NCBI GenBank assembly: GCA_009602725.1
Contig: WELB01000062.1
Location: 497,325 to 561,324, forward strand
Length of the DNA: 64,000 nucleotides
Reading direction: 5' to 3'
DNA from: Spirogloea muscicola
Lineage: Eukaryota > Streptophyta > Zygnematophyceae > Spirogloeales > Spirogloeaceae
The notes below the pieces were generated by a model that worked only from the letters and a program-made list of their open reading frames with translations, made no database searches and had not been told where the DNA came from. A program made the position numbers and the translations under genes. Below are positions 1 to 64,000 of the stretch, in pieces (position 1 is the stretch's first letter; the number at the start of each line of letters is the position of its first letter).

Positions 1-1332
<1,332 letters not shown>

Positions 1333-2519
1333 ACAGCACATGAGAATCAAGCACATGGAGTTTGAAGAGTCCTGCAGCATCTCTTCTGGGCCAAATTGGC
1401 AACTGTACTTTTCCATTGTGTCAAACATATTGTAGAGGATTCAAAATCTCAAAGCTCAAAATCAATACAGGATGAAGTCCAGATTGCGGAGGCACCCAAC
1501 GAGGTTTAGAAGGTGTCAACATGACCCTTGGAGCTCTTCTGATTTGCACAGCTTGCAAGGGCTGTGGCAGGATCGGCATGCTGGACATGATTATGCATTT
1601 TCAAGCCGCGTGTTGGCACCACGTTACAATCTTTGTGACATCCATAGGCCTGTCAAAGTTGCAACCGACTTAAACTCCCCATTATGCTGATGGAGCTTGG
1701 TCCCTTTCGTTTGTTAGACACTTCCTCAACCGTATTCCGCGACATGGCATGTGCTCCATTGATTGCAATTGCCTCAGCTTGGGTGAAGGACCTGCTGGAG
1801 TATCTCATGCGTCATGGTCGTTGCTTGCCTGTGTATCCATGATGTCACTGGACCCGCTTACAGACGGGAGGGCCTTCAAAATCACAAGCAGCAGCAACTC
1901 TTATGCACATTTGCAGCAACAACTGGATCTGTATAAACATATATATCAATATAACAAAGTATAGATTGCAAAGCTGTGCTAGCACAGCTTTGCAAATACT
2001 CTCTGACGCTCCAGGTGACTGTCACTGCCAGCCTCAAGGCAATAGTAGCAGGACTAGCAGGACAGCTTGGAGCAAGCATTGTTGTGATATGACTATGGCT
2101 GCTCGTAATCTATAAGTAAACCTTGCCTGAGTGACCGATGCACACTGTAAGGTAAATTGCAGTGACTCTGTCAGACTGCGTATCACTGTGGCACCTAGCT
2201 TAAGCCAGTTTCAAAGCACGAGATGCTCAGTCCCTGCTAATCGAATATTCCTAATTAGTTGGTCAACCAGCTCACCGGATACCTTTGAATGATCTTATGA
2301 TTCTAGACAATGTATGTATGTGATGTAATGTAGGGTAATGATTGTATCTAATGCATGTAGGGTAATGTACGTCCTCTCGTCAATTCCAGTTCTCCTCCTT
2401 CCTCTTGCAGGTGACCAAGCCTGCAACTGGCCCAGTATATCTTGTACAATCATACAGAGAAACTGTCACTAAGTGCTGGATGACAGCACACGGAGAGGTT
2501 TGTGTAGATGTGCAGTCCC
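1333..2519. other. Intergenic space between two convergent genes
   Basis: This holds the 3' ends of TAF13 and of the permease. No further ORF resembles a protein I know. It contains a perfect palindrome at 1966-1995 and, around 2310-2370, a degenerate repeat of the unit GTAGGGTAATG. The rest looks like ordinary non-coding sequence. Confidence 0.6.
1966..1995. repeat. 30-bp perfect palindrome
   Basis: The half-site TTGCAAAGCTGTGCT is followed immediately by its exact reverse complement, with no spacer. It lies midway between the converging stop codons. As RNA it would form a 15-bp stem, fewer paired bases once a loop opens. It could act as a terminator-like hairpin or be the relic of a very short inverted-repeat element; the sequence alone does not decide. 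Confidence 0.85.
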
Positions 2520-5500
2520 TCATGTCATGACTTGCTTGACAGGTTGGAAATTATTGCCCTTGGACATTGACATGTCGATGTTGCGCACAGGGCCGTGGAA
2601 CCATTTGCGTGCATCAAGTGCAAACCAAAGCAGCGCGCCCGCAAGGACAAGGCCAGAGGCTGCAGGCAAGCCAAACGTCAATGAGAGAGGGCCTTCGTGC
2701 ACATGAGATCCAAGGTGATACTTAGAAACAAAAGACCGCAAGTGCAAGTTGGAGATGGACAGATGCTTGGTATGCATGCATTGGCAGAAACTCTTAAGCC
2801 GATAGATGCCATATTTACATGCACATTGTGCTTGATCAGCTCCCTGCTTCAAGACGTGAGGGCAGCTCATCCCAGCAGCTCGGCAAGTGGTAAAACAGCA
2901 AGCAACTGATAGCTCACCAATCGGCCCATAGTTGTAGTTGTTCCACGTAACAGGATATGTGAGCGGAACCATGAAGATGCCACAAGTATAAACAATGTAG
3001 CAGAGTGAGATGAAGCACAGCGGCTTGCTGAAGGCACCCAGATGAAACGGACCCCTGTTGAAGTCTTCATTGGGAAGAATGAGTCGGAAGAAGATGGGCA
3101 CGCCATATGTCCCCACCCATGCGATTGTAGCCACACTGACAATTGCGTTGAACGCTACCGTCGTACTGCTCATGAAGTACAATGACGTACAATGAATGTC
3201 ATTGCTCAATTTAAAGACTCTGTTTGCTAGCTGCACCCCTCTCCCTGTCTGCACCTTTCTGACCCAACTCTGTTAGTGAAGCATGTGCAAATTCTCCAAT
3301 CCGCAAAGTCGAACCTTGTGATGGCATAAACGGAAATGCGAAGAGAAGTACCCAAGCCAAACAGCTACTTCCTAGCAGACAACTACTTCCATATAACATG
3401 CAATGCAAAAGCAGTAAGAATGAGAAGAACTGTGGAGTACCCAAAATTAGGAAGACAGATAAGGGTGCAGATTAATGCCACTAGCCATGCTGCATATACA
3501 GGAACCTGTGCCTTGTTGAGCTTTCTCCACAACCAGGAAGCAGGCATAGCCCCATCACGCGAAGTAGCATAAAGGGCTCTTGCAGCAGCCAATACTCCGC
3601 CAACACCTGACTCCATGAGCCATGGAGATTTTTAAGATCTGACAGGTGTGAAGGTATGCAAGAGCCTTAGCTCCAGAAGGAAATCTTCTGGATGAGGATG
3701 AGAAGCTGCTGATTGACGACTCAATGCTAGACTTTCCAGGCACCTTCACAGCCAACCTAATCTTGTGTTGTGGCTGTTGAGTATGATATACAATGTAATA
3801 GTAGGATGCTTTGAGCATGGACACCTGAGTGTGATACACAATGTAATAGTAGGATGCTTTGAGCATGAACACCTGATGCATAAAATGGTATGACCATGAG
3901 AATAAGAAAGACGTAGGCCCCTGCTCCAGATCCATAACGGCCATGGAAGGCGTCATAGAGTATTTGTGCTGGAGGATAGAGGCCTCGAGTCTCGTTTGCG
4001 GGGTCAAAAAGGTCCGCCCAGTAACCCTATTTGAGGCAACAAAGTCCACAGTGGTTTGTAGTGTCACAGATTAGAGAGGACAGAGATACTTTAGGAACTA
4101 CCACTCCTCTGGCTGACCTTGTATCACAACTATGGTCTTCACAGCACTAGTATCGACGGCCTGCATATCCAAAGGTGACTGTACTGTCTCGGCCGGATGC
4201 GTTGAGAAGGTAAAGTAAGGCAATCAGCTGAGACTCAAGTCATAGTAAGAGGAGCTACCTGAATGCTGAAAGTGAAGGCATTCAGGAGGGCATAGCCAAG
4301 AACAAGTTCCACAAAGATGGATGTCATGATGGCTTTGGGGCCTGCTGACGCAGCGTTCTTAGTCTCCTCTGTGACATGTGCAGATGAGTCATAGCCAAAG
4401 AAACAAAATTGGGGAAGAAGCATTGCAAAGAGGAAATTGATGCCGGTGTTGGAGACACCTGCATGTAGCAGGCATAAGGTACACATGGCTTGTCAGAAGG
4501 AAGTCGAACGGATCCATGCAAGTGCATAAAGCCTACAATAGCTGCTATTGTCTGAAGCGACCCCTGCTGCTCGATGCAGCTGTGTGTCAATGTACCATCA
4601 TTCTTCAATGGGGCCAGAATCTGCCATTTTGGGCAGTCATTTGAACAGATGGCTGTCAGAAGATACAATAATTTGAAGAGGATGATAGACCACCTGTTAC
4701 AATGGCTGAGTCCTCATAGTGGAAATAGACATATGAAGCCTTTTGAGTGGTGCGAGCCACCAATGGCAGCATAATAACCTGTGGAAGAGCTCTCCTTGAC
4801 TGACTTTTATGACCAATCTGTGCTGATGTCCTTATCTGAAGGTCTATTGCAAGACTGAGCAATTGAAGCCTTTTAGATGCTTCAAAAGAAACTTCACATG
4901 CTCCAGGAGACAGTTAATGTGCTTGCGCTGAAAGCAGCGCACGAGCAAGTTGCGTCAAGAGACTCCTCTTTCAGGGGTAAAGTTGACATTTACCAGGGCA
5001 GCGGTGTAGACAATATTAAAGTACACAAAGAAAGTGGTGAAAAGTGACACCATCTTGATGGACAGCGTGTTCAAGGCAGCCCACTGGATCTCCAGCGACA
5101 TGAATATCAGAAAGAATAGCCACTTTGGAGCGAAGTAACCTCCATTCTTGTTGGTGCCAGTTGTTAGGAGGATAATCTGCTGAATGATTTGGGTAGCTAA
5201 AGACAGCAACAATACAGTCAGTCAGCTGTCGTGTCAAGCTGTCAATGCTCCCTTATCTGCGTTGCACTAAGGAGAAGTCGGGGAGTGGGAGTTCCGCGAG
5301 AAGAGGCCATCTCTTGAGAGACAGCATAGGTTTTGTAGCAAATTCTTAAGAAGCATAAGATGTCATGGCCAATGCAGATTGTGTGGACGCCTAGGTTCAA
5401 GGCTGCTGGAATGCGCAGAAATTATGGGGGCTAGCTTGGGTGATATGATTACCAGGGAATGCTACAGAAGCACTTCCAACGACAAGTGCAATGACTTCAA

Positions 5501-6381
5501 ACCAAGCCGTGACCCAGGAGACGAGTGGCTTCCACTTATGCGGAGCCATAGAAGCAGCCCAGAAATACAAGGAGCCCGTGGTCTGCACTCAGGAAGATCG
5601 AGGTGTAATATCAAGGTGACAGTTGTTCAGCCATTTGCTGGCTGCTTCTGAGGAATCCCTGTTGCGGTAGGAGGAGCTCAAAGAGTTGCAGTATGTGCAG
5701 CCTCATTATAGCAAAGTAAGCAGATGCACACATCTCAGCTGCTTGACTACCCTCTTGTGCCTCCCTCAGGTGTGTCAGAAATACTATTGCACTGCACGGC
5801 AACCAGAGCATGAGCCTTACAGGGAATGACGAGCAGATCTCGGAGAGACACAAGCCGACGCAGATGGAGCATGCTGCAACTGGCCACCATGGCCACATGA
5901 CATTCTGAGGGCCACCATAGCTGATGGCAATGGCGTAGAAGGGAATGACAGTGATGTATGGGTTCATAACCGAAACAGAGACCGCCAGGATCTCAACGAA
6001 GTTCTGCAAATGGAGGCAACAGGCTGTCAGGGCCTCAAGTACTCGCTGATGCCCCGGGGAGTTGAGGAGTCCAAGGCTTGGTTGGAGTCACGACTAGTGA
6101 TGCAAGTGGATCCTCCTCATCTGCCTTGGTGTGTGACGCGTTCCGATCGATGGCCGTTGAGCTGGTTTGCACGGTGTCTGCTGCCTTTGTCTCGGCAAAA
6201 GGAGAGACAGATGAAGAAGGAAGACAGGAGGGAGGGTGTGCGCATGCTCTACCAGCTCGCGCCGGAGCTCCTGCTTGTAGCCGAGCTCGTTGAGGCGGAT
6301 CTCGCCGGGGTCCTTGACCCTGTCGGCCGGCTCGGCGGCCGGCTCGGTCTCAAAGGCGCCATTCCCCGTCCCGTATGCCAT
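2520..6381 (-). CDS. BAT1: BAT1-like amino-acid permease (APC superfamily)
   Basis: Polytopic membrane transporter related to plant bidirectional amino-acid transporter BAT1/GABP. Proposed exons in gene order: 6381-6253, 6003-5821, 5582-5453, 5196-4994, 4778-4694, 4458-4259, about 4178-4128, 4026-3873, 3606-3441, 3165-2918 and 2692-2520. Together they give about 573 residues. The frame is consistent at every junction; exon 7 is the least certain. Family signatures in order are LNELGYKQELRREL near the N-terminus, LSEICSSFPTTGSLYFWAA, FGYDSSAHVTEETKNA, YATSRDGAMPASWLW, FNAIVSVATIAWVGTYGVP and the C-terminal FALDARKWFHGPV. The start is the ATG at 6381, read MAYGTGNGAFE, directly before the conserved motif. 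Most exons encode hydrophobic helices, as expected for the usual 12-helix fold. Substrate (amino acids, GABA or polyamines) cannot be read from sequence. Retroelement tails begin about 270 bp upstream of the start. Confidence 0.9.
3779..3873. repeat. Short tandem duplication at an exon-intron border
   Basis: Two copies of a unit of about 50 bp, containing AATGTAATAGTAGGATGCTT, lie side by side at the 3' edge of permease exon 8. On the gene strand each copy carries a GTGTTCATGC or GTGTCCATGC sequence, so the splice donor itself appears duplicated. Copies differ at only a few bases, suggesting a recent event. Confidence 0.8.
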
Positions 6382-6639
6382 GGTGGAAGTCCCCGGGAGG
6401 CGGCCGGCTGGCGGAGAGCAGCGCGCCAGGCACGGCGTCAGAGCCCCGACGGCGGCGCGGCGGCGAGGCGGGCGCCAGGCGCGGTGCCGCAGCGGCGGCG
6501 GGGCGCTCTACCACTCGGTGCAGCGGGCCGGGCTGTGCTCTGCGTCCCCAACGGGGTGTCAACAGGCTTGCCTTCCGTACTTGGCCACTCTGGCTCTCTA
6601 CCACTCAACACACTCCATTCTGGTACTGGCCCGCTCTCG

Positions 6640-6835
6640 CCTCGCGCCGGCCATTCCGAGAGAAGAGCGCGCCCATAGAAAAGAGCAAGCGCGGCCAGAT
6701 GAACTGGTGGCTGGGAGAGGCCAGCCCAAAAGAATGGACAAGGTCTGAAGGAGTCGGTCGAGAAAAGAGGGGCTGGCAAAGTCCAAAAAAGAGTGGACAA
6801 TGTCCAAAGCCAAAGCAAGAGGAGCCGGAGAAAGG
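6640..6835 (-). mobile_element. Two retroelement 3' tails
   Basis: Read on the minus strand, two tail modules follow one another. One has the loop GGCTGG-CCTCTC-CCAGCC preceded by CCTTGTCCATTC. The other, about 6755-6830, is preceded by GGCTTTGGACATTGTCCA and carries a slightly degenerate GGCTGGC stem with CCTCTTTTCT. No body sequence is joined to them. They lie about 270 bp upstream of the permease start codon. Confidence 0.65.
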
Positions 6836-6923
6836 AATTCCGAGGCCCTCGCCCCCGCTGAAGGAGTTTTTTTTAAGGAGCATCCTCTTCCCTCCGCCCC
6901 CCACTCACAAAGAGCCACACTCT

Positions 6924-6944
6924 GAGAGAGAGAGAGAGAGAGAG
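6924..6944. repeat. (GA)n microsatellite
   Basis: An uninterrupted GA dinucleotide run of about 21 bases between element fragments. Confidence 0.9.
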
Positions 6945-7104
6945 CGTCCAAGAGCGTCCTGAATTACGATTTGCCTCCCTTTCATCATGCACCCCTCGCC
7001 GTCTCCACGAATTCCCGGCTCCTTTACACCTCGATCATTCACCGGTGGGCTGGCCGATCACAGCCATCGCCCTCTCTCACTGAAGCGTCATTATTTCCTT
7101 TCCC

Positions 7105-7180
7105 CAGCCCACGCCCTTTTTCTTTTCTGGGCTGCCTTTGCTAGCCCCTCTTCTCTCAGGGCGCGCCATTCTCTGTGAAA
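7105..7180 (+). mobile_element. Degenerate tail, GCCAGCCCCTCTTCTC type
   Basis: The module GGGCTGCCTTTGCTAGCCCC followed by TCTTCTCTCAGGGCGCGCC matches, with several mismatches, the better-preserved copies at 27502-27560 and 29435-29490. It is a tail without recognisable body. Confidence 0.6.
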
Positions 7181-7226
7181 AAAAGAAAAGGCTGCTTCAT
7201 CTCCATCATCAAGAAAGAGAGAAGTC

Positions 7227-7760
7227 GCGCAGAGCGCACGAAATGAAAGGGAAGTGGCTCCCCCCATGGGGGCAAGGGCTGTGAAAAGCCAGCCCGAAAA
7301 GAATTGACAAAGGTTTCGAAGGGGCCATATGACGGAAGGGGCCCAAAAAAAAGAGGCTATGGCAGAACGGGTGGAGGATGGACCACTCAGGTTGGCCAGC
7401 CGCGGCTCCCGCCGGGGCTGGGGGGAGCCCGCCGGCCCCGTGGCCAGGACCCACGGGGGAGGAGGCGGCGGCCCCCGTCCCACGTGGGCCCCGCGGTGGC
7501 CAATGCCCTGCGTGTCCTGCCCGTGGGCCGAGCTCCGCCCCATGACTGGCCGCCCCAGCCCCGTGGCTTCCGGTGATCGCGGGTCCCATCCCGGGAATCT
7601 CAGCCGGCCCGATCGCAGCCGCACAAGGCTGCTTGTGCCCCATCCGACGGCGCCGCCCTGCAGCTCGCCACGCGGCGCGGAGGCGCAAGCCCCGCCGCCG
7701 AGCTAGTGGGAGTGCGACCCTGCGCCCCGCCTGGCCTCGACTATCCCCTCCCACGTGACG
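7227..7760 (-). mobile_element. Truncated retroelement copy, family A
   Basis: On the minus strand the copy ends with the family A tail: GAACC or similar, TTCTTTTCGGGCTGGC, stem-loop, CCCCCATGGGGGGAGCC, CACTTC at 7251. The upstream 3' UTR includes the family's CATCCT-CCACCCG-TTCTGCC stretch (7340-7400). The GC-rich part 7400-7760 has no domain I recognise; it may be element body or unrelated. A short SINE-head-like piece (GCGCACGAAATGAAAGGG) abuts the tail. Confidence 0.55.
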
Positions 7761-8029
7761 ACGTGCACGACGTGTGCACAGGCTTCCAACCGACGTGGGC
7801 TGGCCGGCAGCCTAATTTAAGGTTTTTCCACGTCGTGTGTCAGACGCCTGTTTGCAGCTAGCTCAGGCTCATGCATCAAGAGAAAAGGAAACAGCTCTCC
7901 CACATTGACAGCAGTTGATGTGAGAGGCCAGTCCAAAACAATGGACAAGGGTCAAAAGAGGTCATGCTTTGCACCAGAAAGCCGGGTCGAGCCTTAGCTG
8001 GTCGCACAAGGGCTTGTTCATTGCCGTCC

Positions 8030-8165
8030 GGTATTCGGGCATCAATCAGCGACCTTCTGTGCGCTGACTCTTGGTTCCTGAGCGGGATCAGCTTAGCGGC
8101 AGATGATGTACATGTGTCAAGATGCTTGCCTTCGTACTTTTTGCCACTCAGGCCCTCCATCTTTT
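8030..8165 (+). repeat. Dispersed repeat, inverted partner at 11983-12105
   Basis: This segment contains GACTCTTGGTTCCTGAGCGG and GATGTACATGTGTCAA. The minus strand of 11983-12105 carries the same order of blocks with moderate divergence. It contains an ORF-end-like ACTC-TGGTT-CTGA motif, so it is probably the end of a related element family together with its 3' UTR. Confidence 0.6.
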
Positions 8166-8199
8166 GTGATGAAAGACGTCTTCACCTCGACACCACTTT

Positions 8200-8897
8200 T
8201 CCTGAATGAATTTTGGAGTGAGTGCCAAAACAATTTTACCTTTCCGGCTGCCTCCCCTGGCGTGGCAGCCTGGCTCTGCGCGCACCCCCTGTACGACGCC
8301 TTCAGGATGCCGGATGAACTCTTCCGTACGGCCACCCATCGCCTGTTGGGTCTCCCCCCGCCCTCTGCTTGGCGTGCTGCAGTGTGAGTGTGGGGAGCGG
8401 TCGACGGACCCGGCGGTGCTGGCGGCGCATATCCTCCGCTGCGCCACTGGAGGCGAACATACAGCTGCTCACGACCTCCTCCGAGATGCAATGTTCGGCA
8501 TCTTCCACGATGGCCAGGCTTGCACGGCGCGCTGTGTCCCGCAGGCGCGGTGAGCCGGCTGACTTCAACGCCGCTGGCTCGTGGGCTCAGGTGTATCGTA
8601 TGCGCTTGTCCGTCTCCCTCCAGCGGTCCATGGCCCACGCCTTGCATCTGCGTGCTGGCCGTGCTCTCGCTGCGGCCTCCGGCTTTCGTCAGGGGGATAG
8701 TTTACCGGCAGCTAGTCTGTCGGATGTGAGGCTCCTCACTCGTAACTACTAAGTGGTCCATCCTCCCCCGTTCTGCCATAGCCTCTTCAGGCCCCGCAGT
8801 CGCTGCTTAGCTCGTAGTTTGGCCCCTTCGAACCTTGTCAATTCTTTTCGGGCTGGCTTCTCACAGCCCTTGCCCCCATTGGGAGAGCCACTTCTTC
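8200..8897 (+). mobile_element. 5'-truncated retroelement copy, family A
   Basis: The translated remains show the C-terminal part of a reverse-transcriptase-type polyprotein: HRLLGLPPP, a C-E-C-G ... H-I-L-R-C-x-x-G-G Cys/His knuckle, then AAHDLLRDAMFGI. Further on come the common end block MRLSVSLQRSMAHALHLRA and SLPAASLSDVRLLTRNY with its stop near 8752. A 3' UTR of about 95 bp leads to the stem-loop GGGCTGGC..ACAGCCC at about 8850 and the terminal GAGAGCCACTTCTTC. The catalytic RT region is absent, so the copy is a fossil. The class (LINE-like) is inferred from 5' truncation and lack of terminal repeats. Confidence 0.75.
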
Positions 8898-8956
8898 CAG
8901 GAGGCCGGATACACGGTGGCCATGGAGAATACGTCGTTCATGCCAATCCTCCAGAT

Positions 8957-9190
8957 GAAGGGCTCGCCCATTGAGGATAGAGGCTGGAAAAAGCCAGCCC
9001 AAAAAAGAATGAACACTGGACGAGAAGGGGCCAGGGGAAGTACGAAGAACAACAAGCACAAAAAAGAAACGAAGCAGCTACGAAGCACTCAGTAACCCCT
9101 GCTAAGCAGCCTCAGGTCAGAGAGACTGGGTTCCTGGAAGCGGGTCCCCTGGTCCAGAGGGCCGACGGGCTCCACACGCGCCGCGTCGAC
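8957..9190 (-). mobile_element. Truncated retroelement copy, family C
   Basis: On the minus strand an ORF end rich in Ser/Leu (…LSRG-type) near 9115-9175 is followed by a 3' UTR with TTCGTAGCTGC and CCTGGCCCCTTCTCGTCC. The tail is GGGCTGGCTTTTTCCAGCC at about 8985-9005, then CTCAATGGGCGAGCCCTTC at 8957. It lies back to back with the plus-strand family A copy that follows. Confidence 0.7.
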
Positions 9191-9815
9191 CTGGTCGTCT
9201 ACGCCGGGCGGCGGCGCGCATCATCGCTGATGTGGTCACCACCGATGTGGTCGACCGCTTCAACTCGGGGCTCTCTGCCTTGCCTGGCCACGCTGCGGCG
9301 AAGGCCGCTCGCAGCAAGGCGGCCAAACACGCCGACCACCCGGTTGCAGATGAGTTCGTACCCCTGGCCGTGGACGTGCACGGGGCTCCCGGGTCTCAGT
9401 GGCTCGACCTGCTGGCCAGGCTTGCGCGGCACGCTGTGTCCCGCAGGCGCGGGGAGCCGGCTGACTTCAACGCCGCTGGCTCGTGGGCTCAGGTATATCG
9501 TATGCGTTTGTCCGTCTCCCTTCAGCGGTCCATGGCCCCCGCCTTGCATCTGCGTGCTGGCCGTGCTCTCGCTGCGGCCTCCGGCTTTCGTCAGGGGGAT
9601 ACTTTTCCGGCAGCTAGTCTGTCGGATTTGCGGCTCCTCACTCGTAACTACTGAGTAGTCCATCCTCCCCCGCTCTGACATAGCATCTTCAGGGCCCTTC
9701 GTAGCTGCTTAGCGCTTTTTGGGCCCCTCCATCATTTGGCCCCCTTCGAACCTTTGTCAATTCTTTTTCGGGCCCTTTTCACAGCCCTTGCCCCCATTGG
9801 GAGTGCCACTTCTTC
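9190..9815 (+). mobile_element. Family A retroelement copy with open C-terminal ORF
   Basis: An open frame of 140 codons at 9232-9654 carries the family's C-terminal region. It begins with VDRFNSGLSALPGHAAAKAA. Next is HPVADEFVPLAVDVHGAPG, a block resembling the acidic core seen after RT domains with a restriction-like nuclease. The common end SLQRSMAPALHLRAGRALAA ... SLSDLRLLTRNY-stop follows. The 3' UTR and tail run to about 9815. It is about 90 percent like the copy ending at 8752 over the shared part (visual estimate). The 5' part is missing, so the copy is dead. Confidence 0.75.
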
Positions 9816-9819
9816 TTTT

Positions 9820-10305
9820 ACCTTTTCAGACCTTGTCCATTTCTTTCGGCTGGCCTCTCCCAGCCATTGCCTTGAATTGGAAGTGCTGATTCTTTGGGGC
9901 TGGCTTTTCACAGCCACTGCTGTCAACCTGGAAGCGCTTTTCTCTTTTTGGTCTGGCCTTTCCCAGCCCATACCCTTTGTGGGTGAGCATTGTCCTTTCA
10001 TTGGGAGAGCCACTTCTTCTTTCTCTGACAGCCACCGCCCTCTGCTGAAAGCGTCCTTTCTTCTTTTCTCTAGGTCGCCCCCTTGGGTGCTGCCTCCGGG
10101 GTCCGTCAGGGCGAAGCTTCTCCGCCCTCTGATTATGCTTATTGTACTTGCTGACTAGAGGTTATTGAGCGCCTCTTGCTGACGTCTTGAAGAATGATGT
10201 CCTGCTTCTGACGCCACCCGGCCCTTTCAGACCTTGTACATTTCTTTGGGCTGGCCTCTCACAGCCATTGCCATGAAGTGGAAGAGCTGTTTTTTCTTCT
10301 AGGCC
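9820..10305 (+). mobile_element. Array of element tails without bodies
   Basis: Several tail modules follow one another in the same orientation. They start near 9849 (TCGGCTGGCCTCTCCCAGCC), 9898 (GGGCTGGCTTTTCACAGCC), 9951 (GTCTGGCCTTTCCCAGCCC) and 10248 (GGGCTGGCCTCTCACAGCC). Each is followed by 20-30 bases ending in a TTCT-rich stretch. Between them there is little except short UTR-like pieces (CCTTGTCCATTTC, CCTTGTACATTTC). Each module belongs to a different subfamily. Confidence 0.65.
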
Positions 10306-10379
10306 GCAATTACAACAAAACGAGCCTAGGACGTAAGTATGCATGTCTGGGGACCACTCTGTGCATACTTAGGGACGTC

Positions 10380-11400
10380 TTCGATTGCCAACACGAATAG
10401 GATGTCGCAACAATGGCCATCATCGACAAACTTTCAGGAAGTGCTCAGAAAAGGGGAATGAGACCTTCAAGCAAGAGCCCGTCTTGGCCCCAGTGGCAAA
10501 CCAATCGAGGAGCTTTTGCGAGGACTGTTGACGTTGAAGTCAACTACCAGGAAAGAAGGTGTCCTATCACTTCCCCGCAAACAACAGGCTTCTGGACGAG
10601 CTGAAGATGCCATGTACTTCACGAGTATGGCCATTGCAGCGGGGATGTTGGAATGAAGATGGCCGATAACGTTAGAAAAGAGGCCGTTCTGCACTCCTGC
10701 CGGCACCCACAAACTGGTGATGGCCTTTGACCTCACCAAAGTCCTGCAAAAGTAGATGGGTTGCTGAGCGACTCTACCAGCTTCACTTGGTCTATCGTGA
10801 TATCCTCATTTTCTCATGCACGCCGGAGAAGCACGCCCAACATGTAGGCAACGTTCGAAGAAGACTTCCCAAGTGTCAGTACTGAACATCAAGTGGATTT
10901 GGGGTCAGGTGCACCCCGCCACATTGTCATCATTTCAGGTATATCACAAATTTCGACCAGATACAAGTGGGAGACAGGAGACATCAGGAGCTTCTCGACT
11001 CCGGCAAATGTCAAGGTAGTTCAGCGAGTATGCAACCTGCACCATCCAAGACCGCCTCATCTCCACCATATCTTTGTCGGGCATTCACAACATTTTCCAG
11101 AATGCCCTGGCGGGGTGACGCGAGCAGCCAATCACCGTATGACTGTGGAGATTAAAATGCTCACCGATGCCCAGGGTCGCGCTCTGAATGTTTCAGGTGT
11201 ACAATCTGGTGGAGGAACCACGGTGCACTAAATGACGTCATTGTCATGGAGGAGAGTACAAAGCATCGACCTACACTGGTGGTCACGTACGTGTTAGTGC
11301 AGACTTGAAGAAGTTGCAGCCCTGATTTGACTACCCCTGATGTGATCAACTCCGACCAGCCGCAATCGACACTTACGGCGTCCTGAGTCCTCCTTTCTAC
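10380..11400 (+). mobile_element. Fossil LTR-retroelement fragment, Ty3/gypsy-like
   Basis: Pieces of a Ty3/gypsy reverse transcriptase are recognisable. One resembles the block before the catalytic site (KLVMAFDLTK, around 10710-10740). Another resembles the Y-x-D-x-I-L-I-F-S block followed by TPEKHAQHV (around 10785-10845). Neither LTRs nor integrase can be delimited with confidence. The element is broken many times and looks old. Its borders are approximate. Confidence 0.5.
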
Positions 11401-12110
11401 ACCTTGTTTTGGGTTTTGGCAAGCTAGGATAACCTCAAACCAAGGATGTGCTTATGGCGGACTTGACAGCAGCATGTCTTGTTCTTGCGGGCCGTTATCT
11501 GGGACTTGTGACCTCCCGTCCGATATCAGGCATCCGTTGGCGGCCCCTATGTGCTGACCCGCGGCCACTGAGCGGGTCGATACAGCTGCAGGCGGCCTAT
11601 GCTCGCGAGACGTGCTGCTTGCCTGCTCATTTCTTACTGGGCTGCTAACCCCCTGCTCAATCTGGACGCTGTTACCCCGCGCGCGCAGGAGTGCCACTGC
11701 AGCGCCCGCGCCCGGCAGCGGGGCTACCACACACCGTCTGCCGCCTGCTGCGGCGTCGGCTCCGCCAGCGAGCTTCGTTCACCCAACAGCATCTCCGAAG
11801 TTCTCCCATCCGCAAGCTGCGTCCTTCCGAGGCGAAGGACTCTGCTGCCACCTCCAGAGGGTGAGGTTGCCTCTTCCTGCAACAACTATTTGCCCAATAA
11901 ACAGGATATTGCAAGGCTCAGATTGGCTCGCCCTAAGAAGAAGCGAGCTCTTCCAAAGGAACGGAGTGTGTATTGAGTGATGCAGGGCCTGAGTGGCCAA
12001 GTACAAAGGCAAGCACATTGACACATGTACATCACCTGCTGCAAAGCTGATCCGCTCAGTAACCACGAGTCAGCACGTGGTCGCTAACTGATGCCCGAAC
12101 ACCAGACCTC
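11401..12110. other. Unassigned repeat-rich spacer
   Basis: Open frames here are short and match nothing I recognise. The 3' part, 11983-12105, is the inverted partner of 8030-8165. The rest may be divergent element body. Confidence 0.4.
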
Positions 12111-12169
12111 CAAACGGGGCGAGGGCTGCGAAAAATCAGCCTGACAAGAGTTGACAGGGTCCCTTTTAT

Positions 12170-12365
12170 TTCCAGGAGACTAGTTTCTCCGAGCTGCGGC
12201 TGCTTAGTAGGGGTTACTTAGGGTTACGTAGGGTTACGTACTGATGGCTTTCCTGTGTCTTTTAGTGCTTTCCTGGCCCCATCGAACTAAGTTTAAGTTC
12301 ATTCTTCTCTTCGGGCTGGCCTCTTCAGCCACGGCTCTGTCCTGGAAGCGACCTTCTCTCCTTTC
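12170..12365 (+). mobile_element. Element remnant with ORF end and tail
   Basis: The translation FSELRLLSRGYL at about 12185-12225 matches the ORF end shared by all element families here. After a short UTR a tail follows: CTTCGGGCTGGCCTCTTCAG, then CTGTCCTGGAAGCGACCTTC, to about 12362. Only the last stretch of the element is left. Confidence 0.6.
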
Positions 12366-13369
12366 ATTTCCAACGCAGCGCGCGTCTTCCTATGGTGCGG
12401 CATTCAATCCAGGTCAAGGGCCGCAGCGCCCGTGGCCCCAGCAGGATCGCTGGCGCAAGGCCAGCCTCAGGCGAGATCATCCGGCACGGCCAGCCGAGCC
12501 CTGCTGCCTCGAGCACGGGCAGCTGCATTCGCTGATAAAGCTGCCGTTGTGAGTCGCAGATGTGAGGGCCAGCCCCAGGAACGCCTAGTCCTTCCCCTGT
12601 TCAAGGCTGAGTAAGGGCGCATGCACTGTGCACGTCACTGCGCCGGCTACGTCGTCAAGATTATAAGAATGTAAAAATGGATGATTAATAGATTATGAAT
12701 AATGAATAAAGAATTAATAGGTTCAGGGCTCCAAGTGGAGGCATGCCTTAATCCTCATTTTGCGAGTACCCATGCCCTTCCATTTGTGTTGCGGGGCCAT
12801 TTGCCTAGTCACCTTTCTCACCAAAACCAGGCCAGTGGAAGTCGCACCGCTATATGACGTCAGAAGTGTCCTCTGAGGCCTCTGGCTCATCTTGTATTGT
12901 GCTTCAGACATTGCCTAGAAGGACAGACTTCTAGGAGAGGCTGGTTGCTCAGCATTCTTCGTCCTGTCCACGCACACCCAATAGGCACACTGGAATTTGG
13001 GCGCTTCAGCTTCACCAAAGAGGTGTCAGGTGCATCATGGTGTCTTCTTCTTATACAGTCTCCTTGCTGAATTCGCAAAGCCACACGCTAGCCCTCGCAC
13101 GTAGTCTGCAGCTTATACTGGCAGCCCTCTGGAGCCGCTACTGGTGACCTACAGGAACGAAGGCAAGTTGTCGGAGTGAAGAACCATAAAATATATATGA
13201 TGAGTCCACAATTGGGCAATGGCATTCTGGGGCATGATGCAGAGTTGGTCAGGCAAGCCTGACTAGTGCTCAATGTGCATCACTTACGTCAGATGGCTAA
13301 ATGGTGGGAGAACTGGTCAGACATCCGCACAGCACATGATCAGCTCACTTCGAGCAGAGGTCTAACCAT
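12366..13369. other. No recognisable gene
   Basis: About 1 kb without a supported coding region. Sequence near 12660-12720 is AT-rich (AATGAATAAAGAATTAATAG). The part nearest 13369 is probably the 3' flank of the minus-strand BTB gene. Confidence 0.5.
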
Positions 13370-14614
13370 TCACCTGTGGCTGCCCGTCTTGGTACAGGCA
13401 TTGTTGAAATTGAGCAGCAGTGTCTCCAGTCCGCAGTAATGATGCCATCGATCCTCAGTGCCCCGCTTCTGCACCCTCTCTACGAGATCGATGATGGCGG
13501 CAGCCTGCTCCTTAACGCAGAAAATACTGAGGACCTTGCACGCGTCGGCGTACACCTCGTCCAGGCCAGCTGTGCAGCAGCGACTGCTGACAAAGACCAA
13601 GGTGGGCACCCAGATGAGGAGGAAAGAGAGCCGCTCGCGGTCCTCAAGGGCCAGGCGCCCTGTTGCAAGGCCGCGGAGGCAGCTCCGTAAAATGCCATTG
13701 AACTTGCCAACCGTCTCGTCGTCGGCCTGACACCTGATCGAGGTGGCCAGCCACTCCTGCGGTGCGAGCAGCGCGGCAAGCGTCTGCCTAAATCCCAGGT
13801 CGTGAACCTGCGCGAGCAGCCAGCCGTACTTGAAGAGCAGCCCCGGGAAGTACATGGCCTGCCAAGCAAGCGTGCTGGCCTCGTGGCGTACGACATCGAC
13901 GACGCCGTACTCAACACCGCGGCGGAGGGCCTCGTCACCAGTAGCGGCGATGTTCTTGAGCATGGCCATGAACGGGGCCTCGGCAGCTATGACCGTCGCC
14001 GCTGCATGCCGGGGGCTCAGCGCAACGCGGCTGAGCGCGGCCTCCACCAGCGCGCGTGTAACGCCCCGCACCGCCTCAGAGCCTGTAAAAGAGTCCCTGT
14101 CGCTGGCGCAGCGCGCAAGGAGCTTGTTCAGGCGGCCATCGTCGAGCGGGATGGAGGTGGCAAGCGCCTTGATGATTGCCTCCTTTGCTGCTGTCCACGA
14201 AACGATGGCCAGATACTCGGCGGCGAGGTTGACGCCGTCCTGGAAGAGGAGCTCAGATGACGCCAACAGGAAGCCAAGTGCGCGGGTGAAGCATCGAAGC
14301 GGCGTCGCCAGCGCCATTCTGTTGTACATGGCCTTGGCGACTGCAACGTACGCTTCGGCGCCGCTCGCCGCCACCATCTCTATCGTCGTCACGCCGCTGC
14401 TGCCGGCCCACGCCGCGGAGCACCGCGCCTCGACGAAGGGGCTCTGCCGGCACACGACGTCCTTGTGGAGGTGGAGCTCGATGGCGCGGCCGCTGCAAGC
14501 GTCCTTCACCGTGAGTAGAAGGTCCGCCGTCTCGCGGTCGTCGAAGCGGGGCTGCGCCGTCGCAGGATGCGCCGTCATGCTGGGAGCGCGGCCGCCGCTG
14601 CCGCCAGCTGCCAT
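13370..14614 (-). CDS. BTB/POZ-domain protein, intronless
   Basis: A single uninterrupted frame of 414 codons from ATG at 14614 to the stop at 13370. After a short Gly/Ala/Pro leader, residues about 24-115 read as a BTB fold: the entry strand ADLLLTVKDACSGRAIELHL, then HKDVVCRQSPFVEARCSAAW and TIEMVAASGAEAYVAVAKAMYN. The rest, to about 400, is mostly helical and leucine/alanine-rich, like the BACK-type region that follows BTB domains in many plant and algal proteins. BTB proteins usually dimerise and often serve as CUL3 ubiquitin-ligase adaptors; no substrate-binding domain such as Kelch, MATH or ankyrin is visible. Codon usage is very GC-rich compared with neighbouring intron-containing genes. 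The absence of introns in an intron-rich genome suggests either a lineage-expanded family or retroposition. Confidence 0.8.
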   Translation of the reverse strand: MAAGGSGGRAPSMTAHPATAQPRFDDRETADLLLTVKDACSGRAIELHLHKDVVCRQSPFVEARCSAAWAGSSGVTTIEMVAASGAEAYVAVAKAMYNRMALATPLRCFTRALGFLLASSELLFQDGVNLAAEYLAIVSWTAAKEAIIKALATSIPLDDGRLNKLLARCASDRDSFTGSEAVRGVTRALVEAALSRVALSPRHAAATVIAAEAPFMAMLKNIAATGDEALRRGVEYGVVDVVRHEASTLAWQAMYFPGLLFKYGWLLAQVHDLGFRQTLAALLAPQEWLATSIRCQADDETVGKFNGILRSCLRGLATGRLALEDRERLSFLLIWVPTLVFVSSRCCTAGLDEVYADACKVLSIFCVKEQAAAIIDLVERVQKRGTEDRWHHYCGLETLLLNFNNACTKTGSHR

Positions 14615-15340
14615 TGCAGGCCTGCCAGCGAGCCGAGCTGACGCCCGCCGCAGTGGATTGCCGGCGGCCGGGCCACAAGCAGCGAGAACGATCGCTCTGG
14701 GGAGCTCGGCGGCCGTGGCCTCACTCGGCTTGCTCGTCCGCAGGGCCCGTCCCGAGGGCTGGCGGCCGCGGCGCGCCGCTCACCTCGGCATCTGGTGGCC
14801 CCACCGACGGGGCGCGGCACGCGGCGAGGCGGCCGCCGCAGTGCGAAGTGACTGCCGCTTCTGCAGAGAATGCGCGACAGGCATCGCCCGAAGGAGCTTG
14901 CGGCTGCTGAGACTATAAGAGTGGCGGCGCGGCTGCCGGGCGCTGCCTGCTGGCCAGCTGCGGCGGCGTGGTCCGACAAGCTCGGCAGCCGCGTGTGACC
15001 GGGGAGCAGAGGAAGGCGGAGGAGGGAGGGCCCGGGGGGGGGGGGCCCGCTGCCGCCTCCTGAAGGCCCGGAGGGCGAGGACGCCTAGACCGCCTTCGGT
15101 CTGGTGCTCGAGCCAGCTCAGCTCCGCTTGTCGGATACGGATGTGCTCACTCGTGGGTACCAGTGACCGCCTAACGACGGCTTATTGCCCCGTTACCAGG
15201 CGGGGCGACGGCGGCGGCCCCACTGGCCGACGCCGCAGCCGAGCCCACGGCCGGCGCCAGGCCCCAGGGCGCCCCGCTCAGTGCCGCGCCAGACCCCCCC
15301 GGGTGACTTATCAGCGGTTACTTATCAGTGTGACACTGAC
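14615..15340. other. GC-rich upstream region with element remnant
   Basis: This holds the probable promoter and 5' UTR of the BTB gene and a 12-base G run near 15034-15045. On the plus strand, at about 15129-15168, an element ORF end reads SDTDVLTRGYQ before a stop. The last is a small relic of the same retroelement superfamily found elsewhere. Confidence 0.5.
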
Positions 15341-15350
15341 TTGCACTGAC

Positions 15351-15720
15351 TTGCAGGCACGATGTGAGCTCCTGATCGATGCATTCCAGGTGGAAGTTGC
15401 GGACATTTGTCCTCAGCTTGAGAGTGCTTAGCGATACGGCACCCTGGCGCAATAATCGCAGGGACTTATGCCAGCCATTTGAGCATGTACAAGAAAGTGC
15501 CAAGAAAGCATACTTCTTGCCCAGATACTTCTCCTAAGTCTCAGGTTACCCTCAGAAGCAGCCATTTTTGTTAGATATAATCAACAGATAGCTCAAGAGT
15601 AAAAGAGGCCATCTCGACGAGTAAGCCGATAGCCAGGAATTTCGAACACCTGCTGCCTAAAGCAAGATACATGTTACATGGTAGCTGCAACTTCATGACC
15701 TGCTCAAGCAGGTGCAGGGG
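15351..15720. repeat. Diverged duplicate of TPR-gene 3' end, distal copy
   Basis: This segment aligns by eye with 15892-16261, offset 541 bp. Shared blocks are GTGAGCTCCTGATC, TTGTCCTCAGCTTGA, AGAGGCCATCT and CCTGCTC-AGCAGGTGC. Divergence is substantial and no long frame is conserved. It looks like an old, non-functional copy of the last exon and 3' UTR. Confidence 0.75.
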
Positions 15721-15891
15721 ACAGTCTGTCTCTTGCATGCATGACATAAGATCTGCATCTAGTTGCTCATATAGTATTTGTCAACTGTCTAAATCTCATT
15801 CAAATGCCTAGCGTGTACATGGCAACCCTACGAGTCAAGCTCTTGCACACCTTAGATGTAGGCTTATCTGACTCTAGCAGTTTCATGCTGA

Positions 15892-16261
15892 CTTGCAAGC
15901 ACAATGTGAGCTCCTGATCAGTGTTTTTCATATAAAATTTGCAGACAGTTGTCCTCAGCTTGACAGTGCTCAGTGATACAGCTGCCGGGCGCAGTAGATT
16001 GTGGACCTTATGACAGCCGTTTGTGAATCACATGCCAAGACAACATAGTCAACGAGCATATACTTCTCGCAGGTCCCAGGTAATTCTCAGAAGCCGCCAT
16101 ACTTGTAAATGTCAGACGACAGTTTGCCCAAAGCTTAGAGGCCATCTTGAGGAGTGAAGTAATACCCCAAAGCTTTGTGCACTGCTGCCTGGACCAAGAT
16201 ACTCATCACGTACTGTCCAAGTCAGTCTGCAACTCCATGGCCTGCTCGAGCAGGTGCCTAA
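15892..16261. repeat. Diverged duplicate, gene-proximal copy
   Basis: Partner of 15351-15720. Its upper end (16206-16261) is the live last coding exon of the TPR gene; the rest is the likely 3' UTR. Confidence 0.75.
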
Positions 16262-19200
16262 CTCTATCCTCTCCAGACTGCTCTTCTTCCTTACTATTGC
16301 TACATCTTGGTTCCAATCTTCTCCGCCTGTTCATTACAAAGGCTAACCTTTGCAGACACACCAACTTTTCTCTCTTCAGCTCTGGACTTCTAAGTACTGA
16401 TTGAGGAAGATTGGGCTGCAAAGTCCAAACTGCTCGTCAAGACAAACCCAAACCCCTGGCTGGCAAACTCTGACAGTGTCCTATGCATGGTCTTGGCGCT
16501 CTGTAACCAGGGCCAGTCATTGTTGTAGAGATTGGTTCTGTCCCACTCTAGCAATGAGGAGAGCAAAGCATCCGGGAAAATGACAAAGCTGCACTTGTGA
16601 TTTGTGCATGCATCCTGACACTGAAGAGAAAGAATCTACGCACCTGCAATAGGATGCTCAAGCAGCGCTCAAACGCCCTCTCGGCGTTCTCCTCAGCTTG
16701 CAGCCTTTCTTCCTGGAGAAGAAAACGTTGACTGAAGCCTACTGTAATGCAATCGCAGCTAGTACACAATATCTCAAATCTCAACGGTGCATTGGAGGCA
16801 GGATGTCGTGTTCCAGGATATCGGGTGAACGACACACCTCACTTGTCTGTTGTGTCTCGCTAATCTTGGTGAAGATGAGCCCCATGAGATTCAATGACTT
16901 GACCTGCATCCAACATGTAGAGAAGTTTACATGCAAAACTTTGGCGGCACCTAAGAACTCTACAGACTTGAAGATTTATCCAGCACATACAAATTTCCAA
17001 ATTGGCCAATCGAGTAGCATTCAAAGGTTGGTAACAAATCCCTCTGAAGGACCTGTAAGGTCTCTCTCTAGATTGATATTAGTATGATGGTATGAAAAGT
17101 AAATGACAAGTATGTGCAAGCATGACTCACCACAGCCATCAAATGTGATCCCATAGCTCCTGTGACCTCTTTACCTGGTACAGCCACAATGGAACCCCCT
17201 CCGGTTTGGAGTTCTTGATTCAGACAATTCTCAGCCAACCTGCGGTACAATCAGAATATTTGCTGAAAGTACTGTCCTCAGATTGCTTGTCTTGATCCAC
17301 ATCTTGCCCCTCCTAAGTCACATTGAAAGTAGAGAAGCTCCTCATTTATTTGCACTAATCTGGAGATGATGGACCAGGTGTAGACCTTGTTGTTACTAGC
17401 TTATGGTTTTGGACACTGGTGAGCTTCAGTAACAGTGCCCACCTAGCTGCACTTGCAGCCAATGCAACGGCCTCTTCGAGAAGTGAGGCTGAAGCAGCTG
17501 ATTCCCCCTCTTCTCCCAGGTGCGTCAAAGATAAGGCAAGCTTGTACAAGGTTGGACCATTCTGCAGTTGCCGCCAATTGCAAAGCACTTGTCACATATA
17601 CTAAAGAGCAGTGAATACGGCCGTCTGCAACAGAGGGACTCTCAATTGCAACACTGCACAGTAGTACCTGGTAGTGTGACGGGCAAAGTAAGTGCTGCCT
17701 GCTCTGTAAACACCTGTATAGTGGGGAAAGCGATCCAACTGATTGGTACCCCAATGTTGTCTCTCAAGGTTTGCAGCACTATCTCCACCTTACCAATTCA
17801 AAGGTTTTCCAATTAACACATGCTCATCATCTGCATAATCTGATCACTTACCTCTGTAGGATATCCCTTGCTTCTTGATATCTCTCCTGCGCAAGAAGGG
17901 TGCTCGCAAGGTTCTCTGCTGCAGTGAGGGTGCTCAAATCCTCTGCACCCTGACAAGGAGCCTTGATGAGAGCAAATGTCCAAGAGGTATCCTAATGTCC
18001 CATGCACACTAAAAGCTCAAAGTCCGCATATATTGACTTGCATACTTGCAAATAATGATGGGCAAGAACTCTCAGCAGGACTACCATACTGTGATGACTG
18101 GACTGGACCAATGATACTTTAGATGGAAGGAAGATATAGCAGACTTAGAAACCATGAAAACAAGCGCAACTTAGATGGGAGGCAAAAGTACGACAGCCGA
18201 ACTTCTGATTACTCATGCCTGCCAAGGAACATAGCAGCAAGATATGCATCTATCTACCTGGGACATCTCCAAAGCGTGAAGGACCTTTCTTTGATGTTGC
18301 TCAGCCCGGAAGAGCTTGCCATCAGCAACCAGTATCTGAGTTGGAAAAGCGTCGGAGTACATTGTGAGCCATCATACACGTGACACCTTCCTGATAGCAT
18401 AATCAAAATCCTGCATAATACTCACTTGCCAAAGCTGAGCCACTCCTACCTCAGCTAGCCTGCTCATCCTTCGCACGGCTGTCTTGCTGAGCCCAGCACC
18501 AGCATCCTACATGCGCAGTTGTTGACCCCAGAACTTGGTTGAGACAGTCATCAACCTTCAGGAGGGAGTGATTTTCCAAGCCACCAACAAGCTGAGCTGC
18601 TTGACTCTTATCCTATCTGGCCTTGAGATGGTTACCTTAACGACATGCAAAATCTTCATCAAGGCACAGTGTGCTATTCTGCAATGACTATCTCCTGTTT
18701 AACCTTGGAGAAACTTCCTTCATTGACGTTCAGAAATCTCCATCTAAGCACAGTCTGCTATTCTGCACTGAAGGCGTTCAAGTGAACTTGCTTCCAATAT
18801 CTTGATGGAGTCTTGGATGAGAGCCTCTGCTTCTTTTGCATGGCCCTGCAACCTCATTACCTGATACAGTAGCCCGCATAAGTACGAGTCAGAACTTAAA
18901 GAATAAGGACATCTTTCAATGCTTGCATTCTCCTCATAACTTGGCACATCTCCTTTGAGGATCCTGTGAAGGATGACTAAACATCACAGTACCTCGCCGA
19001 GATGGAAAAGTGTGGTCGCATACTCGGGGTGATTGGTCCCCAAGGTCTGCCCTTTTATCTGGCCAACCATGTGACGCGCTGACAATATTTGGTCTTGACA
19101 GACATGACATGGAATAGCATATTACTGCACATTACCTTCTACAGCTGCTGGATAATGACTTCCAGTTCATTTTGTAAATAGTTGCTATGACAGTCTCACT

Positions 19201-20910
19201 TGTGCACATGTGCAACATGCACCAAAGACCACTCTCATAAGTTGGTGCCCACCTTCAGAGCTCGCTGCATCAAAAATGTGTAAAGTCCAATCAGCTGGAC
19301 CGGCCTTCATGGACTGTAGTCCAATGTGCCAGATTGGACAGAGGTCGGAGGACAACATGCGAGCATGCTAATGACTTTGTGACTTTCGAGCTGACCAATG
19401 CAAAGATTACTCCTACGGCACCAACAGCATAAGCAGCATCCAAACCAGCAGACAAAGCCAAACTATTTATGTTGAGCTTGTCGCCTCATGTACCTCGTAA
19501 TATTCTCGAGCTTTCTCAAAATTTCGCTGCTGCACGTACACGCCAGCCAGGTTGTGCAAAGCCAAACCAACACTGCACGACAAGGACATGAAGCTCAGGT
19601 GCTGTGGAACCAAAAGCAAGACCATCAGCCAAGAAGGAGCAAGTCTGTGCAGCACCTCTGGCTTTGGGGCCCTGTAGCAGCCTCCATGCGCTGGACAGCC
19701 TCAAGGTACAAGGGCTCAGCCTGTTTGTACTCCCTCCTCAGTCTGTACAACTCGGCCTGCAAGAGGAACTCGGCCTGAGTCCTTGAAATATATTCCGATT
19801 GTCAACTGACCGACGTAGAACGCGCGTGCATGACTGCAAAGGGATGGGCATGAAGCAGCGCACGAGGTTGTTGTAGCTTGATGCAACATGAGGATCTTTG
19901 TCGCCAAAGCCAAGTTTGGCCTCCTCAATTGCCCCTGCAAAATATTTCTCCGCTTCCGTCCAACGTCCCTGTTGTGACATATAGCAGCATGAGATGATGG
20001 TAAACCTGAACAAGTCCTGCGATGTGATGTCTCTCTACAGATTGTGATCAGCTGCGATGTAATGTTCCGCTCAGCCATTCCGGTGGCACATGCCCCCATT
20101 CTAGACTATGAATAGCACTTAGAAGTGACTGCTGTAAGGTGGGCAAAAGATGCAGCTGGAGTACCATACAAGAAGCTCAAGCTACCAAGTACAAATAGGT
20201 GAAAGACTGGTCAAGCGCTTCAACATGAGTGACCTCCAGAGCACCTGCGTGAACATCTCCCTGCCGGTGTCTGTGAAGACGCGCCATCTGGCAGTGTGAG
20301 CATTCGACACAACCTCCCCCTTTTCTGCCCTGATTAGCTCCTCTGCATGTACAGGCAGATCCTCTTCACCCAGAGCCTTCTCTGCCAAGGCCGGCTGAGC
20401 CTCCCAAATTGCCACGCCTGAGATTAGCGCCACCAGGAAAGTAAGCACATTAGGCAGGATTTGCTTGAGACAATGTCGAATTCACTTGCAGTGATGGAAC
20501 CTGTCTTCTGCACTCTGAATGAGTGTTCCACTTACAAGATCAAAGCTCGTTATGCTTTGTGGCTTCGCAGGGCAATCACACTTGCAAGCTCAAGTCCTTG
20601 GACCACCCATGCCAGAGCTTTCATCACACGTGGAGCTACTACCTACAACCTCTGACGAGACGGTGCAGCTGGTGACAAGCTTCGAGAGCTCTTGAACGCT
20701 AACAATCACTGTGAATAAGCTCTCACATGCGGCTAACGGTAGCAGTCGCTTTACAAGGCCGGCAGGCTTGTGATTCTTCTGGGCTGCCCTGTGAGAAGCT
20801 GTGAGAAGTGAGACATGGGAAACGTCTTTGCAGTCAGGAGCATCAGCGCCTCGTGTGTAGTTGGTGCAGTCCGCTAGTTGAGAGGACTGCAGCGCGGAGG
20901 TCGACACAGG
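16206..20910 (-). CDS. Kinesin-light-chain-like TPR protein, probably plastid
   Basis: A many-exon gene encoding tandem tetratricopeptide repeats, hence a protein-protein scaffold. Clear exons in gene order are 20450-20245, 19968-19864 (GRWTEAEKYFAGAIEEAKLG), one from about 19770 (AELYRLRREYKQAEPLYLEA), about 19570 (LALHNLAGVYVQQRNFEKAR), about 19090 (TLGTNHPEYATTLFHLGE), about 18880 (GHAKEAEALIQDSIKILE), 18500, 18320, 17950 (LASTLLAQERYQEARDILQ), 17560, 16720 and 16260. The last ends DRVRHLLEQAMELQTDLDST. The first clear exon carries a hydrophobic stretch and LAEKAL after QPA, like a thylakoid or plastid leader; an upstream exon around 20890-20700 is rich in Ser/Ala/Lys. The exact start codon and several borders are unresolved. 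Exon 16206-16261 lies in a local duplication. No motor or enzymatic domain is seen. Confidence 0.72.
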
Positions 20911-20989
20911 CAAGCTGCTACCATCTCAGAAGGCCTTCATAAACTAGCTTGATCACAGACACCATCCAAGTTGTGTAAAGCTTAGCTCA

Positions 20990-21290
20990 CCCTTCAGAGC
21001 CGAGGGATGGGCACCATGATTCATGGCTCTCCAGAGAGGTGCAGCACTGCGCCAGAGCCTCAGCGCAGCACAGCCGTATCTGCTGGCCATTGCGATGATC
21101 TGGGACAGAGTTGGCTTGCAAGCCGGCCGCCAGTGAGCGGGTGGAACCCCTTGTCAAGCCGGCCCTACGGCTCGGTGAGCCTGGACGCGCGGCTCGTCGT
21201 CAAGAGCACTCACAAGGAGCTTGCCGGCTGGTTGAGAAGCTCATCGGGAGGTGGCGGCTGCCGTGGCGTGGGGACGGAAGTGACCAGAAA
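20990..21290. other. Spacer upstream of repeat block
   Basis: GC-rich sequence with no recognised gene. It may include the 5' end of the TPR gene (an ATG-containing stretch ends in a GTGAGC donor on the minus strand near 21000). Confidence 0.35.
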
Positions 21291-21680
21291 GAAAGAGCAA
21301 GCGCGGCCAGATAAACTGGTGGCTGGGAGAGGCCAGCCCAAAAGACTGGACAAGGTCTGAAGGAGTCGGAGTCGGAGTTGGAGTAAAGAAAGCAGCATGC
21401 GCGGCCAGATTAACTGGTGGCTGGGAGAGGCCAGCCCAAAAGAATGGACAAGGTCTGAAGGTCTGAAAGAAAGGGCTCGCCCCTTGAGGATAGGGGCTGC
21501 AAAAGCCTGCCCTAAAAAGGTACGAGAGGGGGCCAGGGGAAGCGCCAAGTAAAACAAGCACAACGAGAAACCAAAGCAGCTACGTATCAATCCGTAACCC
21601 CTGCTAAGCGGCCTCAGGTCTTGAAGCTGGGCTCCTGGAAGTGGGTCCCCTGGCCAGAGCCAGAGCCAGCAACTGAAGCT
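21291..21680 (-). mobile_element. Two twin tails followed by a family C copy
   Basis: On the minus strand, 21391-21460 and 21291-21360 are nearly identical tails (CCTTGTCCATTC or CCTTGTCCAGTC, GGGCTGGCCTCTCCCAGCC, ACCAGTTAAT or ACCAGTTTAT, CTGGCCGCGC). They are separated by a GGAGTC-rich spacer. 21476-21545 is a family C tail (GGGCTCGCCCCTTGAGGAT on the plus strand). 21595-21680 holds the end of its ORF and 3' UTR. Confidence 0.65.
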
Positions 21681-22189
21681 GGGGCCACTTCCCTTAAACG
21701 CACAGATTCGGCGTTTTCTAGAGAGGGAGTACTTGTCTTCTGCGTGAAAAAGAAGAAAGGACAAGCTTCACTATGAAGGCGAGCAGATGAAGACAGCAGG
21801 TGACTTGCCAAAATAAGCAAGGTGAGCTTACAATCAGGCAGGGGGTGTGCCAGGTCCAGTATATTCTAATACTTGTCACTGCCTATAGCTTGTTAAGCTG
21901 ATTCACGACCATAAAGGAACTTATTCATGCATGAAACTCAACTCAGTCACACATTGTTAATTGTGCAAACAGGCTGACCTTTCACTTTCACAGCTGTCGT
22001 CGTCTACCAATATTCTGGCTCTGCATAAGAAGGCTGGATGTACGCAGGTACAGCATCCGCCATCCACTCATAATTTTCCTCAGCGACCTTCCTCTGCAGA
22101 CGTTTGGTTACTGATTTGAGTAGACAAGTGCTGCTTGAAGAGCAGTCTTCCAAAGAAGGCAACCTGTTTACATCGCAAGTCCCTGCTAG

Positions 22190-22660
22190 TACCTTAGCCC
22201 AGATAGTCCACCTCTTGGCTGGCTCTTCTCAGCCACTGCCTACTGCGAGTGCCCAGTTGCTTCAAGTCTTCCAAGAAGACACGGCTATTTCAAAGTAAGG
22301 CGATGGTCGTGAGAGGCCAGCCCAAAACTCATAAACAGCAACTCCCAAGTACGGGGAATGGCTGTGAGAGGCCAGCCAAAAGAAATGGAAAAGGTCCACA
22401 AAGGCCGGATGGTGCAAATATTGAGAAACTACTTTCCGTGACTTCTGCAGCCTCTCGGGCACTGCAGCTTTCGTACTTTCTCTCAAGGCACTGTGGCTCT
22501 CGTACTTGGCAAGTAAGCATTAAGTGGACCTTGAAGGCCAGCCCACAAAGAAAGACCAGAAGAGCCGCTTCTTCTTCTGAAAAGAAGAAGAAGCGGAAAG
22601 GCTAGCCCAGAAGGACAAGGCAAGGTCCAAGGGGCCGGAAAGCATAAAAGGGGGGGGTCA
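22190..22660. mobile_element. Mixed short tails in both orientations
   Basis: A plus-strand tail (TGGCTGGCTCTTCTCAGCC, 22210) is followed by minus-strand tails around 22270-22330 and 22340-22400, both with AGAGGCCAGCC stems. Another tail lies at 22535-22620. A run GAAGAAGAAG next to the last one is the kind of CTT-rich terminus seen at many tails. No body sequence is recognised. Confidence 0.55.
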
Positions 22661-22704
22661 GTAGAAGAAGCAGCTCCTCCGAAAATTCACTTCTTATGAG
22701 TAGA

Positions 22705-23100
22705 GAATAGTTGCTCTCCCCATGGGGGCAAGGGCTTTGAAAGAAGTGGCTCTCCCAATGGGGGCAAGGGCTGTGAGAAGCCAGCCCGAAAAGAATTGAC
22801 AAGGTTCGAAGGGGCCAAACTACGAGCTAAGCAGCGACTGCGGGGCCTGAAGAGGCTATGGCAGAATGGGGGAGGATGGACCACTTAGTAGTTACGAGTG
22901 AGGAGCCTCACATCCGACAGACTAGCTGCCGGTAAACTATCCCCACGCTTTGAAAAGCCAGCCCGAAAAGACTTGACGAAGGTTCGAAGGGGCCAACTGA
23001 CGGAGGAGTCTAAAAGCGCTGTCAGAACGGGTGTAGGATGGACCACTCCGTAGCTACGAGTGAGGAGCCTCAAATCGGACAGTATGAGTAGCTCATTTCA
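22705..23100 (-). mobile_element. Two stacked family A copies
   Basis: 22744-22945 has the complete family A ending on the minus strand: ORF end LLTRNY with its stop near 22887, 3' UTR with CGAACCTTGTCAATTC, stem-loop and GAGAGCCACTTC. A second tail fragment lies directly beyond it at 22705-22743. 22950-23095 is a diverged relative carrying the ORF end LLTRSYG but no complete tail. The second copy appears cut by the insertion of the first. Confidence 0.7.
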
Positions 23101-23430
23101 CAAGGCAGCAAGCGGCTGCACAGGGCCAGCCCGAAAATTAGTGACAAGGGCCAGTAGACGAAAAGCGGATAGCACACTGGAAAACAATGTATCATCAAGG
23201 ATAGCCGCTCAGCAAGCCCCACGTAGTAGCCGCAAGTTGAGATTCTAGCAGCCGGATAAGAGCTTCTTCAGAGGGAGCGAGGACTGTGAGCCCGCAAAAG
23301 AATGAACAAAGCGTGAACAAGCAGCTATTTTAGGCTGCGAGGGCTGTGATAGGCTAGCCCAGAAGTTAAGTGAAAGAGGTCCAGCTAGACGAACCAGCTC
23401 TTCCAAGGGGGGCGAGGGCGTTTCCAGTCT
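23101..23430 (-). mobile_element. Degenerate tails
   Basis: Several poorly preserved GGCCAGCCC or GGCTAGCCC modules, each next to GCGAGG-GCTGTGA, at about 23130, 23280 and 23340. They resemble old tails on the minus strand. Confidence 0.45.
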
Positions 23431-23436
23431 CATGCA

Positions 23437-23800
23437 GTGCACTTGCAGGCAGGCCGCACTTTGGCTGCTGCTTCTGAGCTTCGTCGGGGTGATTCTTCCC
23501 CCGTGACCGGGACTTTTGTATGGCTTGAAATGCCTCCTTTCACTTTCATGCGCACCGCACGCCTTGCTTCTTTCTTTTCCAGCTGCAAGTTACTCCGTCT
23601 GCGGCTGCCGAGTCGGGGTTTACTTAGCTCTCACCCGTGGTAGCACTTGCATAGCTGAGTGCTCCTACCGCCCGTCGGCCTTTGGACCTTGTCCACTTTT
23701 CTAGGCTGGCTTTCCAACTCTTTGGACTTTGGCAATCCCTTCCGGGCTGGCTGTTCACAGCCCTTGCCCCCTCCGGGAGAGCCACTTCATTCTTAGGAAA
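23437..23800 (+). mobile_element. Element remnant with ORF end and tails
   Basis: A short translation SVCGCRVGVYLALTRGS overlies the nucleotide motif CTGCGGCTGCCGAGTCGGG that marks ORF ends in neighbouring families. Tails follow at 23700-23720 and 23737-23786 (CGGGCTGGCTGTTCACAGCC, then CCGGGAGAGCCACTTC, a family A type). Confidence 0.55.
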
Positions 23801-23879
23801 AGCCTCTTGCTTTGTGAGAAGCCAGCCCACAGAAGTACGATCTTGAGAAAGCTCTTCCAACGTAGTGTGGCTGTTAAAG

Positions 23880-24345
23880 AAGGGCTCGCCCATTGAGGAT
23901 AGGGGCTGAGAAAAGCCAGCCCAAAAAGAGAGGCCAGCTCAAGGGAATGTACAAGGCGTTGAAAGAGATAAGGAAGTACGTCCCACGCAGAATAAGCAGC
24001 TCTTCCGGAGGGGGCGGCGCCTGGGAGAGCCGCAGGAACAGCGTCAGCAGCTTTCTGGGAACGCAGACAAGAGCAGCCACTCGTGCGGGTATCCTGGAAC
24101 TGGATGAAGGGCTCGCCCATAGAGGAAAGGGGCTGGAAAAAGCCAGCTCAAAAAATGAACAAAGGACGAGAAGGGGCAAGGGGAAGTACGAAGAACAACA
24201 AGCACAAAAAGAAACGAAGGAGCTACGAAGGGGGGGAAGGCGCGCGGGGCGCATGAAATGAAAAGGGAGGCCAATTCAAGCCAATACACAGTTCAAGCAG
24301 AGGCGAGTGCAAACTAAACAAGGCTACATAATATAGAGACCTAAA
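23880..24345 (-). mobile_element. SINE-like unit with family C tail, plus a second C tail
   Basis: On the minus strand a head at 24345-24233 (AACTGTGTATTGGCTTGAAT, then TCATTTCATGCGCC) runs into family C 3' UTR and tail (CTTCCCCTTGCCCCTTCTCG, GAGCTGGCTTTTTCCAGCC, TATGGGCGAGCCCTTC) ending about 24105. A second family C tail lies at 23880-23960. The head has no evident tRNA-like A or B box. Confidence 0.65.
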
Positions 24346-24354
24346 CTAAGGTGC

Positions 24355-24600
24355 CTAAGGTGACATTAGTACCCACGGGAGAGCACAAACAAATCGGACA
24401 AGCTAACTTGGGGAGCTGGAGCGCCGCCACGAAAGCCGGAGGCCCGACTTAGAGCGCGCCCTGCACGTTGATGAAGAGCCAAGGCTTGCGAGCACAGCAA
24501 ACAAAGCGAGAGCCGCATTCTATAGTATGCAACTAAGGCCTGTGGAATGCTGGAGTGGCCCAAGCTGCCCCCCCGACTTCTACGAAGCACTCAGTAACCC
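24355..24600 (-). mobile_element. ORF end of another element family
   Basis: The translation YYRMRLSLCLLCSQALALHQ, then RAGRALSRASGFRGG and SLSDLFVLSRGY with its stop, is the common C-terminal block with clearly different residues from family A. No 3' tail is attached. Confidence 0.65.
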
Positions 24601-24611
24601 CTGGAACAAGA

Positions 24612-24815
24612 AGAAGAAGTGGCTCTCCCAATGAGGGCAAGGGCTGTGAGAAGCCAGCCCGAAAAGAATTGACAAGGTTCGAAGGGGCCAAACTACGAGC
24701 TAAGCAGCGACTGCGGGGCCTGAAGAGGCTATGGCAGAACGGGGGAGGATGGACCACTTAGTAGTTACGAGTGAGGAGCCTCACATCCGACAGACTAGCT
24801 GGACAGGGCGCTGGC
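24612..24815 (-). mobile_element. Family A retroelement end
   Basis: On the minus strand this has the ORF end LLTRNY with its stop near 24757, then the family A 3' UTR, stem-loop and terminal CCACTTC plus CTTCTTCTT. It is nearly identical to the copies at 22744 and 47441, so it is probably young. Confidence 0.75.
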
Positions 24816-25325
24816 GGGACGTCAGCAAGAAAGAAATAGTGCTCCCAAACTGACTGGTGGCTGTGAGAAGAAGTGGCTCTCCCAATGGGAGGCAGAAAGA
24901 GAGGCCGGCCCAAAAAAGGATGGACAAGGTCTGGAGGGGCCGAATGGCGTCAGCGCACTCGGAATATTTCGGGCCCGAAGGGGCTGGCCACGGATCGATG
25001 ACGTCTTTCGTGACGTGGCCTGTACTCTGCGGGGAGCTAGGGCCGGGATGGGGATGCCATCGGTCTGGAACAACCGGGAAGCCGCAAGACTACCGGCTTG
25101 CTAAGTCCGGCCAAGTCGACAGTCAGACAGCCTAGAAGAACGGCCACAGAGAAGAAAGAAAATAAGGGGCCTGGTCTCCAAGGGGGGCGAGTGAACGGCC
25201 ACAATGGTTATGTGCCAAGTCGGCAGTTCCACCAGGCGCAGGGGGCCGCAGTACCAACTGTGATTCAATACTACGCCCCATCATCTGCCCAGCCAGCAAG
25301 CCCCCGCAACCGGAGCCGAAGGACC
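24816..25325. other. Upstream region of the NEET gene
   Basis: The first part (24855-24930) contains one more tail-like module. The remainder up to the ATG at 25326 shows no repeat I recognise and should hold the promoter and 5' UTR. Confidence 0.45.
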
Positions 25326-26242
25326 ATGGCCGCCATAGCCAGCGCCCCGCCGGCGGCCTGCCTCCGCGCGCGCCTGCCGGCGCGCCTGGTTGCCGTCCCT
25401 GGTCTTCCAGCGGGCCGCTCCGCCCCGCAGCGGCTCATGGTCCGCGCTGCCGAAGTGGAGGTGTGCTCTGCAGCCTAGCCGCTGGCTGCCGCAAAGTCCT
25501 TGGCAGACTTACGGTCGACATCTTAACCGGGCCTGATAAGAAAGTTCATGCTGACTGTCCTCTTCCACCTGAGCTCAGGAAATCTCGCAGCCTGGTGGGT
25601 TTGTGCATCGTCCTCTCATCTGACCGATCTTGGGTTGGTTCCATGCACTCTGTCTGCCTTTGCTGCAGGTCACGGCGGGTTCGCCCATCAATCTCAGCAT
25701 TCAAAAGGACGTCGAGAAAGTCGCCGACACCGTCAATATAGCCGAGCTCACGAAGCCAGTGACTGCGTATTGCAGGTCCATCCTCCTCGCAAAACCTGGC
25801 CTGACCTTCAAAAGGATGCCTTGATCACGGTGGCTGCTTGTGCTTGTGTGCCTCTTTCCTGGCCACCCACTCTTGGACAAGCTCCCACTTAGATATGGGC
25901 ACCCAAAGCGTCCTACTATGCCTGGCGCTACCTTGCTACCTCTATTGCAAGGTAGCGCCACATTGCAAGCCACATACCTCCATCTTCTGGTCCCCACCAC
26001 TTATATATCACAGTTACCTTCTATGAACACAGGAGCAGACCGGCCAGAGACATGACCTCGTCAGAGCTCAATGCTGACGTTGGCACTATCTTGTCTAATC
26101 ACTTTGTCAAAAACTGCTGACTAGCTACTTCGCTCAATGCAGGTGCTGGAGATCTGAGACATTCCCCCTTTGCAATGGTGCTCATGTGAAATTTAACAAG
26201 GCCACTGGAGACAATGTTGGCCCTCTCGTCCTTAAGAAGTAG
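25326..26242 (+). CDS. NEET: NEET-type CDGSH iron-sulfur protein with a CNGAH site
   Basis: Small [2Fe-2S] protein of the NEET family, in plants located in plastids and mitochondria and linked to iron and redox balance. Three exons, 25326-25460, 25669-25775 and 26143-26242, join in frame to 113 residues. Residues 1-45 are a basic, Ala/Arg-rich transit peptide. The mature part begins with [20 protein letters not shown], then the family block [20 protein letters not shown]. The cluster site reads [16 protein letters not shown], fitting C-X-C-X2-S-X3-P-X-C-D-G-S/A-H except that Asp is Asn. The end [19 protein letters not shown] is nearly that of plant NEET. All three Cys ligands and the His are present. 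The Asp-to-Asn change may be genuine variation or a sequence error. Confidence 0.92.
25923..25960. repeat. Perfect 14-bp inverted repeat in NEET intron 2
   Basis: TGGCGCTACCTTGC, a 10-base spacer, then its exact reverse complement. It would form a stable hairpin in the intron RNA. It could be a miniature inverted-repeat relic or a small-RNA precursor-like hairpin. Confidence 0.85.
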
Positions 26243-26850
26243 AATCATGATTCCGCTACAATGCAGGGCCGGCAGTATTCGTTCTTGCCATGAAAGCATT
26301 GAGCTAGGACAAGGCCGTGATTGAGGGCAGGGGGTATATGGAAGAGCATTTAAAAGTAGAGCACTTACAGTCATCATAATCCGAAGTCCAGGCAGATATG
26401 ACCGGCCACCTCACAGCTCTGTTATCTAAGGAGAGTCTAGCCTTGCTCCTGCAGCAATAGCAAGGCGAGATTGGCTTGCACGCTGTCTGGGCGTACTTTG
26501 GCCTTTAGGTTGGGCTTCCCTGATAGAGATCCCTCCACTTCTGCGTCTGTATGTCTTCTTTACTTTGACTTGGGGTTGCTGAGATGCTCAAGACTCTCCC
26601 TTAAGAGATGAACGCTGTCCTTTGTTTTGTTGGTGCTATGCATCTTGCTTTGCATGCCCCAACTCTGGAACGAGAGAAGAGAATGGCTCGGTGCACATGA
26701 CGTGAGGGGAGGGGCAACGTAAGCCAGTCCACCTTGTAAGAAGAACAAAAGAACAAAGTAAAAATCTTATCCCCAAGAGGAGCCAATGTAACGAAATATG
26801 TAATACAACCGAAAGGGGACTCACGAATGAGCACATGTAATATTGAATAA
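26243..26850. other. NEET 3' flank, no gene seen
   Basis: Contains the NEET 3' UTR and non-coding sequence. I recognise no protein similarity on either strand. Confidence 0.5.
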
Positions 26851-26859
26851 AGCAATTTG

Positions 26860-27110
26860 TGGCCCTTCGGACCTTGTCCTCTTATTCGGGCTTTCCTTAA
26901 CAGCCCTTGCAGAGTGTACTACTCACAGGGGCGCCGAAGCACCACCCCGCAAGCCAGCGGCTTAGTGCGCGCCCAGCACACTGATTTATTTTTGTGCTTG
27001 TTTTCCGTAGTGCTTCCCCTGGCCCCTTCTCGCACTTTGTTCATTCCTTTTTGGGCTGGCCTTCCCAGCCCCTGCCCTCTATGGGCGAGCCCTTCTTCTC
27101 TTATCTTCTG
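26860..27110 (+). mobile_element. Two tails, the second of family C
   Basis: A degenerate tail at 26865-26925 is followed by a family C 3' UTR (TTTGTGCTTGTTTTCCGTAG, CCTGGCCCCTTCTCGCAC). The stem is GGGCTGGCCTTCCCAGCCC, then CTATGGGCGAGCCCTTCTTC, to about 27098. Confidence 0.65.
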
Positions 27111-27114
27111 GAGA

Positions 27115-27560
27115 ACAAGGGGGGGCTTCCGAGCCTCGAGGGGCCTGTGGCGGCCGACGTGGCGGAAGAAATTGCTGGCTCATGGGCGCTGACCACCCTC
27201 CAGGCGATGTCTTCGCGGCCCTGGCCATTGACGTTCACGGGGCCTTCGGCAGTGGCTGGTTGGATCTCCTCCAGCGTCCTGCCCGGCAGCCCCCATCGAG
27301 CGGCGGCCGGAATTGCCAGGCTTCAATGCTGCCGGTTCCCTTGCTCAGGTATTTCGTATGAGGCTGGCGGTCTCGTTCCAGCGCTCTTTGCTCACTCGTG
27401 GGTACTGAGCTTTCCTGTGCATCGTATCTGTGTTCTGCAGTATGTTGTAGTGTAGTCCTTTCTCCGGCTCCTCTTGCTTTGGCTTTGGACATTGTCCATT
27501 CTTTTTTGGGCTGGCTTTGCCAGCCCCTCTTTTCTATGGGCGCGCTCTTCTCTTTGCCTC
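27115..27560 (+). mobile_element. 5'-truncated retroelement copy, family B
   Basis: Remains of the C-terminal ORF are followed by the family B 3' UTR (GTTCTGCAGTATGTTGTAG, CCTTTCTCCGGCTCCTC, GGCTTTGGACATTGTCCATT). The tail at 27505 is GGGCTGGCTTTGCCAGCCCC, then CTATGGGCGCGCTCTTCTC. The RT core is missing; the copy is a fossil. Confidence 0.7.
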
Positions 27561-27780
27561 ACACGGTCCACACGCGCGCTGGCTGCGCAATGGCTGCTGC
27601 CTCAGGGTCTCAGCGGAGTGCCGCTTTTCCTGCTTCGAGTTATTCTGATACGCAGTTGCTCACTCGTGGTTACTGAGCATCCATCTGCTTCATCATTGGT
27701 GTGTAATTTTATCTTTCCGGGCACCGTTTGTGGCCTTTGAGGCCTGCGGACAATGTCTATTCTTTTCTGGGCTGGCTTAA
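27561..27780 (+). mobile_element. Nested element end
   Basis: A second ORF end (AMAAASG-like, then SYSDTQLLTRGY with its stop at about 27676) begins exactly where the family B tail ends. It continues through a short UTR into GGGCTGGCTTAAGGG, where the stem is cut short by the next element. This indicates insertion of one element into another. Confidence 0.6.
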
Positions 27781-28240
27781 GGGAAGTGGTTCTCCTAATG
27801 GGTGCAAGGGCTGTGAGAAGCCGGCCCGAAAAGAATTGACGAAGGTTCGAATGACGGGCCAAATGACGGAGGGGCCTAAAGCGCTATGGCAGAACGGGTG
27901 GAGGATGGACCAATCAGAAGCTACGAGTGAGGAGCCTCGAATCCGACAGACTAGAAGAGGAAGAAGAAGTGGCTCTTCCAATGGGGGCAAGGGCTGTGAG
28001 AAGCCAGCCCAAAACGAATTGACAAGGTTCGAAGGGGCCAAACTACGAAGAAGTGGCTCTCCCAATGGGGGCAAGGGCTGTGAGAAGCCAGCCCGAAAAG
28101 AATTGACAAGGTTCGAAGGGGCCAAACTACGAGCTAAGCAGCGACTGCGGGGCCTGAAGAGGCTATGGCAGAATGGGGGAGGATGGAACTACGAAGAGGC
28201 CAGAGGCGCTAGCTCTAAACTAGGGAAGGATGAATCACTC
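27781..28240 (-). mobile_element. Three family A ends in a row
   Basis: On the minus strand, tails start at about 28049, 27966 and 27781, each with the GGGCTGGCTTCTCACAGCCC stem or a one-base variant. They are separated by short CTTCTTC-rich pieces. The middle one is only a tail plus about 40 bp of UTR. The outer ones include the 3' UTR back to the ORF end or near it. Confidence 0.7.
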
Positions 28241-28289
28241 AATAACAACGAGTGAGAAGCCTCAAATCCGACAGACTAGCTGGCTGAAG

Positions 28290-28425
28290 AAAGGATTAAG
28301 AAGAGGGGCTTTGCTAGCCCCTCTTCTCTGTGGGCGAGCACATGAGTCACAGAGAAAGACATATAAGATTCAAAAAGAAGTGGCACTCCCAATGGGGGCA
28401 AGGGCTGTGATTAGGATTTTTATTG
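28290..28425. mobile_element. Family B tail (+) and family A tail (-)
   Basis: 28300-28340 reads GGGGCTTTGCTAGCCCCTC then TCTGTGGGCGAGCAC on the plus strand. 28377-28412 is a family A terminus on the minus strand that breaks off within the stem. Confidence 0.6.
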
Positions 28426-29140
28426 ACTCGCCCATTGAGGATAGGGGCTGCAAAAATGCAGCCCAAAAAAAATGAACAAAGGACGAGAAGGGCCCAGGGG
28501 AAGTACAAAGAACAACAAGCACAAAAAAGAAACGAAGCAGCTACAAAGCACTCAGTAACCCCTGCTAAGCAGCCTCAGGTCAGAGAATCTGGGTTCCTGG
28601 AAGCGGGTCCCCTGGCCAGAGCCAGAGGCAGCAGCGGGGGCTCTGCCTGCACGCAGGTGCTGCGCGCGGGCCATAGACCTCTGCAGCGAGACGGCCAAAG
28701 GCATGCGGTGCACCTGCGCTAGCGACCCTGCTGCATGGGAGTCCACCGGCTCCCCATGGAAGCGGCGGACAATAGCGTGGCGTGAGAGCTGGTTGAGCAG
28801 CTCGAGCCACCGAGCGCCCAGCGCCCCGTGCGTATCGATGGCGAGCGGGAAGAACTCGTCTTTCCGCGGGTGATCCGCGTATTTTAGCTCCTTGGCCCGA
28901 GCGGCGCAGGCTACCGCATACCCAGCCTTGGTGGCACACTGGGCTTGGTGTGAGCGGTCATATGGGTCAGTGTCACCACGTCCAGGAGAAGACGTGGCCC
29001 GCCGGCTGGTGGGGTGGCCACAAGGTCGACGCGACGAGCGTGGAGACCGTCGGCCCGTTGCTGGAGCGGCATGACGGCGGAGTTCTCGGCTGCCACCGAG
29101 AAGCCAGCCTCCACAAGGATGCCATGCATCGCATCCCGGA
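28426..29140 (-). mobile_element. Longest family C retroelement copy
   Basis: On the minus strand the remains of an ORF run from about 29140 to 28558. They show LRDAMHGILVEAGFSVAAEN, then RVDLVATPPAGGPRLLLDVV, which resembles the D...DV core of restriction-like nucleases behind some RT domains. Next come FPLAIDTHGALGARWLELL, MPLAVSLQRSMARAQHLRAG and the end FSDLRLLSRGY. The 3' UTR follows and ends with stem GGGCTGCATTTTTGCAGCCC and CTCAATGGGCGAG at about 28426. The RT catalytic part is absent. It is broken. Family identity (LINE-like with C-terminal nuclease) is inferred. Confidence 0.7.
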
Positions 29141-29204
29141 GACGGTCGTGGGCCGCTGTCCGCTCTCCGCCGTGGGAACAGCGCAGAACATGAGCGGCCA
29201 GCTC

Positions 29205-29490
29205 CCCAGCTTCAACGCTCCCTTGCCCACGCCGTCCACACGTGAGCAGGCCGTGCTATGGCCGCCGCCTCTGGGTCTCGGCGGAGTGCCTCTTTCCCTG
29301 CAGCGAGCTACTCAGACCTGATGTTGCTCACTCGTGGGTACTGAGCTTCCCTCTGCATCGTTTCTGTGTTCTGCAGTGTTTTGTAGTGTAGTCCTTTCTC
29401 CGGCTCCTCTTTCTTTGGCTTTGGACATTGTCCATTCTTTTTTGGGCTGGCTTTGCCAGCCCCTCTTCTCTATGGGCGCGCACTTTTCCC
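29205..29490 (+). mobile_element. Family B retroelement end
   Basis: ORF end (SRRSASFPAASYSDLMLLTR, then GY and stop at 29342), the full family B 3' UTR and the tail GGGCTGGCTTTGCCAGCCCC with CTATGGGCGCGCACTTTTC. It matches 27480-27555 and the minus-strand copies at 47013-47280 and 62110-62290 closely. Confidence 0.75.
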
Positions 29491-29499
29491 AGGCTCGGC

Positions 29500-29720
29500 C
29501 CCTCGCTCGCCACATTCGCACTGTCGCACACCCGTGAGACATGGCGGCGGCAGGCCCAGGAGCCGGTGGACGGCACTGCGGAACACCTCGTCCGGGAGTG
29601 TGAGGGAGAGAAAGGCGCGCGGGGCGCATGAAATGAAAAGGGAGGCCAATTCAAGCCAATACACAGTTCAAGCAGAGGCGAGGCGAGGCGAGGCGAGGCA
29701 GAGGCGAGGCGTGTGAGGGC
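29500..29720 (-). mobile_element. SINE-like head joined to element ORF piece
   Basis: On the minus strand the head (AACTGTGTATTGGCTTGAAT ... TCATGCGCCCCGCGCGCC, about 29665-29615) runs directly into LPDEVFRSAVHRLLGLPPP, a piece of the element C-terminal ORF. Next to it, 29678-29710 is a (GAGGC)n minisatellite. Confidence 0.6.
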
Positions 29721-30241
29721 GTCATTGAGGGGGAGGGCCTGGAGCCACGGCGCGGCCCGCCATTGAGGATAGGGGGAAAGAGTGGCTAGCAAAGCGGCGT
29801 GTCGAGGGCCCGCCGCTTATCTTCCAGTTTCAGAACCCGACACTTAGCGCGCCCATCCCGCCATTCTTTGTGGTCTGGCTTTTCACATCCTTCGCTAACG
29901 AACAGCATAATGAAGGATGCGGCAAAGTGGGACCTACTGGGACATAGAAGCCCCTCGGCCGCGTCGCCGGGCCACTCGGCGAAGCTTCTGGGCGGCTGTT
30001 CTTCTGGCTGGCTGGTCACTTACAGCCCTGGCCCCATTCGGAGAACCCGTTTCCTTCTGAGTGCTCACACTTCTAGCCGCATCCCGGTGCCACTGCCGCT
30101 GCTGGCCGCGCGGCCCAGGCCCTCACCAGATTTCTTCCCCATCTCCGCCTGCAGCACCGGCCTGTGCGGCCGTCTGGTCTCGTGGGCACGCGCGGCTGCA
30201 GATTCTGCTGGTTCTCGCTGGAAATTGGTGGTCCGGCTGCC
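29721..30241. other. Upstream region of the DUF1517 gene
   Basis: Contains a minus-like family C fragment near 29755-29775 and a plus-strand tail at about 30000-30058 (CTGGCTGGTCACTTACAGCC, GAGAACCCGTTTCCTTC). The tail lies 185 bp before the start codon. The rest should be promoter and 5' UTR. Confidence 0.45.
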
Positions 30242-31524
30242 ATGGCTTCCGCCCTGGCCGGCTCTGCACTTGTGGCCCGGCCGCTCGTCGTCCAGCCGGT
30301 ACCTGCACACAAGCCTGCGAGCTTAGGCTCTTCACGTACCTCCCCGTCGTTGCGGACGCCCCTCCCCGTGTTTGTCAAAGCCGTGCGTCCGCCCTTGGCA
30401 CGTTGTCGCGCGCCCACGCGAATCAGCGGCGAAGCTGGTCAGGATGGTACATCACCCCCCGAGGCAGCGGCGAGGCGAGTCTCCACTTTAATTCCACCCG
30501 CCTTCTTCTCTCTCTTGACCTGCCCGTCTTTCCGCGCTGTCAATTCGTCAGTCATACTGGAACAGTCGTTCCTTGCTGACCGAGGGCCGTGGTTCTACTT
30601 ATGGGTGGACTTTTCGAGACATGTGAAGCCAGGACATGGTAGGGGGTTCATCAAAACCATTGGCTTGTACATTGCACATCTATTTGAGGTCTTGTGGGCC
30701 TCTTCCATTGCAGTTTATACTGTTTCCTGACCAGATGACTGCCGCGACATGCAGGGAGGAGCTCCAGACATCACAGGACTTGCCTGCAGCCAGATTTGCA
30801 AGTGCCAGGTCGCTGGTAGCTTTGCTTGCAGCAGGTGCTCTAATTTTGGCTCCAACCGGCGACGCACTAGCGGCACAGGGAGGTGGTAGGATAGGCGGCT
30901 CTGCCTTCAGTGCACCAAGGGCTGCTCCAAGAGCAGCTCCTAGGTCATCTCCTCGAATTGACAACAGTGGCCCAAGGTACATTGTCACTCGTCGTCTATC
31001 AAGCCTTGCTACGCTGTTGTCAGACACTTTCACCTGCTTGGCATATGTTTGTTATGCTTAATTAATTGCTTGATTACTTCATGTACATATTCGATTGTGA
31101 CACCTGTGAGATATGATTTATATGTGGCTCGTATTCAACAGGAAGTAGGTGGTTCGTTGGTCTGACATGCCTTTATGACGTAGACCTCTCTCTGTCAGCA
31201 AGTTTTCTCTGTGTCATTGAAGTGTTTATTGTAGACTTTGGCCTAAATGACAGCTGACTATCTGCTAACAGGACAAATAACATCTTCATTAATCCTGGTC
31301 TTCGTGTGGCGCCTCCGGTTTATGGCAACCCCTTTGGTGGCTATGGCTATGGAGGTTATGGTTATGGGGGCTCTCCTTTCTCGTACTACGGAGGACCCTC
31401 TTTATCAGTAGGCATTGGTGGTGGTGGTCTGTTCTCCTTCATCATTTTCCTCATGGTGTCCAGTCTTGTTCTCTCAATTGTTCGCTCCTTCCTAGGCGGC
31501 CGACGCGATGAGTGGAGTCAATAG
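30242..31524 (+). CDS. DUF1517 plastid membrane protein, short form
   Basis: Similar to plant FLAP1-like DUF1517 proteins of chloroplast membranes, which are linked to acclimation of photosynthesis. Exons 30242-30382, 30735-30976 and 31272-31524 join in frame to 211 residues. Residues 1-47 look like a Ser/Ala/Pro-rich transit peptide. At about 70-92 a hydrophobic stretch (SLVALLAAGALILAPTGDAL) ends in AAQ, like a second targeting signal or a membrane anchor. Then come GGGRIGGSAFSAP and Ala-Pro-Arg repeats, the FGGYGYGGYGYGGSPF segment, LSVGIGGGGLF and a transmembrane helix FIIFLMVSSLVLSIVRSFL. The protein stops eleven residues after the helix (GGRRDEWSQ). Plant homologues usually continue with a long conserved soluble part that I cannot find downstream. 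Exon 1 donor (GTGCGT) is the least certain border. Confidence 0.8.
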
Positions 31525-33060
31525 CATATTGCGCCAATGACGGCGTCTTTGAATCTTGTATAGAACGACTTATGGTGCCGCTCAGAAAGACATGGATGCA
31601 CGACTCTCATGTAAGGGAAATCACATTTTTGTATTGTGTGAAAGTTTATGGACTCGTGGCTATCATCAGTACAGCTTCCTGCTGGAGGCTTGTACTACAA
31701 CAAGCTTTATGTGGATGCGGTACTTTATGATGTAAGCTCACACCTTGGACAGCCTGCACCCATGTTCATGTCATCACTTACTACTTCCATCCATACAGTG
31801 GATATGAGTACTTTAACAACTTATTGATGAGGAGGATCGATCCTTATAGCATCTGTGGACCACGTCAGCCTAGTTAATCATTCAGAAGTTGTGGTTGTGA
31901 GACCAAGGCCGTAAATTTGTGCATCTGTCAAATTCCTCAGAGACTGATATCATCTTATAGAAGATGTTGGTTTAAAAGATCAAATGTGCACTTTACTCTG
32001 ACTTACTCACGATTTGATCTCTCTCTTAGTGGCAGCAGCTTTACATGGTGGTGACGTCATTCACAATGCAGCATCCTCACATAAGTCAGTCCTCACAGAA
32101 CCCATCAAATCACGATTGCTGTAAGCATAGCATGAATAAGCCATCAGCCACCCCACCCATGACCAAAGACATTGTTATTGCTACGATGCTCTTACCGGTC
32201 TTTCCACTCCAACCCTAGGTCTTGCAGGTAGTATTATTGGCATTTCAACTTGGAGTCTTCTGAAGCATCTTGTTCAGGAACGAGCCAAGTATGGTAGAGA
32301 AGAGCCGCAGAGGAATATGCCGGTGTGTTTCCCAGCGTTGTGTGACCTGTCCCATGTCTGCATACCCTGGCCACTCTTACCTTGCCTAGATCTTAGCCGC
32401 AAAGTGGCTTCTCCTAGAACCTCACTTCTTCAATGTCGCAGCCTATTTGGCAATGCTTTCTGTTGACAACTCCTAGTTGCTCGTCACAGCCACTTTGTTG
32501 CTTGGGAAGAGTGCATGTCTTCTTGCTTTTAACATTAGAGCACTGGGTTGACAAAAAATGGCTCGCAAGTTCACAGAGTCCCTCACACAATCCTAGATTC
32601 CCTGGCTGGATTGACGTTACAGCAGGTCTAGATCGACTGAAGGCGTTAGACTTAGTACTGCTGTTGGACTTATTTCACGGTATCAATGCTGTTGTGCGCT
32701 ACTAGCTTGAGTAACACGCACACAAGTGCCCAAATGGCTGAAAACTTCGTCTTATGCATGACATGGTGTGCGAACCAAGTTGGCGCTTTCTGCAGCTCAA
32801 CAAACGCATGTATAATTGTCAGTCCTAGCAAGCTGAGGCACTGCCCGAGGTATCATACAAGGTAGCAGGACTGGCACGTAGCTTGATGCAGCAAGGTAGG
32901 CTTTGACAGACGAGAGACTGGAAGGAAGTGCCAAGTCCAGGCCAGAGAATGTAGCCTTGGTCCCATCTGCAGTTGCAAAGAGCAAGCTGCATTCACTCCA
33001 CTGGGCAGCAACTTAAATTGGCTTTGGCAAGACGAGAAAAGCGCTTTTGCGACGGGGCCA
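31525..33060. other. No recognisable gene
   Basis: About 1.5 kb downstream of the DUF1517 stop. A frame around 32220-32330 reads GLAGSIIGISTWSLLKHLV, then QERAKYG, but it has no family I know and no clear start. It may be 3' UTR or an unrecognised exon. Confidence 0.4.
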
Positions 33061-33290
33061 GAGCACGTTTTGAGTAACGGAAAGGGGCTGTGGGCAGAGA
33101 GGGGAGGCCAGCTTGCGAGAACCCTCAGAAGAAGAAAAGGCAGCTCTTCCACGAGGAGGCCGTGGTTGTGAGAGAAGGCACGCGGTGCGCATATAATGAA
33201 TGGGTGGCTACTCTAAGGCGATACACTGTTCAGGCAAAAGCTAGTGCATGAAGTGGGGCTACATGAAGTGAAGGCCAGCGAGACAGGACA
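33061..33290 (-). mobile_element. SINE-like unit, old copy
   Basis: On the minus strand CTAGCTTTTGCCTGAACAGT, then a CATTATATGCGCACCGCGTG stretch forms the head. It is followed by a tail with CTCACAACCACGGCC and TCGTGGAAGAGCTGCC. It shares the head with 24233-24345 and 46105-46205 but has another tail. Confidence 0.6.
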
Positions 33291-33596
33291 GCGTTGGGAA
33301 CACGAGTAAGGGGCAGACGGCTGATCAGATCACGGAAGAACAATGCAGACCGACAGGCCCTTGGTCAGCAGCCCCTCTCGTCAGCTGCCCCAGGCCGCAT
33401 TGACTGGCAGCGGATGTTGAGTGGCAGGGCCAGAGCGGCGTGAGCACACACAGGCAAGCACACAGTGCCCACAGGCAGCAGGGCGATGGATGTCTTACCA
33501 GCAACGCCTTGAAGCATTAGCGGCCACGGCGGATGCACTGAGGGTGGCCTCCTGCTCCAGCTCCTCTGGCGCAATGGTCCTTGTCGTGCCGTGAGC

Positions 33597-36500
33597 ATGC
33601 CGACGTCCTGCCGCATCTGGTGGCCCCACGCGCTCCTCAGCTCTCCTCCATCCAGCAGCGCCGCAGGCGACGGACCCGGTCTCCTCCTCGTCGGCTGGAT
33701 GTTCGCGTCTTCCTTTGCGCAAGGCGCCGCTCCTTCCAGCATCGACGTGGTTGTTGCTGCAGTTTGCCATCCGGTCGATGCAAGCCGAGTGCTGCTGGTG
33801 CAACTTACACCTATGGCCTGGCTGAGCTATTGCTTCTCCAATTGAGCCACTTCAATGTGTCAATGGCTTGCTCCACTGTTTGCATGGTAAGCTCAAGCAA
33901 TTGCCATGTCGACTTCACAGCTACCTCTCCTCCAGAAGCTCGGTGCTGAATTGAAGGCGAGCAATAGCTTTACTTATCTGTCCAGGGAAATGCTCAAGTA
34001 CTTGGCGAGTACGTCCATCAGGAGCGCTCACAATCACCGCCAGAGGGAATTTCATGCCATGATTTCTGGCTGCTCCTTGGGCCAATTGCATCTAACCAGG
34101 CCAAGTTTGCACAGTACCCCAGCTTCCATGCCCTCGTCCTTCACGGGACGGCTTGCTCTGTAGTTGCTCAAGTGAGTTGTCCCTTTCACCTGATGAGCCG
34201 TGCAGGAGGCTTGAGGTGGCCGCTCAACAGCTAACAGGCACCTCTACAATAAGAGCACTCTGAGATGTGCACAGCAGCTTGAGGAGCTTGCATTAGCTGC
34301 AAAGCAGTATGTCTGCTTGATATTTGACAACCAAGTGCTAGCAATGACAATCCTGCTCATCACCTGCAGTTTGTAATTTATAAAGACCTCAAGTCTGGAG
34401 AGAGGCATACCCTCTCAGATTCAGGCAGCCTGGACGTTGTCAAGCGAGGTACCGGAATGTGGCCTTTGACTAGACCAGAGTGGCTCCAAGTATTAGAGCA
34501 GGAAAAGGGGAAAGAGGAGACGAAAGATCCCTCTCAGCAGATGGTGGGCACAAGATTTGAATCCCCAGTTTCTCCATCTTGTGTTATGTAGGTCTGCTGT
34601 AGTAGCAGTGGCATGAAGGTTTACATCATGCTTTCATGGCACTGAAAGGGAAAGCAATGTGCTTGCTTTCAAAAGCTTCATATGTGCAGAATCGATGATT
34701 TGCACGTTTCAGCAGGACCTTTGACAGGAGACCTTGCAACTTCAAGTAGTGAACACAGGATGAATCACGCTGTGTGTATGCAGTAAACAGTGCCTTCGAT
34801 CTGCATGAAATTTCTATGGCAGGTTGATGTTTTGAGAATTCTCAGCTTGTGTAAGGAAATTAGAGCATCTGTCTGCTCATCAGCAAGACAGTCCTCTTAT
34901 CTATCAAGCTCGGCACAACATCAGCAGCTGTCTACACTTTCAAATATGTAAGAGCTGCTGCTTGGGATCTACTTTTATCATGTTCCTGCAGATCAACTAC
35001 CTGTAGCCTTCAGATTCTTGCTCCCCCAGAGGCAGCCTGTCTGAGCTGTGTATATGGGCACTTATTTCTGTCAAATATGCTGCACATGCTTCGGCGCTTC
35101 GCAATTGAGAATGACGTTGACCTGAGATATGGAGGTCTGCCTCCTGGTCTTGAGTCTGACAATGAGGGTCAGCATGTTCCCTTGCTCACTGTTACTGCAC
35201 GCTTATGCAGGGGGCGGATCCATTCTACAATCATCCAGACTCTTGTCAGGTGCAGCATTCAGCCTTTGGAGGCTGTGCACTCTATCCTACCTTTTGAGCT
35301 GAAGGTTGTCCGCAACATACTGCAGAAATGTCGAGATGTGATCATCTGGTGAGCTCCGATCAGTTGCTAGTCCCATGCCTGCTGTCTTGAAGTCAGCAAT
35401 GGCTGATGCCTGAAGCCACTTGATACGTCTGCTACTCTGTATCGCTATACTCGATGAGAAGGCCGGACACACAACAAGTCTGTGATTGCTTGCAGTAGCT
35501 TCATACATATACATATCTGTTCTTTATCTGAGGTTGTCAGACGAGGGACTTCAGTGTGAGGTACTTGTCAACTCACAGGGAGGGCAAATGGCCAGCAATT
35601 CTTGTGGACGTCTTTCTAGGGGTGTGGGTCGCCTTTGCAACAATCTGTTGGCAGAACACCGTTGCAATTTACCTCACAAAGATCTCTGGCTTCATAATGA
35701 AGCACATATTGCTGAAGGGCTGTGACTGGCTTATGCAAGATCCTGTGGGCTTGAAGCTTAACACTGAGCTTGCACGCTTTTATGGATGGATCTCAATTAT
35801 CAGCATCCAGTCTTGGTCTCACATTCTTTCTTTGATATCATTGCACCTACCGTTGCTTCTGACCCTATTCGCACTTTTAAGCATGCCTGTGGGTTTGTCA
35901 ACTGCCCTATCGTTGGTTGCGGATGCTCTTACATTTTCAGCTTCACCCATCATTCTCTTATACAAGTTCCACCATGCAATCTTCACGAACCACACAGATC
36001 TCTTGACATCCTTGTGGCGCATGTTCAGGTGTGCTTGCAATGGCTTGCACTCTTCCACTCACAGGATCTATGCTTCAAACTTCTACTCCACTTTCCTCCT
36101 TTTACAGGGATCTATGCGTCAACATTGTATGCTTCAAGTTTGTATCAAGAATGTGAACATCCCTAAGCTAGTCGTCAGGCTCAAACTTGTCACAGGCTCA
36201 CTGGTCTAGTGTGTATATTAGAAGCTTAGACTCATGGGTAAGGTTCACACGGCAGGGGCTTCAAATGACAGTAGCCACTGCCTTGTCTTGTTATCGCACT
36301 TGTGTCACAGCACTTCTGATAATCTCAGAAGTGCTGATTGCATTTTTCAGAGGTGTCAGAAGGAATCCCTTACGAAAGAGGGTGGACTCATTTGAGTGCT
36401 CAATTGAGCAGCTCATTGTGGCATCCCTGATCTTCACTTCTCTTCTCCTGCTACTGCCAACAACGCTGGCCTATGTGGTCTTCTACTCTATACTCTACAT

Positions 36501-36693
36501 TGCCATCCATTGCATGCAAATTTCTTTGAGACTATTGGAGATATCATTGACATATTTTCCCTACCAAGAGTTGATCAAGAGATTCTTGGAACCAAAGTCA
36601 TTTCCATCTGGAATCTCATTCAAGCCTGTCAAGCCATGTAAGCTGCTCGCTGCCAGCAGCCTGTATAATCAATGTTGCTGGCTTCTGCCGTAA
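33597..36693 (+). CDS. PIGQ: PIG-Q/GPI1, GPI-GlcNAc transferase subunit
   Basis: Subunit of the ER complex that adds GlcNAc to phosphatidylinositol, the first step of GPI-anchor synthesis. The start ATG at 33597 opens MPTSCRIWWPHALLSS, then LLLVGWMFASS and SIDVVVA, like plant Gpi1 N-termini. Middle exons are uncertain; one at 34376-34550 reads FVIYKDLKSGERHTLSDSG. The core exon 35579-36028 holds KWPAILVDVFLGVWVAFATI, PVGLKLNTELARFYG and LSLVADALTFSASPIILLYK. The next exon from 36351 has GVRRNPLRKRVDSFECSIEQ, LIVASLIFTSLLLLLPTT, and FLEPKSFPSGISF near the end. Both parts are strongly Gpi1-like, with several membrane helices. A stop occurs at 36691-36693, but a strong donor GTAAGC at 36638 means the true C-terminus may lie in a further exon downstream. 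Confidence 0.85.
36308..36336. repeat. Perfect 12-bp inverted repeat in PIG-Q intron
   Basis: CAGCACTTCTGA, the spacer TAATC, then the exact reverse complement, just upstream of the acceptor at 36350. It could affect splicing of the last exon or be a short-element relic. Confidence 0.8.
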
Positions 36694-36820
36694 ATGGTTC
36701 AGCCAAGAGACATGCCTCAAGTTCTGATGCAAAACATCGAGCCACAGATTCTAGCATGATAAGCAACCAAGCACAGCCTGCTTAGCTTTGCGCTGTGCTT
36801 GACATTTGGCAAGCTAAAAA

Positions 36821-36876
36821 GGTCAGACGTGCTTATACACTCTTGCATGGTCAGACGTGCTTATACACTCTTGCAT
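36821..36876. repeat. 28-bp tandem duplication
   Basis: The unit beginning GGTCAGACGTGCTTATACAC occurs twice without spacer or mismatch, in the 3' flank of the PIG-Q gene. Identity of the copies points to a recent slip or duplication. Confidence 0.9.
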
Positions 36877-37770
36877 TGTTGGAGCACATTAGCATTTCCA
36901 GGTACAGATTCTGCGCTGCACAAGGCAGGATACTTCAGACTGGTAGTCAATCACAGGCCCTCAGGTGGTGCTGAAGTCACCACGACAGGACCGAAGGACT
37001 GGTTATGCATGCATGAGAGGACCACTGCACCTGCTTTTCATCGATGCGTCTGTGCTTATCTGCTTTAGGTTATGGTAATGCTGTGCTTGTCTCCTTGTCC
37101 ATACCTTGTACCTTTGGTTCGCATATAGTAGGTCACCTGTCAACTAGTCTCCATGTCCACCGTGACTGCAGGTTGCTGTATACATTGCAATAAGTACCTG
37201 TCTTGACTGCTGTTGACAGGACAACTCTTTCAGCCTCTAATTGATGTCTTATTGGAGGAACTTACCACCAGCATCTTCCTGTAGACGAAGCTCAGTGGTT
37301 TGGAACCTCTAAATGCAGAAGAGCAGGTCGTGAGAGGTGTTCCACTAACGCAATAGGAGCAAATCTAATTACTGCAGGATGGTATGTGAACGTGTGTCCT
37401 CTTCTTATCTGTTGGTGCATTCATCGTCCTCTGGGCTGGCTTGCACTAATCATGCTCATCATGACCAACTTTTACATCATCAGCATGCGAATATTACTCG
37501 GATGAAATCCTCCAGTAGTGGAGTTGGAGATAGGGTGCTGATTGTGCATTTGCTCGCATATGGTCTTGAGGCAGGCTTGTGAAGTCCTCATGTTTCTCTA
37601 TATCTTCTCTATATGCCTCTTTGCAGGCATAGTGCATCCTTCCAAGAGAGTGCATTAGTCAGAACAGTTGTGCAGGCATTGCAGGGGACTTGGGGAGCCT
37701 ATTGCAGATGTCAAGCGACTTGCCAGTTGAAGGGGTCACTAGAGCGGACCTTGCCCAAGACGTCTCTCAT
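36877..37770. other. PIG-Q 3' flank, no gene assigned
   Basis: May contain a terminal PIG-Q exon if the donor at 36638 is used; I could not identify it. No repeat or other gene is recognised. Confidence 0.4.
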
Positions 37771-37779
37771 CCGCGCCAC

Positions 37780-38500
37780 GTATAAGGGCTGGCCTCTCAC
37801 AAGCATTGCCTTTCTTCGACTGAGCTACTGCTTTCTCTTCTCTTGGGCTGGCGTCCCACAGCCAGATCTTGTCCTTTCCTTTCCTGCGGCTGCTCCAAAG
37901 GCAATATCGAGCACCGAGTGGCCACTTGAGTCGCTGTGTGCTTCAGCACTTTTCTTGCCCCTTCGAGCTTTGTTCAGTCTCTTTCTGGGCTGGCCAATCA
38001 CAGCCATCGCCTTCTACTGGAATTTGTCTTTCTTTCCTTTGGATATTGTACACTCATTGTGGGCTGGCTTTTCGCAGGCCTCGCCCTCTTTATCCCTTTG
38101 GGCTGCCTTTGCCTCTTGGCCTCTTTTCCAGCTGCAAGTCACTCCAACTTGCGGCTGCTGACTCGGGGTTATTAAGCTCCCATTCGCTGTAATGTCTTGC
38201 ATAGCTGTGTGGTTTTGGCGCCTTTGGACCTTTTTTTGTGGGCTGGCCTTTCACAGTCCCTGCCTTATATTGGAAGAGCTGTTGATTGCTGGGCTGGCCT
38301 CTCACAGTCATTGCCTTACATTAAAAGAGCTGTTTTACTGTATTTAAATACCTTGTTTATTCCTCTGGGCTGGGCCTCTCACAGCCAGGCCTCTCTCATT
38401 GCCTTACGACTTCAGCAGTTAGTACCTTGCTTGCTGCACCATCCGGCTCCTTCAGAACTTGTCCGTTCCTTTGGGCTAGCCTCTCACAGCCACCAGTCAA
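37780..38500 (+). mobile_element. Array of about eight element tails
   Basis: Tail modules follow one another on the plus strand near 37787, 37844, 37988, 38061, 38240, 38290, 38366 and 38473. Most have a GGGCTGGCC-type left arm and a CACAGCC-type right arm, followed by a family-specific 20-25 bases (for example TTATATTGGAAGAGCTG, TTACATTAAAAGAGCTG). A Ser/Asn-Leu-Arg-Leu-Leu-Thr-Arg-Gly-Tyr ORF end lies at about 38140-38175, so at least one tail has a trace of body. The others are tails with little more than a UTR. Confidence 0.7.
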
Positions 38501-38504
38501 TTAG

Positions 38505-38660
38505 AGGAAGAAAGGGCTCGCCCAATGAGGATAAGGGCTGGAAAAGCCAGCCCAAAAAAGAAGGAACAAAGTACGAGGAGGAAGAAGAAGTGGCTCTCCC
38601 AATGGGGGCAAGGGCTGTGAGAAGCCAGCCCGAAAAGAATTGACAAGGTTCGAAGGGGGA
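38505..38660 (-). mobile_element. Family C tail and family A tail
   Basis: On the minus strand a family A terminus (38589-38650, with CGAACCTTGTCAATTC, stem-loop, GAGAGCCACTTC) is followed by CTTCTTCCTC. A family C terminus (38516-38575, with GGCTGGCTTTTCCAGCCC and GGGCGAGCCCTTTC) comes next. They sit about 400 bp upstream of the MINDY start. Confidence 0.75.
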
Positions 38661-39045
38661 AGGGGGCCAGGGGGAAGCGCTAAGGAAGTCAATTGGGCCG
38701 CTCTTTCATTCTTACGAGGAGCTTGTGTCCTTCTAACGATCTTCAGACTTCCACCGTCAGAGTTTCCCTTTCCGTCAGCTGCTGCAGCAGCTCCGCAGCA
38801 GCCGCAGCCGCCGCCGCAGGCAGCGCAAGCTCAATCCCCGCTCCCTCGATGTGGCTCAAAGCAGCGGCGGCGGGGGCTCGAGCCCCGCGCTGCAGCGGCG
38901 ACGCCGCCTTCCTGGACGGCCAGGAGCTGCGCAAGCTCCTGGTGGCTGCCCTCGGGCGGCGCGCCCTCAGCTCGTCGAAGAAGATTGAGCGCGCGCCTGT
39001 CAAGCGACTCTGAGCCTGGCCCCGGAGTCCGCTGCGGCCGGCTTG
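38661..39045. promoter_or_regulatory. Upstream region and probable 5' UTR of the MINDY gene
   Basis: GC-rich, with a GCAGC/GCCGC-rich stretch at about 38775-38830. No core promoter motif can be named with confidence. The function is inferred from position only. Confidence 0.35.
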
Positions 39046-42000
39046 ATGGCGGACGGGCCGAGCTTCACGCAATGGGTGGACGTCAGTGTCGACAAGCACG
39101 TGAACAGCGTGTACAAGGTCAAGCGGATTGCGTTCCTCGGCCGCCAGAACGTCCCCATCGTGCTGCAGAACGAGAACGGGCCCTGCCCGCTGCTAGCCAT
39201 CTGTAAGTCTCTCCCGCTCGGTCCTACTGACTGACAGTCGCTGCCCTCGTCGCTTGATGAGTGGTGCTGTTAGTGCCAGTGGCCGCCTGCAACAGCACTT
39301 GTGTTTAATGCTCAGCAGTCTACAGGGAGTTCCGCCATGAGCATCTCCTTCGGCGACACAGTCAAGGCACCTCGGGAGATCTTGAGTTAGGTGTTGCGTT
39401 GTTAGGTTTCTGTGACCTATCTCAAGGGCCAACGCGGCATTACAGTACGAGCTTGGGAGAATGCAGGAGTAAATAGCAAAGTGTCTGTGTGTGCTTGGCG
39501 TTGGCTGCCGCAGTGCACGACTACGTCTGCAGCTGTTTGCAGCTGCCAGCCCTGTGCAACCTGCATGACGACTTAAAAAAGATATCATCTGTGCAATTCC
39601 CTTGGCAGCCAATGTACTCCTCCTCCGAAACTTTATAAGCATCCATCCAGACTCTCCGGAGATCTCGCTCAACGACCTACTCTCCCTGATTGCGGAGAGG
39701 TTGCTAGACGCGAACGTCGTCGCTCAGGTACTTGTGTGGAACATGCGTGTCCTACAGTATCATGAAACAGCTGGGTCAGGCTCAGCTAGACGGATTGTTT
39801 GTTGTCATGTTAAGGGGCAGCAGTGTCAAGCTGCCCTTTTGCTGTCCGAGACACTGTCAAGACCATCTGTGGGCCTGTTGATCTCATGGGCTGCTTCCTC
39901 TGTTTGATTTGGTGTACTGTCGTGTACTGCTGTGTTTTCCAAAGGGGAAGAACCTTGAATATCTCAGGAACCAGCAGCAGAATATAGAGGATGCCATCTG
40001 GCGGCTCCCACGACTAGCTACCGGTATTGATGTCAATGTCCTATTCAGAAAGTAAGTGGCGGATGTCAGGTACATGCTACTTTTGCAATGTAGCAACGAA
40101 CACCTCCCTCTGGGGATTGGCTCATGAGAGTCACTTCAACTTCCTATGCTGACATGATTACACCACACTTTGCTTTGCTTGCGAAGTAGTGGCTCCGCTT
40201 TTGGGGTTCAGATGATTGAAATAGGCCGTAGCTCGATGAATGGATGCGGGTGCTGATATTAAAAGAGCGGCTATGAAAGCCAGCCAGATGCATACAGGTG
40301 TTTATGCCGGGGCCACAGGCTCAATGCAGGGCTGATTGTAGGTCAACTCCCTTCTTGGTCTGCAGGATCAACGATTTTGAGTTCACACCAGAGTGTGCTA
40401 TCTTTGACCTTCTAGACATTAGTCTGGTGCATGGTTGGATCATCGATCCACAGGTCAGCGACCCATGCCTCTTGCTTGTAGCATCTACTTCGTCCTGTGT
40501 ACATCATGCCCCTTACTTTAAGCCCAGGTCGAGGCTCCACGACTTGTCTTCTCGGTCCATCACTGACAGTACTGGATGTGCAAGCATACACTAGTACTGG
40601 CATTGGCTGCATTGCTGCTAAGTACTGCATGACTACCGTTCTTGTGTTTGCGACTTTGTGACTTATATGAGCTGAGGATGCAGGATGCTGCAACTTTTGA
40701 AGCAATTGGACACTCTTCATATAATCAGATCCTTGAGAAGCTGGTGGCTCTCCAAGTTGCTCAGACGGACCAAAAGGCTGGCACATCTGGTCATGCTTCT
40801 GCTCCTCTTCGGAAATCGTTCGGCAGGTCTTCCAGCACCAGGATGGCAGAAGTGTCGCAGGCCAAGTTATTGCGGTCGACTTCTGGTGACCTAGTCCGCA
40901 CGAAGTTGGTGCTTCCTCCTCGCAGGTCTGGTGACTTTTCAACAGAACTTCAAATTCACAAGGATGTTGCTGCGCCAGCGGTCGTCACAGTCCGAGGTGC
41001 TCCGGACTTGCCCAGCCCGCATGCAACAGTCACTAGAGAAGCGGAGGGTGACATGAGCAAGCCAGGTGACGAGACTGAGGCAGCTCAAGCCACGTCCATT
41101 ACCAGCGTGTACAGCCAGGCAGGTCATGCAGGCTCAAGTAATGGCTCAATTGAAAATATCCAACCTGGCTTAGAGGATCCTCAGAATCCGGAGCCAGCTG
41201 GAATGGCTGGGCCTGGAGTTAATGATGTACAGGATAGCCCATCAACAGGGACCCGTAGTGATGCGAGAAGAGCACTCCAAGCCGAAGCTGTCAACCCAAG
41301 TGAGGTGAGATTGAATTGAGATACAAGGTTCTTGTCAAAATAAGATCAGGACTTGGCCATTGCTCCTGCAAATGTCAGCTCGCAAATACTCAATAATGTA
41401 TTGCTTTGTTGCTCTGGCATGTTGCCTATCAACATTGTCATAGCTGACAAGACTACTGGCACGTCAAAACTTAAAGCTGAGAGCGACGGAATCATAGGAT
41501 CTCACCAAGTTTGGAGCAATGTTGCCTCTTCAGGAGCTTTTAAATACATCGATCTTCAATGATCCTGGACCAAGAAGTGCGTCGGCAACAGGGTCAACGC
41601 CTGACCAACTGTTAGATGATGGCCATGAAGACAGTGCACTTGCAGCGGTCAAACCGGATCTTGCCCTTGCACTTGGTGAAGACCATAAGCAGGAAGGCTC
41701 ACGTGGTTTGTACCTGGAGGATTCCAGCAGACAGGATGTCGCTGAAGTCGCCAAGGAGCAAGGCTTGTCTGACACACAGCAAAAATTAGGCCCGTCGTGG
41801 CTCCAGCAGAGAAGCACTGAGCCAGCAGCTTCCAGCAGCCTTCCGCCCTCACCTAGAATCTGCGGAGATGGATCGCCATCAACATCCCCAACATCAAAGA
41901 CAGCCAATTTACAAATCCCATCAGCATCGCCACGAGTCAGCACCCTTGGAGAATTTTCAAACAGCCCACCTCCTAGATCACCAAGATCTGGTGGTTTCTC

Positions 42001-44671
42001 TGGACTGGGTGGCCTAGGTGCCTTCTTGTCCTCTCCGGGTGAGCATGCAAGCAGCGCAGGACGGGGATGGTCACCAGGTGCTGTAAGTATCTCTTCAGAG
42101 TCGAGCATTGATGCAGACAGCACACAGAAAGTGGCGCCAACTTTGTCGGAGATGCTCAGCAAGGTTGATACATCATTGTTGGCCAAGGTTTTCATGAATG
42201 AGGATCTTGAGGACCAAAACAACCAGGATACGGTGGGCCAGACAAGTGTCAGTAAGACACAGACTGAGGAAGAGGAAGTGCTGTCAGAGTGCTGCCCCAA
42301 GGGAGAGGTAGCATCCACCTCAGTGTCACTTGGAGGAGAGGCTGCTGATGAGCAACTCGCGAAGGCTAATCGAGACGGTAGACTGCCCAAGAAGATTCCT
42401 TGCAATCTGGTTCCTTTAGCTCAAAGATTGTGAGGGCAACATTCACTACAAGCGGTGTTTTGAGCAACTTATGCATCTCGCAATACCCGTGCAGGCCTTA
42501 TTGCTGAGAGCTTCCTGGAAAGCACGGCTAGCCAGCTTACGTACTTCGGGTGTGTCATCATCTCCCTTTGACCTTTTTTTCTTGTACGCGTCACAAGTAT
42601 GAGCAGCAATGAAGCATACTACTTCAGTCTTCTTTTGTTTCATAGCCTGTAAGATTGTGCAGGGCTACTGTTCAATTTTACATTGCACATCATGATCTAG
42701 ACGACAGTTGCCTTTCCAGATCATTGATGGATGTTGGCCTTACTTGAGGTGATGCAGGCTCTTCAAGCTGCAGGAAGGAATCAAGGAGCGGGAGCTGTGT
42801 GTGTTCTTCCGAAATAATCATTTCAGCACTCTGTTCAAGGTTGACCTTCTTCTTGGTAACTGATTTCCTTGGCTCTTGTACGTATGGACAAGTACTTAGA
42901 TCTTGCACTCCCCGGCTACTCTCAGTGTACTGGCTGATCTGAAAAGACGATCCACAGATGGGCGACATCGGCTTGAAACCATTGTCTAAGCCCTTTTATT
43001 GCTCTTCATACAGATTGACAACAATCTGTACCTTCTGGCCACAGACCAGGGGTACATGAACCAGCCCGACATAGTATGGGAGCGATTGCGAGAGGTAAGC
43101 GACCTTATAAATCACATTTGTCCCGTTTGCTGTAAGCTCTTGACTTTTGAGGGAGCTTGTGAGGCGGCAGTGTGATGGCCCACGTCTGTAAGGACTTGTA
43201 AGCAATTAAGCGGGGAGTCTATCTACGGAGTAAATGACTTACTGCGCATTATCTTCAACAGTGTCTTTGTTTACCTGCATGGTAGATGCAGGAAAGGCAG
43301 AGGTGCCAGAGGTAGAGTGTGCATTCTAATCATCAGTTCTCTGTACCAAATGAATGCAATGAACAGCATGAGCTTGGTGCCAAGTTATGGTTCAGATGTT
43401 TGCTCAATATGAGCTGTCTCTGCACCAGCTCCTTATGCATGTTCAATTGGCAAAATACTTTATGCAGGTAGACGGAGACACTGTTCTTGTTGACAGCAGC
43501 TTCTGTCCTTACATGCCAAGCTTTGATCTTCCAGAGCAGCTGTGGCAGGGCATCTCCTCGGACAATACTTCTGCTGCTGTAAGTGTTTCACGCTTAGTAC
43601 CAATGGCTACTGAGTTCCACATCAAGGTCGTGACAAAGTCAGAGTTTGCCTGCATATGCCCTGGCTATGTTGCACGCATAAGATGAAAGAACAGGCATGA
43701 GAGATTGCTCAGAGGCATGCTCAGAGACACCTTATTGTAAGAAGCACCAGTAAATGCATCTGCACCTTCAATTTTTGCTTGTAGGGGCGTCTGACAGGCA
43801 ATTGGTATTTCATCACTACAAAGCTAGGTTCACGTTCACATTCTGTCAGCGATCAGCTCTCATCCACCTAATGTCAGGTCCTTGATGTTGCAGAAGCTTG
43901 GGAGTCAGTCTGTCTCCACCACTGGCCCAGCCACAGAAAGCTTGTCTTCAGAGCAAAGGCACCATGCCTCAGGGGCTGCAGAGTCTTCGTACAAGTACGT
44001 CCTGTTCAATCAACTTGAGCTTCCTTCCTCACATGCATGACGTCCTTCAGAGGGGCACCTTACATCTCCCGAGGACAGTGGACTACAATGCAGCACCATT
44101 GGCCGCAGCATTCTGCAAGGACCACTGTCAGGCATAAACTAGATGCTCTTTACAGATTGGGCAGGACACTCCAGCTGTTGAATACCAAATGCTTTTGTCC
44201 AGCCACGTCTGGGGCTCCTTAAGTTGCCTACATATCCTAGGACGTTTTAATGTGTATGGTCCTGTGGCACCGCTGACCTGTTTTTGCATTGATAACTCTG
44301 TGGCCTGCTTTCTAGGCAGGCTCACTTGTGTGCCATGTGTACTTTGTAGTGTTGTGCTTTTATTTCTTTTTACATCTTGCCCTGTCATTGACAGCTGGGA
44401 GCATGGCTGGTGTATCTCGTGCAGTGCAGACTTACAGCTGGCTATGGCTCTCCAGGAGCAGGAGCTGCAGCAGGAGCACATCAGTTCTGTTTCTCAGCAG
44501 GAGGTCGCTGGTCGCAGCAACCCGCCCAGCAGCAAGGCTTCACCACGTACAAGAAGTCGCCTCCCGGTGGTATGCATCACAGCTCTTCCTCCCGTAAGCT
44601 TAGCATATCTTGGAGAACACTGGACTGCCGAGCTTGAGAATCCTAAAGATCCTGAAGATCCTGTTAATTAG
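39046..44671 (+). CDS. MINDY/FAM63-family deubiquitinase
   Basis: Cysteine protease family that trims Lys48-linked ubiquitin chains. Twelve exons join in frame: 39046-39202, 39609-39727, 39945-40051, 40366-40453, 40684-41304, 41534-42377, 42495-42549, 42758-42839, 43014-43094, 43468-43578, 43894-43994 and 44425-44671, giving about 870 residues. The catalytic block VPIVLQNENGPCPLLAI holds the Gln and Cys. NIEDAIWRLPRLATGIDVNV, FTPECAIFDLLDISLVHGW (His) and SYNQILEKLVALQ follow. A low-complexity Ser/Pro insert of nearly 490 residues, spread over exons 5-6, separates them from ESTASQLTYFG, ELCVFFRNNHFSTLFK and YLLATDQGYMNQPDIVWE. Near the end NADLQLAMALQEQELQQE is a ubiquitin-interacting helix, as in MINDY-1. 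The insert is much longer than in animal MINDY proteins. The last exon could have a further splice after SRLPV. Confidence 0.93.
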
Positions 44672-45540
44672 ATGCAGAGCAACAACATGAATATCTTTCT
44701 TCCTCCATAATCAAAAACCAGGAGTCACATTTGCAAGTATGCTTGCAGGGCCTTGGCTATGAGGCGTTTTGGCAGGACGCCAGCAGCAGCTAAAGTCTGT
44801 GTGCATCTGGGCAAGGCCAGCCCACTGAGTTGTGTTGTGCTTTTTGTGGGGCCTCCCAGGATCATGGATTGGCCAAAGCTGGAGGCACAAGCCAGCCCCA
44901 CGGGCACAAGGTGGAAAAGAAAAAGGACTGCTGTATCATGTAGGCGGTACTGCTCGGATTACTCTAGTCCATCTGGCTCCTGGATTTACCAGGCACTGGC
45001 AGCCGGTGGCGGCATGCCTTGGTCGGTCAGGTTGCAAGAGAGCTTGCTGGCCGCCACTCAGGGCGTTTGGCAGTGTAGGGGGTACCAGGCACTCATCGTG
45101 CGCAGTGCCGGGGGGCGCGCTGCAGGAGAGAGCCTCAGTCAGTCCCGTGGGGTAAGGGGGGCGCAGTCCGAGAGTAGGCGTTGGGGTGGAGATTGCTTCA
45201 GATGGAGACGGTGGCTGTGCCAGGCAACTGCAAGAAGAGTGGGCAAGGCCAGAGGGAAGCAGCCTTGGGATGGCCTTTCACAGCTGTTGCCTCCATTGAC
45301 GTTGGAGGAGCTCTGTTGACTTCTGGACCGTTTCTTCTTGGGACATGGGTCGTATGCACAGCCAAGAGATGGGGCCGGCAGGCCCGTGGTCGCCTATGCC
45401 CGAGCTTGGCTGCCCTCCCGGCCCCTCGCACGCTGGTGGAGAGCAGGAGCACCTCGACCCAGAAGAAGAAGCAGCTCTTCCAAAGAGAGCGACGGCTGTA
45501 AAAGAAGAGGGTGCGCAGTGCGCATGAACCGAGAGGGAGG
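44672..45540. other. MINDY 3' flank and degraded element sequence
   Basis: Includes weak tail-like pieces (AAGGCCAGCCC at 44815, GGCCTTTCACAGCTG near 45270). I recognise no gene; open frames on both strands are short. Confidence 0.4.
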
Positions 45541-45770
45541 CCAAGCCAAAGGGAAGGGCTCGCCCATTGAGGATAAGGGCTGGAAAAGCCAGCCCTAAAA
45601 AGAATTAACAAAGTACAAGAATGGGGCCAGGGGAAGCGCTAAGAAACACAAGCACAACAAGAAACGAAGCAGCTACGTAATACTCAGTAACCCCTGCTAA
45701 GCAGCGTCAGGTCAGAGAAGCTAGGCTCCTGGAAGTGGGTCCCCTGGCCAGAGCCAGAGCAGTGCACCGT
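45540..45770 (-). mobile_element. Family C retroelement end
   Basis: On the minus strand this has the ORF end (SDLTLLSRGY with its stop at about 45684), 3' UTR with GCTTCGTTTC- and CTTGTGTTTC-like blocks and CCTGGCCCC. The tail is GGGCTGGCTTTTCCAGCCC with CTCAATGGGCGAGCCCTTC, ending at about 45555. Confidence 0.7.
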
Positions 45771-46019
45771 TGGTGTAAAGGATCTAGAAGACGAAGACAA
45801 GCTAAGGTAACAGAACGTATAGCACAACTGAAGCAGACTTCTATTGAAGGCCAGTCTGAACAGGAAGATCCGAAGGGGCCGGAAAGCGCTACAAAACCAC
45901 ACATCTACGCAAGTGGCTACGACAAACGGGTGCTCATGAAGCTAAAGGAGCCGCCAAAGCTTGCGAGCCCACAGAAGGTAGGGGCTGGGAAACGCCAGCC
46001 CAAAAAGAATGGACAAATG

Positions 46020-46210
46020 AAGTAAGCTCTTCCAAAAGGGAGTGAGGGCTGTAATTTGCCTGCCCGAAAAGAGTGAATATGGTCCGAAGGGCCGAAAACG
46101 CCAAGATAAAAGGCGTCACGGTGCACATGAAATGAGAGGGTGGCCAATCCATTCGGTTCAGGCAAAAGCTAGTGCAACCAGTGGAGTTACATGAAACGAA
46201 GCCCTGTGCA
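46020..46210 (-). mobile_element. SINE-like unit with its own tail
   Basis: On the minus strand the head (CTAGCTTTTGCCTGAACCGA, then TCATTTCATGTGCACCGTGA) runs into GGCCCTTCGGACCATATTCA. The tail is CGGGCAGGCAAATTACAGCC followed by CTTTTGGAAGAGCTTAC. A complete short unit of about 185 bp. This makes the head-plus-tail structure visible in one piece. Confidence 0.65.
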
Positions 46211-46214
46211 GAGG

Positions 46215-46560
46215 AGGCTAAGGTAGGAGGAAGAAGTGGCTCTCCCAACGGGGGCAAGGGCTGTGAGAAGCCAGCCCGAAAAGAATTGACAAGGTTCGAA
46301 GGGGCCAAATTACGAGCCAAGCAGCTACTAAGGGGCCTGAAGAGAGAAGTGGCCCTCCCAATGCGGTTAAGGGCAGTGAGAAGCCAGCCCGAAAAGAATT
46401 GAAGGGGCCAAGGTTCGAAGGGGCCAAACTACGAGCTAAGCAGCGACTTCGGGGCCAAGAGGCCATGGCAAAACGGGGGAGGATGGACCACTCAGTACTT
46501 ACGAGTGAGGAGCCTCAAATCCGACAGACTAGCTGCCGGAAAACTATCCCAAGGTAGCAG
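46215..46560 (-). mobile_element. Two stacked family A copies
   Basis: On the minus strand, 46344-46550 carries the ORF end, 3' UTR and a slightly diverged tail (GGGCTGGCTTCTCACTGCCC). 46225-46335 is a second tail with UTR only. Confidence 0.7.
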
Positions 46561-47010
46561 TGCGACGGTAGTACCCACGGGTTAGCACGTACTAAGGAGG
46601 TGAATATTTCCACCAGAAGAAAGAGGGGCTTGGCCGCGCTCGCCCGGGGCGGCCCGCCGCCGGTGGGAGGGGGCCAAAAAGGAGTGGCCCCTTGGAGCGG
46701 AGCGGGGGATGGAAGGGCTGCGCCGACCGGCCCAGCGGTTTCGGGCTAGCAGCGGCTCGTGGCGCGCCGCCCAGCGTTGTCGCAGCCTCGCCGCCCAGTG
46801 GACGAGCCATCAATTGCCCCGCTCTCGCAGACCACCACCGCTTCGACGTCGTGCCCGGAGGGCGCTGGAGACCGCCGACCAGCCGGCGGCGGGAGGGAGG
46901 CCGGGGCTCTCACCGCCCGCCGGACGACGCCCCGCCGGCCCCGCCTCGCGCGGCGACGAGCGGCAGTCCCGACGGCAGGGTGACGGGGCGGCGCGTGGTG
47001 CGCCTGGCTT
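46561..47010. other. GC-rich unassigned segment
   Basis: Very GC-rich, with open frames on both strands that read as Pro/Arg-rich and resemble no family. It lies between family A and family B copies and may be element body. Confidence 0.4.
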
Positions 47011-47300
47011 GAAAGAAGTGCGCGCCCATAGAGAAGAGGGGCTGGCAAAGCCAGCCCAAAAAAGAACGGACAATGTCCAAAGCCAAAGAAAGAGGAGCCG
47101 GAAAAAGAGAAGAGCGCGCCCATAGAAAAGAGGGGCTGGCAAAGCCAGCCCAAAAAAGAATGGACAATGTCCAAAGCCAAAGCAAGAGGAGCCGGAGAAA
47201 GGACTACACTACAACATACTGCAGAACACAGAAACGATGCAGAGGAAAGCTCAGTACCCACGAGTGAGCAACATCAGGTCTGAGTAGCTCGCTGCAAGGG
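47011..47300 (-). mobile_element. Family B end with duplicated tail
   Basis: On the minus strand the ORF-end region (LLTRG-like, 47255-47285) and 3' UTR (GTTTCTGTGTTCTGCAGTAT, GGACATTGTCCATTC) lead to a tail at 47160-47115. A second, near-identical set of UTR end plus tail follows at 47095-47013. The tail has been duplicated, or a second tail-only insertion hit the same site. Confidence 0.7.
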
Positions 47301-47344
47301 AAAAGGACTGGAAAGGAAAACTGGAAAGGCCCTGGCCAAACCAG

Positions 47345-47740
47345 ACGCGAGGTGAGCTCTTCAGGGGGGGCGGGGGCTGTGACTGGCCAGCCCGGCCAAA
47401 AAGAAAGAAAAGCGCGGCCAGATTGACTAGTGGCTAGGAGAAGAAGTGGCTCTCCCAATGGGGGCAAGGGCTGTGAGAAGCCAGCCCGAAAAGAATTGAC
47501 AAGGTTCGAAGGGGCCAAACTACGAGCTAAGCAGCGACTGCGGGGCCTGAAGAGGCTATGGCAGAACGGGGGAGGATGGACCGCTTAGTAGTTACGAGTG
47601 AGGAGCCTCACATCCGACAGACTAGCTGCCGGTAAACTATCCCCTCGACGAAAGCCGGAGGCCGCAGCGAGAGCACGGCCAGCACGCAGATGCAAGGCGT
47701 GGGCTAGGAGAGGCCAACCCAAAGGAATGGACAAGGTCTG
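47345..47740 (-). mobile_element. Family A end and a further tail
   Basis: 47441-47730 on the minus strand has the ORF end (MQRSL-like to LLTRNY) and the young family A terminus, nearly identical to 24612-24815 and 62562-62950. 47345-47400 is a different tail (GGCTGGCCAGTCACAGCCCC). Confidence 0.7.
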
Positions 47741-48590
47741 AAGGAGCCCGAGTGCTAAGTCCTAAGACGGTAGCAAAGGGGACTCTCAGTAACCTCTAGT
47801 CAGTAGATGCAAGTCGGAATAACTAGCAGGCGGATAGACGTCGCCAAGAACGGACAAGGTCCAAAAGCACACAGCCATGCCAGAGACCACAGCGAATGGA
47901 GCTCGACCCCTGCTTAGATGGAAGGCCAAATAGAGCCGACACTACTGCTCCGGCACCCGAGGAAACGCGAAGGGACCACCGCTCTTCCCCAATGCAAGGC
48001 AGTGGCTGTGAGAGGCCAGCCCAGAAAGGAGTGAACGAGGTCGGAAAGGGCCGGTTGGCGCCAAAACACACGAAACCACTCCGTGTCTACACCAAATGGG
48101 CGCTCAATAACCTCAGGTCAAGGAATACAGATCGAAATGACAAGTGAGCGAAATTTGCGTCGCCTTGCGAAGAGCTAGTGCGAGAGAGGAAGCCAGGTTC
48201 CAACGGCGCCGCCAGCCTCCTTCGCTCACTTGTTTTCCCAAGTTGTAAACGCTTTCTGACTCCTGATTGTTCTTTTCTGATGGGCTGGCCTCTCAAGGCC
48301 AGCGCCTCACTTTCGAGAAAGAAGCCCTTCCAAAGGGGGAGAGTCGCTGTGATAGCTAGCCCGAAAAGAACGGACAAGGTCCGGAAGGAGCCGGAAAGTG
48401 CTTAAAATACACAAGTAAGCAGATTCCAGAAAAGCTCTTCCTTTGGCTCTCTGGCCCCTTCAAACCTTTTCCAGTCTATTCTGGGCTGGCGTTTCATCCC
48501 CCCCTTTTATATAAGAGTTTCTGTCTTTGGATTCTGCTAGCACACTGTTACCTTAGCCCCCTGCGGCATAGGGCTTCATTTCATTTAGCC
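47741..48590 (-). mobile_element. Scattered tails and remnants
   Basis: Minus-strand tails with GGCTGGCCTCTCACAGCC near 48005-48025 and GGGCTAGCTATCACAGCG near 48345 alternate with short remnants. A plus-strand piece near 48280 reads GGGCTGGCCTCTCAAGGCC. Little body sequence is left. Confidence 0.5.
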
Positions 48591-49467
48591 CCAATACTTG
48601 CACTAGCTTCTGTCCTGAACAGTACATTGGCTTGATTTGGCCTCCTTTCTCGCTCCACGCCCACCGGGCACCTTCTCGCCTTGTCCTCACTCATCAGGCC
48701 CAACCTGTGATGTTGCTGGTGTAGATGACGCCGCATCAGGGAAGTGTCTGCAATGGGAGGGTGATAAGTACGTTTGTACGCAGGCACATGGCTTTTGCAA
48801 ATGGTACTCATGCCAAGAGGCTGTATGGCAAGGTGATCGTAGCACATCCATACCTCCAGCTTCTGTGGTGTCAAGCTGCTGGCAATGATGTCGCAGTTGA
48901 GGGTGCTTAGCTGCAATTCTACTCTACATAGGTAGCTTATGTGACCACCTTTGGGCTGGCCTGTCGCAGCCTCTGCCTCGTCGTGGAAAAGCCATCTTCA
49001 AACCATCTCCACTGAGCGGGAGCAATCCGTCTGCTCCAGCATTGTCGCCCTTTGCTTCACCCATGCGCACCCTCGGACATGAGATCCCTGCAGCAACTTC
49101 GCACGCCAAAGACCCTCCACCATTTGACACCACGCGAGCCATCCACAACCCCCCCTCATGACCACTCATGCTGCTTCTGCTGTACACCCTTCCAGCAGCT
49201 GAAAGCCTGCTGCTTGGACCTGCATGCTGGCAGCATGCAGCAGGCTCGCTCGATTCAGGAGTGCTGGGTGCCCTCTTCCATGGGGCAGACAAGGTCTCGC
49301 AGCATGCGATACCGGGCTTATGCACTGCCTAGCTCCGGTCAAAATGGGCCTCTTCTCAGCAAGGAAGCTGATTTGACTGACTGCCTACACTGCTAAGCTT
49401 AGCCTGGGGATTGAGTATAAGTACAGAACTGCACGTCTAGCTGGCTACGCCTCTTTCTCGTCCTGCC
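48591..49467. other. Unassigned spacer with one tail
   Basis: At about 48950-48995 a plus-strand tail (TTTGGGCTGGCCTGTCGCAG, TCGTCGTGGAAAAGCC) is visible. Open frames on both strands are short; none resembles a known protein. The last part is the 3' flank of the GATA gene. Confidence 0.4.
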
Positions 49468-51897
49468 TCACGCAGCTACTGGCTCAACAGGAGAGCCCGA
49501 GCGTCCTGCTTGCTCCCTGCGCATCTCCAAGATCTTCCTGTGCGAGTTGCAGTGCACGGAGGGGATGAAGCCAGGGCTGCCTGCTGGCCGGTACTCTGGA
49601 ACGAGCCGCCCCGACTTAAAGCGCACGCCACAAGCATTGCACAGTGTCTTGGGGCCCTCAGGGCCAGCGCGCCACTGCAGGAATGGACAGCAGCAGTATG
49701 TGTCATCGGGCTACTCATCATCGAAGGTCCTATTGCAGCCCCCCCCCCACCCCACCCCATCACTGAGCACAGCAAGCCCCAACAACAGGAGGCAACCAGT
49801 ATGCAGTTGCTGCTGGGCCACACTTGGCAACTGCTGACCGCACCTGAGGGGTCTTCTGTGTGGAGCAATGGGTGCATTTGCGTGATTGACCCCCTTCCAG
49901 CGAGCAAGAGCTGCGCGGCGGCGATTTAGGCATTGATGGCTTCTTCTTCTTGCTCTTGGGTGGCTTGGACTCCACGACGCTGCCAAAAGCGTCTGACGCC
50001 ATCTCAGACGACTCGCCTGAAGTGGTGAACGACTCATGTGGCGAGAAGCCCATGCAGGAGTTGCTCCAGTCGGCAGAGGCCACACGGGGCATTTTAGCCT
50101 GCACAAAGCAGTGCAATGACAACCTCAGTTGTTGCTGCTGTAAGAGAGATTCTAAACCAATATGATGTTGCCACTGAGAAGCGGGCCAGCCTGGCACCTT
50201 GTGAGCTGCAAAGGTACTGTAGGTGCTTTCTCAAACCTGTGGATGCTCTTGCAGAGCTGACTCGATGAATCCACTGGACCACGAGCGGGCGATCGTTCGC
50301 ACACGCTTGCTCCGAGCACGGCCAGGCACGTTCGGGTCGGCGGCAGCTGCAGCAGCCGCTGCAGCCTCGGCCTCCGTGGATTGCATCCCAGAAGTGCCAC
50401 TATTCTCAGGCCCATCTGGAAGGACCGAGACAGGGCTGGCGGAGCCATCCACGCTCTGTAACAAATGCAAGTGGGGGGTAAGCCGAGGCACTGAGCTTTT
50501 AGCCGGAACCATAACAGGGAAAGGCCTCAGAAGCTTCTTGAGCGTCGCAAACTCCCTGCCCCTAAGGGAGTAAGAACCCCTAATTTGCAGCTACATTGCC
50601 TTAATGTACATCAGTGTGATCAGTACAGTGCCTTGCCCAGCTGCTGCCAGAAGGGCGGAACACAGAAAAGTAAGTTCAGTGTATACATTGAGCTCAAAGG
50701 CTATGAGGAGAGCTATGCACCTTCTTATGTACAGAGCTCCAGTACTGAGAATATACGGCGCTTGTGCATGTCTGGCCGCTTGGGGCCATCGACAGATGCA
50801 TGGAGTCGCTGACAGCGAGGCCATCATCGCACAAGGTGGTCAACCAGTCCAGCTCAGCGAGGTCGTCAGCCTGCGGAAGATTGGGAACTCCAAAAAATAT
50901 TTTTCACCAACAACAGTGACAGCACGTCCACGGTCACAAATGGCAGCTCAGACCTGACACTGTCCAGCAGGAAAGTCTGCCCTTGATACATGCAAAGCAT
51001 ATTCCTACTTACAAAAAATATAAAACCAAAGGAGGGCAAGAAAATCAGGGCAAGCACAGCACTGCTAAGAGCAAGCAACAGAAGGGATGCAACAGCCAGC
51101 CGGGCAAGGCTGGGAATGGCTATCACAGGTACATGCAAAGGTAGATGGGCAGGGTCCTAAGTGTACTCAATTGTGCCACTGAAAGCGATGGTGGTGTGAC
51201 TTACAGGAACACAAAGGTCGGCGGGCTCCAGCGCCACCGAGACGCCCAGAGGCACGCAGCCAGCTTCTAGTGCTTCTGATGCTGCCGCCGTGAGCTGGTT
51301 TGGGACAGCGGAGGCAGCTGCAGCGTGATCGGGCAGGGCGTGCAGAGGAGCTGCACTGCACGCCTCGGCCGCCGAGGTGACCTCCACGCCTTCAATGGGG
51401 CCCGCAATGTCCTCCTCTGAGAAGTCCATGAGGTCCTCCACAATCGGTTGGGCGGGCTTGACTTGCTGGCCGTCTCGCCTGCTTTGCAGGCGCTCCCACT
51501 TGGCGCCGGCCTGCAGCCACGCGCGAGCTGTCAATTGAAGGCTGGTGCTTGTGCCGCAGTTGCACGCTGCCTTGCCCGGAGCTTCGCGTCCTGCTGGAGT
51601 CTGGGGCGGAAGCCCAGACGTGAAGCAATGCACTGGAGGACAAAAGGGGGGCAATGGAGACGGCGCGCAGGGCCCGCAAGAGCACGGAGGGCAAGGGGGA
51701 GCAGCGCAGAGCAGAGCAGAGCAGAGCAGAAGGTGCAGAAGGCGAGCGCGGGGGAGGCAAGCGCTCACGGCGGTGCTGGCGGGCTGGTCGTCGAGATCGG
51801 CGAAGGGGATGCGGTGGTGGGGGGCGGCGGAGACGAGGTTGCAGGCGTGGCAGAACATCTGCCGGTCCCGCGGGCAGAACACCACCGCCTTGCCCGC
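49468..51897 (-). CDS. GATA zinc-finger factor with B-box-like N-terminus
   Basis: Nuclear DNA-binding regulator. Exons in gene order, all phase 0: 51897-51769, 51600-51205, 50455-50237, 50098-49844 and 49674-49468, together 401 residues; another exon between 51204 and 50456 is possible. The first reads [17 protein letters not shown], then HHRIPF, like the second half of a plant B-box zinc finger. The second has an acidic patch [12 protein letters not shown]. The third contains a run of Ala and RSKRVRT. The fourth holds the basic [15 protein letters not shown] and [11 protein letters not shown]. The last completes the finger with [20 protein letters not shown], giving C-X2-C-X18-C-X2-C, then [16 protein letters not shown] and [14 protein letters not shown]. 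The stop is at 49468-49470. The upstream exon carrying the first Cys pair and the start codon is not found; a repeat block begins about 190 bp further upstream. Confidence 0.85.
51700..51732. repeat. (AGAGC)n microsatellite in an intron
   Basis: Several repeats of AGAGC in the intron after the B-box-like exon. Length polymorphism is likely. Confidence 0.8.
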
Positions 51898-52089
51898 CTG
51901 AGGGCCGCAGCGGCGAGGGGGTCAGTCGGGCCGGGCCGCGGCGGCGGGCAGGGGCAGGGCGGCGGAGGCGCGGCGGCGCGGCGCGGACCTGGACGCGCGC
52001 CGGGGCGCAGGGCCGCTGGTCGGAGCCGGGCCGCGGGTCGGCGGGGCCCCGCGGTCGGTAGGTGGCGCCTCCCCACCTGCCCCCACCTT

Positions 52090-52680
52090 CCCCTCGGGCT
52101 CACTGCCTCCGGCTGCCGTCAAAGGCCAAGGGGCACTGCCTCTCCTCCCCCGCGGCTGGTCTCTCCGATTTGCGGCTGCTAACCAGAGGTTACCAAGTGG
52201 TTATCCCGCATGGTCCTCGCCGACCTGTGCCTTTCAGCGCTCGTCAACGCGACGGACTCCCTCGCCCACTTATATCGCAGCGCCTGTCAGTGTCGCTGCT
52301 GCGGTCAATGGCACACGCGTCGCATCGGCGTGCCGGGTCGCGCTTTGGCTGCAGCCCTCTGTCCTCTGCATCGGCTGTGTTTTGCAGTGTTTTGTAGTGT
52401 AGTCCTTTTTCCCGGCTCCTCTTTGGCCATTCTTTTTTGGGCTGGCTTTGCCAGCCCCTCTTCTCTATGGGGATAGTTTTCCGGCAGCTAGTCTGTCGGA
52501 TGTGAGGCTCCTCACTCGTAACTACTGAGTGGTCCATCCTCCCCCGTTCTGCCATAGCCTCTTCAGGCCCCGCAGTCGCTGCTTTGCTCGTAATTTGGCC
52601 CCTTCGAACCTTGTAAATTCTTTTCGGGCTGGCTTCTCACAGCCCTTGCCCCCATTGGGAGAGCCACTTCTTCTTCTATG
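52090..52680 (+). mobile_element. Nested A and B element ends
   Basis: An ORF end (LSDLRLLTRGY, 52157-52193) of one family is followed by a fragment with the common block. A family B tail at 52433-52475 (GGGCTGGCTTTGCCAGCCCC) comes next. Exactly there a family A ORF end (SLSDVRLLTRNY, about 52485-52530), 3' UTR and tail begin, ending 52674. The A piece begins inside the B tail, so B received an insertion or the two were joined. Confidence 0.7.
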
Positions 52681-53970
52681 GGCGAGCACTTTCCTTTCTT
52701 CTTATGTCTGGCTATAGACAGGGGACTTGCTACCCGGAGACTAGTTTCTCTGACCTGTGGGCTGCTCAGCAGGGGATACTGGGCACCCAGTGGCCACTTG
52801 AGGCGCTGTGTGCTCTGACTGGTTTCTGGCCCCTGCGAACTTTCATTTCTCCTCTGTGTTGGCCAATCACAGCCATCGCCCTCTCCTGGAAGAGTCTTTC
52901 TCTTTTCTGTTCAAGGCTAATTCTTCCTTTCGGCCCCTTCGGACTTTATCACTTTTTGGAATTTCTGGGACCTTCCGACTTGCATCTCTTGACTAGAGGT
53001 TACTGAGAGTCCCCATGCTGCTGTCCTATTACTTAGCAATTCGGCTCCATCAGACCTTGTCCATTCCTTTGGGCTGGCCTCTCACAGCCACCAGTCAATC
53101 TGGCCGCGCTTTCTTTTTGGGGCCTGGCTGTTCAGAGCACTCGCCCCCTTGGGGAGAGCGGCTTGTTGTTCTTCGTATATCCCCTGGCCCCTTCTCGTCC
53201 TCTGTTCATTCTTTATTGGGCTGGCTTTGTCCAGCCCCTATGCTCAATGGGCGAGCCCCTTCTCTATCAAAGGCTTTCTACAGTCGTTGTCCCCTTTGTA
53301 AGAGATTTGCCCTTCTCCGATTCACTGCACCTGGCTTTCACAGCCGCTTTCTGTACATCAGCAGCAGCAAGTACTGAATTTTACAGTAAGAAAGACAACA
53401 GCTCTTCCAATCGACAGCAATGGCTGTGAGAGGCCAGCCCAGAGACTTGTACAATTTCTGAAAGGGCCGACATTACTGTAAGTCACAAGAGTAAGACTCA
53501 GACGCAGTAGCTTCATTTTGTGGTTGTCTCGCCTACTTGGCCTCTCATTCCTATGAGACCTTGTACATTCTCTCTGGGCTGGCTATTCACAGCCCCGCTC
53601 CCTTTTGCTCACTTCTTCGAGCCAACCATTTTCTTTCACCACAAATACAGACTCCCTCCGTGTTCTTCTCTTCTTCTCTTCTCCTTCATTCTTTTCCGGT
53701 CAAAGCCGGGTTTGGGCTGGCTTTTCACAGCCCTGCCCCTTTGCATGAGCTTTGCACTTCTCCGTATCGCTGCACCCAGCTGACTTTCACAGCCGCTTTC
53801 TGTACATCAGCAGCAGCAAAGGCTGGACGTCTGCAGTAAAAATCAGACTGCACGTTCTGTTTTGTGCTTGTCTCGGCTACTTGGCCTCTCATTCTTTTGG
53901 GCTGGCCTCTCACAGCAAGTGCCTCAACTTGGAAGAGTGTCACTGAATCTCTGACACTAAATCTCCTGCA
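52681..53970 (+). mobile_element. Tail-rich array up to the receptor gene
   Basis: ORF-end relics at 52700-53006 (FSDLWAAQQGI-like and LHLLTRGY) alternate with tails. The tails lie near 52860 (GCCAATCACAGCC), 53070 (GGGCTGGCCTCTCACAGCC), 53218 (family C, GGGCTGGCTTTGTCCAGCCC), 53576, 53714 and 53898. Two further segments, 53325-53375 and 53775-53830, share TTTCACAGCCGCTTTCTGTA and CATCAGCAGCAGCAA. The last tail ends a few dozen bases from the receptor stop codon. Confidence 0.6.
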
Positions 53971-53977
53971 CTGCGCG

Positions 53978-56900
53978 TCACCTGTACTGCGACGCAGGAA
54001 GGTCAATGAAGTCGCGCGAGGAGTCGCTGGCCTCTGTTGACATGCTGGGCTCATCTAGCAGCAGCCGCTGCTTCTTTGAGACGGTCCGCATGGATATCTT
54101 CTGCAGAGCCGTGCAGACCTCGCCTATAGGTGGCCTGAATTCCGGCTCCGGCTGCCAGGTGGCCACCCCAGCGTACAGATGCGGGTCAACAACCACACTT
54201 GTCAACAGGTCCGCGAATGTGACCAAGAGCATCAAACACATTTCCGCTGTGCAATGAGGGCAGTTGGCCACCACGAGCCAACAGAGCCCCTGCCTTGTTG
54301 ACTTACCACCAACTAGTATGCAAGATTGCAAGCAGATGACAAGTCCCTGAGCAACACATGTGCCGGGCGATCCACAGAAGGTGGTGAGCTTGGCAACTCT
54401 CATGGAAGGCAACAGCTTATTAATCGGGGCAGGACTCACATCGCAATGTATCAACCCACCTGTATGCAGAGGGCAATCACGTCAGCAAATCTTGTGAGAG
54501 CCTTCTGTGGATACTGCCCAATAATCAGGGGATCCACCAAGCGCTGGAGCTCCTCTGCATCATGGAGAAGAGGCGCTGCCCATCGCACTAACGACTGCTC
54601 GGTCCTAGGCCGAGTGCTGCAAGCACAGACAGCGGCCTATGAGAAAGCCGGGTGCAAAACGAGCACAAGCCTGTGTTTTACAACAGGAGTATACAGGCTT
54701 ACAATCCCTGTCATGCTCAAAAGCTGATCAAGCAGATACAGACAGAGACGTCAGTGGCAATGCAAATGACTCAAATGAAGCCCTTTCCACAGCCAAGCGC
54801 TTCACATGTCCAAAAATGCGAGCACTGCTCCTCAGCATGCCAGCATCAGCACAGCTCCGACCCTCATGTGAGCTCGCCTTGCCACATGTGCTCATCAAGC
54901 AGATGCTCAGCAACCGTCGCTCATGATGGATGCTCACTTGTCCAAGGGTCTTCGACCCGTGAGAAGCTCCAGGAGGACTACTCCGAAGCTGTACACATCG
55001 CTCTTCACTGTATAGATCCCAGACATTGCGTACTCTGGGGCAGTATAACCACTTGAACCAATCATCTGAGCTGTGCCCTGCACATCATTGTGGATATGCA
55101 CTATGAAGGGGTGATCTATGAAGGTGGCATTCTTGCAACTTAATCCTTCATCGTGATCTGTAAGGCCGAGTGCAAGTGGGTAGGAAAGAGCTGGCTGTGC
55201 TTGGTGTGGACAGATTCTATAGATCAACTCACTATAACAACAGTATCACCAAGCTGCTCATCATTGAGCAATTGTGAAGACAACGAATTTAAGAGCCCCA
55301 GCTAAGTCCATGCCAGCAGCCGCAGTAAGTCGGGGGCTGAGTGCTAGTCCAAACGACTTGGTTTCAGACTCACCATCTTGGTGTAAGCTTGTTATGAGTG
55401 GCGGCTTCCAGTAGCCAGTAGCAAATCTATGTAACAGGATTATCATGATGCTAAAAGTCTTGGCAAAGCAAGTCCTACGAACACTAGGAGGGGACAAGGT
55501 CTGACCACATTTCTCACCCCTCCAGTGGGAGTCAAGACGGCGAGTCCGCAGTCCGACACGTACGGCTCCAAGTCGTGACTCAATAGAATATTATGGGACT
55601 TGAAGTTTCTATGTACAATGGTTGGAAGGCACTGCTCGTGCAAGTACCTGCGAGACAACACAATGAAATGCCTGGTCAAGTTCAATTGTCTTCCCTTGAG
55701 CAGCAGGTAGGTTTGGCTCAATTCACAGTCATATGTTAGAAGTGCCTGCATGATCTGAGCCCACCTAGCTGGAGTTAGGCAGAGACTCACTCAAGGGCTC
55801 TGGCAGCACCAACAGCAATCCTCATTCGTATACTCCAGCTGAGAAGAGGGCTCCCCTCTGGCGAGTGGAGGTACTCAAACAGTGACCCACCATCTATGAA
55901 GCTGTAAGCAAGCAATCTCTGATTGTGCTCCAAGCAGTATCCTAACAATGGCACAATATTTGCGTGTTCCAATCGGGCCACGCCGTTGACGAAACCAAAA
56001 AAATCCTCTTCACTCTGAGGAACGCTCTCAATTTTCTTGATGGCTATGAACTGCACAAGTGTGCATCATCTGATCAATGTGCTTTCTGTTGTCTTAAGCC
56101 TCATGTTCATGTCAGAGAAGACGCAATACAAAGCAAAGACAATAACTACGCGCAAGTATTCTGGCCATATTCACAGTCTGCTTCTTGGCTGCTTGGTGAC
56201 TGATGAAAGCTAAGGTACACATGAGTAGGATGCTGTACCCTGCCATTTGGTAGCTCGCCCTTGTACACAAATCCTAAGGAGCCTTCCCCAAGTATGTACT
56301 GCTCAGCAAAAGAATCTGTTGCAGCCTGCATCTCTGCCACAGAGAACTCCTGCGTATTGATGGGCGAGAGCTTCTTTGGGACGCCACCTGTTGCAAGCCC
56401 AGAATGTATAGGAGCATCTGATTTCTTGCTGCCCCACTTCCCTGTCAAGGTCGGCAAGAGCAAGATGCCGCGTTGTGTCAGACACTGTAAAGCAAACAGG
56501 TAAAGAACTCTGGCAGACGATGCTTCAGAGACCAATATACTTGGACAATTGGGATACAGAAGGAAACTCACTGAGAAGGGGAGCTGGTGATGGCACTGAA
56601 GGCGATGCAACTGAAGGAGAACCATACCCTCCAGCTTCAGTTTTCAGCGTCTCCACCTTCCTCGTTGACTTTGGCAGAGTCTGCAGTTTCTGTTCTTTCT
56701 TCGATTCTCCAGGCACAGCCCTGATGCTCTTCCAACATACCAAGCCGACAATGGCAGCAATAGCTACCGCTGCCACCACCGCGCCAATCACAATTCCAGC
56801 AATTGCACCGCCACTTAGACCGCTGCTTTTATGATGCCTGCTGATGGGCGGAGGAGGAGTTGTCGGAGGGGGTGCAGGAGCTGCCAAGGTCACCTTCTTA

Positions 56901-59900
56901 GCTTCAGTTAGAAGCTGATAGCAGTGCCTGGATGACAGCGAATGCATGGTGGTCCAAGTTGTCAATCAATGCAAAGCAATACTACAACTCCAGCTCAACG
57001 GGGTTGATCTGAGCAGGGTACTGTCACATGCATGATGCATCAAGCTTGCCAGTACCGTTCAGAGTGTTGGTTGGTGCAATGACTTGCAAAACGGTCACTG
57101 CTCCAAATTGGTTGCCAATGTTCAAGCTCTGACCACTCCCTCCATTCAGGATGCCACTGTCTCTCATTACGGTCGTGTAGTCAAGTCGAGTTGCTGGAGG
57201 AAGTGGAACCACGGCCGTGTTGACAAGGACACTTCCGGGCATCTTACTCAAGACAACTATCTGGCCCTGCTGCAAGCCAAGATTGTTGGCAAGAGCATTG
57301 ATGAAGTTCTGCAAGGAAGGTTCGCAGCAATGGTGAATCAGAAGCTTGCAGTTGACGCCCACAATGTCAAACTCGAAGGGGTGGCTTCAGCTAGTATGTG
57401 AGGCTTCCTCCGGGCAGAAACCAGGTTGCCTTCAAGATTCTAGATGCTGACCTGGACAATCATCAAAGGTCACACTAATCTGTGTGATCAATGATCAAGA
57501 GCATAGTCCAGGCAAGAGATTGCAAGTCGCTCACACCAAGAGGCTGTTTCTGCCAACCCCAGACCTATTAAGGGGTTTAGGGATCTCTGCTGTACCTGCT
57601 CCATGTTCTGGTCAAATTGGTTGAAGTCCATTTCCAACCTGAAGTTGGCAAACAATGGGTATATGCAGTCGCAGAGGCTGCTGTTTGGCCGTTGGATGGC
57701 GCCTGCAGAGCAACTGATGCTACAAGATGGAGAGGGGGGCGAGTTCGAACCAGATGGAGGAGGGCTGGCTGGGGTAGGAGACAAGGTGACGGGGGGAGGC
57801 GGCAATGCCAGAGCAGAGGGAGGAGATGTGCTTGATGGAGGTGATAATGGTGGAAAAGGAGAAAGCTGAGGGGGAGACGCTGAGACAACAGGGGAGGGAG
57901 TGGGAGGGGCAGGGGTCGGGGCCTGAGCAGGCCCAGGAGGGGCCTGTGCGGGACCCAGCGAGCTGCTCCCCTGCAGCCCAGGATTGCCCGATATTCTGTC
58001 GAGGCATGAAGTGACCTCTGTGAGCAGTCGCTCTTCTCTTTCTGATGGATTTTGACCCCCTACTAGTTGCAGACCTACTATCGAGTCGGACATCCTGCTG
58101 ATAGCACAATGCATACCCAGTACACCAGGATGAGATATAAACATGACATACTAAGTCAATCTCACGCCACAAGCCCGATGATGCACCATGAAGAAGCAAT
58201 TGTTGGAGACATAAATCTATTGACCCTCAACAACCTGAGATTGGAAATCTTGGTATATCCAGCTGGTATGCTGCCGCTGAAGTGGTTGTTGCGAATGTCC
58301 CTGAGGAAGGCATCAGCAATAGTGTATGTGATCAAGATGAGCACATCTTGATGGCAGGTAAAAGCAGTCCCATGCTGCCACTCCAGCCAGGAGGGGAGAG
58401 CACGCTGACTACATGCAAGCAGGAGTCCAGCGTCCGAATAATTGCCATCGGACACTAAGGTGGTCTCAGAGAGCACCATGGTTCTAATCTGCTACAGGTA
58501 ACAGGTAAGAGGCCACAGAGGAGGGTTTCTTACAGCTCCGAAAGGCCAATGGCCCCGAGGCTACTGGGAAGAGGGCCACTCAGCTGATTGTTCTGGACGG
58601 TCCTGCGGGGCACAAGCAGGGTCAACAACAAGCCTTGCATAAGACAAGTCCCATGACTCCGACTTATATTTGGGCACGGAAGATAAACAATTAAGGCTTT
58701 CTCCAAAGTACGCCTTCTGCGCTCTGACACACAATCTGGGCCTGCAGGATTGTCGCATTAGGCATTTGCAAACTCTGGCTGGGGACTAGCACCAAGGGGC
58801 CTGCACAAACAACTCAAAGACCAGCCTGCCACCACAACGGAGCCTCCCAGAAGGCATGGAAGCCCTTGGCCTGTCTCTAACATAGTCCTCAGGCAGTGGT
58901 GCGCAATGTTGGTTGCTCACAGAGGCAGTTCTGCATGTTGCGCTCATACAAGTGCTATTGTATCAACTCATCCCTTGCAGACGACGAGTACTATCGGAGC
59001 AACAAGCAGGACACAGAAGCACCAGAAGTGCTTTCTCCAGATAAGTAATCGTACAAGATGGAGAGGCTCTTGTCCCCCCCCAGCTCGTTTGGAAGTTGTC
59101 CACTCAGCTTGTTGTTTTCCAAGTGCCTGTTCATCACGCACATTTCAAGAGGATTCGTAACAAGATTAAAAGTCTCTAAGACAGTTGCGATTCGCTGGGG
59201 AGGAATCGTTGCTCATTAGGTTCTTAATACTTAAAGCTGAAAGGTCGAGATTATCCAGACTAGTGTGACATGCTAGAAGCAATCTCGCTTTGTCGCAGGA
59301 GTCTGCATGCAAGGCAATGGCCAAAATGGCGTGCAATCACTGACAGCTCTTTCAGCTTGGAGAGGCCTCCATAACTGCTGGGGATGTTGTTGCTCAAGGC
59401 ATTCGAGGCAAAGGATCTGACCAGCACCGAACAAATTATGATTGGATGTCAAAGGCAGCTCCACTTGGTAATGGGAACTTGATATTGTACCAAAGGAACA
59501 ATATTGGGTCCAATACTTCTGCACGAATGACAATTTTATAGCCACAAAATGTGCTGCTTCCTTATTATGCTGCGTGCAGCTGCAGCACCTCATCATCCAT
59601 GAGGATACTCCTTGCAAACAGAGTGCCATGCAGAAAGTCCATCTGCCAGCTCTTCATATGTGGCACTGACTTCTGACCGAGACCAACAGCTGGCTCTGGG
59701 CTCACATGAATTCCAGCTTACTGTTCTGCCCCAAGGTGGCTGGCAGCTCGCCAGTGAATTGATTGCCGTCGAAATTCCTGCAGCCAGAGAGTGCGTCTGC
59801 TTGTGAAGCGTCCACATTGACAATGAAACTGGCTAAAGAGCTGCAGTGCTGGACCTGCTTTCACTGGCATGTAACGAGGCACAGCAGGGAAAATGCAAGA

Positions 59901-61999
59901 GCAAAATGCAACGTGCGTCCTTGGCTTCACAGCTTCTTTCAAGCCAGAGGGAGCAGGCAATGAGAAGCAGGCCGTTGATTCTCACACTGTTGTCAGATTG
60001 TCGAGGCCCGCCCAGTTGTCAGGTACGCTGCCGCTTAAATTTGCATTCTGCAAGTTTCTGCCATATGGAAAGTATCATCTTGATGAGATTGCCCCAAGGG
60101 CCCAAGGCTAGCCCCTCTAGTGATATTGAATGATGGTGACAACCTTAAAGTGTCAGATTTCTCAGTACTTACAAGGTTATAAGGCTTGTGAGTGCATTGA
60201 TCTGATAAGGGATGGAGGAGCCAAGCGGATTGTTGCTCACATCACTGCACAGTGACAGGGAATGTAGTGAGAGAGACTACAGATGCTTCTAGTAGTAACA
60301 GAAATTCTGGGCTGTAGTAAACGTAACCAGTCCAAAGACTCCTGATTCCTGAAGTATAGCCAACATGGCAAGCCTGAGGGTGGGCCATTAAGGTTCAAGC
60401 ATCAGTGGTTGACTCACAGCTCCTTCAGCTGCAGCAGGCCAATCACTGAATATGGCAGGCCGCCTGTGATGTTGTTTCCATCCAGCTTCCTGATCTCAGA
60501 TGAATATGTCAGAGCCTCCAGACAACATTGCCGAAGGAGCTATGACATCCAATATGAAGCTGCATACAAATTGGACAGAGAGGTCCTGTCCAGAGAGGCT
60601 GGTGGAAGGGTGCAAAAAGGGCTTTCTTTTAATGGGCGAACAAGTAAAAGCTGGAACTCACAGTGTCTGCAGGCTTGCAAGATTCCCCACACTGTAAGAC
60701 AAGGAACCTGACAGGCCCTTGCTGCTCAAAACTCTGGACATGTCATTCGCAGTGCAGGTCAGTCCAGTGCTGCTAAGGCCCCCAATGATCAGTGCCAACA
60801 ACAGCAGCACCACATGCATACCAGCTGCTGCATTCCTTGAGCAACCTGCCATCGATTTGCCTGGTAGTATCTACATTCAAGTCCCGCCTGCTCCTCCTTC
60901 GTCCTTTACTCAAAAGCAAACCCCTCCCACCAGTGAGGCGCTGAATGGCCAGAGGCACAAACATGGAGGTGACATGCTGAGAGCGCCTGGATGATGAATC
61001 ACAGGTGACACCAACCCAGGAGCCCGAGCACGGGTCGGTATCTGCTGTCCAGCTCCGCAGTGCACGTGGGCTTGTGAACTGCCTCTGGATAGACTGCAGG
61101 TCCTGCACTGCATACAGCAGATCAAAACTGCTGTCAGGTTCTTGGACCTGTAGTCACAGTGAAGAAGTAGCCTGCAACCTCGCCTTGCTGTGTATCGGGG
61201 GCAGAAGTGGCAAAGCCAGGCCAACGTACTACGGCCTTCGAAGATTCACTGGTCCGCAATCGAACAACAGAGGGCACAGTGGGGCACTGAAGGAAGTGAT
61301 AAATTGTACTCTGTGCGCTTACATCAGCACTGTGGGGCTCTTCCCGCGCAATATCCCTCTGCAAGCTTGACCGTGCTACCAGGAGGATCGCACAAAGACC
61401 AGCTGGACATCGGGGGCACCCCCCACCATTGAAGGCCTGACCAGCGGGACAGCTCGCATCAGGTGCTCACGGCCACTACTGGATGAGCGCCCGAGGACAG
61501 GCCTTCTAATTGGCGCTCAATGAGCTGTGCATTTGCAGGTGGAGCCCAACCATCCATGCAGCCCTGACCAGCTGGCACTCACTGCTCACTTCGGGTATGC
61601 GGCGCTTCATCCAACGAGGCGTGTTCGGACTTTCAGAATCGATACAGCCTAGCCGTCGCGTCACTAAATTTGGCCAGGCTATGTCGCCTGGTCCACAAGA
61701 TCCGGGCCCAATTGTGGACAAGCAGCGACAGCCAGGGACAGGTGGCGCACTGGCTTGAACCTGGAGCGGACGGCTGAGTAGCAAGGCGGCGGCCCCTTGT
61801 GACCGGACCGGCAGTCTTCATCCCTCCCAACGGTCCGGCATGAGCAGCGGCCTGGAAGCAGTGCCCGGCCGCTTGACAGTGAAAGGCGGCAGGAGAGCGA
61901 CTCACGTTCAGTTGGGTCGAGGGCGGCCAGCGCGGGCGCAGTCGCGGAGGCCGCCAGCAGGAGGACAAGCACGGCGGCGTCGCGGGCGCAGCGAGCCAT
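53978..61999 (-). CDS. STRUBBELIG-type LRR receptor-like kinase
   Basis: Single-pass surface receptor. The start at 61999 opens with signal peptide [20 protein letters not shown], exon 61999-61906. The next exon, from 61107, has the LRR cap [20 protein letters not shown]. At least nine one-repeat exons follow, for example [19 protein letters not shown] near 60680, [15 protein letters not shown] near 60450, [13 protein letters not shown] near 59750, [14 protein letters not shown] near 59090, [13 protein letters not shown] near 58580 and [12 protein letters not shown] near 58280. A Ser/Pro-rich stalk lies near 57900-57750, a Cys-containing ectodomain at 57700-57030, and the membrane helix [20 protein letters not shown] near 56780. 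Kinase exons follow: [21 protein letters not shown] (Lys), [64 protein letters not shown] and DCG replace HRD and DFG, as in plant STRUBBELIG proteins, so the kinase is probably atypical. Stop at 53978. Not every exon was placed. Confidence 0.88.
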
Positions 62000-62105
62000 G
62001 CGGGCAAGCGGGGCGGCGCGGCCAAGTTGGCGGTCACGGTGGCGGCAAAAGCCGCCGGCGGGGCGGCATGGGGGGATGGGGGCCAACTGACCAACGGGGG
62101 CGGCT
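62000..62105. promoter_or_regulatory. Very short upstream region of the receptor gene
   Basis: Only about 105 bp separate the start codon (61999) from the family B tail at 62110. Any promoter beyond this lies within retroelement sequence. No motif can be named. Confidence 0.3.
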
Positions 62106-62300
62106 GGGGAAGAGAAAAGCGCGCCCATAGAAAAGAGGGGCTGGCCAAGCCAGCCCAAAAAAGAATGGACAATGTCCAAAGCCAAAGCAAGAGGAGCCGG
62201 AGAAAGGACTACACTACAACATACTGCAGAACACAGAAACGATGCAGAGGAAAGCTCAGTACCCACGAGTGAGCAACATCAGGTCTGAGTAGCTCGCTGC
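62106..62300 (-). mobile_element. Family B retroelement end
   Basis: ORF-end region (62265-62295), full family B 3' UTR, and tail GGGCTGGCTTGGCCAGCCCC with TATGGGCGCGCTTTTC on the minus strand. It is nearly identical to 47110-47290. Confidence 0.75.
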
Positions 62301-62465
62301 AGGGAAAGAGAAGAAGTGGCTCTCCCAATGGGGGCAAGGGCTGTGAGAAGCCAGCCCGAAAAGAATTGACAAGGTTCGAAGGGGCCAAACTACGAGCTAA
62401 GCAGCGACTGCGGGGCCTTGAGAGGCTATGGCAGAACGGGGGAGGATGGAAAGAGGCGCTCCGCC
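62301..62465 (-). mobile_element. Family A end
   Basis: 3' UTR (from about 62450) and tail ending at about 62310, followed by CTTCTTCTC. It is inserted against the family B copy, whose ORF end begins at once. Confidence 0.7.
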
Positions 62466-62561
62466 GAGACCCAGAGGCGGCGGCCATAGCACGGCCTGCG
62501 CGCGTATGGACGGCGTGGGCAAGGGGAAGAGGGGTGCAGACGGGCCCAGGGCGGCGGTTTC
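62466..62561 (-). mobile_element. Family B ORF end fragment
   Basis: On the minus strand, VHTRAGRAMAAASGSRRSAS from about 62525 to 62455 is the family B C-terminal block. It leads straight into a family A 3' UTR, an insertion or recombination joint. Confidence 0.55.
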
Positions 62562-62960
62562 GAAGAAGTGGCTCTCCCAATGGGGGCAAGGGCTGTGAGA
62601 AGCCAGCCCGAAAAGAATTGACAAGGTTCGAAGGGGCCAAACTACGAGCCAAGCAGCGACTGAGGGGCCTGAAGAGGCTATGGCAGAACGGGGGAGGATG
62701 GACCGCTTAGTAGTTACGAGTGAGGAGCCTCACATCCGACAGACTAGCTGCCGGTAAACTATCCCCCTGACGAAAGCCGGAGGCCGCAGCGAGAGCACGG
62801 CCAGCACGCAGATGCAAGGCGTGGGCCATGGACCGCTGGAGGGAGACGGACAAGCGCATACGATACACCTGAGCCCACGAGCCAGCGGCGTTGAAGTCAG
62901 CCGGCTTTCGAAGCGCGCAGCCCCGCTTTTCCCGCGCCCAGCAACATGGTCCATCCCCTG
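62562..62960 (-). mobile_element. Long family A copy
   Basis: On the minus strand, KPADFNAAGSWAQVYRMRLS, then LQRSMAHALHLRAGRALAAA and SLPAASLSDVRLLTRNY reach a stop at about 62709. The complete 3' UTR, stem-loop and CCACTTCTTC follow, ending about 62562. Upstream it joins the SINE-like head at 62965-63030 after a short gap. The RT part is missing. Confidence 0.75.
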
Positions 62961-63035
62961 AAGAGAAGGCGCGCGGTGCGCATGATATTGAAAGGGAGGC
63001 CAATTCTAGCCTTACAAATGTCCTGTTAAACTGGG
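62961..63035 (-). mobile_element. SINE-like head fragment
   Basis: On the minus strand CTAGAATTGGCCTCCC, then TTTCAATATCATGCGCACCG and CGCGCCTTC match the heads at 24233, 29615 and 46105. It runs into the family A body at 62950. Confidence 0.55.
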
Positions 63036-63119
63036 TAACGAGCTGGCTAATGGGGAACACTATCCCCGAGTGACCACATGCATATCTGACATTGTGTGGG
63101 GGCCCCAATTCCACCCATC

Positions 63120-63680
63120 AGATGAAGAGCTCGCCCATTGAGAATAGGGGCTGGAAAAAGCCAGCCCAAAAAAGAATGAACAAAGGACGAGAAGAATTCC
63201 ACCCATCGGCCGTTTCCCACTTTCAGGAAGAAGTGGCTCTCCCAATGGGGGCAAGGGCTGTGAGAAGCCAGCCCGAAAAGAATAAACCCCACTTTCAGGA
63301 AGGGCTCGCCCATTGAAGAAGAAGTGGCTCTCCCAATGGGGGCAAGGGCTGTGAGAAGCCAGCCCGAAAAGAATTGACAAGGTTCGAAGCGGCCAAACTA
63401 CGAGCTACTGCATGAGCTACGCAGCGACTGCGGGGCCTGAAGAGGCTATGGCAGAACGGGGGAGGATGGACCACTCAGTAGTTACGAGTGAGGAGCCTCA
63501 CATCCGACAGACTAGCTGCCGGAATACTATCCCCCTGACGAAAGCCAAAGGCCGCAGCGAGAGCACGGCCAGCACGCAGATGCAAGGCGTGGGCCATGGA
63601 CCGCTAATTGAGGATAGGGGCTGGAAAAGAAAGAAGTGGCACTCCCGATGGGGTCAAGGGCTGTGAAAAGCCAGCCTCTC
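63120..63680 (-). mobile_element. Stack of family A and C ends
   Basis: On the minus strand there is one family A end with ORF tail, UTR and stem-loop (63600-63320). A tail-only family A piece (63282-63229) and a family C tail (63195-63125) follow. Two shorter relics lie at 63605-63680. Identical 20-base stretches (CACTTTCAGGAAG) flank the inner family A tail, which may be a target-site duplication or a recombination scar. Confidence 0.65.
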
Positions 63681-64000
63681 CTTCAAGGGCTGTGCAAAGC
63701 CAGCCCGAAAAAGAATGGACAATGTCCAAAGCCCCTTCGAACCTTCGAACCTTCGTTAATTTTTTCGGGCTGGCTTCTCACAGCCCTTGCCCCCATTGGG
63801 AGAGCCACTTCTTCGAAAAAGAATTGACGAAGGTTCGAAGGGGCCAATTGATGGAGAGGCCTAAAAGAAAGTGCTCGCCCATAGAGAAGAGGAGCTGGCA
63901 AAGCCAGCCCAAAAAAGAATGGACAATGTCCAAAGCCAAGCCTTAAAAGCGCTAAAGCAGCTATGAAGGGACCTGAAGATGCTATGTCAAAACGGGGTGT
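63681..64000. mobile_element. Family A tail (+) and family B tail (-)
   Basis: 63725-63814 (+) is a family A 3' UTR end (AACCTTCGTTAATTT), stem-loop and terminus. 63865-63945 (-) is a family B tail (GGGCTGGCTTTGCCAGCTCC). Their ends face each other. The window stops inside another copy. Confidence 0.65.

Follow-up and report, generated by a model that had tools for sequence, protein, structure and literature searches.

A shared 3' hairpin in sister families of R2-like LINEs from Spirogloea muscicola, probably the core of a recognition tail

Results

Retroelement tails in the window

The window analysed, a stretch of 64,000 nucleotides of Spirogloea muscicola contig WELB01000062.1, contains tails of retroelement families A to E in both orientations. 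On the plus strand, a family A copy at 8511..8894, matching the A reference at 99.7%, holds the end of its ORF (LLTRNY), the 3' UTR, a hairpin at 8851-8868, the terminal bases and a CTTC end. Downstream lie an older family A copy (9153..9812, plus strand, 88.6%) with ORF end and tail, whose 5' arm is altered to GGGCCC, and D-like tails at 9821..10297 (plus strand; hairpins 9848-9865, 9898-9915 and 10249-10266). The minus strand carries family E tails at 6687..6753 (hairpin 6709-6726) and, as a pair, at 21299..21455 (hairpins 21321-21338 and 21419-21436), family C tails with UTR at 8973..9159 (hairpin 8982-8999) and 45569..45762 (hairpin 45578-45594), a family C-like tail hairpin at 38536..38552, and family A 3' fragments at 24616..24801 (hairpin 24642-24659) and 28050..28187 (hairpin 28076-28093). 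A family C copy at 28437..29209, also on the minus strand, retains RLE-like C-terminal coding remains in a broken frame, and its tail hairpin (28446-28463) has a paired change from G-C to C-G at the innermost pair. Family B tail hairpins are found at 27509..27525 (loop CTTTG) and 29445..29461 on the plus strand, and at 47040-47056, 47134-47150 and 62139..62155 on the minus strand. A family E tail and a family C tail occupy 53036..53245 on the plus strand (hairpins 53072-53089 and 53219-53236, respectively), two family A copies lie at 62313..62906 on the minus strand (hairpins 62339-62356 and 62591-62608), and tails of A and C, some in each orientation, are densely clustered at 63140..63811.

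Some copies interrupt others. Two family A copies on the minus strand have inserted into hairpin loops, one in an A-type tail (22743..22944, duplication TTTCAAAGC on both sides) and one in a family E tail (47443..47704, duplication TCTCCTAGCC), and two tandem family A 3' fragments (46233..46550, minus strand) have their junction at the UTR site TCTTCAGG. At 52440..52670 on the plus strand, a family A copy (52469-52670, plus strand; duplication TCTATGGG) interrupts a family B tail downstream of its stem-loop (hairpin 52440-52456).

Frequency of the hairpin

Seventeen perfect hairpins of the form GGCTGGN{3,12}CCAGCC occur in the window against 0.16 expected, a number reached in none of 100 shuffles of its sequence, and all 17 are contained in recognised element tails. 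When the scan was relaxed and a T-rich run required ahead of the 5' arm, 49 hairpins were obtained, 43 of which were placed in families A to E and six in none; this sorting is loose, as the hairpin at 9848 was printed as A while being D-like and that at 38536 as A while being C-like, and the match at 128-141 arose by chance in poly-T. Genome-wide, 14,998 hairpins were counted versus 50 for the reversed pattern, and 12,572 versus none when anchored by ATTCYTTT. The motif is well above random frequency both in the window (17 versus 0.16) and in the genome (14,998 versus the 50 of the control).

R2-like proteins of the carrier elements

To carriers chosen independently of the hairpin belong 21 loci (L071-L091) picked by protein similarity, four of which read entirely as N. 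The tail hairpin is present in 16 of the 17 readable loci, with L075 as the sole exception, and the distance from stop codon to hairpin is 65-114 nt in the 13 loci where the ORF end was found; L076, L080 and L082 have the tail, and their ORF end was missed by the search pattern. The original prediction of a shared 3' hairpin at element ends is confirmed by the enrichment, by the location in tails and by these protein-picked loci, and coding ends, 5' truncation and target duplications identify the motifs as 3' ends of non-LTR retrotransposons.

Locus L071 contains a frame of 1348 residues with an RVT_1 match (E 8.4e-16), a reverse transcriptase ORF. In a search of PDB with E up to 0.01, three R2 sequences were the only matches (best E 7.7e-7), and by these PDB matches the reverse transcriptase is classed as R2-type. 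The N-terminal region has one C2H2 finger as a weak profile match (E 0.095-0.36, below cut-offs) and a second C..C...H..H-like stretch spotted by eye. Towards the C-terminus, RRVDLV..14..DVVTTD and CxC..HxxxC were likewise recognised by eye, with D257 and D272 invariant in nine sequences; we take these to resemble the restriction-like endonuclease motif, and searches of this putative endonuclease region gave no match in PDB and no relevant match in Pfam. Insertion into 28S rDNA, as in R2 proper, was not found, the copies lying on many contigs at CNC^TYY-like sites. A search with RVT_1 was not used to find LINEs; the matches listed were mostly about 480 bp long, and presumably of LTR type.

The C-terminal proteins of families A, C and E are 60-69% identical between families, and every family whose ORF could be read falls within one clade. 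Thus, the several families that had been proposed do exist, but all are sister families of a single LINE clade.

Conservation and folding of the tail

In an alignment of 15 tails, several families share the stem and differ in loop and terminal bases, as anticipated. The alignment omits the near-identical L071 and L086 as well as L076, L080 and L082, and its B and D tails and one C tail were picked by hairpin, so that only the ORF-linked tails are unbiased. A longer stem had been described; the shared stem holds, but only 5 bp (GGCTG/CAGCC) are common to all 15 tails, the pair outside being broken in four and the pair inside in seven. The ends are indeed different between families, but those of A, B and C are mutually related (ATTGGGAGAGCC, ATGGGCGCGC and AATGGGCGAGC). 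In every aligned family the hairpin is near the 3' end and has a U-rich loop, and the elements terminate in a TTC repeat well beyond it. The RNA end would consist of a box (about TTGTCCATTC), a T-run, the hairpin GGGCTG(G)-loop-(C)CAGCC, a terminal stretch that is related from one family to another and a short CTTC/TTC repeat.

None of the 12 arm bases varies among the 15 tails, while 58-75% of the fourfold-degenerate sites of A, C and E differ between families; the arms are hence under selection in the source elements. Proof by compensatory stem change, as originally proposed, found no support in the 15 tails, in 156 local tails or in the two pairs searched genome-wide. Five of the seven pairs in the 15 tails are invariant and none is changed on both sides, a comparison of low power since the stem hardly varies. 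The genome-wide search, which covered two of the five stem pairs alongside 12,572 intact anchored stems, gave nine double changes at the C-G pair, four of them paired (three of these four being identical strings), and nine at the U-A pair, where the two in a tail-like context are both paired. Single-change rates in the 156 local tails predict about 4.6 and 10.8 double changes, respectively; there is no clear excess genome-wide, and their rarity is about what independent mutation predicts. Independent mutation of the arms is not decisive as a refutation either, because dead copies are not under selection. Judging from the sequences compared, what is conserved in the stem is its exact sequence and probably also its pairing.

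Single tails fold better than shuffles in B (z -3.8), C (-2.7 and -3.0) and E (-3.2), and no better in a 97-nt A tail and a 98-nt D tail (z +0.21 and -0.26). Pairing is possible between the upstream box and the terminal bases, as TGTCCAT/ATGGGCG in B, TCAAT/ATTGG in A and TTTGTTCATT/AATGGGCGAG in C. A single double change occurs in this outer helix, where C-G was counted in 7 of 9 tails of B and in 11 of 29 of C, and A-U in 27 of 65 tails of A. When partners were swapped among the five families, 21 of 120 assignments were as good or better, and a free duplex test gave matched partners no advantage.

Insertion sites of family A

Copies of family A were followed from 114 ends, reduced to 110 after removal of like flanks and to 105 with a mapped 5' boundary, of which 95 lay at a sufficient distance from the locus start to be tested for duplications. 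The 5' boundaries of the 105 copies, selected by their 3' end, span positions 1-1267 of the 1284-nt reference, and target duplications of at least 6 bp occur in 36 of the 95 against 7.3 by permutation. The target preference is CNC^TYY-like, in a motif model built on 30 sites.

Family A has a landing hotspot in the hairpin loop, which the original prediction had not foreseen. In the genome, 463 of 2617 family A ends run into the 3' arm (CAGCC within 16 nt) and 153 of 2617 into the 5' arm (GGCTG), where about 4.4% and 5.8%, respectively, would be expected from the local target motif. These counts supersede the local one of 14 to 1 for loop versus 5' side (80 ends). Among 26 local loop insertions, a class defined by pattern and including at least two doubtful cases (L048 and L065), six have a duplication of 6 bp or more. 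Small samples of B, C and E showed no loop excess (1/17, 3/48 and 1/35).

Targeting of hairpins in general was also considered and rejected, as 30 non-tail sites showed no enrichment in hairpins over motif-matched controls (mean 7.3 versus 7.2, p 0.21).

Discussion

The elements of this one R2-like LINE clade probably end in a 3' recognition tail of the stringent type, with the hairpin as its core. By analogy with stringent LINEs, the natural reading is that the tail would be recognised by related proteins. The element's own protein would bind box and hairpin, nick CNC^TYY-like targets, a preference shown for A, and prime reverse transcription on the CUUC end, giving 5'-truncated copies with duplications of 6-14 bp such as those of family A. 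The variable loop and terminal bases may confer family specificity. In favour of this reading are the invariant arms beside divergent fourfold sites, the position behind the stop codon in protein-picked loci, the 5' truncation and duplications, the R2-like reverse transcriptase and the enrichment of the hairpin; counting against it are the lack of covariation, the double changes without clear excess, and the A and D tails that fold no better than shuffles.

It is possible, though less likely, that the arms are kept as DNA or plain sequence rather than as an RNA stem, the inverted repeat being a landing site and each new copy bringing its own target. The entry of family A into tail-hairpin loops above the motif prediction, the duplications flanking loop insertions and a stem fixed in sequence without covariation are consistent with this. 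However, the excess is only about fourfold, as judged with a motif model from 30 sites, most A ends lie elsewhere, B, C and E have no excess in their small samples, and non-tail hairpins are not preferred. The two roles could also be combined, a rather doubtful proposal in which one hairpin serves as RNA handle for the element's protein and as DNA landing pad for the same machinery. If so, an insertion would split one hairpin and supply a new intact one, targets would never be exhausted, and the arms would be frozen because the same bases serve both roles.

A role of the hairpin as a signal for ending transcription or for 3' processing, with recognition elsewhere in the tail, would agree with the U-rich hairpin loop close to the 3' end in the aligned families, but we regard this as distinctly improbable, given that the TTC repeat ends the elements well past the hairpin and that no Rfam family, histone stem-loop included, reached the gathering score in the window. 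Common descent alone, without function, fits the membership of all families with a readable ORF in one clade and is hardly credible, being contradicted by identical arms beside fourfold sites close to saturation. The inverted-repeat form of the motif might bring to mind DNA transposons or MITEs with terminal inverted repeats; there is next to no chance of this, since the motif is single, near one end and after a reverse transcriptase ORF, and the copies are 5'-truncated.

LINEs of the L2 and L1 clades are already known to have conserved 3' hairpins, and R2 to have structured 3' ends. To these, the recognition tail proposed here adds a green-lineage R2-like clade in which the stem is frozen, the loops vary and insertion shows a measurable preference for the same hairpin. 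The series is large and partly young, with more than 12,000 anchored hairpins, and raises two testable questions: does a LINE protein read the sequence or the structure of its tail, and is a LINE able to bring along a target of its own that is renewed? Proteins of the R2 type are moreover of interest as gene-insertion tools.

The proteins of ZfL2 elements bind their own 3' stem-loop and require it for retrotransposition (PMC4176376). ZfL2-1, ZfL2-2 and UnaL2 are described there with a stem-loop close to the 3' end, followed by short repeats and a shared stem with differing loops, as in Spirogloea; they belong to the L2 clade, and binding and need were shown experimentally, whereas here the reverse transcriptase is R2-like and we infer the binding. 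R2, the nearest solved reverse transcriptase, likewise has a structured 3' UTR element that is bound by its protein (R2Bm and R2Tg; PMC12222951). In that account R2 targets 28S rDNA and its element has two hairpins or a pseudoknot, while the Spirogloea elements are dispersed and show one short hairpin of fixed sequence. The German cockroach, an animal, also has dispersed R2-like LINEs that are not site-specific; a shared 3' hairpin was not found in the available text on them, and "stem-loop" occurs 0 times in the main text (PMC7650587). Green-algal Zepp and Zepp-like LINEs resemble the present elements in forming arrays of 5'-truncated 3' ends by nested insertion, but are of the L1 clade with one cluster per chromosome, and no hairpin-loop target is described in the available text of these sources (PMC8226300, PMC3446292). 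Within the green lineage, LINEs with a conserved 3' hairpin are also reported in work on plant L1 and SINEs (PMC3747384); in that case compensatory changes occur in a variable stem and the loop bases are fixed, whereas Spirogloea has a fixed stem and a variable loop.

Results

The 3' tail common to sister families of an R2-like LINE clade is real and under selection. The original prediction of a shared stem-loop at element ends was borne out, as the window contains 17 perfect hairpins of the form GGCTGGN{3,12}CCAGCC against 0.16 expected, and all 17 lie in element tails. A relaxed scan of the window, requiring that a T-rich run precede the 5' arm, gave 49 hairpins, 43 of them assignable to families A-E. 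Genome-wide (153 Mb, 471 contigs) there are 14,998 hairpins versus 50 for the reversed pattern, and 12,572 versus 0 when they are anchored by ATTCYTTT.

Family A elements end with the protein C-terminus LLTRNY, followed by the UTR and then by the hairpin. The element at locus L071, from the related family C, has a frame of 1348 residues between stops with an RVT_1 match (E 8.4e-16), and in the PDB nothing but three R2 sequences matched it at E ≤ 0.01. Its C-terminal part contains CxC..HxxxC and RRVDLV..DVVTTD, which we take to be a putative restriction-like endonuclease (RLE); profile searches gave no confirmation of this reading. With a 100-residue query from behind the reverse transcriptase, the 150 scored matches (of 1274 candidates) showed 62-100% identity, and many sit in frames of about 1330 residues. 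This query was used to pick 21 loci, four of which read as N, and the tail hairpin is present in 16 of the 17 readable ones. The ORF end, found by pattern in 13 loci, lies 65-114 nt upstream of the hairpin and is LLTRNY or LLTRCY in A, LLSRGY in C and LLTRGY in E; among these loci no intact ORF of B or D was seen. N stretches or gaps adjoin LINE copies in five loci (L072, L078, L085, L091 and L070 1-1292), and some open frames therefore appear thousands of residues long. RVT_1 matches about 480 bp long are also numerous, some within frames of more than 1,200 residues; these are presumably LTR elements.

As to host genes, the window carries a piece of Gpi1 (35556-36209, plus strand, E 1e-25) and one of an amino acid permease (2520-3254, minus strand), the latter barely past the cut-off (E 2.2e-6). 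Chlorophyll a/b-binding genes in the genome place the host in the green lineage. A stretch of one of them strongly matches PDB light-harvesting chains, headed by a longer chain, 9vfj, with chloroplast chlorophyll a-b binding proteins in the rows that follow.

The stem is kept between families, as had been proposed. GGGCTGG and CAGCC are invariant across 15 chosen tails of A-E (12 tied to an ORF end; three, from B, D and one C, chosen by hairpin), whereas A, C and E differ from one another at 58-75% of fourfold-degenerate positions (last ~200 residues, eight sequences). Twelve constant arm bases misfit neutral drift, so the hairpin arms are under selection in the source elements.

Proof of an RNA stem by compensatory changes was not reached, since none of the 15 tails has a two-sided change at any pair; the idea is also unrefuted, because the arms scarcely vary between families. 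Among 156 anchored local tails, with up to three arm differences allowed, the 5' arm carries 8 single changes against 37 for the 3' arm, with no pair doubly changed. The 3'-arm excess may partly reflect interrupted loops and anchoring at the 5' side. Applied to 12,572 stems, the rates seen in these tails would lead one to expect some 4.6 double changes at C-G and 10.8 at U-A. Nine were found genome-wide at each: four of those at C-G are paired, three of them identical, and at U-A the two in tail-like context are both paired. In one window copy (hairpin 28446-28463) both sides of the innermost pair are changed and still match. There is no compensatory evidence for the stem, and pairing is unproven. 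In some folds an outer helix of box and terminal bases closes the hairpin, and its across-family test was not significant. The box TTGTCCATTC, about 8 nt before the hairpin in window tails, is also kept in D and E, although in these two families it does not pair with the end of the tail; it may therefore act as a further signal at the sequence level.

In 105 family A copies, selected by their 3' end, the 5' start falls at points ranging from position 1 to 1267 of a reference 1284 nt long. Some of these truncation points recur; one, at 1083-1085 of the reference (GGGGATAG), is common to five copies. A direct duplication of at least 6 bp flanks 36 of the 95 copies having enough room, versus 7.3 with permuted junctions. 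Across 30 sites outside tail hairpins the target motif is CNC^TYY, with C at -1 in 26 and at -3 in 18, and the CACTTC(TTC)n end of the elements would fit priming on a UUC repeat.

Behind many family A ends the sequence goes on as the latter half of a tail hairpin; family A prefers landing in the hairpin loop. Genome-wide, CAGCC follows within 16 nt of 463 of 2617 exact A ends (17.7%), and GGCTG follows 153 (5.8%), the mirror situation in which the copy landed ahead of the hairpin. Motif-weighted local positions predict 4.4% and 5.8%, respectively (4.6% and 6.0% in the window alone, 1.6% and 1.9% in the reverse transcriptase loci), so that the control matches the all-local expectation and the loop side lies about fourfold above it. 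A single duplicated array as the source is ruled out by the 75 different strings among the first 100 junctions listed, 68 of which are loop-like by pattern. Locally, the loop class makes up 26 of 110 family A ends, compared with 5.6-7.3% of the positions that follow CTTC, TTCTTC or TTCT. A 5'-arm-like word lies just upstream in 12 of 23 informative loop-class copies, although two of these appear spurious. A duplication of at least 6 bp accompanies 6 of the 26, including window 47443-47704 and 22743-22944. Loop-class ends number 1/17 in B, 3/48 in C and 1/35 in E, and generic hairpins are not preferred as targets. A second landing spot lies in the UTR of family A itself at TCTTCAGG, where at five tandem junctions (loci L042, L053, L064 and L066, and window 46346) an A end is followed by an A copy starting there; its site, GCCTCTTCAGGC, is a small hairpin in its own right.

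Discussion

The loop preference may have any of three causes. The arms could be recognised as DNA, or the hairpin could be extruded. The true target motif could also be better than the 30-site model from which the 4.4% was predicted.

The papers listed by open-access literature searches included no LINE with a hairpin-loop target, nor the tail of an RLE LINE from a green or streptophyte alga. By their reverse transcriptase match the elements are R2-like, and since the clade is dispersed they are not R2 proper; dispersed R2-like elements also occur in a cockroach, according to an excerpt of PMC7650587. In the working of their tails they may resemble stringent LINEs, whose protein, as described in part of PMC4176376, binds the 3' stem-loop via a general stem and a specific loop, and also R2, where the 3' element bound by the protein has two hairpins or a pseudoknot (excerpt of PMC12222951). 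In plant L1 hairpins the stem varies and the loop is kept, the reverse of the present hairpin (portions of PMC3747384). Nested insertion of an element into its own copies was already known from Zepp, as passages of PMC8226300 and PMC3446292 report.
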